Positions 1 through 34,598 of a stretch of DNA of 34,598 nt are shown one piece after another. The stretch comes from a virus: IMG/VR virus record IMGVR_UViG_3300025401_000067, positions 1-34,598 of that record; one strand, given 5' to 3'. A program made the position numbers and the translations under genes. Numbering within the stretch: the stretch's first letter is position 1; every line of letters begins with the position of its first letter. A model generated the notes under the pieces. It was not told the DNA's origin, ran no database searches, and was given only the letters and a program-made list of their open reading frames with translations.

Positions 1-520
1 AACCGTTAATTGTCTGCCCACTACCAGCGTTAATCGTCAGTGCGTTCGTGCCAGCCTTTAACTGAAAGCCGATGACCGTGCCACCGCCGATGCCGGTTGG
101 CATAGTGACCGAGATTGCTCCGCTCGTTGTGTCCACTGGGTAGTAAGAGCCGATGACTGGCGTGAACGTCGAAGTTGATGTCGCTCGCACCGTTGATTGC
201 TGTTGATAGACGATGTTCAACTGGTTGAGCAAGTTTGCCGTAATCGTCTGAGCAATCTGGTAGCCAGCCGTGATGCTCTGAGCCGTCGTGCCGTACTGGG
301 CGCGAGTAATCGTAAACGTGTCCGTAGAAACGGCAGTCACACGAACAATCTCGGCATTGGTGCTAAGAGGCTGAACGCCCGCAGGCCAGATAGTTGCGTC
401 GAACGGGGCAGTAGGAAACAAAGAACCTTGCCCAGCCGTGACCACGAGTGATGTGCCAGATGTCGCAGGAGAAGGCGGAGTTGCGACTGCTGAATACGCA
501 AAGTTTTTTAGTGCGTCCAT
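1..520 (-). CDS. Tail fibre/structural protein, partial (cut by left edge)
   Basis: The frame is open from an ATG at 520 to the window edge (173 codons) without a stop, so the C-terminus is missing. An AAAGAG sequence just upstream can serve as ribosome binding site. The N-terminal part, about residues 1-95, has the composition of a phage fibre beta domain, with a TDTFTITRAQYGTTA segment of the type seen in tail fibre and collar proteins. After a helical stretch (QTITANLLNQLNIV), about residues 115-173 are glycine, threonine and serine rich and end in INAGSGQTING, typical of an extended beta fibre shaft. It is the last gene of a series of fibre and lysis genes on this strand. The role in host binding or tail tip structure is inferred from composition and position, not from a recognised named family. 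Confidence 0.7.
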   Translation of the reverse strand, partial: MDALKNFAYSAVATPPSPATSGTSLVVTAGQGSLFPTAPFDATIWPAGVQPLSTNAEIVRVTAVSTDTFTITRAQYGTTAQSITAGYQIAQTITANLLNQLNIVYQQQSTVRATSTSTFTPVIGSYYPVDTTSGAISVTMPTGIGGGTVIGFQLKAGTNALTINAGSGQTING

Positions 521-569
521 CGAAAAACTCTTTCTACTTTCATCTCAACGATGAAGCGTTGAACGACGA

Positions 570-845
570 CTAAGACGCGGCGGGCGAAACGTTACCGGCT
601 GAAACTTGCGCGTCGTTGATCGCAGCAAGAAGTTCATCGACATGCTCATTCTTGACGCCAATTGCGAAGTCAGTGACAATGTACGTTGTCCCATCGGCCA
701 ACGTAATCGGCCCTGCGATTGGGCCAGTCAGCATCGCAGTGTGCGTGTCTGCGTTAAGTACGTTAGTAAAGTCATAATTGAAGTTCGGAGTACCGTCAGC
801 ATTGTCACCAAGGTACGTCTTAACTGCTCGAATCTCTGCGCTCAT
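570..845 (-). CDS. Small hypothetical protein in the fibre region (91 aa)
   Basis: This 91-residue protein starts at an ATG preceded by AAGGA at six-base spacing. It is separated by only 9 bases from the upstream gene and by 49 bases from the downstream fibre gene. I do not recognise the family. Around residues 38-66 lies a beta-like segment (GPITLADGTTYIVTDFAIG), followed by a short helix (NEHVDELLAAINDA) and a disordered tail. There is no signal peptide, membrane segment or cysteine motif. Its position between two fibre genes suggests a minor structural or fibre assembly role, but nothing in the sequence demonstrates this. Confidence 0.65.
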   Translation of the reverse strand: MSAEIRAVKTYLGDNADGTPNFNYDFTNVLNADTHTAMLTGPIAGPITLADGTTYIVTDFAIGVKNEHVDELLAAINDAQVSAGNVSPAAS

Positions 846-854
846 ACGTTATCC

Positions 855-1226
855 TTAACCTTGCACTGAAACAGTGATTGCGCCGATTGCGGCTGCGACA
901 GTTGCGCCTGAAGGCACCGTGAGAGATGAACTCAACTGACCACCTCCAAGATACGTTCCACTCGTTGATGCACTCCAAAAGCCAAAGTATGCGACTGTCA
1001 CTGAAGGCATTGACGTCCAGTTTTGCGCATCAGTCGTTGCTTCAACGCCTGAGCTCGCAGAACCAAATATGACTGCTTGACGAGCGTATGAGCCGCCAGT
1101 CACTTCATTCGCACCAGTCGTTCCGGGCGATGAAGTGTGCAATGAACCGTAGTACGTAGTTGAAGGGACGAACATTGCAGCGATGCCAACGTTAGCCTGC
1201 GCAGCGGGTAAATATGTTAATGCCAT
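855..1226 (-). CDS. Fibre-type structural protein (123 aa)
   Basis: This 123-residue protein is rich in Ser, Thr, Gly and Ala with almost no charged residues, like a phage fibre tip domain. It starts at an ATG with AGGAG five bases upstream. The motif YYGSLHTSSPG near residue 25 is followed by EVTGGSYARQAV, an arrangement I associate with small phage fibre proteins. The same skeleton (YYxxL, EVxGxxYARxxx, a glycine-rich C-terminal strand) recurs in the next gene upstream (1290-1925), so the two look like diverged paralogues. The C-terminus (SSLTVPSGATVAAAIGAITVSV) is a likely beta hairpin. Function is inferred as part of the adsorption apparatus; the exact location in the virion cannot be told. 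Confidence 0.7.
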   Translation of the reverse strand: MALTYLPAAQANVGIAAMFVPSTTYYGSLHTSSPGTTGANEVTGGSYARQAVIFGSASSGVEATTDAQNWTSMPSVTVAYFGFWSASTSGTYLGGGQLSSSLTVPSGATVAAAIGAITVSVQG

Positions 1227-1289
1227 GAAGTCTCCTGTGGCAATCGAGTGCGATTAACTGATACCAATACTACAACATCAACGTCAATT

Positions 1290-1925
1290 TTATGTGAGAC
1301 TGAGTGTGAGGCCCGTGGACGCTGGGATGCTTGGCGTAATGCCTGACGTTACGCTAAGATACTTTGAAAGATACGCAAACGCAACAGTATCACCGCCAGT
1401 TGCTGCGTCATGAATTGACACAGCAGCGAGAAGTCCCCATGTGCCCGTCGCTGTTGGGAACGTAATGATGTTTGCGTTCGTTCCTGACGTTGGTGATGTC
1501 CCACTCGGTGCAGGAAAGTTTGACGTTGTATTTGAGTATGAGACTCGAGCATACGCATTGCCGTTCACTTCATTGAATGAAGGCGCAGTGCTCAACCAAT
1601 ACGGTGTACTCGTAGAAGCCACGTCTTGCCATGTAACAGTTCCATCAGTAACAGTCCCGCCCGCTGTCACAGAAGTCCACGTAGGCTCTGTGGTGCCAGT
1701 CGTACCGCTGCTCACTGAAACAAAAATGCGATTATTGCCTGTGCCTGATGTAGTGAACGTATTAAACGCATTAGGCATGACGTACACGCCTGCGGCTGTC
1801 ACTGTGCTTGCAGTCCAAAGCGTATTAGCAAATTGCAAACCGAAGTAATACGTTGATGGGGCTGCGGTACCCCCAAAAATTGCTGGATACGCAACTGAAG
1901 ATTCCCCATAGTACGTCAATGGCAT
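1290..1925 (-). CDS. Fibre-type structural protein (211 aa), paralogue of the next gene
   Basis: This 211-residue protein has very low charge and is Thr, Ser and Gly rich. The N-terminus has PSTYYFGLQF and the middle has EVNGNAYARVSYSN, matching the YYGSL and EVTGGSYARQA pair of the neighbour at 855-1226. About 75 extra residues between these motifs form an inserted beta domain containing TTEPTWTSVTAGGTVTDG and VTWQDV, a segment common in phage fibre and tail proteins. The C-terminal part (LLAAVSIHDAATGGDTVAFAYL) has the pattern of a fibre head domain. A 7-base gap separates its start from the stop of the upstream lysis-type gene. I infer a receptor-binding or fibre role. Confidence 0.7.
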   Translation of the reverse strand: MPLTYYGESSVAYPAIFGGTAAPSTYYFGLQFANTLWTASTVTAAGVYVMPNAFNTFTTSGTGNNRIFVSVSSGTTGTTEPTWTSVTAGGTVTDGTVTWQDVASTSTPYWLSTAPSFNEVNGNAYARVSYSNTTSNFPAPSGTSPTSGTNANIITFPTATGTWGLLAAVSIHDAATGGDTVAFAYLSKYLSVTSGITPSIPASTGLTLSLT

Positions 1926-1932
1926 GATGTCT

Positions 1933-2520
1933 CTACTTTACGTCGTAATAACGCGCAATGTCTGCGGGAAACACGCCAGTGTCAGCGTGGTCTGGAATCA
2001 ATCCTACACAACGATGCGCGAGAGACGCAGCCGTAGAGCACACCATTCGTTGACCAGCACTTAACGCAATTTCAACGATAGGCACAAGAACGTTTACAAC
2101 CATGCCAAAGATTGAAAACCAACCGTATTCAATGCCTTCACACCACCACGCAAATTTTGCTGCTGCGCTACGCTGTTCTTCTGTTGCATTGATTGGGTGC
2201 ACAACTGCATACATGCGATCGACATAATCGAGAAGATCGACAACGACGCCGCCTTTCGCTTCCATCTGTGAAACTCGAGCGCGCGCGCCACCTTCAACGA
2301 CAATCATCGCATGATTCCATACGCAATATGCTGCATCATACCGTGGGTCTCGTTGAAACGTTCTACGTGCCCAATAACGAACGCGCTGTCCAGCACGAAT
2401 AAGCATTGGCATCTTCCCATCATGAATGACGAGAATTAGGTCACCGTGAACAGCGTCAACACAATGCTGCCCACTCTCAAAATACGTTACTTCTGCGTCA
2501 GGTGCAATTGGATATTTCAT
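1933..2520 (-). CDS. Permuted NlpC/P60-like (YiiX-type) cysteine hydrolase, likely lysis or cell-wall enzyme
   Basis: The 195-residue protein has the circularly permuted papain-like layout. A GDLILVI strand near residue 26 and a histidine in NHAMIVVEGG (His70) come first. The candidate nucleophile cysteine comes late, in MVCSTAASLAHR (Cys161). In this permuted order His precedes Cys, as in YiiX-type members of the NlpC/P60 superfamily. A hydrophobic stretch (about residues 136-153, FSIFGMVVNVLVPIVEIAL) lies just before the cysteine and may be buried or membrane-associated. The start ATG overlaps the stop of the holin-like gene (ATGA), implying coupled translation. With the DCSAF-type hydrolase at 2980-3534 it brackets the membrane protein, so a peptidoglycan-cleaving role is likely. 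Amidase versus peptidase activity cannot be decided. Confidence 0.6.
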   Translation of the reverse strand: MKYPIAPDAEVTYFESGQHCVDAVHGDLILVIHDGKMPMLIRAGQRVRYWARRTFQRDPRYDAAYCVWNHAMIVVEGGARARVSQMEAKGGVVVDLLDYVDRMYAVVHPINATEEQRSAAAKFAWWCEGIEYGWFSIFGMVVNVLVPIVEIALSAGQRMVCSTAASLAHRCVGLIPDHADTGVFPADIARYYDVK

Positions 2521-2942
2521 TCGCTTTGACCTTCATGAAAGCCCAAGTGATGTTCAACTTTTTCAACGACAGTGTCGACTTTTTCGGCGTAACGCTCCAT
2601 GAATGCTACGAGATTTTCAACTTTCTCTTCAGTGCGCGCTGCAATGTCACCTAAACGTTGCGTGTTTTTACCGTTAGGCGTAATGTCTTTACGAATTGAA
2701 TGCAATTCTTCATTACGAATTTTGTTAACGTCACCGCGCAATTCATTGATTGCTGAATGTAAGTCTTTAATGCTTTGACGCATCGCAGCATCTTCTTCGA
2801 TTTTTCGTTCTTTTTCAATTTTCTTTCGTTCATTCGCTGCGATTAGTTTTTGTACTAAGCGAACGCCTCCCCATACGAAACCAAGCGTGAAGCCGAGTGA
2901 CGATAAGAAGCCGACCCACGTGTTAAGAAAATTGAATAGCAG
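2517..2942 (-). CDS. Holin-like membrane protein with coiled coil (DUF2746-like), apparent CTG start
   Basis: The first ATG in this frame (2783) would give an 88-residue soluble fragment. The frame is open for another 53 codons back to a CTG at 2942, with no ATG, GTG or TTG, and the added sequence is clearly protein-like. It contains one transmembrane helix (about residues 8-32, with FVWGGVRLVQKLI), then a charged segment (ANERKKIEKERKIEEDA) that runs directly into the coiled coil. The full 141-residue protein has one membrane helix, a long coiled coil and a C-terminal HHLGFHEGQ. This is the organisation of DUF2746-like holin-associated proteins of actinobacteriophages. It sits between two cell-wall hydrolases and overlaps the downstream one by ATGA. 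The ribosome site at CTG is weak (AGG about 10 bases upstream), so the exact start is uncertain. Confidence 0.65.
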   Translation of the reverse strand: MLFNFLNTWVGFLSSLGFTLGFVWGGVRLVQKLIAANERKKIEKERKIEEDAAMRQSIKDLHSAINELRGDVNKIRNEELHSIRKDITPNGKNTQRLGDIAARTEEKVENLVAFMERYAEKVDTVVEKVEHHLGFHEGQSE

Positions 2943-2979
2943 AAAACTTTGACCTGATTACTCGTAGAGACGCAGACGA

Positions 2980-3534
2980 TTAAGCGGTCGGAGGCGTGTG
3001 AGGCGTGCGAACCGATGCAGTGACTGAGCGAAGGAACGTCTGAGGTTGACGACCATCGACTGCGTATCCGTGAGGGTTAGACTTCGGCGTGTTGACCCAT
3101 ACGTACGAAGGGTCGCCTTGTTCGCCCATGCTCACCGTGAGAATGTCATTATCATTGACTTCGACGATGAATGCAATGTGTTCGCCTGTGCCTGGGCCAT
3201 ATACGACATAGTCTCCAGGAATGACTTGCTCTACGTTAACGCCTGCGTGATTCTTCGCCCACAGTGCAATGTGCTCTTCATGCGAAAGAAACGTACCCGT
3301 GTAGCCTTCGTGGTCAAAGTTCAAACCGTTAGGGTCTGCAGCGCCGCCGAGCCACGCAATGAATGTGCAAAACGCTGAGCAGTCGCAATTGACGGGCCAC
3401 TTAATCGGCCACACACCAATTGCGCTCATACGATTGCTACCTTCAGAATAGTTAAAGTGATGTGCGCCCTTATTTGCAACGAACCACTTAGCCCATGCAA
3501 TTTGCGTTTCGCGAGTATCAATCGACATTTTCAT
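2980..3534 (-). CDS. Endolysin candidate, CHAP/NlpC-P60-type cysteine hydrolase
   Basis: This 184-residue protein has the nucleophile-type motif NCDCSAF (Cys52) followed by a histidine in TGEHIAFIVEV (His119). This is the Cys-then-His order of CHAP and NlpC/P60 peptidoglycan hydrolases. PGDYVVYGPG just before the histidine is the usual strand-turn preceding the catalytic His, and ILTVSMGEQG follows as in CHAP folds. There is no signal peptide or separate wall-binding domain; the last 20 residues are a short Thr/Pro tail. The ATG at 3534 has AAGGA six bases upstream. A holin-like gene follows 38 bases downstream, which supports a lysis role: cleaving host peptidoglycan after the membrane is opened. 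A tail-associated role is less likely given its position. Confidence 0.72.
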   Translation of the reverse strand: MKMSIDTRETQIAWAKWFVANKGAHHFNYSEGSNRMSAIGVWPIKWPVNCDCSAFCTFIAWLGGAADPNGLNFDHEGYTGTFLSHEEHIALWAKNHAGVNVEQVIPGDYVVYGPGTGEHIAFIVEVNDNDILTVSMGEQGDPSYVWVNTPKSNPHGYAVDGRQPQTFLRSVTASVRTPHTPPTA

Positions 3535-3536
3535 TC

Positions 3537-3575
3537 CTTACGTAAGTGTCGTGCTTATGTTTATTTTATCTTTTA
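3537..3575 (-). promoter_or_regulatory. AT-rich leader before the lysis cassette
   Basis: The 44 bases between the fibre gene stop and the endolysin start are much more AT-rich than the surroundings. On the minus strand they contain GATAAAATAAACATAAG, which offers -10-like hexamers, and a 10-base palindrome (CTTACGTAAG, 3538-3547) that overlaps the AAGGA ribosome site. There is no convincing -35. It could be a weak lysis-gene promoter or only an unstructured leader. Confidence 0.25.
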
Positions 3576-3578
3576 CGA

Positions 3579-4103
3579 TTAAGCGAGTCGTACAGCAGTG
3601 ATACCCGTGGTGGTACCGCTTGCATATCCGTACGTAGACGATGACGCAGCAATTGTGTATCCAGCGCCTCCTTGAGTGCTGAAGTACACCGTAGTCGTAG
3701 ACGCAAACGTTTGCACTGTCATAAGCGTCACTTCACGCGAAGTGTCAGTTGAGATGACTGACGTTGAACCGCTTGTGTACGCGCCAGTGCCGCTTGCGCT
3801 ATTAGGCCCAAGCCAAAGGTCAGCAGTCACAGAAGCTGCGCCGTATTTAACAATTGCTTGCGCGGTAATGAGCCATGTGCCTGCGACTAATGAAACACTT
3901 GTGATGTTTGACGCTGTCGTACTGCCGCTGCCTGCAGTTGAAATAAAGCTCGTGGCTTTTGTGCCTGTGATTGGCGTAGCCCATGCCGTCGCTCCACTGA
4001 CAGTTGTGAGCACTTGATTGTTCGTTGCCGAAGGCACAATTTGTGAAGGCTGATAAATGCCTTGATTCACCATTGCGAGAAGGTACGCGAGCTCTGAATC
4101 CAT
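3579..4103 (-). CDS. Fibre tip/receptor-binding-type structural protein (174 aa)
   Basis: The start overlaps the stop of the 808-residue fibre gene by one base (TAATG). The N-terminus (residues 1-20) is a short helix, MDSELAYLLAMVNQG. The next segment, QIVPSATNNQVLTTVSGATAW, is the linker often seen before a trimeric tip domain. Residues about 50-174 form a Thr/Ser/Gly-rich all-beta domain with VSLVAGTWLITAQAIVKYG, resembling jelly-roll (TNF/C1q-like) tip domains of tail fibres. No charged catalytic cluster is visible. I infer a fibre tip or small fibre; the fold is a guess from pattern. Confidence 0.65.
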   Translation of the reverse strand: MDSELAYLLAMVNQGIYQPSQIVPSATNNQVLTTVSGATAWATPITGTKATSFISTAGSGSTTASNITSVSLVAGTWLITAQAIVKYGAASVTADLWLGPNSASGTGAYTSGSTSVISTDTSREVTLMTVQTFASTTTVYFSTQGGAGYTIAASSSTYGYASGTTTGITAVRLA

Positions 4104-6529
4104 TACACAATCTCCATTGTTGAAGTTATCATAGGCGACGTAGCATTTTGTCCGCCTATTCCATCATAATTCACAGCCACCATCGCGTAAGAATCGAATA
4201 CGTCTGATGGGTCATCAGTGTACGCGCCAATCGTTGTCAAAAGATTCGTCGGATATTCGCGCCACATATACGTGTATTTGTCTGCAGTGTCGCTAAAGAT
4301 TGCAGTTGGATATTGCGTTTGCGTTGAATCGTAATACACTGGCACAAGCGCAGGATACGTGGTAACCGATGCAGTGCCAAAAGACGTCACCGTTCCCGGT
4401 GTCAATGCAGTGTCCACGAAAAAGACGTTTCCATACACTTGCGAAATTGTGTACGTTCCATTGTACGCAGTTGGGACAAAACCACTTAACGTAACTTGTT
4501 GACCAATGACGAATGGGCATGGACCTTGAGTTGTGATATTCCATGCAGCGTTTCCAGCGAAGTCAGTGCCAACCGTTAGCGCGCTAACGTTCACAGTGTC
4601 TGAACTATTCACAACCAATTCGCCTGAAGAAGTAGATGTTGCGTACGTGCCTTGCGTTGAGTACGTAACAAGCGAACCTGTGAACGCTTGAATGATGTAT
4701 TGCGGACCTACGACACCTACGTTTACGCCGTAATGCGTTGAAGCACTCTCATCAATTGCAATTGTGATTGATGTCGCAGAACTCCCAGGAAGCACAGGCA
4801 CATTCAACCATGTCACAGGATAGACGTTTACGCAAAAACCAAGACTCGAAAAAAGCGTTGCGCTTCCATCGATGTTTTCATTGATTGCGCTAAAAAGAAA
4901 CGGGCGAAAATAGAAGGAGCTTCGTCCCGCATAAACATTGCTGCTTAGCGTTGTTAGCGCAGTGCTGCCTCCGCATCCAAGCGGTGATAGCGCATACGCT
5001 CCATCAGTGCATATCATTGAGTTGTTAAACGCGCCAGCGCATGACACATAAAAGTTTGTAGGGCCTGACGTTGATGAAAGACTTGAAGGCGAACCGACGT
5101 TTACAAAGTATGAACCAATTTGTAAGTTTTGATTGACGTCAATCCACACTGGCGCTGCATAAACGTTTTCATCGTCTGCGCATACGTACAACGAGCCGTC
5201 GCTATAAAACGATCGGACGCCAGACACAGGAGCGTACGTATTAGGTTCTGATTGAGGCACTGACACAAAAAACTTAGCGCCTAATTGCGTAACAAGACCT
5301 ACATCGACTTCAGTTACGGTGTTGAGTCCGCCAGTTGTCGGGTCAATTTCACCCCACACATACGTAGTTGATGCGCTTTGCGCATTTGTTGTGCCGCCGA
5401 GCATAAAGAGATAATCAATTGCGCTAATTGTCACAACGCATAACGTTGGAAGCGCTGCGTACGCGTAGCCTGTGAATGGGAATGTGTAGTTGACGTTGTT
5501 AATTGAGATTTGTTGCGCTGCCCACGCACCGATTGTCCCAGTATTAACGTCAAATGACGCGCTGTAAAGCGTGCCACTTGGGCCGTATGCAAAAAGCGTT
5601 TGCGTTGAAAGCGCGTATGCGCATGAGCAGTCGTATTCAGGAAGGTCTTGACCTTGTATCCATTGACCTAAAGAACCGTTTCCACATTGAGCAGCGTACG
5701 TTGCATTGTTCAACCCAGAGTATGGCGCAACAGTGTTCGTAGCAAACACCCAACCGCCAGCGTTAATGTACGTAAAACTCGGTGGATTAGTGAGTGTGAC
5801 TGCAGTGCCAACGTTGTATTGAACTTGCGTGTTGTTGCCAAGCGGTGGAGCGTAATTAAAGCCAGTCACGTTAAAAGACGTCGCAGTGATTGACGAGTAT
5901 TGAAATTGCGTAGACGTTGGCACATTTTGCGCAGAGAACGATGTCAGTGTGATGTATCCGCTTGAAGGAAAGCCGGACGTACTTACTACGTTAATTGTCG
6001 CTGGAAACGCTAGTGTATATACGTTTAAGAAAGAAGAAAGCGCAGTACTCAGGCCTGGAAACGCGACATTTGCGTTTACTGTTGGGGTAATTGCGCTAAA
6101 CATAACGCTTTGCGCTTCTGGAAATGATGTTGACGTAAGTGACGCAATAAACTCATCTGGTACTTCGGTTACGCTTCCGCCAAAAGACACAGTTATTGGC
6201 GAAGGCATAGCAAATGAAGTGCCGCTGCTTGACGTCGGTGAAGGCAATGAAGTGTATGAAATTGGAATGCGAAATACTCCGCCATTTGCGTTGCTCAGTG
6301 GCGAGCCACCAGCGTACAAAGTTTGAGTGATTGACGTGATGCCAGTGGAAGACATTGGCACCCAACCGAGAAATTGCCCACCATTGTACGTTACGTTGCT
6401 TGTTTGAAGCGCAAAGTTTGTGCCACCGAACACTGATGTTGAAGGGTGCACCGTGAGGTACTCATTAACGTCGCCAGAACTTGCTGCGACACTCTGATTA
6501 ACTGAACGCCAAGTAGTGTTTAATGTCAT
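4103..6529 (-). CDS. Large tail fibre protein with Kelch-like propeller repeats (808 aa)
   Basis: This is the largest fibre gene of the region. Its ATG overlaps the stop of the upstream gene (ATGA). The sequence is almost uncharged and rich in Thr, Ser, Tyr, Val and Asn. Between roughly residues 255 and 530 there are repeated units of the Kelch type. Examples are GSLGQWIQGQDLPEY, SASFDVNTGTIGAWAAQ, DYLFMLGGTTNAQS and VWGEIDPTTGGL, that is, a glycine pair after a hydrophobic strand, then a tG.i.aW turn. This suggests a beta-propeller in the middle of the fibre. C-terminal to it are beta-sandwich-like stretches, including QVTLSGFVPTAYNGTYTISQV, a segment type common in phage fibres. The likely role is host recognition, with the propeller as a carbohydrate- or protein-binding platform. 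Confidence 0.7.
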   Translation of the reverse strand: MTLNTTWRSVNQSVAASSGDVNEYLTVHPSTSVFGGTNFALQTSNVTYNGGQFLGWVPMSSTGITSITQTLYAGGSPLSNANGGVFRIPISYTSLPSPTSSSGTSFAMPSPITVSFGGSVTEVPDEFIASLTSTSFPEAQSVMFSAITPTVNANVAFPGLSTALSSFLNVYTLAFPATINVVSTSGFPSSGYITLTSFSAQNVPTSTQFQYSSITATSFNVTGFNYAPPLGNNTQVQYNVGTAVTLTNPPSFTYINAGGWVFATNTVAPYSGLNNATYAAQCGNGSLGQWIQGQDLPEYDCSCAYALSTQTLFAYGPSGTLYSASFDVNTGTIGAWAAQQISINNVNYTFPFTGYAYAALPTLCVVTISAIDYLFMLGGTTNAQSASTTYVWGEIDPTTGGLNTVTEVDVGLVTQLGAKFFVSVPQSEPNTYAPVSGVRSFYSDGSLYVCADDENVYAAPVWIDVNQNLQIGSYFVNVGSPSSLSSTSGPTNFYVSCAGAFNNSMICTDGAYALSPLGCGGSTALTTLSSNVYAGRSSFYFRPFLFSAINENIDGSATLFSSLGFCVNVYPVTWLNVPVLPGSSATSITIAIDESASTHYGVNVGVVGPQYIIQAFTGSLVTYSTQGTYATSTSSGELVVNSSDTVNVSALTVGTDFAGNAAWNITTQGPCPFVIGQQVTLSGFVPTAYNGTYTISQVYGNVFFVDTALTPGTVTSFGTASVTTYPALVPVYYDSTQTQYPTAIFSDTADKYTYMWREYPTNLLTTIGAYTDDPSDVFDSYAMVAVNYDGIGGQNATSPMITSTMEIV

Positions 6530-7839
6530 GACATTGACGTGACTGGCGAACCTGTCGTTGAACTACCGTATGCTAATGTTCTTGATGACGCAACACCAAG
6601 ACCTGGGTATGACCACGTCGTGTTAGAGCCTGAGAATAAGCCCATTGCGCCGAGATAATGAATTTCACCGTTTGCAATATCGCCAGACGCTGCGGAGACA
6701 ACTGCGGTTACAAGACACGTTATTGCGCCTGTGGGCGCCGTCGCAGAAACTGTGCATTGCGTAAACGTATTCGCAGCGGTTTGCGAAACGTATGTGCCCT
6801 GAATAGAAGAGCCGATAACAGTGCCGGACGAGTTGTAAAAGTTCAATTGAGCATACACATTGCGAAGAGTTGAGTTCGGCGCAATGTAACACACAGCAGA
6901 ATAGTTGTTACCAGCAGTCACTGGTACATACGTTACGCCACTTCCAGAGGAGGAGTTTAGCGTTGCAGCGTACGCAGCGATGTACGTGAACGTTGACGCA
7001 GTAGATGTCATCTTCAATGAATGAGAACCATAGTACACAGGCGTAGTTACGAGAGCGACACTGCAGTTCGTCCCTGCCATGTTGCCAGTTGTTGTGGTGA
7101 ATGCAGCATCGTCTCGAGCAAGAAGATTTTGCGGCGCAGAAGAAGACTTCGCTACCCACTGACGAATCGTCGTGACTTGCGTTCCTGTGTACGAAAAGCC
7201 TGTCATCTTTGATTGAGTGTCGTCAGTGACGATCTCGAGAAGCCCAGACGTTCCACCGTATAAACCAATTGAATATCCGTATGATTGCGTTGTCCACGTT
7301 CCTGCTGCATTTTGCGTAAGTGCGCCTGATGTGACGCCACTTGTAGTGCGCGTCCATTTCGCTGTGACGTTAGACGTTGATGACGCGTTCACAACGCTAA
7401 GAACGATGTTGTAGTAAGTGTTTGCGGCTAACGTGTATGAGAGAGGAAAGCCGTGACTTGGCGTCAATGTTGTTGAAACGCCAGTTGGCAACCATTCAGC
7501 AGGAATGTAGCACTGAGCGAGCGTTGTACCGCTTGGACCGGTCCCTGAGTCACTCTGTAGTGTCATCAACACGTCAACTCCAGAGCCAACTACCCCTAAA
7601 GCGAGAGTGACACGAGACAACTGCACAGCACTACTCGATGTTTGAAAGCGATATGCAAGTGCGTTATTTGATGTGAGACTGTCTGCAGTTGAACCGACTG
7701 GCGTTGGATTAGACGACGTGAGAGTGAGCGCTGAACCTGCGTACGTAAACGTAGACGCATGAGGCACTAAGAACTGATTGAGTTGACCGGCCAATGTCGC
7801 TTGACCAGGAGTTGCTGAAGACCATGTTGGGATAGGCAT
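6526..7839 (-). CDS. Tail fibre/minor tail protein with a carbohydrate-binding-like domain (437 aa)
   Basis: The best start is the ATG at 7839 (MPIPTWSSATPGQATLAGQ), which shares one base with the upstream stop (TAATG). A longer in-frame start at 7902 would overlap the neighbouring gene by 64 bases and lacks support. The N-terminal segment PGQATLAGQLNQFLVPHASTF is the type that opens many phage fibre proteins. Residues about 60-180 form a beta-sandwich. Residues about 255-405 (ALVTTPVYYGSHSLKMTSTA, then VTAGNNYSAVCYI) look like a carbohydrate-binding module of the CBM4/9 kind: a bound-object strand, SLKMTS, then YxxxxYI. I infer binding of host surface glycans. The CBM assignment is by pattern and should be treated as tentative. 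Confidence 0.65.
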   Translation of the reverse strand: MPIPTWSSATPGQATLAGQLNQFLVPHASTFTYAGSALTLTSSNPTPVGSTADSLTSNNALAYRFQTSSSAVQLSRVTLALGVVGSGVDVLMTLQSDSGTGPSGTTLAQCYIPAEWLPTGVSTTLTPSHGFPLSYTLAANTYYNIVLSVVNASSTSNVTAKWTRTTSGVTSGALTQNAAGTWTTQSYGYSIGLYGGTSGLLEIVTDDTQSKMTGFSYTGTQVTTIRQWVAKSSSAPQNLLARDDAAFTTTTGNMAGTNCSVALVTTPVYYGSHSLKMTSTASTFTYIAAYAATLNSSSGSGVTYVPVTAGNNYSAVCYIAPNSTLRNVYAQLNFYNSSGTVIGSSIQGTYVSQTAANTFTQCTVSATAPTGAITCLVTAVVSAASGDIANGEIHYLGAMGLFSGSNTTWSYPGLGVASSRTLAYGSSTTGSPVTSMS

Positions 7840-8372
7840 TACCAAGACACCGCGTAAAGAGAAAGTTGAAGAGACAAAATTAAAAACTGACCTGAAGGCC
7901 ACGTCACTGTAGGACTAAACGCCGCGTGATCGAACATATCGCCGCTATTTGTTGCGCTTGTTGCGAGAACGAAAACGCCTGCTTCAGTGAGCGTGTATGA
8001 CGTACCCGTGTTATTGATTGGAAATTGAAATTGCCAGATTGCTTGACCAGGATTTGAGCCAAGCGCTGGAGCAAAGCCAGACGCTGAAACAGTGACGCGT
8101 GAAACTTCACTTATAAGTTGCGTATCTGTAAGCGCAGGAGGCGTTGTAGTTACGTCGCCGATTCCAATTGCACCGTAAAGCGGAGTAATCGTAACGGGAG
8201 AAGTGCCAATGTCTGCTGCGATGTCTTGCACACCTAAGTACGAAATTGCGGATGCCACATCACTGAGACCGGCAATACAGATTACATTGTCCGCTTCGTG
8301 ATGACTCGTCTTTTCGTCATCTTTAAACGTTTCAATGATAAGCTTACCGTGAAAGTTTAGTCCTGCGTTCAT
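7839..8372 (-). CDS. Minor tail/fibre-base protein (177 aa)
   Basis: I place the start at the ATG at 8372 (MNAGLNFHGKLIIETF), which forms an ATGA junction with the upstream stop and has AAGGT eight bases before it. A start 39 bases further upstream would overlap the neighbour without a ribosome site. The protein contains YGAIGIGDVTTTPPALTDTQL, then LISEVSRVTV and YTLTEAGVFV. This is the order seen in a common phage tail fibre-associated family with IGxGxxxPxxxDxxL followed by ExxR and ltEaGvF. The C-terminal segment (FLILSLQLSLYAV) is the final strand of that fold. It likely sits at the tail tip between hub and fibres. I cannot name the family precisely. Confidence 0.65.
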   Translation of the reverse strand: MNAGLNFHGKLIIETFKDDEKTSHHEADNVICIAGLSDVASAISYLGVQDIAADIGTSPVTITPLYGAIGIGDVTTTPPALTDTQLISEVSRVTVSASGFAPALGSNPGQAIWQFQFPINNTGTSYTLTEAGVFVLATSATNSGDMFDHAAFSPTVTWPSGQFLILSLQLSLYAVSW

Positions 8373-8698
8373 TGCCACGTACCTTGAAGATATGTCTTCG
8401 CGCCGTCCCACGTTGAAAATGTTGAATATTGCGAAGATGACACTACGTCAATAAGAATCATACCATCGGAAGATGTTTGAAAGTTATAGAGCACATCGGG
8501 AGAGTCGCCACCCGTTGAAGTTGGGTCAGTGTTTGCGTTGATTTGATTGTTGAGTGACGTAATTGTGTCTGCGAGCGTGTACGCGCGTTGACCCGTGGCA
8601 GGCGTAAAAAGTTGCGTTGGCGATGAAGGTTGCACCGCCGTGAAGCCATTCGTAGAAAATGAAATTGTAAGCGTTGCGTTAATGTTTGATAGTGCCAT
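8369..8698 (-). CDS. Small tail-tip protein (109 aa)
   Basis: Its start shares a base with the stop of the 506-residue hub protein (TAATG) and its stop overlaps the next start (ATGA), so it is a tightly coupled member of the tail-tip block. The sequence begins with beta-like INATLTISFSTNGF and contains a helix (DTITSLNNQINANTD). The C-terminus includes MILIDVVSSSQYSTFSTWDGAKTY. No named family, cysteines or membrane segment are visible. By position it is probably a minor tail-tip component. Confidence 0.65.
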   Translation of the reverse strand: MALSNINATLTISFSTNGFTAVQPSSPTQLFTPATGQRAYTLADTITSLNNQINANTDPTSTGGDSPDVLYNFQTSSDGMILIDVVSSSQYSTFSTWDGAKTYLQGTWQ

Positions 8699-10218
8699 TA
8701 GCCGACTCTAATCGCAGTCACTTGCCATGTGCGAAAACCGTTGTCACCCACGGTGCACGTTTGTTGAGATATCATAAACTTTGCGTGTAAGCCCGGCTCA
8801 AAATTGCGTTGTGAATCAAGAAGAAACTGACTCTTTAACACAAACGTTTGACCAGCGCGCCACACACCGATAAACTCAGGCGTTGTTGTAAAAACAATGC
8901 GTTCTTGCGGGTGCCCGTATTCTGCGAGTTCGCGTGTAGCGCGTTGATACGCCGCTGCAGTTGTATCAATAGACGTTTGACTGATGACTTTCGCAAAGAT
9001 GCCTTTGTTCGGCCCATTCACTGCGTGTTGCGATCGCTTTAAGTCTGCTTGCGCTGTGATTGTAGTTTTGTAACGATACCAGATTGAAACAGTTGAGCCG
9101 GGACTAGGCACAGTGCCGTACCCAGGCGTCACTTTCAATATCCAACGACCTGCGTCAGTTTGCGTAATTGTGTAAGGCGTCGTCACAGGCGTGACTCCAT
9201 CGAACACAGTAACGTTTTGATTTGTGCCATTGACAATCACAACTGGAAGCTCAAGTCTTGTTGACGCAGTAGTTGACGTCAAACGCACTGTCGTATCGGG
9301 TACATGTGAGAGGTACCATTGCGTAGTCTTGCCGTCGCTAGTCCACGAATCTGTAGCAGGAGATTGCGTATTTGTTGCGATTACTTTTGAAGCGCCAACG
9401 ACAAGCGCGCGATTGTACAATGAAGTCCCATCGAATTCATATTGAAGCCCTTGCGCTTGATCGATGTGGCACTCAGTATACGAAAGAAGACCAGAGCTCG
9501 TAGGCGCGTCAGTCACTGTGACACCTGAACTAGTTGCTTGTTGTTGGTCGTAAAAGTGAAGATTAAGCGACTCATCGACGTACCAACCATATGCGCTTTG
9601 CGATGATGCCATGCGAGAGATACGTTGCAAACCATTCGTTAAGTTTGTGTAGTGAATGATTGTGCGCGGAAGAAGTGGCCCAGGCTCTACGTATCCGCCG
9701 TTTGAAATTAACGCAGCACTGATGCCGCAATTCGCTTTGTTAACGAGATCGACGACTGCATCGCCCATTGGAATGCCTTCGTAAAGCCCTTGAACAATTG
9801 ACGCATTTGCGTATCCGGAATAGTCTACGCACGAAAGACTCCACTCAGCCTCGAGAGGAGAATTGATGTATAACGTTGGATGTTGAACGTAACCCGCAAA
9901 AATTGTAGCAGCGTCTAGCGCGTCTTGGATGCTGTAGCCATGGCCAATGAGATAATAGTACGCTGCGATGTCGCGCAACGTGATTGTTGAGTACGCAGGT
10001 ATTTTGAACGAAGGCTTAACAACTAAATGCGGTGGAGCACCCGAAGAATATTGTGCGTCAATAACGTTGAGTGTTGCAGTGTCTCCTTGACGACCAAAGT
10101 TTTGCGTAATGCTAATGCCACCTCGTCCGCCATTGTAAACGAGATTAGCGCTATAGTCTATTGACTGACCGTTGGGCGCAGTGATTAGGCATTGGAGTTG
10201 AGGCGCAAGAATTGTCAT
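8698..10218 (-). CDS. Tail hub/minor tail protein (506 aa)
   Basis: The gene directly follows the tape measure, with its ATG overlapping the tape-measure stop region at 10218, the normal place for the distal tail or hub protein. The N-terminus LITAPNGQSIDYSANLVYNGGRGGISITQNFGRQGDTA is consistent with the first beta domain of a hub protein. The central part has FAGYVQHPTL, LSCVDYSGYANA and YGWYVDESLNLHFYDQQ, the pattern of gp27-like hub barrels: a D-Y segment, then a short helix-rich domain, then 'xxWYVdxxxxLhfy'. The C-terminus has AYQRATRELAEYGHPQERI and FEPGLHAKFMI. These features fit a ring-forming tail tip protein that ends the tube and holds the fibres. Confidence 0.75.
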   Translation of the reverse strand: MTILAPQLQCLITAPNGQSIDYSANLVYNGGRGGISITQNFGRQGDTATLNVIDAQYSSGAPPHLVVKPSFKIPAYSTITLRDIAAYYYLIGHGYSIQDALDAATIFAGYVQHPTLYINSPLEAEWSLSCVDYSGYANASIVQGLYEGIPMGDAVVDLVNKANCGISAALISNGGYVEPGPLLPRTIIHYTNLTNGLQRISRMASSQSAYGWYVDESLNLHFYDQQQATSSGVTVTDAPTSSGLLSYTECHIDQAQGLQYEFDGTSLYNRALVVGASKVIATNTQSPATDSWTSDGKTTQWYLSHVPDTTVRLTSTTASTRLELPVVIVNGTNQNVTVFDGVTPVTTPYTITQTDAGRWILKVTPGYGTVPSPGSTVSIWYRYKTTITAQADLKRSQHAVNGPNKGIFAKVISQTSIDTTAAAYQRATRELAEYGHPQERIVFTTTPEFIGVWRAGQTFVLKSQFLLDSQRNFEPGLHAKFMISQQTCTVGDNGFRTWQVTAIRVG

Positions 10219-13103
10219 TAGTGAAGAACGACGCCTGCTTGCGGAAGAATGCGTGTATTGAGTTGCTTACCGAGTGCAGTTGCTAAGTCATTAAGAGAAC
10301 CGTACACTGCGCCACTCACTGTCACATTTACGACAACTGTTTGCCCACTTCCAGTGCCACCAACAAGTGAACGACTCATTGCGCTCGCTGCGTTCAATTT
10401 GACGCCCATTGCTTGCGCTTGTTGCGCAGTGAGAACTGTCTCACCTGCTTGAAGTACTGCGGGGACTTCTTTTCCAGGATTGCCTGGGACAACTCCACCC
10501 GTGTGAAAGCCAAGAAAACTAGCAACGTGGCCGAGCACATTGCTTGCGCCTGACACGAGCCCACCAATGATTGGAATCTTTTTAATGACGTGCAAAACTG
10601 CGCTACCAACTTTACCTGCGGCGCCCATAATACCGTTAGCAATAAACTCAACTAACTTTTCGCCTGCGTTAAGCAAGTCCGACCCGAGTGATTCAATTGC
10701 ACCAAGAATTTCGCTGCCGAGATTTAAGAAGAAGTCGATGATTTTCTTAGCGAAACCGAGTACATCGTCAACAGCCTTTTTAACAATAGGCCCAATCGCT
10801 GACCAAATTTCTTGCCAATGCTTCCAAAGAAGCATGACACCGGCAATGATGAGAGCGATAGGCGCAAGAAGAATGAGCAGCACGACTTTAAGCACATCAA
10901 TTGCGATTTTTACGACAGCGACAATTGCGTGCCATATCGTCTTAAACACTGCAACTACGCCATTCCACAAACCGATGAAGAACTTTGCGACACTTTTAAC
11001 GATTGGCTTCATGAAATTCCACACCGTGTTCCAGTGCTTGTACAATTCGTACACTGCAACGACAACGAGCGCAATTGCAGCGATGACTGCGAGAATCGGC
11101 CACGTCACTGCCCATACGCCTGCGGCTAAGCCATCTTCTGCGGCAGCGGCTGTGAAAGTCGCCGTCGCCCATTCGCCTAACGTAGTAATTTGCCCAGCAA
11201 TAAGTGTGCCAAACGACTTTAATGGGCCAGTGACAATCTTAAACGCGTCCCACGCGCTTTTTGCAACGCCAATAACTTTGTGCAAGCCCCAAAGCACCGT
11301 GATAACGCCTGCGATAGAGCCTACAACAGCAAGAAGAATGCCAGCCAATTTTTTATGCGACTCAATAAACTGAGCAATCGGCTTAATGCCTTTGACAAGC
11401 GCGCTCATAAACTTTTCTACGAATGGGAGAAGAGCGTTTCCAATTGCGATGCCAAGCGCTTTAACAGTGTTGTGCAACTTCTTCATGTTTGCTTGCATCG
11501 TATTTTCAGCGCGCTCTGCGGCTTTTTGCATCGCAGTCTGGTCTTCAATCGCTTTTGTCGCTTTTTCGTATCCGTCTTTGCCTGCGAGAATCATCGGCAA
11601 AAGTTTACGACCAACTGACGCACCGAACAACTGATTAACAATCGCGAGTTGTTGCTGCTGGTCTTTCATCTTGCTAAGTTTCGGACCGAGTTGCTCAATA
11701 ATTGCGCCCATGCCAATGAACTTGTCATGTGCGTTAAAGACGCTGATGCCTAAGTCTGAAAGTTCAATTTGAGCAGGCGTAAGTTTTAACGCATTAATTG
11801 TCCCATTCGACGTCTTTGCTTGTTGCGCCAAAGATTCGAATTGCTTCATGTAGCCTGAGACGATGCCGCCTTGTATTGAACCGCCTTGCTGAAGTTTCTT
11901 CATGTCTGCTGTGTACTGCGCAAGTGTAATGCGACCATTAGCCAATTCACGTGAAACGCCTTGAACTGACGCAGGCATTTTCGAAATGGCGTTATTCAAC
12001 TCTGTAATTGTTGGTGTACCAACTTTTCCAGTCTTCAACAACGTGTTCATTGACGTGCTCAACACCATTGTCGCTTGACGCCCAGCGAGACCGTGCTCAG
12101 ACATGTCAAGGAGCAATGAAGAAGTTTCGCCGATGCTTGGCGCCATGACACCAAGTTGCGATTTCATGCGACTAATTTGATTCGTAAGTTGAGGCAAGTT
12201 TTGCCCTGTCAAACGTGCAGCATTATATAAGTCGCTTTCAGCGGCTGCGGCTTGGCCAACAGTCATGCCATACTGTTGCATCATTTTTGCGAGACCAGAC
12301 GTTACGCTCGACAACGGTTGGCCTGACGCAGCAGCGCCATCAATTGCAACACGCATAAAGTCTGTCGCTTGTTTTGTCGAAAGCGCATGACCTTGAAGTG
12401 TGCTTAACTGACCTGCAACCTTGCCATACGAATCAGCCATCTCCGTCGCAGAAAATGAACTCTGCGTAGACATTGACAGAAATTGGTCGCCAATTTTTTG
12501 CGCAGCAGCAGATGAAATGTTTGCGCCATTCGCAATTTTTACGACTGACTCATTGTACTCTGCTGCGGATTTGATTGATGCGTAACCGATGCCAATCATT
12601 GCTGCAGTGACTATCCCAGCCTTTGGCCCAATCTTGTCTAAGCCTTTGCCTGCTTTTTCGCCAAAAGATGCTGCGCCTACGCCTGCGCTTTTTTCTTGCG
12701 CAGCCATGTTTAACTTTGTAGCGTCTTCAACACGACGTTGCGCAGCAGCCTGCTTATCTAATGCAATTGTGACATCTTCTAGCGCTGCGCGTTGCGCAAG
12801 TGCACCGCCAGTGACGCCATCAGTGATGAGTTGATTTGCATCGCGAACGCGAAGCATCGCTGCTTGAAGATTATCCTCTGCGTGTTGCAACTCATCAATG
12901 CGCGCTTGAAGAAGTCCGCCAGTAAGTTCAGGGTCGCTAAGCGCGCCAGACATTCTCGCGCCGGCGTCATTTGCAATGCCACCAAGTTCTTGAAACTTTC
13001 TTTGAACTTTTTCGAGTGCGCCATTCGCGCGCTCAAATGCGCCAAAGATATTCTCTCTGACTTCGAGTCCGAGAAGAAGTGTGAGGTCGCTCTTCAGTCC
13101 CAT
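10218..13103 (-). CDS. Tape measure protein (961 aa)
   Basis: This protein determines tail length and is carried inside the tail tube. It is the longest tail gene and lies between the assembly chaperones and the hub. Residues 1-150 are helical (ENIFGAFERANGALEKVQRKF). Residues about 165-500 match the phage minor tail (TP901/PhageMin_Tail) type, with SSFSATEMADSYGKVAG, VAIDGAAASGQPLSSVTSGL and FGASVGRKLLPMIL. Hydrophobic segments lie at about 586-607, 667-687 and 738-760, each followed by Trp-rich repeats (KHWNTVWNFM, KHWQEIWSAI). The C-terminal motif FHTGGVVPGNPGKEVPAVLQ with ETVLTAQQA is a standard end for siphovirus tape measures. The length suggests a tail of roughly 140 nm by the usual 0.15 nm per residue rule. 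The start overlaps the preceding stop (TAATG). Confidence 0.92.
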   Translation of the reverse strand: MGLKSDLTLLLGLEVRENIFGAFERANGALEKVQRKFQELGGIANDAGARMSGALSDPELTGGLLQARIDELQHAEDNLQAAMLRVRDANQLITDGVTGGALAQRAALEDVTIALDKQAAAQRRVEDATKLNMAAQEKSAGVGAASFGEKAGKGLDKIGPKAGIVTAAMIGIGYASIKSAAEYNESVVKIANGANISSAAAQKIGDQFLSMSTQSSFSATEMADSYGKVAGQLSTLQGHALSTKQATDFMRVAIDGAAASGQPLSSVTSGLAKMMQQYGMTVGQAAAAESDLYNAARLTGQNLPQLTNQISRMKSQLGVMAPSIGETSSLLLDMSEHGLAGRQATMVLSTSMNTLLKTGKVGTPTITELNNAISKMPASVQGVSRELANGRITLAQYTADMKKLQQGGSIQGGIVSGYMKQFESLAQQAKTSNGTINALKLTPAQIELSDLGISVFNAHDKFIGMGAIIEQLGPKLSKMKDQQQQLAIVNQLFGASVGRKLLPMILAGKDGYEKATKAIEDQTAMQKAAERAENTMQANMKKLHNTVKALGIAIGNALLPFVEKFMSALVKGIKPIAQFIESHKKLAGILLAVVGSIAGVITVLWGLHKVIGVAKSAWDAFKIVTGPLKSFGTLIAGQITTLGEWATATFTAAAAEDGLAAGVWAVTWPILAVIAAIALVVVAVYELYKHWNTVWNFMKPIVKSVAKFFIGLWNGVVAVFKTIWHAIVAVVKIAIDVLKVVLLILLAPIALIIAGVMLLWKHWQEIWSAIGPIVKKAVDDVLGFAKKIIDFFLNLGSEILGAIESLGSDLLNAGEKLVEFIANGIMGAAGKVGSAVLHVIKKIPIIGGLVSGASNVLGHVASFLGFHTGGVVPGNPGKEVPAVLQAGETVLTAQQAQAMGVKLNAASAMSRSLVGGTGSGQTVVVNVTVSGAVYGSLNDLATALGKQLNTRILPQAGVVLH

Positions 13104-13411
13104 TAGTACTTTTGCCTACCTCTACTCGACTCTACTTCGTTCTTTTTCTGTTGCCTTTGCTCTTCCGCCGCAATCATATTAATGATTGTGATGTAGTCCG
13201 AAACTTCGTTTAACGGACGCGTCTTAAGTGTCTCAAAGTTTAAGCCGACGTGCTTATAGAGAGCGCTTTCAATCAGAAACTTCTGAAGACTCGGAAACTC
13301 CGTCGAGACCGGCTGACCCGTTATCGCCGCTCTCACTGCCGACAGGAAACCGAATCTCTTCTTCTCGCTTTCTAGGAGTCGCTGCATCGTTAATCTTTTC
13401 GTAGATTGCAA
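13103..13411 (-). CDS. Tail assembly chaperone, second frame (made by frameshift)
   Basis: This frame overlaps the 3' end of the first chaperone gene by about 140 bases and ends at the tape-measure start (TAATG). The nominal start at 13411 is a TTG inside the first gene with no good ribosome site. The frame continues open upstream of it, so it is best read as the C-terminal part of a frameshift product (the T part of a G-T pair). It is helical and charged, with FPSLQKFLIESALYK and DYITIINMIAAEEQRQQKK. Relative to the first gene the frame is offset by +1 (equivalently -2). Full fusion length would be about 205 residues. The product should chaperone tape-measure packing and tube assembly and be absent from finished virions. 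Confidence 0.75.
   Translation of the reverse strand: MQSTKRLTMQRLLESEKKRFGFLSAVRAAITGQPVSTEFPSLQKFLIESALYKHVGLNFETLKTRPLNEVSDYITIINMIAAEEQRQQKKNEVESSRGRQKY
13269..13411 (-). other. Overlap window for programmed +1 (or -2) frameshift
   Basis: Both frames are open across this stretch and the downstream frame is displaced by +1 (equivalently -2), not the -1 of lambda G-T. I see no X-XXY-YYZ heptamer. Candidate +1 sites are the CCT AGA codon pair near the start of the overlap and the GAT before the TGA stop at its end. Neither is proven. Confidence 0.5.
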
Positions 13412-13721
13412 CGAACGCCGACTGAGGAAGTCGACGAATTGAAGTGTGCTTTTCGGTAGCGGGAGTCAATGGAAGAAGTTGACCGTCTTCGTCAGTTAAG
13501 TTCCAATCAACAATTGCGCGGAAGACGAGTTCGTGCTGGTACGCAACAGTGTCAGGCTCAGCGGAGAGATTCCCGCCTTGCATTGACATCTTGCCAAGAA
13601 GTGCGCGTTGCGCTGCTTCATAGTCTGCTGCGTTCAATGACGATTTAACGTCAATCCAATAACCGTCTGCGACAATGATGCGCTCGGGCTCGTTGAATAG
13701 TGATAAAAAACCTGACATCAT
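13269..13721 (-). CDS. Tail assembly chaperone, first frame (150 aa)
   Basis: The ATG at 13721 has AAGGAAGA just upstream. The gene lies between the tail tube and tape-measure genes, the invariant place of lambda G-like chaperones. The protein has a globular part (residues about 1-110, including YWIDVKSSLNAADYEAAQRAL and LTPATEKHTSIRRLP) and a low-complexity Ser/Glu/Asp/Gly tail from about 115 (SESGDNGSAGLDG, SESSEVSD). The tail overlaps the second frame. It would bind the tape measure and recruit tail tube subunits. No homologue can be named from sequence alone, but the arrangement is diagnostic. Confidence 0.8.
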   Translation of the reverse strand: MMSGFLSLFNEPERIIVADGYWIDVKSSLNAADYEAAQRALLGKMSMQGGNLSAEPDTVAYQHELVFRAIVDWNLTDEDGQLLPLTPATEKHTSIRRLPQSAFVAIYEKINDAATPRKREEEIRFPVGSESGDNGSAGLDGVSESSEVSD

Positions 13722-13751
13722 TCTTCCTTATGTCTATTAGTCGGTTGCGTC

Positions 13752-15224
13752 CTAGTAAGGGAGCCAGACCGCGTTTGTGACTGTTGAAGTCATCACGGTA
13801 GCAGGCGAAATTGAGAGATCGTATGACGCTTCAAAGTCGAGCGTTGACATTACGACGTCTTCAAGTTTGATCGAATCAGCGTACTTAGCGATGTTGATTT
13901 GCGGCAACGTAATTGAGATCGCTGAACCAGTCGAGTGCGCAAGCGTAAGCACGAGACTTCCTTGCACTTGCTCTTGCATCTTTGCATAGTAGCCCCAGTC
14001 TGGGTCGTCCAAGCTGTCGAATACGACTTCAATTTGGCCCGTGATTTTACGAGTCACTGGGGTCAGAAACTGAAGGTCGTGTGAGCCGTTAAACGTATAC
14101 GTAGGCTTGAGACCGTTTTCAATGTCAAAACTTACGTTCGTTACTTGCGCCACGACTGAGTCACCGAAGAGACCGAGCGTCGCTTCGGCAAACACGAAAG
14201 GAGACTCGTTAGTCACGGAGATAGGCGATGAAGGAGTGTCGAGAATGTTCACTGCCTTTGAAACGACAGACACGCCCATTGACGCTGCTTCCTCTCCTGC
14301 GGCGAGCTTAAGGCTGAACTTACCAACGCGTGAGCCAGTGAATTGAAGAGATTGCGTACCGCCAATGTTCTTTTCAATTGTCATTGAAGGAAGTGCATTA
14401 CCGGGGAGAATCGTGTGAACGAATTGATTTGCGACGTTTGAAAGCGTGAAAAGACTCGTTGAATTGTTCGTAAGCGTTGCGGCGTTTGACAACGTGATTG
14501 ACGTGTTTGCTACGAACGATACGACAGTCGTGCCCGCAGGAATGCCGTTACCGACGACACTCATGCCGTTGACAACGCCGGTCGTGCTAGTCGTGGCGAG
14601 CGTTGTGCTGCTGACAGACGTAGAGCCTGAGACAGAAATAGTGGTGCCCGTGACTGCAGGAAAAAACTTCAAAGACGCAGAAGATGCGTGAGCAAAGTTG
14701 AGCGGCTGGTCGAACGTAACAACAGAGCCGGCCAATGTCGCAATCTTACGAACTTCAGACGTTGTAGGAGTCGTGGTGTTGTTTACGTCTACTTGAATAA
14801 AACCACCCTGGACGAACCCAGTCGCGGACGTAAGAGTGACTGAGGTGGCTCCAGCAGTGATTGAAGTAGTAGGCGTAGTAGTTGCAGTTGCAGTTCCGAC
14901 TGGCACTACACCGTAACCTGAGAGAGAAGGCGAAGACTGTCCGCCATCGTAACCAACGGAAGCAACGAAAAGCTCGGTGCCATTTGTTGGGAAGAACGGC
15001 GCGGAGATGTCACCCGTGTTCTTGCGCTCACCGTACAACGCAAAAACGTTTACGTCACGAATGCCCATCACAACTTGTGGGAAGAAGAGACCTGGGTCGG
15101 ACTCGAGCGTTACGTCAGTGAACGGGATAAAAGTCGTAGGCGCAACTGCAGTGCCAAACGTTGCTTCTTTCGCAATGCCTACGGCTGAAAGTGAACCGTA
15201 CTTTTCTGTGACTGTGGTAGCCAG
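13752..15224 (-). CDS. Major tail tube protein with Ig-like insertion; CTG start
   Basis: The protein forms the tail tube. The first conventional start (GTG, 15071) lacks a ribosome site and would cut off 51 residues of obvious tail-tube sequence. The upstream codons read ATTVTEKYGSLSAVGIAKE, then EATFGTAVAPTTFIPF, the usual opening of siphovirus tube proteins (EtxyGTaxaPtxfxP). That frame begins at CTG (15224), six bases after AGGAG and followed by an alanine codon. The 490-residue protein is longer than usual because of a beta insertion at about residues 120-260. It contains MSVVGNGIPAGTTVVSF and SITLSNAATLTNNST, a domain found inserted in several virion proteins. The C-terminal half (FSLKLAAGEEAASMG, GQIEVVFDSLDDP) returns to the tube fold. 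It lies between the tail completion genes and the chaperones. Confidence 0.82.
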   Translation of the reverse strand: MATTVTEKYGSLSAVGIAKEATFGTAVAPTTFIPFTDVTLESDPGLFFPQVVMGIRDVNVFALYGERKNTGDISAPFFPTNGTELFVASVGYDGGQSSPSLSGYGVVPVGTATATTTPTTSITAGATSVTLTSATGFVQGGFIQVDVNNTTTPTTSEVRKIATLAGSVVTFDQPLNFAHASSASLKFFPAVTGTTISVSGSTSVSSTTLATTSTTGVVNGMSVVGNGIPAGTTVVSFVANTSITLSNAATLTNNSTSLFTLSNVANQFVHTILPGNALPSMTIEKNIGGTQSLQFTGSRVGKFSLKLAAGEEAASMGVSVVSKAVNILDTPSSPISVTNESPFVFAEATLGLFGDSVVAQVTNVSFDIENGLKPTYTFNGSHDLQFLTPVTRKITGQIEVVFDSLDDPDWGYYAKMQEQVQGSLVLTLAHSTGSAISITLPQINIAKYADSIKLEDVVMSTLDFEASYDLSISPATVMTSTVTNAVWLPY

Positions 15225-15227
15225 AAA

Positions 15228-15235
15228 CCTCTCCT
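15228..15235 (-). promoter_or_regulatory. Strong ribosome binding site defining the tail tube CTG start
   Basis: On the minus strand this reads AGGAGAGG, an excellent Shine-Dalgarno sequence, ending 3 bases before CTG at 15224 (6 bases counted from AGGAG). The nearest in-frame ATG/GTG is more than 150 bases downstream and has no comparable site, so this sequence decides the start. Confidence 0.7.
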
Positions 15236-15238
15236 GAG

Positions 15239-15511
15239 TTAGTTAGTCGTAGTTGAGGACGCAGACTTCTTTGAAGTCGTCGTCGTTGTTGCGTCCTGCG
15301 ATGCGTCTGTTGTGTCAGCGACGTCCGTCGCTACTTGGGCCGCAGGAGCACTCACAATTGGAGCGTCTACGACGATGACATAGTCGTTCGGATATGCCGC
15401 AATAAAGCGCGCAGCGGTATCATCATCGACAACAAACGTAGTGCCATTCGCCACTGGACCGATGTCGACTAACGTCTTCTCTACATAACCAATGTATTGC
15501 AGTTGCGCCAT
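15239..15511 (-). CDS. Small structural-region protein (90 aa)
   Basis: This 90-residue protein lies between the tail completion gene and the tail tube gene. Residues 1-55 are a compact alpha/beta segment (QYIGYVEKTLVDIGPV, TTFVVDDDTAARFIAAY, DYVIVVDAP). The rest is a Thr/Ser/Asp-rich low-complexity tail (DATTTTTSKKSASSTTTN). The small domain resembles short proteins in this position in other siphoviruses, but I cannot assign a named family. It ends just before the tail tube ribosome site, so the two genes are probably co-translated. A role in tail completion or head-tail joining is inferred from position only. Confidence 0.65.
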   Translation of the reverse strand: MAQLQYIGYVEKTLVDIGPVANGTTFVVDDDTAARFIAAYPNDYVIVVDAPIVSAPAAQVATDVADTTDASQDATTTTTSKKSASSTTTN

Positions 15512-15525
15512 GTCTAAATACTAAC

Positions 15526-15990
15526 TTATTTTTGCGTAGAAAACGTTACGATAGAGCGCGCGAAAGAGGCTTGAATGAATGAGCCTATCTTGTCTTTCAC
15601 TTGAACGTTAAAGTCATTCCCAGGCGTGTCGCCTCGAATGACTGAACTCGCAAAGATGTAGTCACCAAAGCCATCAGCATATCGCAATGCAAGTGTGTTT
15701 TGCGGCTCAATGATTGTCCCGCCTTGCGTTGGGTTAATGACGTACGGAGCGTACGATGCTGTAGACACAAAGTTAATCTTGAGCACGCCTCCTTCTGTGT
15801 CAATGCGATACCCAATTGAATCTCGGAATCGTCCAGCGTCAGGCTTCACTGCGCTAACAGGAGCTTTTCGTTTAAGTTCAACGAGCACTGTAGGAATGAT
15901 TGCGGCTGCAGCGATACGAGATGTTTGCAGCCAATCGAAATAAAGCTTATCGAGACCTTGAATACGCGCGTTAATGTATTCGTTATTCAT
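15526..15990 (-). CDS. Tail completion/connector protein, HK97 gp10-like (154 aa)
   Basis: The start overlaps the upstream stop (TAATG). The protein begins with a helix (GLDKLYFDWLQTSRIAAAA), then has LKRKAPVSAVKPDAGRFRDSI and a strand with ASYAPYVINPTQGG. This order, helix, 'lkrxaPVdTGxLrxSi', then 'aeYAxyVexGt', is the hallmark of the HK97 gp10 family that joins head and tail. Here PVSAVKPDAGRFRDSI replaces PvdTGrLrdSi. The C-terminus is a helix-strand (FIQASFARSIVTFS). Length fits the family. It probably acts as a neck protein between adaptor and tail terminator. Confidence 0.72.
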   Translation of the reverse strand: MNNEYINARIQGLDKLYFDWLQTSRIAAAAIIPTVLVELKRKAPVSAVKPDAGRFRDSIGYRIDTEGGVLKINFVSTASYAPYVINPTQGGTIIEPQNTLALRYADGFGDYIFASSVIRGDTPGNDFNVQVKDKIGSFIQASFARSIVTFSTQK

Positions 15991-16469
15991 TACGGTTGCG
16001 CAATTTCTTTCAACGTGAATTCGAGTAGCGCTTCATAAAGAAACAGACGTTGGTCTGAAAGCGCGTGCACAGGAGATTGTTGAATAGTGAACTGCTCACC
16101 GACTGAAATAAATTGCGTAGTGCGTTGCGTCACTGCGTCAGTTATAGTGACAGGCATTGGCGTCGTAACCCACGCTTCAACAACAGCGTCAATCAAACAC
16201 GCAAATGCTGAATCAGCGTTAGGGTTCGTTGCACTGCTCGGGCTCATTAACCAAACGCTAACAGTCCACACGCTTTGACGAAAACCTGCACCACGAGGTG
16301 CAGTCTGTCGAGCGTTTGTGCCTTGCGTCACCCAGATGTATGCAGCAGGCCCAGGCAATTTACCTGGGTTAGGAGGCGTAATGTACGCAACAATTGGACG
16401 ATTGTTGAGAGGCGCAGTGATGCCATCAGTGAGCGTCTTTGCGTATGTTTGAACTGCGTTTACGCCCAT
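15990..16469 (-). CDS. Tail terminator-like protein (159 aa)
   Basis: The start shares a base with the stop of the connector gene (TAATG) and the stop with the next start. The protein has a VQTYAKTLTDGI helix, AYIWVTQGTNARQTAPRG, a strand with SVWTVSVWLMSP, a helix (AFACLIDAVVEAWV), and a C-terminal strand ending LLEFTLKEIA. This is the alpha/beta order of siphovirus tail terminator proteins that cap the tube and dock on the connector. It lies between the adaptor and the gp10-like gene as in many siphoviruses. The identification is by gene order and secondary structure pattern. Confidence 0.65.
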   Translation of the reverse strand: MGVNAVQTYAKTLTDGITAPLNNRPIVAYITPPNPGKLPGPAAYIWVTQGTNARQTAPRGAGFRQSVWTVSVWLMSPSSATNPNADSAFACLIDAVVEAWVTTPMPVTITDAVTQRTTQFISVGEQFTIQQSPVHALSDQRLFLYEALLEFTLKEIAQP

Positions 16470-17383
16470 TAGATGACTCGACGATAAGGCTTCAAAATGT
16501 CTTTAATGTCAGTCATCATCTGCGCAGTTTGCCCGCCCATGTTTGACGTACTACCGGGCATCGTTTGAACAGTTGTCGCGGTTGAACCACGCGCAAGTGC
16601 TTGCATCGTAGCGTGCATGATCGCTGCTTCTTGCACTGACTCAGGTAATGACGAGATGATGATGGGTTGTTGCACACTTGCGCTGTGTGAATACGTTAGT
16701 GGAGAGTTTAACGTTACAACTCCAGCGCCTGACGACACGCTCGTGCTTTTTACGTGAACGTACTCAGTGTTCGAACCGTCATATATCCACATTCCACGAC
16801 CTGAACCTGATGAGTTCACCATGCCTGTGCAGTCATCGACGTTAAGCGTAGTGTCGCCAATGTTTGCGTTCGCAGTGATGCCTGCGTGCGCCCAACCGTT
16901 CACGTATGTAAGTTGAAGACGTAGACCGTTGCGCCCACTCTGCCATGAAACGTACCCAGGCGTGATGCGAATTGCAGATGGACCAGCAGCAGATTCGATT
17001 GACACGCCGCTCGAGATGTTCAATGCGTTTTCAATGTACAAATATTCTGTGTTGATTGTCTGCCAATTTGCAGGCGCAACAGTCGATGATGCGTATTGCG
17101 CACCAACAATGTCAGTGACTGGCCAACGTGACGTAAGAACGCGCACGAGCCCTTGCCAGTCGACAGTCATTCGATAGTCTGGCCCAATAAACTCTTCAGT
17201 GTCTACAGTTGAACGCAAAGGTTGATTGCAATACGAGTCAATCCAGTGCGTTGCTCGCCAACACATGTTTGTTTGTTCAGCGAGTTGCGCGTCAGGGTCT
17301 GAGCCAAAGTCAGGAATCGTTTCCCATGAAATGCCCGTTGGCGCATTGATGAGAATGCTAGGTGTTATGTATGGCGTCGCCAC
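16469..17383 (-). CDS. Head-tail connector (adaptor) protein with inserted beta domain (304 aa)
   Basis: The N-terminal helices (residues about 20-55, with LAEQTNMCWRATHWIDSYCN) and the following strands (EEFIGPDYRMTVDWQG) fit the head-completion adaptor that binds the portal. PVTDIVGAQYASSTVAPANW and LQLTYVNGWAH follow the pattern of this family (xPVxxVxxvxxs, then vxYxaGw). A beta insertion at about residues 168-240 (NIGDTTLNVDDCTGM, VVTLNSPLTYSHSASV) separates the core from a C-terminal helix (ESVQEAAIMHATMQALARG), making it longer than the typical 100-200 residue adaptor. It is the first large gene after the capsid block, the expected position. The last residues, IKDILKPYRRVI, match the conserved 'll.py.r' ending. 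Confidence 0.75.
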   Translation of the reverse strand: MATPYITPSILINAPTGISWETIPDFGSDPDAQLAEQTNMCWRATHWIDSYCNQPLRSTVDTEEFIGPDYRMTVDWQGLVRVLTSRWPVTDIVGAQYASSTVAPANWQTINTEYLYIENALNISSGVSIESAAGPSAIRITPGYVSWQSGRNGLRLQLTYVNGWAHAGITANANIGDTTLNVDDCTGMVNSSGSGRGMWIYDGSNTEYVHVKSTSVSSGAGVVTLNSPLTYSHSASVQQPIIISSLPESVQEAAIMHATMQALARGSTATTVQTMPGSTSNMGGQTAQMMTDIKDILKPYRRVI

Positions 17384-17385
17384 AT

Positions 17386-17577
17386 CTACTCCGCGTTCGT
17401 TTGTTGATTAGGTTGTGCGTCCTCAGACTTCTTACATCGTGGGCACAGCCAATTCTCGCGAGTAGACGACCAACGAATGTGCTTTTCGCAACATCCGCCT
17501 GAGCAGTCGTCGCACCAACCAACTACAAAGCGACCCGGCTTAGAGCAGCCGACGCACTTTTTAGCGGGCTGACCCAC
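17386..17577 (-). CDS. Small zinc-ribbon-type protein (63 aa)
   Basis: A GTG at 17577 starts this 63-residue protein; it overlaps the upstream gene by 17 bases. It carries CVGC, CDDC, GCCEKH and CPRC, enough cysteines and histidines for two zinc sites. The layout (C-x2-C, C-x2-C, C-x2-H, C-x2-C) resembles a cross-brace or double ribbon. The tail (SEDAQPNQQTNAE) is disordered. Its role is unknown: it could bind nucleic acid or act in assembly. The AGGAG about 15 bases upstream is too far for a good site, so coupling to the previous gene is likely. Confidence 0.6.
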   Translation of the reverse strand: MGQPAKKCVGCSKPGRFVVGWCDDCSGGCCEKHIRWSSTRENWLCPRCKKSEDAQPNQQTNAE

Positions 17578-17872
17578 GTCGAGTCGTCTTCACTCCTGCG
17601 CTTCGCACAGCAGTCGCCGCTGCGCGCGCAGACTCAGCGACCTTCAGTTGCTCGAAGCGAGCAATGTCCTGCTGCGCAATTTCTGACTCGCGAATCTCGT
17701 CAAACGTAAGCGGTACATCGCGAAGATCGCGCGCCCAACCCATCGTCAAAAGCTCAGGCTCACACGCTGCGCATGAAACAGACATGTGCTCTTCATCTTT
17801 AGTGATAACGTGCGAGTGACCTGCGCCCGAAATTGAAACTTCCGTGACGCCAGTAGGTGCGTAAACTGTCAT
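17561..17872 (-). CDS. Hypothetical protein (103 aa), head-tail region
   Basis: The start forms an ATGA junction with the upstream zinc protein. It begins with a beta segment (VTEVSISGAGHSHVITKDE), then has CAACEPELL, a single CxxC pair, and a helix-rich C-terminal half (VPLTFDEIRESEIAQQDI, ESARAAATAVRSAG). The C-terminus is basic (TTRRGSAR). I do not recognise a family. Small proteins of this kind lie between capsid and connector genes in many siphoviruses. A structural accessory role is possible but unproven. Confidence 0.6.
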   Translation of the reverse strand: MTVYAPTGVTEVSISGAGHSHVITKDEEHMSVSCAACEPELLTMGWARDLRDVPLTFDEIRESEIAQQDIARFEQLKVAESARAAATAVRSAGVKTTRRGSAR

Positions 17873-18156
17873 TGTGTCTCCATAATCTTCATCTCACTGC
17901 CACACTTAGGGCAGGTTGTTTGCCAAGCAAAGCCAGAGAAAACGCAAGACGTACATTGAGACGTCTCACCTTTCACATGGCCAAAGCCTAATGTCGTCCT
18001 TGAAACTACGCCTTGCTTTGAGAGAAAAGATTTGCTTGCAAACTTCTCTGCGCGTGGGTCATCGATCGTCAATTTGCCTTGCTTATTTGCGTCAATTTTT
18101 TGACCATTGGGCAATTCAACGCCCGTGCACCCAGGAGGCACTGAGAAAGTCGACAT
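17869..18156 (-). CDS. Small zinc-ribbon protein (95 aa)
   Basis: The ATG at 18156 has GGAG eight bases upstream. It is the first gene after the intrinsic terminator. The N-terminal half (VPPGCTGVELPNGQKIDANK) resembles the strand-turn-strand of small phage proteins that read 'vxlpxGxxid', continuing with LTIDDPRAEKFASKSF. The C-terminal third has QCTSCVFSGFAWQTTCPKCG, a C-x2-C...C-x2-C ribbon with 11 residues between pairs, suitable for zinc. The function is unknown. It probably begins a new transcript or is read through from the head operon. Confidence 0.62.
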   Translation of the reverse strand: MSTFSVPPGCTGVELPNGQKIDANKQGKLTIDDPRAEKFASKSFLSKQGVVSRTTLGFGHVKGETSQCTSCVFSGFAWQTTCPKCGSEMKIMETQ

Positions 18157-18203
18157 CTATTCATCTCCACTAGTTAGCGTGTTAGTTCTATTCTATACTT
18201 GCG

Positions 18204-18237
18204 CAAAAGAAAAAGCAGCGACGTAAGTCGCTGCTTT
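18204..18237 (-). terminator. Rho-independent terminator after the capsid block
   Basis: Positions 18212-18222 and 18227-18237 form a perfect 11-base-pair stem (AAAGCAGCGAC on the plus strand) with a 4-base loop. Read on the minus strand, the stem is followed by TTTCTTTT (18211-18205). It lies 17 bases after the stop of the small capsid-associated gene, so it ends or attenuates the head transcript before the connector genes. Confidence 0.85.
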
Positions 18238-18254
18238 CTCTAGTTTGAAGCGTG

Positions 18255-18539
18255 TTACGCTGCAGCGCCGTACATCACCGTGAGGTCAGTGTTTGTGCCG
18301 GTTGTTACGATCGTAATGCCTTGGCCAATACGTGCTTTAAACGTAAACGTTCCAAGTTGCGTAGTCGTAATCTTTGCGACAACAGAGCCAGACGCAGTGA
18401 CGCTGTCGTACACCGTGCACAATGTTCCAGCAGTGTTCACAACAATTGAGACAAGATTCGCTGCGCCGTTGTGAATTGTGAAAGTGCCTGCGCCACTGAT
18501 GTGTTGATAGTTGTATGTTTCAACGGGAGCAAAAGCCAT
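18255..18539 (-). CDS. Small beta-rich protein, candidate capsid decoration protein (94 aa)
   Basis: This 94-residue protein follows the major capsid gene and has a strong AGGAG six bases before its ATG. Its sequence is nearly all beta: YNYQHISGAGTFTIHNG, then LVSIVVNTAGTLCTVYDSV, FTFKARIGQGITIVTTGTN and LTVMYGAAA. The 'htxxxgtxtixxgxxxlxxivvnt' pattern is shared with small phage proteins that carry one beta-sandwich. It is placed between an intercistronic hairpin after the capsid gene and the intrinsic terminator, so it could be expressed at high level. A decoration (capsid-stabilising) role is inferred from position, size and fold pattern; a fibre-like spike is an alternative. Confidence 0.6.
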   Translation of the reverse strand: MAFAPVETYNYQHISGAGTFTIHNGAANLVSIVVNTAGTLCTVYDSVTASGSVVAKITTTQLGTFTFKARIGQGITIVTTGTNTDLTVMYGAAA

Positions 18540-18552
18540 GATGTTCTCCTAG

Positions 18553-18596
18553 AAATGAAGATGAGTCGGGACAGAGACCGTAATCTCTGCCCCGAC
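18553..18596 (-). terminator. Intercistronic stem-loop after the major capsid gene (attenuator or processing site)
   Basis: On the minus strand, bases 18596-18584 and 18577-18565 pair over 13 positions (twelve Watson-Crick and one G-U) around a 6-base loop, beginning 19 bases after the capsid stop. The following sequence (TCATCTTCATTT) is only moderately U-rich. It is therefore more likely a partial terminator, RNA stabiliser or processing hairpin than a full stop. The next gene has its own strong ribosome site. Confidence 0.6.
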
Positions 18597-18615
18597 CCAT
18601 TTTCGTTGAGGGATA

Positions 18616-20418
18616 CTACGAGTTGGTACCGGTGGTGCCAGCGACCGACTGCTGAAGACCCTGAATCACGCCGTTGTACTGCGGAGCGTAGTTGACGAGC
18701 GCACCGTACATGTAAATGCTGTAGCGGAACGAAGCGTCAATGACAGGCCAGTTGATCGACAGGTAGTCCTGGACCATGACGTTCTCCCAGACGTTGGAGA
18801 CGTTGCTCCACGACATGGGCAGGGTGTACGAGTTCAAGAACGCGGTGCCCTGGGTCAGGTAGGGGTGAACAACGCAGCGGAGGATGCTACGAGTGATGGG
18901 GTTCTGAATCTCAGAAACCGCAGCACCGGTGCGCACGCCACCGACCTCGTCCTGCGAGAGGAAGAGACGGTAGTTGGTGTTAGCACCTGAAGCAATTACC
19001 TCGTCAGCGAGACGAGCGATGTCCGAGCCTTCTGCAACCAATTCAGCAGGGTCAGCGCGGAAGCCGCCAGTCGTCGACGAGTTGTTGTTGCCGGTGGTCG
19101 AGCCATTCCACATCGCCTCGAGCGCAGTGAAGAGGACTCCGTGCGTAAGAGTTGAGTTGACAGACTTGTTGATGTACGAACCAGTGAAACCGGTTGGGTA
19201 CACTGAAGCGTCAGTGGAAGCGTGACCGTCCAAGATTGACAGCCAGCCTTCGTAGTCCGTGGAAGACGAAGTGCCGGAGTCGGTTCCTGAAGGGTTGGTG
19301 CCCGATGATGGGATAGTGCCCTGCAACGTGAAGGTAGTAGCACCGACGTTCGAAGCCATGAGCCAGTAACTCGTAAGTGCACCAGGCGCTGAAGCAGCGT
19401 TGGCGACGTAGATGTTGTACTGGTATGCACCGCGAACTGGGGCAATCTTGACGTCCACAACCTTGTTCGCTGCAAGCGCGACGTTAGCGACAAGGCTCGT
19501 GCTACCAGCGGTCTCACCGAAGTAGTTCTTAGCCGTGACGAGTACGTAAAGGTTATTGGTCGTGGCAGACAGTGCAGTCTCAACCGAGTTAGGCGTACGA
19601 GCAGTAAGCGTAGGCGCAGCGGGCTGAGCAAGCGCAGACGAAGTACCCGAGAGCATCGTGTACTCTTCACCAAGCATGAACTCCTGAAGGAGAACGAGGT
19701 TAGCAAGAGCAGAGATGTCTTCGAAGCCTTGACCTGCGAACTGAGCGAGCCACGAGAGCGATTCCGACATTCCGAAGAACGAGTAAGGAATGTTCATGTC
19801 GACTGCGGACTGCGCGCCTGCGCCTGGGATGTTCAACGGCCAGTTGCCGCCGATGGTCTGACCCGAAGGAATTTCCGAGATGGAAATACGCTTGTTGGCA
19901 AGACCAGTCTGCGAACCGCTAATTGCGGTGACCAACTTGGCACGGTGTGAAGTACCCTGACCAGCAACGCGTGGGACCTTGTTACGCAGAGGCGAGTACA
20001 CCGGGTAGATGAGTCGCGAAGGCGCAACCAAGTCGAAAGGCACGAAGCCGCTCGAGAGAGGCGATGAAAGGGTGATGTTCTTACCCAATTCAGCGGAGAG
20101 CACACTCTGAAGTTCGCCAACCAACTGGCCATAGCCAGGGTTATTGCCTTCAGTCATGAACAAGCCGAATTGCGATGAGAACGCGGGGTTGATGCTCTTG
20201 CGAACGCTGTCGGGCGAAGCGATCGAGTTCTTGACGGAGGTGCGAAGAGCACGCTCAGCCTCGTACGAACGCTTGAAGATTTCGCTGTCGTCAGTCAGAG
20301 GCTGATTGCCGCCGACCTTAGCGAAGCCTGCACCCTTGACCAACGCAGGCATGCGCCCCGTAATCATGTCCGAAGCGCCGGAGTAACGTCCAGCGTCGGT
20401 GGTGTCAATCTGTGCGAT
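18616..20418 (-). CDS. Major capsid protein (HK97-like) with a beta insertion; apparent ATC start
   Basis: This protein builds the icosahedral shell. Gene order (protease/scaffold before it, head-tail genes after) and sequence support it: an N-terminal arm, AELGKNITLSSPLSSG, APSRLIYPVYSPLRNKVPRV, and a C-terminal LPMSWSNVSNVWENVMVQDYLSINWPV region. Residues about 265-385 are an inserted Fn3-like or Ig-like domain (NSVETALSATTNNLYVLVTA, YQYNIYVANAASA). The first ATG (20367) has no ribosome site. The frame runs on upstream as AQIDTTDAGRYSGASD to an ATC at 20418, four bases after a perfect AAGGAG and followed by an alanine codon. That gives 600 residues. Codon use is more GC-rich than in the tail genes, with many preferred codons (AAC, ACC, GGC), as expected for the most expressed gene. 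Confidence 0.82.
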   Translation of the reverse strand: MAQIDTTDAGRYSGASDMITGRMPALVKGAGFAKVGGNQPLTDDSEIFKRSYEAERALRTSVKNSIASPDSVRKSINPAFSSQFGLFMTEGNNPGYGQLVGELQSVLSAELGKNITLSSPLSSGFVPFDLVAPSRLIYPVYSPLRNKVPRVAGQGTSHRAKLVTAISGSQTGLANKRISISEIPSGQTIGGNWPLNIPGAGAQSAVDMNIPYSFFGMSESLSWLAQFAGQGFEDISALANLVLLQEFMLGEEYTMLSGTSSALAQPAAPTLTARTPNSVETALSATTNNLYVLVTAKNYFGETAGSTSLVANVALAANKVVDVKIAPVRGAYQYNIYVANAASAPGALTSYWLMASNVGATTFTLQGTIPSSGTNPSGTDSGTSSSTDYEGWLSILDGHASTDASVYPTGFTGSYINKSVNSTLTHGVLFTALEAMWNGSTTGNNNSSTTGGFRADPAELVAEGSDIARLADEVIASGANTNYRLFLSQDEVGGVRTGAAVSEIQNPITRSILRCVVHPYLTQGTAFLNSYTLPMSWSNVSNVWENVMVQDYLSINWPVIDASFRYSIYMYGALVNYAPQYNGVIQGLQQSVAGTTGTNS

Positions 20419-20422
20419 AAAA

Positions 20423-20428
20423 CTCCTT
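20423..20428 (-). promoter_or_regulatory. Perfect ribosome binding site before the capsid gene
   Basis: AAGGAG on the minus strand, 4 bases before the ATC codon at 20418. No ATG, GTG or TTG lies in frame within the next 50 bases, which points to the ATC as the initiation codon. Confidence 0.65.
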
Positions 20429-20444
20429 AAAGTTTTAGTGGTAG

Positions 20445-22535
20445 TTAGTTTTGCTCGAAGGCCACGCGCTCGCGCAAACGTGATAGTTGCTGCTCAGCGC
20501 GCATACGCAGTTCAGGGTTACCTGACTTCGTGAGCACCTCAAGGTACGCAACTTCTTCCTTCAAACTGTCCTCGGCAGCCTTGCGAAGCAAGTCTGCTTC
20601 AGTGGCTGACTTTTCGATTGCACGCTCGAGCACCACCGTACCCCTTACCGGGGCCTTGGCGGGGTCGGGCTCGCTACCGAGCTTTTCAACCTCCGATTGT
20701 ACGACACCGAGAACATCATCGAGGGCTTCAAACTTCGCCTTCGTGTGCAACTCAACGAGCGACTTAACGATGTCGTTGAGGGTGTCAGTGTCGATCAAAA
20801 CCTGCCCGTCGCTGTCAGTAGTGACAGGGATCGTTTGGCCGGTGTGTTCTTCAACGAAGAGAGGCTCTTGCGCTTCAAAGTCTTGCGACTTTTGCAGAAG
20901 CTTTTGCGCCTTCTTAATCTTCTTCGCTTGCTTAAGAATCTTCTTCTCAGCCTTCGTCAATGAAGGCGTTGCGCTTGCGGCAATTGGCTTGATGCTTCCA
21001 TCAGTGAGAAGTGAGCTTACGCCAGCGTACGAAGTGCCAGCACCTGCGTCAAGTGCGCAAATGCGTGGGTATGCTGATGAGATGTGGTCGTGAAGTGCGG
21101 CAAGTGCGTTCATCGCAGCATCTGCAGTTGCCTCAGCGATTCGATCAGCGGCAGTTGCATTCGTAGGAGTGTGACTGCCGGTGTTCTCAGGAGATGGGTT
21201 CTCACGACCATCAGTGAGAGGACCGCGCGTGAAGTCATCGCCATCGATAGTGCTGTTGCCTACGTCTGGAATGCGAGGATTAGCGCCAGTCGAACTCAGT
21301 GGGGCACGACCTGCGCTTACGAATGCGCGTTGGAATTGTCCAGGCGTGATGCTACCTGGCGTGACGTGAGCAGTCGGATACGCGTCAGTGAATGACTTGT
21401 GCAATGCGTCGTGAGCATCGCGAATTTGCGTGTCACTCATCGTTGAAAGCGTTTGAGCGGCGCCAACAGCAGCGGCCAAAGACGCTAACTTCATTGGGTC
21501 TTCACTCTCAGCGAGAGATGAAAGAAGAGTGCGAATTACTTCAGGCTCGAGCACAGACTTGTAGCCGCTAGTGACAACTGATGGGTGAGCAGACTTGACG
21601 ATGTCGTGCGAGTACGCATCGCATACTGCGTCGTGCGCGCGACGAAGACCGTAAGCAACGCCATCAATTGACTTGCTCATTGAGTCATCGTCGTCGTCGT
21701 CATCATCGTCATCATCGTCATCATCATTGTCAGCCATGTGCTTAGCGTTGTCTTTGGCTTGCGAATCCTTCGCATCCTCGATAGCGTCATCGGCTTCACT
21801 AAGACTTTCGGTGACGTCAGCGTCATCCTTTGGAAGCTTCTTCTTTTCGACTTCAGCCTCAGCAGCCTTGCCCATGCACTTTTCGCAACCTGCGCCCTTG
21901 CACATGTCGCAGACGCCATCGACGCCCTTTTCTACTTCGTTCATCTCACTCACAGGTGTTTGTTCCTTCTCGTCTGATTGACGCTTGATGATTGAGCCGA
22001 TAGGCGTCAATGTCTTTTCAATTTTGTTGATTTCTGTCTTTGAACGCTTGACGATCTCAAACTTTGCCGTGGGCAGAGCGGGGAAGTCTACGATTGAGAC
22101 TTCTGAGAAGATGCCGTCGGTCACACGTCCTTGTTTAGCAACTTTGTCACGAATGATTCGTGGCTTAGAGATGCCAACGCTAAATGCAGAGTACACGCCT
22201 TCTTTAACGAGCTTTACTGCGCCAGGTTCAACAATCCGCGCAGTGAGGTACACACCTTCAGGACGCGTAGTGTCGACGCTAATTGCTTTACCTGCGGGAG
22301 GAAGATTCGTTGAGTGCATCTGACGGACGTTACCGAAAGACTGCGCCCAAGTTGCGAGACCCTTACGCGAAAAGTCAAGGTCGATGATTTGGTCATCGAG
22401 GTCAACCATGTCGCTTGTGCAAAGACCCGAGACAATGACGCTACCGTCAGCCTGCTCTTCAGCCTTAGTGATTGGGACGCCAAATGCTGTGTCTCCACCA
22501 AGTTCTACAACCGCTTCATCTAGAATGCGAGCCAG
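20445..22535 (-). CDS. Prohead protease fused to scaffold (XkdF-like), apparent CTG start
   Basis: With the CTG start the product is 696 residues. Residues 1-170 are a prohead protease domain: GVPITKAEEQADGSVIVSG, VDLDDQIIDL, QMHSTN (His74), YSAFSVGIS (Ser119) and FSEVSIVDFPALP. The GVPITK strand is part of the fold but lies upstream of the first ATG (22409), so the conventional start is too short. Between the TAA at 22550-22548 and 22409 there is no ATG, GTG or TTG in frame; a CTG at 22535 sits five bases after GGAG and precedes an alanine codon. Then come a DnaJ-like zinc motif (CDMCKGAGCEKCMG, about 209-222), an acidic segment with 14 consecutive Asp (271-284), and a helical Lys/Glu-rich scaffold to the end. 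It should guide capsid assembly, cut the scaffold and itself be removed. Confidence 0.8.
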   Translation of the reverse strand: MARILDEAVVELGGDTAFGVPITKAEEQADGSVIVSGLCTSDMVDLDDQIIDLDFSRKGLATWAQSFGNVRQMHSTNLPPAGKAISVDTTRPEGVYLTARIVEPGAVKLVKEGVYSAFSVGISKPRIIRDKVAKQGRVTDGIFSEVSIVDFPALPTAKFEIVKRSKTEINKIEKTLTPIGSIIKRQSDEKEQTPVSEMNEVEKGVDGVCDMCKGAGCEKCMGKAAEAEVEKKKLPKDDADVTESLSEADDAIEDAKDSQAKDNAKHMADNDDDDDDDDDDDDDDSMSKSIDGVAYGLRRAHDAVCDAYSHDIVKSAHPSVVTSGYKSVLEPEVIRTLLSSLAESEDPMKLASLAAAVGAAQTLSTMSDTQIRDAHDALHKSFTDAYPTAHVTPGSITPGQFQRAFVSAGRAPLSSTGANPRIPDVGNSTIDGDDFTRGPLTDGRENPSPENTGSHTPTNATAADRIAEATADAAMNALAALHDHISSAYPRICALDAGAGTSYAGVSSLLTDGSIKPIAASATPSLTKAEKKILKQAKKIKKAQKLLQKSQDFEAQEPLFVEEHTGQTIPVTTDSDGQVLIDTDTLNDIVKSLVELHTKAKFEALDDVLGVVQSEVEKLGSEPDPAKAPVRGTVVLERAIEKSATEADLLRKAAEDSLKEEVAYLEVLTKSGNPELRMRAEQQLSRLRERVAFEQN
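21684..21725 (-). repeat. Run of 14 aspartate codons
   Basis: Fourteen consecutive GAT/GAC codons form a trinucleotide-like tract inside the scaffold region. The mixed codons (GAT GAT GAC pattern repeated) suggest growth by slippage followed by drift. It encodes a strongly acidic flexible spacer. Confidence 0.9.
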
Positions 22536-22540
22536 AATAT

Positions 22541-22544
22541 CTCC
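22541..22544 (-). promoter_or_regulatory. Ribosome binding site before the protease CTG
   Basis: GGAG on the minus strand, in the context ACGGAGAT, 5 bases before the CTG at 22535 and 2 bases before an ATT at 22538. It follows the in-frame stop TAA closely, so initiation must occur here or far downstream without a site. Confidence 0.55.
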
Positions 22545-22627
22545 GTGTTAGTGAATTCTAAAAACTACGTGGCATCGTTTTATGAGGAACGAATACCTAA
22601 GCACTTATAATACTAAAAGTGCGCACA

Positions 22628-22882
22628 TCATTGTGATGCGTCTTTTATCGCTTCAAATTGAATGCCGTGGTCGCCGTGAATAGGAACGTTATGCAATACG
22701 TTTCCCACAAAGATGTGCATTGGAATTTCATTAGGGAACGCAGCGCACGTTGCCCAATTGTCTTTGCCCGTGTTGCGATGCACACAATTAACGCATTGGC
22801 CCGAGACCACAAACTGCTGCTCTTCTTCTTGTTTTTGACGCGTCTTTGCATTTTTTCTTAAAATGACTTCAGTAATTTCCAT
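22628..22882 (-). CDS. Small cysteine-motif protein next to the effector genes (84 aa)
   Basis: The start ATG lies just after the stop of the ADP-ribosyltransferase gene (3-base gap). The core reads CVNCVHRN, then WATCAAFPNEIP, then LHNVPIHGDHGIQFEA. I recognise this as a small family of phage-associated proteins with CxxC...C-x-AFPxGIP...H...GDxGIxFE. It is often near minor head genes and has no known function. The three cysteines and the histidines could hold a metal ion. The N-terminus is a charged helix (LRKNAKTRQKQEEEQ). Being immediately downstream of a toxin-like gene, it could be an inhibitor or chaperone, but that is inference. Confidence 0.65.
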   Translation of the reverse strand: MEITEVILRKNAKTRQKQEEEQQFVVSGQCVNCVHRNTGKDNWATCAAFPNEIPMHIFVGNVLHNVPIHGDHGIQFEAIKDASQ

Positions 22883-22885
22883 TGA

Positions 22886-24385
22886 TTAGATGCCTTTAAT
22901 TTGTGGAAGTGGTGGTGTAGTTGTCTCTGGTATGACTGTGATGTGAACGAGAAGACTCTTGCCCGCTACCGTATCGATTTCTTCCATTCTAGTAACGACT
23001 GTCTTCAAGCCTCGGCCTAACAAAATTTCGTGTTCGTCATCGTATTCAGATATGTCATTAACGTACGCAGCAGGTGTGCCTGGCGGCGATGCTATAGAGA
23101 AGCCAATTTTTGCGTATGAATTTACGTCCACGGTCGAAACATCGCGTCGGTTAGGGAATATTTGCGTATTATTGTAAGGCGTACCAACCATAGTGGTAAG
23201 CTCTGGCGCAACAGACGTTGACATAAACGCTTTGTCTACTAGTGTAGTGCCAATACTAAGAGACTCTGTCACTTCTTTCTCATTTTCGTCAAACATGTGA
23301 ACGTCATAATCCCGGTGCGTGATTGTGCGGTAGGACCACATTGTTTCTGTAAGACGATGACGCTCTAATGCGCTATCTATACGCGCGACATGACCCAAGT
23401 AATTCCCGTTCATCTGAGAACCTGTGCGTAGCATTCTATTTACGCCGTAGAAAAGATTGTTTGTGTATCTCACAACGCTGTCTTCTTCTTCGGCTGAGAG
23501 TTGACGTATATTGCAAACACGTGCCGCAAGCGCAACGCGTTGGTCAGCGGCCATTGCGCAAATTTTGTTTGCTTCATCTGTGTGAGTAGCGAGATACGTC
23601 GAACCTCCACCCACTTTTTCTTCGTTTACAGGCGCGGGCGCGGGAGCAGGCGCATTTGCAGGCTTGTACGTGTTTGACTCGGCGTTAATGACGTTCTTAC
23701 GCGTCATACACACAGTTCGCACTGTGTTCGAACCGTCAAGTTGCTTTAACTTCAACTTCACATATGAGTCAGGTTGCTTAGTGTCAGGCTTGGTGCTAAC
23801 GACTTCGCATCGCCCATACGTTTTGTGTTGAAAGATGACGCCTTCGTGCAAGTCGTGGCCTGTGATTTTTGTTGTTTCAGCGGGACTCTGCTTTGCGTCA
23901 CCCTCTAACGCAAAACGTCCATGCGAATCTCGCTCTTCGTCTGAAACGTCGTGCCCAACTTTGCCAACAAACAACTTGCTCACTGCTGCGTTACGCGATG
24001 TGATTGTGAGCACGTCTCCTAAGTTGAAACTGTCAATGTCATTCTTATCGACGTCATCGATTTCAATGCCAGGCATAAGAATGTTTGAGCCTGTGAACGC
24101 AATGCGCAAGTTGCTTTCATCTGAATAAACGCTAAGCACCGCGTCATAAAACGCAGACGCAATCGAAGGAGGATTATTTAACGACGTAGCAAGCGAAGGA
24201 AGAGGCGGCATAACGCCAATTGGAGAAACTAGTGTTTTGTCGAAAATTGCGAATTGCATTGCGTCATTGACGCGTGGGTCATCGCAAAAAAATTCGTTGT
24301 CAGTCGTGAGAAGAGCTTCAAATTCGTAGTCACTAAAAAACACTTCAGCTTTCCAACGAGTAGGCGACCCATAGTCTTCGATCAT
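22886..24385 (-). CDS. ADP-ribosyltransferase with ExE motif, putative virion-borne effector (499 aa)
   Basis: The C-terminal domain (about 285-490) carries the full mono-ADP-ribosyltransferase signature. It has a preceding helix (YTNNLFYGVNRMLRTG), the first-strand arginine in WSYRT (Arg353), the S-T-S motif in KAFMSTSVAP (389-391), and the E-x-E pair in DDEHEILLGRG (Glu451, Glu453). The R-S-ExE class usually modifies arginine on target proteins with NAD. Residues 1-145 are an unrecognised domain. Residues 151-159 (ERDSHGRFA) are an R-x3-G-x-F-A motif, then a small beta domain (about 178-232), then a Pro/Ala linker (APAPAPAP). The ATG has GGAAG eight bases before it. Like T4 Alt and MuF-linked toxins it may be packaged in the head and injected to modify host proteins. 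Activity and target are unknown. Confidence 0.82.
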   Translation of the reverse strand: MIEDYGSPTRWKAEVFFSDYEFEALLTTDNEFFCDDPRVNDAMQFAIFDKTLVSPIGVMPPLPSLATSLNNPPSIASAFYDAVLSVYSDESNLRIAFTGSNILMPGIEIDDVDKNDIDSFNLGDVLTITSRNAAVSKLFVGKVGHDVSDEERDSHGRFALEGDAKQSPAETTKITGHDLHEGVIFQHKTYGRCEVVSTKPDTKQPDSYVKLKLKQLDGSNTVRTVCMTRKNVINAESNTYKPANAPAPAPAPVNEEKVGGGSTYLATHTDEANKICAMAADQRVALAARVCNIRQLSAEEEDSVVRYTNNLFYGVNRMLRTGSQMNGNYLGHVARIDSALERHRLTETMWSYRTITHRDYDVHMFDENEKEVTESLSIGTTLVDKAFMSTSVAPELTTMVGTPYNNTQIFPNRRDVSTVDVNSYAKIGFSIASPPGTPAAYVNDISEYDDEHEILLGRGLKTVVTRMEEIDTVAGKSLLVHITVIPETTTPPLPQIKGI

Positions 24386-24390
24386 TAGCT

Positions 24391-26175
24391 TTACTTCCTA
24401 CCTGCGAGCAATAGCGTGCCAACCATAAAGTTACGATATTGAGGGTCATCTAGCGTAAGTGTTGACCTTTCAGTAATGCCAGCGTACAGCGATTCCATGC
24501 CCATTGTCATGATTTCATAGTTACCTCCGCCGTACCATCGACCTGCGTACTTAATCTTAAAGTCGTCAGGGTCGCCTCTGCCTCCAACTACGTCTTGCGA
24601 TGTACGTTGCTTAGGGCATCGCACACGCCAGAATGACGCTTCAGTGGATTGGACGCCAGACGCACTTTCTAAGTAATGCATAATTTCATGCAATGTTGTA
24701 GAGATTTTTGCGCTATCTCCTTTCTTGTGTTCACTTCCAAGTGTAAGATGAACGCAGTCACGTTGATGATAGCTTCGTCCTGCTTCTGAAAATGTGTACT
24801 CGACACGTATGCCATTCGGCATCTTTGAATTGACGTCGTCAATCCAATCTTTAGGAAACATTTGCGTCGCTGATGCGACAATCTCTTTCATTTTTTCGTC
24901 GTCTGACGCTGACATTGCGCCAATTCTTGAGAGAGTGTATGTTAAGTCGTTGCCGCTGCTCATTTCACGCATTTGACCAATTGTTTCAAACGTCACAGCA
25001 CTTGTGATAGCAAGCACTTTATCGACGTCATTACGCGACTTTTCTCGTAGCGCATTATACGCATCAATCATTGCTTTATTTTGAGCGCCGTATTTTGCGT
25101 TGTATTCATTCATTGCGAGTTCAATGCGAGGCGAAGGTGAATACGCATCTATCATTCTCCCAGGCCTCATCACTACGTTTGTGTGCTCTTGCGATATGTA
25201 ACGACCACGCAATCGATCAAGAATAGTTTCATCGCTGTCAGTTGATGACATCATCCAACCAGACGTTAGCGTGCCGTCGCTAAAACCTGCGCGTATCTCA
25301 GCGAGCATATCTTTGCAAATTGCGTCACGTTCTTTAACTAATTCTGGTGTTTGCGCTGCATCTTCAATTTTACGAGCTTCTTCTTTTAGCATTTCAACGC
25401 GTTGGTCTGGCGTCATACGCGTTATGCCTTGCGCATCGATTCTTTGCTGTACTTCAGCGTCAATGTACGCGTTTACGCTTCCACCAAGTGTCGTCATGGT
25501 GTCAATCAGTTTTGCGTCTGCTTTTGCGAGATCGTTCTTTGCGACTTTGTAATCTTTTTTGCTTTGTTTTATTTCGTCTTCAGTCTTCCAACCGTTTGGC
25601 CCAATTTCACGTTCTGCTTCAAACTCAGCAGCGTTAACTTTAAGTTTTAAGTCGTTAACTTCTGCGAGCGCTGCAGCGTACGCAGGAAGCGCGTCAGCAA
25701 CTGCTTGTTTAAGCTCTGAGATATCAGTAGGCGTTTGTAATGGCTTACCTTCGTCTGGCTTTTGAGTGCCCGCAGGAGTGATTGAAGGCTTCTGTTCGCC
25801 TTCTGCGGTGTCTCCTGAGACGACAATTGGGTATTGACCTTTAAGACTAATGTAAAACGTAGTGGGCTTGCCTTCAGACGTTGTGCCACGAATACGTTTG
25901 TAGTTTGGCTGCTTTGGATTGTCATCAATTGACGTAATTTTTACGTTGCCATGACGACCCCACACAATTGTGTCGCCAACGTTCATCTTGTCCCACGTGC
26001 GAGGTTCAGTGCCTGGAGGCGGTGGGGCTTGAATGATTTCGTTGTCGTTACTTGCGAACTCTCCATTCCAAGCGCGCTCTTGTCCAGGCGCGTACTTTGA
26101 AATGATGTTAGGTTCCCACGTGCTTCGAGCCACAATGGGCGTCCATTTTGAGCGCGTGTCTGAGAAGATGCTCAC
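24391..26175 (-). CDS. Zinc metallopeptidase-like minor head protein (594 aa)
   Basis: The GTG start shares its first base with the portal stop (TAGTG). Near the C-terminus lies TTLHEIMHYLES, an HExxH zincin motif (His496, Glu497, His500). YEIMTMGMESLY about 55 residues later may supply the third ligand (a glutamate), as in gluzincins. The central region (about 150-300) is helical coiled coil (VNDLKLKVNAAEFEAERE, KKDYKVAKNDLAKADAKL). The N-terminus has ERAWNGEFA (33-41), the R-x3-G-x-F-A motif, and a small beta domain (about 66-112, GDTIVWGRHGNVKI). The neighbouring ADP-ribosyltransferase has the same two elements, so both may share a packaging or anchoring module. It could be a protease acting in head maturation or an injected effector; the separate prohead protease makes the second more likely. 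Confidence 0.72.
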   Translation of the reverse strand: MSIFSDTRSKWTPIVARSTWEPNIISKYAPGQERAWNGEFASNDNEIIQAPPPPGTEPRTWDKMNVGDTIVWGRHGNVKITSIDDNPKQPNYKRIRGTTSEGKPTTFYISLKGQYPIVVSGDTAEGEQKPSITPAGTQKPDEGKPLQTPTDISELKQAVADALPAYAAALAEVNDLKLKVNAAEFEAEREIGPNGWKTEDEIKQSKKDYKVAKNDLAKADAKLIDTMTTLGGSVNAYIDAEVQQRIDAQGITRMTPDQRVEMLKEEARKIEDAAQTPELVKERDAICKDMLAEIRAGFSDGTLTSGWMMSSTDSDETILDRLRGRYISQEHTNVVMRPGRMIDAYSPSPRIELAMNEYNAKYGAQNKAMIDAYNALREKSRNDVDKVLAITSAVTFETIGQMREMSSGNDLTYTLSRIGAMSASDDEKMKEIVASATQMFPKDWIDDVNSKMPNGIRVEYTFSEAGRSYHQRDCVHLTLGSEHKKGDSAKISTTLHEIMHYLESASGVQSTEASFWRVRCPKQRTSQDVVGGRGDPDDFKIKYAGRWYGGGNYEIMTMGMESLYAGITERSTLTLDDPQYRNFMVGTLLLAGRK

Positions 26176-29100
26176 TAGAGAATCTCCAGCACAACCTCGT
26201 TATCGCTCACACTCGTGACAATGAGTTCTTGTCCTGGGAGGAGACGACCAGTTGGCAGATACTTCACCACTGCAACATACGCACTCTCTGGGCGAGTTGA
26301 TGAGAACGTCACAGGCTCATCATCGCTGATGATGTCGCCAACTTGAATCACTGACATTGCGTCTGCGCTTAACGACTTGTATGCCATGAATGCGCTCATC
26401 TCAATGACGCTCTTTGCGATTTCAACATTAGCAAACTTTTTGAGTTGATTATTCTGCATCATTGTCGCCCAGGGGCCAGCGTCGCCTACGCCCGTTGCGA
26501 TGTACGCTGTTGTCGTCTTAATGCCAACGTTACGCATTGCTGTGACACGGTGATTACCATCAGCGACGTCGTATCCTTCAGACGTCTTTACGAGAACGAT
26601 AGGCGCAATCGGTTCACCTTGACGAATCTCATCTTCGATTTGCGCAACTTTGTCTTGGTCAATCGTGTTCGTTGGACGCATAAGAATGAGGTCATCAATT
26701 GGCATGTCAGGATTGAACGTCCACGTTGCTTCCTTCGCCCATCGAATTGCGCTCTTCTTATAGTGCTGCTTAAGGTAGTTCCAAACGACGTCAGTGAGAT
26801 TGTTCTCGCTCTTAGTGATGACTGCTTCTGCGCCTGCGCGATACGACTGACGCGTGTTAGGCACACCGTAAAGCATATCATTCATTTGCATACGTGCTGC
26901 TGCGTCTGGGCTCGTCAATGCGACATTTGCGATGTCAGCGGCGCGAGCGTCAATTGCGGCTTGGTCATACGCATTTTCTTCAGCGAGACGTTGCGCATAA
27001 AAGTCGACAGAGTCCGAACTGAATGGGTTGTCTGCGAGCGTGCTGTCATCACCATTAACGTACTCAAGCGTGCAACGACAATTTGCTGCGCCGTCGCAGA
27101 ATTCGCCAAAGCCGCCATCACCAGGCCAACATGGGAGAGTGTCAAGCGTGTACTCTTCGCCATCTCGGTCAGCGCACAAGTCGCACGCTTCATCGTCAGT
27201 CGCGTGCCAGATGATGACTTGCGCTGGCGGAGAATCGTAGTTCCCATCTTCAGGCGCAGTCATTACGCCGTTTTCATCAGTCTGGTCAGCGCCAATCGCG
27301 CCAGCGAGAAGACCAATTCCAACCATGCCTGCGAAAGCAAGAAGTGATGACATCCCATCGCCACTTCCATCAGTGATGTTGGACGAGTCCATGCCAGCGC
27401 TTTCGTCGTACATTGGCGAAAGTTCGCTATAGTCGTTTACGCCTGTGCCAGCGGGAAGGTAGTCACTCGAGAACGCGGGTCCAGCGTGCATGTCGATGTA
27501 CTTGTTGTCATTCGAGTTTGTCGAATTTCCAAGTGCTTGGCCTGAGAGCACTGCAAGGCCATGACCTTCTTCATACGCAGGTTGCAATGAACGTGCGTAA
27601 AGAGCAATGCGTTGCTTCTTCTTTGCGTTTGACACATTTGACTTAATGTCTTGCGCAAAACCTGTGAGGAAGTCACGTTGCTTTTCTGCGCGTTGCGCAG
27701 CGAGAATTGCAACGTCTTGCGGAATCACTCGAGATACGTTGTCGTAATTTGCAGCAGCGTCTCGAGTTGCCGCGTTGTAAATTGCATGATAGCCTTGCTG
27801 AAGAATCTTCGTACCGCGATCGACGAAACCAATCATTCCAACGTTAGGGTCATTGATTTGAGACGCAAGATCGTTCAAGTCTCCTTCAACAGAAGACGAC
27901 ACTGAAGCGATTGCTGCATCACGTCGCGCGACATGTGCTTGCACTTTTGCGTTGTTCTTTGCTTTAGTGATTGCAGCGCCAAGTTCGACGCCTTGCGACA
28001 ATGACTTCTTCAATGAAGTGAACGTTGATGAAGGAATGAACTCAGGCGTCCATTTGTCGATTGAACGGCCTTTCTTCAAAAAGCGACGTAGTGATTCGAA
28101 TTCTGATTGAATCGCTTTGTCGACTGCTTTTTGTTGCGTCTTCTTTCCACTTGCGCCATGAAGAGGCGTGCTCGTTCCTGCGGCAGGTTGCGTGATTTGA
28201 GGCGCGCCACCTCCACCTCCACGTGGACGTCCGCCAACGCCTGGCGTACCTGCGGATGTTGCAGGTTGAGGCGTCGTAGGAGCAGACGTAGGTGCAGCGG
28301 GAGGTGCGCCTGCTGCGCCACCAATTGAAGTGGGCGCAGTTTGCAATGCGTTGTTATCCGCGATTGGGTCATTCAAGTCAGAGTCTGCGATGTTAGGCGC
28401 AATCGCACCCAACGTCGATACGCCCGTCGCTGACATGTAAATTGGGTCACTCGTAAGTGGCAAGCCCCAAGGACTCATGCCCATTTGTGCGCGTGCTTCG
28501 TCAATTGACATAAGACCAGAACTGATGAGCGTCTTAAAGTTGTTCGCCATCGTTTCTTCGTCTTGCGTGTCTTCAAGTCCAATCCATACGAATTGCATGT
28601 CGTCTTGCGAACACACGTCTTGAAGAATGTGGTCGAAGATTGCACCTTTCAACCACGAAAGCATCGGCTTTAGCGCTTTGCGCTGATTGATTTCTTGACT
28701 CGCCTTCGCCATTTGTGATGCAGCGCCAGAAGACTGAGACGCTGACACTGAAGGCGACATGCCGAGTTCCATTGGCATAACGTCATACGCCATGCATATC
28801 ATATTGAGAAGAATCTCGTCAATCTTGCCTGCGAGATCGATTGGCTTTTGCGGTTGCGCAGACGAGCCTCGTGGAAGAACGATAATCTTGTGCTTGTACG
28901 CTTGGTCACCTGCGAGTGCGTTCAGCGTGTCTTGCAACTGACGAATTTGTTGCGGCGTGCTAATGTCATCGCCCGGGACAACGAATTGTCCTGGGATAGA
29001 ACCTTCGCTGAAGAAGTCGAGTTGAAACTGTTGACGACGCAAACCTGTCATCACAGGAATGATTGCGCGCTCGATACCTGGGAAACCGTAAGGCGTCCAC

Positions 29101-30014
29101 GAACGACGCGTGTACGGTAAGTACAAAAGTTGGTCAGCGCGATATTCATCAACTGGCTCGCCCATCTCTTCGATGTCAGCCTCGAGAATGATGTCCATCA
29201 AGTCAGTTCGTGGTACACCCCAGAGGTATTGCTGATAAGCCACTGAGGGAGGCCTAGGTGTTCCTCCACGTACATCGAGCAATGGGCGAATAGTTGTACC
29301 ATCAAGCACTTCAATTGCGGCCAAGTCGGACTTGAAGAGGCCTTTGCCCGGGAGACGTGATGGGTGCAAATAAAGAGCCAATGCGTCAACAACAAACACG
29401 TCTTCAAGAACTGCGCTCAACCAACCCTGAAAGTCGTGGTAGTTAGGGTCAGGACGCTTGAAGAATTTGAGCGCTTCAGCGCGACGTTCTTGAAAGTCTG
29501 AGTGCGCGTCTTCATCGCCACGCATTGCGCGCGCTGCTTCGTCCGTGGGCACAATGTCCCAGTCGAGTCCCATGATTTCTTCTTTGCGCACTTGAATGCA
29601 TGCGCGAACAACAGAATACATGTCAGCGTACGCGCGAAGGTTCGCAAATGAGACGAGCTTAAGACCTTCAGAGCCTGGCTGACCCATCGGCATGTTCCAG
29701 CCGACTGGGTACTGCATTCGACGAGGCTCAGGACGTCCCGACTCAGTTTGAGGTGTGTCAATGCCAAGCGGTTGAATTGGCGCGAGAGGTCCGAACGCGC
29801 CTGAGAGGAAGTCGCTCCAAGGACGGTCAAGCCCGGTCCCATAAGAGATGCCAAAGCTCCACTCATTGTATTGCGATGCTACACCACCTTGACCAAAGTT
29901 GGTGCCAAACGTTTGCGGTCCTGGGCCAGACGATGCGCCTCCGCCCCCACGACCTTGTGCGCTACGCGCTTGCGCACGTGCTTTGAGTCCTTTTGCAATC
30001 GAGTCTTCGCTCAA
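26175..30014 (-). CDS. Portal protein fused to MuF domain and ParB-like domain (1279 aa)
   Basis: A TTG at 30014 starts this very long polypeptide. Residues about 95-525 are a portal (YSVVRACIQVRKEEIMGLDW, FPGIERAIIPVMTGLRRQQF, MAYDVMPMELGMSPS), forming the DNA channel ring. A Pro/Gly/Ala-rich linker follows (about 555-620). Residues about 625-985 are a MuF minor head domain. It ends in IIWHATDDEACDLC and FCDGAANCRC, the standard C-x2-C and CxxxxxCRC cysteines, and contains a hydrophobic segment (LLAFAGMVGIGLLAGAIGA, about 891-909). Residues about 1105-1175 match a ParB/Srx-type nuclease-fold domain with VADGNHRVTAMRNVG (1150-1164). The last 65 residues are an unrecognised beta region. Portal and MuF are usually separate genes; here about twelve copies of the extra domains would project into the head. 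Enzymatic activity of the ParB-like part is not proven. Confidence 0.85.
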   Translation of the reverse strand: MSEDSIAKGLKARAQARSAQGRGGGGASSGPGPQTFGTNFGQGGVASQYNEWSFGISYGTGLDRPWSDFLSGAFGPLAPIQPLGIDTPQTESGRPEPRRMQYPVGWNMPMGQPGSEGLKLVSFANLRAYADMYSVVRACIQVRKEEIMGLDWDIVPTDEAARAMRGDEDAHSDFQERRAEALKFFKRPDPNYHDFQGWLSAVLEDVFVVDALALYLHPSRLPGKGLFKSDLAAIEVLDGTTIRPLLDVRGGTPRPPSVAYQQYLWGVPRTDLMDIILEADIEEMGEPVDEYRADQLLYLPYTRRSWTPYGFPGIERAIIPVMTGLRRQQFQLDFFSEGSIPGQFVVPGDDISTPQQIRQLQDTLNALAGDQAYKHKIIVLPRGSSAQPQKPIDLAGKIDEILLNMICMAYDVMPMELGMSPSVSASQSSGAASQMAKASQEINQRKALKPMLSWLKGAIFDHILQDVCSQDDMQFVWIGLEDTQDEETMANNFKTLISSGLMSIDEARAQMGMSPWGLPLTSDPIYMSATGVSTLGAIAPNIADSDLNDPIADNNALQTAPTSIGGAAGAPPAAPTSAPTTPQPATSAGTPGVGGRPRGGGGGAPQITQPAAGTSTPLHGASGKKTQQKAVDKAIQSEFESLRRFLKKGRSIDKWTPEFIPSSTFTSLKKSLSQGVELGAAITKAKNNAKVQAHVARRDAAIASVSSSVEGDLNDLASQINDPNVGMIGFVDRGTKILQQGYHAIYNAATRDAAANYDNVSRVIPQDVAILAAQRAEKQRDFLTGFAQDIKSNVSNAKKKQRIALYARSLQPAYEEGHGLAVLSGQALGNSTNSNDNKYIDMHAGPAFSSDYLPAGTGVNDYSELSPMYDESAGMDSSNITDGSGDGMSSLLAFAGMVGIGLLAGAIGADQTDENGVMTAPEDGNYDSPPAQVIIWHATDDEACDLCADRDGEEYTLDTLPCWPGDGGFGEFCDGAANCRCTLEYVNGDDSTLADNPFSSDSVDFYAQRLAEENAYDQAAIDARAADIANVALTSPDAAARMQMNDMLYGVPNTRQSYRAGAEAVITKSENNLTDVVWNYLKQHYKKSAIRWAKEATWTFNPDMPIDDLILMRPTNTIDQDKVAQIEDEIRQGEPIAPIVLVKTSEGYDVADGNHRVTAMRNVGIKTTTAYIATGVGDAGPWATMMQNNQLKKFANVEIAKSVIEMSAFMAYKSLSADAMSVIQVGDIISDDEPVTFSSTRPESAYVAVVKYLPTGRLLPGQELIVTSVSDNEVVLEIL

Positions 30015-30024
30015 AACGCCTCGA

Positions 30025-30324
30025 CTATTCTGACTTTACGGAAGTGGTGCGATTCTTTTTCGTTGCGATGGGTGCGACATCTGCGACGTCTTCTTCTTCT
30101 TTGACGTCTTCTTCGACTGCCGCGACAGAAGCGTCAACAGCAGCGATGACAGGAGCAGGAACGTCAGTCTCAATGATTTCTTTTGCATCATCCCCCAGAA
30201 CCTTACGAATTTCTTCTTTAAGAGCATGCGCCAATGGGAGAACTTGCGCAGAAATGAGTCTGCCGTCGCTGAGACGCTCGATAAGAGCGTCAATCTTCTC
30301 GTGAATCTTTTGTACTTCACTCAT
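30025..30324 (-). CDS. Small acidic protein upstream of the portal (99 aa)
   Basis: The start overlaps the preceding gene by 8 bases. The protein begins with a helical coiled region (VQKIHEKIDALIERL, LAHALKEEIRKVLG), followed by an Ala/Val/Glu/Asp-rich tail (VAAVEEDVKEEEDVADVA) and a basic end (TKKNRTTSVKSE). No family is recognised. It is placed between terminase and portal, where small packaging or head-assembly helpers are common. It ends 10 bases before the portal start codon. Confidence 0.65.
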   Translation of the reverse strand: MSEVQKIHEKIDALIERLSDGRLISAQVLPLAHALKEEIRKVLGDDAKEIIETDVPAPVIAAVDASVAAVEEDVKEEEDVADVAPIATKKNRTTSVKSE

Positions 30325-30571
30325 TTGCTTCTCCTGATTCGATTACGGACTCAGGCCACAACACGTTTGTCGTATCCCATTGCCCGTCCTGCCAAAATTC
30401 TATTTCGTTCAATGAGCCCGATGCGTGGAAGAGCATTCTTTTCACTCTCGGACACGCACGTAAATGTGCGCCTCCGCAATGCGAACACTTCAACTTTTCG
30501 AACTCTTCGAAACTTATTGTTGATTCTACACTTTGTTGTTTTACTTTTTTGTTGCGCACTAAACGACTCAT
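30317..30571 (-). CDS. Small CxxC protein after the terminase (84 aa)
   Basis: The gene starts 2 bases after the terminase stop. It has a basic N-terminus (SRLVRNKKVKQQ) and a KCSHCGGAHLRACPRVKRM segment, a CxxC with a third cysteine suitable for metal or RNA/DNA contact. The C-terminal part (EIEFWQDGQWDTTNVLWPE) is Trp- and Asp-rich, with a FWqDGqW pattern. The family is not recognised. It may be an accessory to packaging given its position. Confidence 0.6.
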   Translation of the reverse strand: MSRLVRNKKVKQQSVESTISFEEFEKLKCSHCGGAHLRACPRVKRMLFHASGSLNEIEFWQDGQWDTTNVLWPESVIESGEANE

Positions 30572-30573
30572 TG

Positions 30574-32073
30574 TTAGTCAATCTTCTTTCCACAATATGG
30601 GCATGAATTACGCGACTCTGATAAGAAGCCACGATTACATCCAACGCATAGCGTAATGCCATACGCTGCGTTCCAGTCTTGGTCCGCAGGCGCTGCAAAC
30701 GCCATGACTAATGCGTCAGCGAGGTCAGGAGATTGAAGTCCTCGCTTTTTCATTTCTTCTTTACTTTCAACGAGGATGCGTCCACGAGCGTCAATCTTGA
30801 ATTGCATTCCTGCCAATTCAGAAATGAGGTCTTCGTCTTCTTCGTCTAAGTCAACTTCACCACGCTCGAGAGCTTCGCGAAAGTTCCAATACCACTCAGC
30901 ACGATTGTTTGCGTATGTTGCGTAGTCTTTTGCGCGTCCTGATGCAACCATTTCGAAAACTGATTCATTCTCTTCATAAAGTCGGTCATACACACCACCG
31001 CCCACACCTACGGTGTCAATACCTGTGATGTCTGCTTTGTACGCTTTAATGAAGCGTCGTACGTTGCTTGCAGTTTCCATCGTGTCATTTCCATTCACGT
31101 TGTGAATGATACGACCTCGCCCGCCTTGACGCACTGCGACAACAGTGCGGTCATTACCAAAGCGCGCGACGTCAACGCCGAGCGCAACTTTCGAATCTTC
31201 ATCTGGAGGCAAGTCGCGTCGTGTTGCTTCGAGAAGCCAATTTAATGGGAGCAACGCAGTTGAACTCTGCGATGGGAATAAGCCGAGCACCTTTGATTGC
31301 CAGAATGGGTGCGACTCTCCCCACTTCCTACGCTTTTCTTCGACCCACGTTTCAGAGACGAGTACTTCGCGCACTGCTTCAGGAATCTCTTCACCCGTAA
31401 GATTGGGTGAGTCAAATGCGTTAATGCGAATCTTGTTCCAGTCAGTGCCTTCACGACAGATTTTCTGAAATTCACTCGTTGGGTCGTCAGGGTTACCAAT
31501 TGCGAGAATGCGTGATGAGTCGTTAGTGATGAGTGTGTCTGCTGCGTCCCACAACGATTCGGGGATGCCGCACGCTTCGTCGAGAACGACTAAAACGTAA
31601 CGCGCGTGAATACCTTGAAACGCAGTTGGTGAGTAGTCACTTGGCTTACGTCCAAAGCCAACAAGTTCTTTTCCAATTTTCCACTCAACTTCATTAGTGT
31701 GACCAATGAGGTTGCCTTTCGTATGCGCTTTTCCGATTTCACGCCAAAGAATTGCGCGCACCTGTTGGAACGTAGGTGCTGACGTTACGACGAACGCTTC
31801 TCCTGGCGGGTGAGCACTAATCCACCACGCAACGAGCCGTGAAGCAATGTACGATTTTCCAACGTCGTGGCACGATTGCACTGCAGTGCGTCGGTTATCG
31901 CGCACTGAATACGCAATTTCACGTTGCTTACTCCAAGGCGTTTCGCCGAGCACTTCGTGAATCCATTGCACAGGGTCACGCGCAATTTCGAGTTGCTTAC
32001 GATCGTGCTCAATCTTGTCTGCGGCTAAGTCAAACGCAGACTTGCGCGTTCGAATCTTTGTGCTATCAGCCAC
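30574..32073 (-). CDS. terL: Terminase large subunit (499 aa)
   Basis: This is the DNA-packaging motor. The N-terminal ATPase has a Walker A-like QSCHDVGKSY (Lys73) and Walker B LVVLDEACG (Asp165, Glu166). The C-terminal RNase H-like nuclease has LGVDVARFGND (Asp301), TGIDTVGVGGG (Asp353) and SPDLADALVMAF (Asp450, Asp453). It ends in a ribbon, LCVGCNRG and NSCPYCGKK (Cys476, 479, 491, 494), an uncommon addition that may bind DNA or the small subunit. The GTG start overlaps the small terminase stop by 8 bases. Length matches usual terminases plus the ribbon. It cuts concatemers and docks on the portal encoded downstream. Confidence 0.95.
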   Translation of the reverse strand: MADSTKIRTRKSAFDLAADKIEHDRKQLEIARDPVQWIHEVLGETPWSKQREIAYSVRDNRRTAVQSCHDVGKSYIASRLVAWWISAHPPGEAFVVTSAPTFQQVRAILWREIGKAHTKGNLIGHTNEVEWKIGKELVGFGRKPSDYSPTAFQGIHARYVLVVLDEACGIPESLWDAADTLITNDSSRILAIGNPDDPTSEFQKICREGTDWNKIRINAFDSPNLTGEEIPEAVREVLVSETWVEEKRRKWGESHPFWQSKVLGLFPSQSSTALLPLNWLLEATRRDLPPDEDSKVALGVDVARFGNDRTVVAVRQGGRGRIIHNVNGNDTMETASNVRRFIKAYKADITGIDTVGVGGGVYDRLYEENESVFEMVASGRAKDYATYANNRAEWYWNFREALERGEVDLDEEDEDLISELAGMQFKIDARGRILVESKEEMKKRGLQSPDLADALVMAFAAPADQDWNAAYGITLCVGCNRGFLSESRNSCPYCGKKID

Positions 32074-32620
32074 GTTCCAACGCTCGTAGTTCTCGTATCG
32101 CTGTGTCCTCTGCGATTTTACGTTGCTCTTCAGTGAGTTCCGCAGACATCAACGAACGACGAATGACTTCAATAATTGCAGTTGCTTTCGCTTCTTCAAT
32201 GCGCATGAGTCGTTCGTCAATGTTGAGGCGTGACCACTCAATCAAAAGCTTACCAACGCGATCGAGGCTGCGTTCGTACAATGCAACTTCAGCGCGAAGT
32301 TGTTCGCCAGCGCGTCCTTCGTAACGATGCTCGCCTCGAAGTTTAGCGACTTGTTCGGCGCAATAATCTTTATACAGAACAACTTCACTAACTAACGCAG
32401 CGAGTTCTTCGAGTGGGTTGTCAATGATGGGCCCACTCATCTTGTCGAACGCTAAGTCTTTGCCACGCACAAGCGCAATCTCTTGCACTGATGCGTTACT
32501 CAAGTGCGTATGACAAAGCGGATAGCCTTCAACTGCGCGAGTTGTGCACTTTTTCCCACGTGCGCTAACGTGTGCGCAAATGTTGGGAAGAATTGTGACG
32601 TCTTTGATTTCGTCAGACAT
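32066..32620 (-). CDS. Terminase small subunit-like protein (184 aa)
   Basis: It lies directly upstream of the large terminase and overlaps it by 8 bases. The N-terminus has ICAHVSARGKKCTTRAV and GYPLCHTHLS, a C-x9-C-x10-C-x2-H zinc-type motif (Cys15, 25, 36, His39) that may recognise DNA. The rest is helical (EELAALVSEVVLYKDYCAEQ, EQLRAEVALYERSLDRVGKLLI, RIEEAKATAIIEVIRR), suited to oligomer formation. The C-terminal helix would contact the motor. No Shine-Dalgarno is visible before the ATG, but a TAAGAT hexamer lies six bases upstream, so a leaderless transcript is possible. The small terminase assignment is based on position, size and helical content. Confidence 0.7.
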   Translation of the reverse strand: MSDEIKDVTILPNICAHVSARGKKCTTRAVEGYPLCHTHLSNASVQEIALVRGKDLAFDKMSGPIIDNPLEELAALVSEVVLYKDYCAEQVAKLRGEHRYEGRAGEQLRAEVALYERSLDRVGKLLIEWSRLNIDERLMRIEEAKATAIIEVIRRSLMSAELTEEQRKIAEDTAIRELRALERG

Positions 32621-32626
32621 ACAACA

Positions 32627-32655
32627 ATCTTACACGTGAACTGCGTAACGAACGC
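32627..32655 (-). promoter_or_regulatory. Candidate leaderless promoter for the terminase operon
   Basis: On the minus strand TAAGAT (32632-32627) fits a TANNNT -10 and ends six bases before the ATG at 32620. There is no ribosome site. Such spacing is typical of leaderless actinobacterial transcripts that start at the A of ATG. The -35 region (GCGTTC at 17 bases, around 32655-32650) is weak. Confidence 0.35.
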
Positions 32656-32656
32656 A
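32642..32656. repeat. Inverted repeat between regulator and terminase genes
   Basis: TGCGT-AACGA-ACGCA is a perfect 5-base inverted repeat overlapping the -35 area of the candidate terminase promoter. A similar GCGT-TCAATG-ACGC lies at 32942-32955 inside the 5' end of the regulator gene. They could be operator half-sites for the regulator, but GCGT and ACGC are frequent across the window. Confidence 0.3.
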
Positions 32657-32680
32657 TTGGCTTATCGTGTTGACACCGAC

Positions 32681-32971
32681 TTAGCGTTGTGATGATGTCA
32701 CATCGACGCTCAGCGTTGCGTCAAGCGCACGAGAGATGCGTTCGAGATTACGCCACGTAGGAATGTGCGTTCCTTTTTCAATGCGACTAATGATTGGCTG
32801 ACGAACGCCGATGATGTTCGCAATCTCCGCTTGTGAAAGTCCTCGTTGCATACGAATTTCTCGTAGCTTTCGTCCGACGTCCTGCACGGCTGCGGTGAGT
32901 TCGTCTGAAATGTTAGGCATCTTTGTTTCATCCTCCATAATGCGTTCAATGACGCGTGATGAAGTAATCAT
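32681..32971 (-). CDS. Cro/XRE-family helix-turn-helix regulator (96 aa)
   Basis: The protein carries a classic HTH_XRE domain (about 36-90): LREIRMQRGLSQAEIANIIG, VRQPIISRIEKGTHIPTWR, LERISRALDATLSVDV. It would bind an operator as a dimer and regulate phage transcription, for example the late terminase-led operon 60 bases downstream. The start is uncertain: the ATG at 32971 has no ribosome site. The ATG at 32920 (MPNISDEL, 79 residues) has GGAGG eleven bases upstream and keeps the whole domain. A -10-like TATGAT lies over the upstream ATG. It interrupts an otherwise co-directional series of accessory and packaging genes, so it may mark a control point between early and late genes. Confidence 0.85.
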   Translation of the reverse strand: MITSSRVIERIMEDETKMPNISDELTAAVQDVGRKLREIRMQRGLSQAEIANIIGVRQPIISRIEKGTHIPTWRNLERISRALDATLSVDVTSSQR

Positions 32972-33008
32972 AACAAGTTAATGCGTTGCGAAAACAAATT
33001 AGTGCACA

Positions 33009-33434
33009 TCACACAGGCCACACATATTCGAGGTCGTCTGGAACGTCATCACCAAAGATGGGACGGTAAAACTCAGGCAACTTGCGAATGAGATTGCTTT
33101 GATGACTTAAGTGCAGTGCTGGGTTGCGGAGCCAGTCGGGAGTGTGAAAATTGTCAGTGTCGTAAAGTGGACGAACAGCCTCGCGTGACTTCTCGAGGCA
33201 CGTGTCCTTGTAGCCGCGTGATGTCCATTCATTGCAAATTGCTTCTTGATAAGCAAAAAGCGTTGGGCCGTAACCGCGCCACATTTTTACGGCTGGGTGA
33301 TTACGCCAACCGTAGTTAGGGTCACTGAGCGCCTTGATTACTTGCAACGTTTCAACGCGCTGCTTGCCAAGACGTTTCATGTCGAGCACCTGCGCGACAC
33401 GAGTGAAATTCTCGTATGGGAGAAATGTTTGCAT
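33009..33434 (-). CDS. MSMEG_6728-like conserved protein (141 aa)
   Basis: The sequence MQTFLPYENFTRVAQVLDMK, then RLGKQRVETLQVIKAL, then GWRNHPAVKMWRGYGPTL and CNEWTSRGYKDTC matches a conserved family I recall from Actinobacteria and their phages as MSMEG_6728-like. It is sometimes annotated as a pyrimidine-dimer glycosylase-related protein. The invariant features are the N-terminal MQTFLPY, the R-L-G-K-Q-R-VE and the HPAVKMWRGY motifs, all present. The C-terminus has ALHLSHQSNLIRK, the usual 'lhxshrxxLlrkdp' motif. The ATG has AAAGGA five bases upstream. Biochemical function is not established to my knowledge; a DNA repair or nucleic acid role is inference. Confidence 0.75.
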   Translation of the reverse strand: MQTFLPYENFTRVAQVLDMKRLGKQRVETLQVIKALSDPNYGWRNHPAVKMWRGYGPTLFAYQEAICNEWTSRGYKDTCLEKSREAVRPLYDTDNFHTPDWLRNPALHLSHQSNLIRKLPEFYRPIFGDDVPDDLEYVWPV

Positions 33435-33463
33435 GTTTGTCCTTTCGTCGGGTCTTTATCTTA

Positions 33464-33895
33464 TCAACCGAGGTCAACGTTGTACATCGAAAATGCGTTA
33501 TAGAGCTCGAGATATTTTTCGACGCCTAACGCCAATGACGTGAGCACAAGAAACTCGCGCACCCACGCGCCTGAGTGCTTTGCGTTCGGAGGTGCGACGC
33601 AATGCGCCACTTCATGGAGCACAGTTCGCTCATTCATTCCCTCAGGCGTCAAAGCGATGATGCCGTAATGCTCATCGAGATGTTGTCGCGCAACAGAGCA
33701 CACGCGTGAAGGACTTGCCGTCGCTTCGATACGCGTGATGTCCGGGTAACGAGACGCCCACCAATTCGATGAACTAAGTGAATCGAGCCACGTTTGAATT
33801 TCATCCAACGTGTCAAATTGACGCCAAGGTCTAATGGCCTCTTGGGCTTCATACACCTTCCGCTGATTGTCGCCAAGGTTACCAACTAGCGCCAT
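33464..33895 (-). CDS. Putative metallohydrolase, TIGR04338-like (143 aa)
   Basis: The protein has LHEVAHCVAPPNAKHSGAWV, an HExxH followed by a third histidine eight residues on (His94, Glu95, His98, His107), and the nearby AWVREFLVL. An N-terminal helix (DNQRKVYEAQEAIRPW) and a short strand region precede the motif. This arrangement and length fit the actinobacterial TIGR04338 metallohydrolase family. Substrate and role are unknown; a cytosolic peptidase or hydrolase is inferred. Its ATG overlaps the upstream stop (TGATG), so the two are co-translated. Confidence 0.72.
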   Translation of the reverse strand: MALVGNLGDNQRKVYEAQEAIRPWRQFDTLDEIQTWLDSLSSSNWWASRYPDITRIEATASPSRVCSVARQHLDEHYGIIALTPEGMNERTVLHEVAHCVAPPNAKHSGAWVREFLVLTSLALGVEKYLELYNAFSMYNVDLG

Positions 33896-34598
33896 CAGTT
33901 GCCTCCTCTCCCAAGTGCACCTATGCCTCCTACGCCCTTTTGTCCGATGTCAGCACGACCGCCTGCGGTACTACCAGCATTGAAGCCGCCAGTTGATGTG
34001 CGGTTGTACCCACCTCGTCCAGTCGACAAGCTTCCAGCCCACATTCGTTCGTACTCTGCTTCGACTTGCTTGAGACGAGACTTAAGAATGGGGAGCATGT
34101 CGTGGCCGTTTTCACGCGCTTCATCGATGAGCTCTTTTTCGCTGATGCCTTTTGCCTTTGCGAGACGTACGCGCACAGTCGTAGCGAAACCTTGAATGAA
34201 GTGACTCATGAATGTGCCACGATTAACGTACGCAGGAATGTCTTCTTTCGCAAGCGTTGCGTTGATTTGAATGAGCATTGATGTGTACAGCATTGTCACT
34301 GCGTCAATGTCTCGAGTGAAACCTGTGAGCCACGCTGTGCGATAGTTAACTGACTTGTTGTCAGAGCTAAGAATTCGCATTGGCTCTTTAGTGCGCCAGT
34401 CATTCGGCACTGCATTCTTTGATGAACGCTTTTGGTATTGACCTCGCACAACTTTGACGTTGTTAGCTCGGGCAACTGCGCCAATGAGTTGAAGTTTCGC
34501 AGGAGCGCAAGGTTCGCTAATGAGAACTGCAATAGTCTTCACAGTGTCGTTCATCTGGCCGTCTTTGACGAGCTTTAGATCGAACTCGCTGAGTGAGT
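33895..34598 (-). CDS. DUF2786-associated (DUF7168-like) protein, partial at right edge
   Basis: The frame is open to the right window edge. The first internal ATG (34554) has no ribosome site, and the upstream codons (SLSEFDLKLVKDGQ) read as protein, so the N-terminus is outside. Visible are CAPAKLQLIGAVARANNVKV, a strand region and a conserved helical segment (WLTGFTRDIDAVTMLYTSML, FIQGFATTVRVRLAKAKGIS). This is the C-terminal half of a phage and actinobacterial DUF2786-type protein. The tail from about residue 175 (counted from 34554) is Gly/Ser/Thr/Arg-rich (GRGGYNRTSTGGFNAGSTAG, GIGALGRGGN). The function is unknown. A DNA metabolism role is sometimes proposed because of its usual neighbours; that is inference here. 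Confidence 0.7.
   Translation of the reverse strand, partial: SLSEFDLKLVKDGQMNDTVKTIAVLISEPCAPAKLQLIGAVARANNVKVVRGQYQKRSSKNAVPNDWRTKEPMRILSSDNKSVNYRTAWLTGFTRDIDAVTMLYTSMLIQINATLAKEDIPAYVNRGTFMSHFIQGFATTVRVRLAKAKGISEKELIDEARENGHDMLPILKSRLKQVEAEYERMWAGSLSTGRGGYNRTSTGGFNAGSTAGGRADIGQKGVGGIGALGRGGN

Follow-up and report, generated by a model that had tools for sequence, protein, structure and literature searches.

IF3 control of non-standard start codons is established in Streptomyces, where sigR starts at GTC and infC at ATC (PMC5472188). In Staphylococcus aureus, cvfC1 (AUU) and ccpN (AUA) carry an extended Shine-Dalgarno sequence and yield a reporter output of ~10-30% of that of AUG (PMC13009471). 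In chloroplasts, U is reported to be favoured at position -1, an effect ascribed to pairing that extends beyond codon and anticodon (Esposito 2003, cited in PMC4587860), and the annotation of phage phiB124-14 includes a CTG start for ORF10 (PMC3338817). Leadered start-codon selection in mycobacteria leaves CTG essentially unused (0.03%) (PMC4633059), so that strong expression of a capsid gene from CUG needs explaining.

We describe here a family of uncultured, probably actinobacterial phages in which several virion genes, apparently those of the main capsid and tail tube proteins among them, start with codons such as CTG, ATC or ATA. Where a cellular source of the relatives is named or can be inferred, it is in most cases actinobacterial (WhiB in G002; Arthrobacter and Actinomycetes contigs); an MCP profile search of GTDB contigs returned distant relatives only, and an MCP search found nothing closely related in 395 genomes of the Arthrobacter class. 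The window, that is the complete 34,598-nucleotide stretch analysed, contains four near-cognate sites (three CTG and one ATC; Table 1), each codon being one base off AUG and neither GUG nor UUG. Direct reading of the sequence located them where the first-pass annotation had placed them, in the contexts ..CAGGAGAGGTTT-CTG-GCT (tail tube), ..TTTAAGGAGTTTT-ATC-GCA (capsid), ..CGGAGATATT-CTG-GCT (protease) and ..GTCAAAGTTTT-CTG-CTA (holin-like), the second codons of the first three genes being those already reported. That annotation was also right about the weak Shine-Dalgarno sequence of the window's holin-like site, which retains TTTT, and about the four frames, in none of which an ATG, GTG or TTG precedes the near-cognate codon: in-frame stops lie 21 (tube), 78 (capsid), 15 (protease) and 18 nt (holin-like) upstream, with no conventional start between.

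Table 1. Genes and initiation elements discussed in the text, in window coordinates.
Feature	Coordinates	Strand	Start or sequence	Product
Holin-like protein	2517..2942	-	CTG at 2942	141 aa
Putative tail tube (major tail) gene	13752..15224	-	CTG at 15224	490 aa
Initiation element of tail tube	15225..15236	-	AGGAGAGG-TTT abutting CTG	
Gene downstream of capsid gene	16469..17383	-	GTG in window	304 aa
Putative major capsid gene	18616..20418	-	ATC at 20418	600 aa
Initiation element of capsid gene	20419..20436	-	AAAACT-TTAAGG-AGTTTT, 6-bp inverted repeat	
Putative capsid maturation protease gene	20445..22535	-	CTG at 22535	696 aa
Initiation element of protease gene	22536..22544	-	GGAG-ATATT, then CTG	
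Portal gene	26175..30014	-	TTG in window and three relatives	

The names capsid, tail tube and holin are unproven and rest on synteny, the predicted folds (mean pLDDT 36 for the capsid and 33 for the tube) being too poor to serve as a test; a PDB sequence search gave no capsid or tail match. The putative tube gene sits directly ahead of the tape measure region, and residues 256-484 of its product match PHROG 290, 'minor tail protein'. The PHROG matches of the protease are head maturation protease and major head protein. The holin-like protein has a hydrophobic N-terminus, the remainder being charged and helix-prone.

In relatives from other metagenomes, with 41-90% protein identity, a near-cognate codon (CTG, ATC or ATA) is kept at the same position. 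The tail tube column holds CTG in L004, L009, L010/L011 and L196, TTG in L026, ATA in L203 and ATC in L206, both distant, and GTG or ATG in further distant phages. In the capsid column, CTG is found in six relatives of 78-90% identity and in L046, TTG in L013, ATG in L014 and ATA in the distant phages L016/L018. The protease column reads CTG in seven relatives (L004, L007, L009, L010/L011, L012, L013, L014), TTG in L003 and GTG in distant relatives, and the holin-like column reads CTG in L041 (GGAG-CTTT-CTG) and L028 (GAGG-TTTT-CTG), at 41-43% identity. The start column of the portal gene is CTG after AGGAG-TTT in L034, and that of the 304-aa gene is ATC after AGG-TTT in L034/L011. Every close relative that was aligned, and several distant ones, have a near-cognate or NTG codon in the column, and AUG, NUG or AUN are the only codons seen in start columns. 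The interchange of the near-cognate codon with TTG, GTG and ATG denotes therefore the behaviour of a start codon and not of a leucine codon, and the retention of the pattern among relatives indicates selection rather than error. The four codons of the window are almost certainly real near-cognate translation starts. The comparison of homologues proposed by the first-pass annotation upheld the near-cognate codon at the same column, with ATG among the alternatives there (capsid of L014). Its suggestion of selection or regulatory tuning pointed in the right direction, the near-cognate starts being conserved across the phage lineage; a recent change finds no support, the CTG columns being common to phages with no more than 49-75% identity in the protein concerned.

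The most informative features, absent from the first-pass annotation, are a UUU tract and a nearly constant, short Shine-Dalgarno spacing. TTT occupies positions -3 to -1 at 29 of 33 near-cognate starts, against 1 of 118 ATG, 0 of 22 GTG and 3 of 13 TTG starts of the same phages; the 33 sites, from ~9 gene families in a close clade, are not independent, and by gene family the count is 8 of 9 against 1 of 118 ATG (p ~6e-11). T at -1, the U(-1) of extended codon-anticodon sites, is present in 32 of the 33, compared with 19 of 118 ATG starts. At most of these sites, 4-7 nt match the Shine-Dalgarno sequence at a core spacing of 2-5, the exception being the holin-like site of the window, and most thus associate a strong Shine-Dalgarno sequence with a start outside ATG/GTG/TTG in the manner of infC and sigR. 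In relatives, the protease element reads GGAG-ATTT or GGAGG-ATTT. The starts found after GGAG/GAGG-N(0-2)-TTT in six close-clade genomes (31 sites, a few of them counted twice through overlapping records and Shine-Dalgarno registers) include 19 CTG, 2 ATC, 2 ATA and 1 ATT, and no ATG, GTG or TTG.

A codon-blind survey, requiring a strong Shine-Dalgarno sequence, a coding extension and no conventional start, flagged 29 sites across the window and the related phages, of which 16 were CTG, ATA or ATC, and three further ones were of the same kind, read one codon off. Among 516 ORFs of unrelated viral contigs, it flagged 11 sites, one of which was CTG, and the near-cognate sites therefore exceed chance. 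The UUU/near-cognate pattern is absent from unrelated phages and actinobacterial DNA, and unrelated viral DNA has no excess of near-cognate starts after GGAG/GAGG-N(0-2)-TTT. A general phage motif was rejected after an exact IMG/VR scan for AGGAGGTTTCTGGC: in 118 stretches, the gene-start layout occurred 17 times in frame, whereas the two remaining frames had it 13 and 10 times, which is not a clear excess. UUU as a general actinobacterial rule for near-cognate starts fared no better. In nearly all actinobacterial genomes examined, infC begins at ATC; in actinobacteria this ATC lies a short distance behind GGAG and follows CCC, GCC, GAA and other triplets; UUU is therefore not a general requirement.

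The explanation we favour, with a probability of about 75%, is that late, mostly virion, genes of one phage lineage use near-cognate starts in a stereotyped initiation site, in which a strong and close Shine-Dalgarno sequence is followed by UUU and then by CUG, AUC, AUA or AUU. At the level of sequence comparison, its basis is established: the position of the starts, their conservation, same-column swapping with TTG, GTG and ATG, the coding extensions, and the tie between UUU and the near-cognate codon. The 30S subunit would be held by the close Shine-Dalgarno sequence, while the initiator tRNA would pair with two of the three codon bases and, through A37/A38, with U(-1)/U(-2), making four pairs out of five; that such extended pairing aids these starts has in our view a little under an even chance. 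U(-3) is conserved as well, and extended pairing as modelled leaves it unpaired. The proteins would begin with formyl-methionine, and the N-termini predicted from the near-cognate starts are AQIDTTDAGR, bare or preceded by fMet, for the capsid, ATTVTEK for the tube and ILDEAVVELGGDTAFGVPITK or ARILDEAV for the protease. Because IF3 discriminates against such codons, the output of these genes would be sub-maximal and would depend on the ratio of IF3 to ribosomes, a dependence that could set stoichiometry or postpone expression to late infection; we hold sensitivity to IF3 to be an even bet. A dedicated phage initiation class, GGAG-N-UUU-(CUG/AUC/AUA/AUU), in which UUU would license near-cognate codons and a late-infection change in initiation fidelity, brought about by depletion of IF3 or by a phage factor, would govern the late structural genes, appears unlikely; if true, it would constitute an early-late switch at the level of translation, set by the identity of the start codon.

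The alternative that survives best, itself doubtful, invokes a phage or host RNA-binding factor that would read GGAG-N-UUU-start and toggle genes late, the near-cognate codon imposing dependence upon it. Such a factor would suit a stereotyped site common to late genes, as well as the capsid hairpin, where the inverted repeat places the Shine-Dalgarno sequence in the loop and TTT ahead of the start codon, with arms changed yet matching in relatives (AGAAAC/GTTTCT, AGAAC/GTTCT). However, this hairpin is not common to other genes, and the check for candidates, which covered IF3, tRNAs and the best-scoring Pfam families, yielded none. The capsid U tract doubles as part of the hairpin; as the cause of UUU in all genes, the hairpin was discarded, not being shared outside the capsid gene, and RNAalifold found no pair on the gapped capsid alignment. 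No IF3 gene was found in 19 related phage records, many of them fragments, and no Met or Leu tRNA in related phages, where only tRNA-Asp (G008) and tRNA-Cys (L020) occur; an altered initiator tRNA (no matching anticodon) or IF3 encoded by the phage was rejected on these records. A Pfam scan of the early genes of two relatives gave no translation factor among the best 25 families listed for each.

Less probable still is a host with relaxed initiation, where CTG starts would be general and the phage would simply follow. No close host genome was found, which leaves room for such a habit, but most genes of these phages begin with ATG, GTG or TTG, the near-cognate codons cluster in late genes and go together with UUU, and 400 kb from three actinobacterial genomes yielded no flagged site with such a codon. 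Together with the lack of phage IF3 and Met/Leu tRNA in the records above, these observations speak against the unusual host initiation system envisaged by the first-pass annotation.

Very improbable is the use of the downstream ATG or GTG codons as true starts, with untranslated extensions. Conventional in-frame codons (ATG, GTG or TTG) do exist downstream, the first lying 51 (tube), 17 (capsid), 42 (protease) and 53 codons away (holin-like, at 2783), and the capsid ATG is conserved in the close clade, 17-20 codons down. However, these codons are without a Shine-Dalgarno sequence and shift among relatives in the protease (19-72 codons down) and tube (26-52). The extensions, whose residues include ATTVTEKYGSLSAVGIAK, are shown by their substitution pattern to be under coding selection: between the window and its nearest relative, three extensions differ at 16, 6 and 60 first, second and third codon positions (p ~8e-14). 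In distant relatives, the starting GTG or ATG lies at or beside the near-cognate column. Finally, near-cognate starts are rare and the window is a single uncultured contig, but a sequencing or assembly error hiding ATG is in practice refuted, since the same codons recur in contigs of several separate metagenomes (the capsid ATC in 3300006104_000114, the protease CTG in 3300006125_000052) and errors would not strike homologous columns in different phages.

Near-cognate initiation at these late genes would be an uncommon means of controlling the production of abundant proteins, and the CUG and AUN starts that this lineage keeps in its virion genes, behind a fixed UUU, offer a natural, testable model for a context rescuing such codons. 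Gene finders restricted to ATG, GTG and TTG would truncate the capsid, protease and tail proteins of these phages.

Compared with known systems, the phage sites resemble infC (AUU/AUC/AUA) and sigR (GTC; PMC5472188) in having a conserved start outside ATG/GTG/TTG behind a strong Shine-Dalgarno sequence. Those are regulatory genes of limited output, whereas the phage genes encode virion structural proteins, start mainly at CTG, have UUU ahead and would depend on IF3 by analogy. ORF10 of phiB124-14 is also a CTG-started phage gene, but a single predicted one, given in its annotation with no conserved column or context (PMC3338817). With cvfC1 and ccpN (PMC13009471), the phage sites share conserved non-standard starts and an extended, close Shine-Dalgarno sequence; genes and codons differ, and the additional element in S. 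aureus is longer Shine-Dalgarno pairing, whereas the phage UUU adds no anti-Shine-Dalgarno pairing. The extended codon-anticodon system, as cited for chloroplast genes, pairs U(-1) with A37 of the initiator tRNA and is matched by 32 of the 33 near-cognate sites; the phages differ in keeping U at all positions from -3 to -1, specifically with near-cognate codons.

The near-cognate start codons that the first-pass annotation had proposed for four genes of the 34.6-kb virus record are all present as described when the sequence is read directly. Its claim that the extensions lack a conventional start was borne out as well: no ATG, GTG or TTG lies between the upstream in-frame stop, located 15 to 78 nt 5' of the proposed codon, and that codon in any of the four frames. 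Names of the genes are tentative and rest on synteny and weak profile matches, and the evidence throughout is computational.

Coordinates of the start sites and other features in the window and in relatives (L and G handles designate contigs or records of relatives)
Feature	Sequence	Position	Strand	Start codon	Codons to first downstream conventional codon
Holin-like gene start	window	2942	-	CTG	53
Tail tube gene start	window	15224	-	CTG	51
Capsid gene start	window	20418	-	ATC	17
Capsid leader hairpin	window	20419-20436
Protease gene start	window	22535	-	CTG	42
First overlapping ORF	window	13103-13411
Second overlapping ORF	window	13269-13721		TTG
ADP-ribosyltransferase domain gene	window	22886-24385
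Tail tube relative	L210	near 4680-4745		CTT or ACG (candidates)
1498-aa gene	L029 (G002)	3996-8489		CTG
Tail/endolysin match	L035 (G008)	14690-16093		ATA
376-aa gene	G008	18216		ATT (possible)

Between the window and its nearest relative, substitutions in three of the extensions fall 16/6/60 on codon positions 1/2/3 (p about 8e-14), a pattern indicating that the extensions evolve like translated sequence. No Shine-Dalgarno sequence precedes the downstream conventional codons, whose position varies among protease and tube relatives. A codon-blind survey, restricted to sites with a Shine-Dalgarno match of at least 5 and a coding extension upstream for which no conventional start was usable, flagged 29 sites in the window and its relatives, 16 of them CTG, ATA or ATC; three more flagged sites proved on inspection to be two CTG sites and one ATA site that had been read with a shift of one codon. 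Unrelated viral contigs yielded 11 flagged sites in 516 ORFs, spread across ten codons; these controls were picked for containing AGGAGGTTTCTGGC, and any bias would favor CTG among them.

Scans of IMG/VR that used the products of the capsid, protease and tube genes as queries brought together relatives from several metagenomes, and complete records were retrieved for six. At the capsid start column six close relatives have CTG, and the window shares ATC with an identical contig of metagenome 3300006104; further relatives have TTG (L013), ATG (L014), CTG (L046) or ATA (L016, L018), the counterpart codon in L020 and L023 being GTG. The window and seven relatives share CTG at the protease column, where L003 has TTG and distant phages have GTG. 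At the tube column CTG is shared by the window and four relatives; L026 and its near copies carry TTG, L203 carries ATA, L206 carries ATC, and other phages carry GTG or ATG. Each of the three phages found to have the holin-like gene starts it with CTG. The portal gene starts with TTG in four phages and with CTG in a fifth, and a 304-aa gene with GTG in most phages and with ATC in one. These columns hold only AUG or its first- or third-position one-base variants, second-position changes never being seen, which is the behavior of a start codon and not of a leucine or isoleucine codon.

Other leaders deserve mention. The L210 tube relative has a strong GAAGGAGG and, at the expected place, neither a usual start nor a clear near-cognate codon. 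The 1498-aa gene, of unknown function, starts after AGGAG-TTT, its leader resembling that of the portal gene (CTGAATAGGAG...). The ATA start of the G008 gene with tail/endolysin matches follows GAGGAGG-TTT, and the possible ATT start of the 376-aa gene follows AGGAG-ATTT.

The near-cognate sites share a distinctive context. T occupies position -1 in 32 of 33 near-cognate sites versus 19 of 118 ATG starts with a Shine-Dalgarno sequence from the same phages, and TTT positions -3 to -1 in 29/33 versus 1/118; sites of one gene family share descent, and with one site per family the latter comparison becomes 8/9 versus 1/118. TTT precedes 0/22 GTG and 3/13 TTG starts. Core spacing is nearly constant at about 3 in near-cognate sites and broad (1-9) in ATG starts. 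When GGAG/GAGG-N(0-2)-TTT followed by an open frame, with an upstream stop nearby, was sought irrespective of codon, six close-clade genomes gave 31 sites (a few double-counted), among them CTG 19, ATC 2, ATA 2 and ATT 1, and no ATG, GTG or TTG. Unrelated viral contigs gave 56 cases across 32 codons, and 400 kb from three actinobacterial genomes no comparable site. In distant tube relatives TTT is absent with GTG or ATG and present with ATA or ATC, which links context to codon.

The capsid leader of the window folds as a hairpin (arms AAAACT and AGTTTT, loop TTAAGG) with the Shine-Dalgarno sequence within the loop. It recurs in L003, L006, L009, L010 and L014, and the arms co-vary (AGAAAC/GTTTCT and AGAAC/GTTCT in relatives). 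Shuffling the upstream part equalled or exceeded the stem in 0.9% of trials for the window, 0.15% for G006, 3.7% for G008 and 2.6% for L014, and in 18-79% for three other relatives; the hairpin is a lead rather than a result. As a cause of UUU in other genes it was rejected, no such account applying outside the capsid gene. The L048 capsid leader has an 8-bp version that includes its own ATG.

Two further regions of the window were recorded. The overlapping ORFs directly precede the tape measure gene; the second, having only a TTG start, resembles tail assembly chaperones made via programmed frameshifting, and no obvious slippery heptamer occurs in 13240-13340. The ADP-ribosyltransferase domain gene (PF03496, 1e-20) lies between the portal and protease genes, and this domain is also among the Pfam matches listed for G002.

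Three cellular contigs carry a relative, two actinobacterial and one filed as Armatimonadetes, and a capsid search of 395 genomes from the Arthrobacter class did not find the host. WhiB, a family known in Actinobacteria and their phages, is among the Pfam matches listed (best 25 families) for the early genes of one relative. In a start-codon selection in mycobacteria CTG was scarcely used (0.03%; PMC4633059); should the host resemble them, initiation of the capsid gene at CUG would be all the more unexpected.

We propose that the 30S subunit would be kept in place by the close, strong Shine-Dalgarno sequence found at most sites, while the anticodon pairs with codon positions 2 and 3 of CUG or 1 and 2 of AUC, AUA and AUU. 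Two further pairs, U(-1) and U(-2) with A37 and A38 of the initiator tRNA, could form, which would bring the total to four pairs over five positions. In chloroplasts, U at -1 is reported to be favored via extended pairing (PMC4587860, citing earlier work). Such pairing would account for the U preferred at near-cognate sites, as against the A-rich context of ATG starts; the conserved U(-3) is left without explanation in this model. The near-cognate starts could serve stoichiometry or timing.

IF3 discriminates against near-cognate codons, and Streptomyces restrains sigR and infC thereby (PMC5472188). Every actinobacterial infC leader that was read has a non-ATG start, nearly always ATC, with short spacing and no UUU; apparent exceptions to ATC are GTC in L252 and ATT in L265, both actinobacterial. 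Taken together, these points lead us to infer that the phage near-cognate genes are IF3-sensitive, UUU giving partial rescue.
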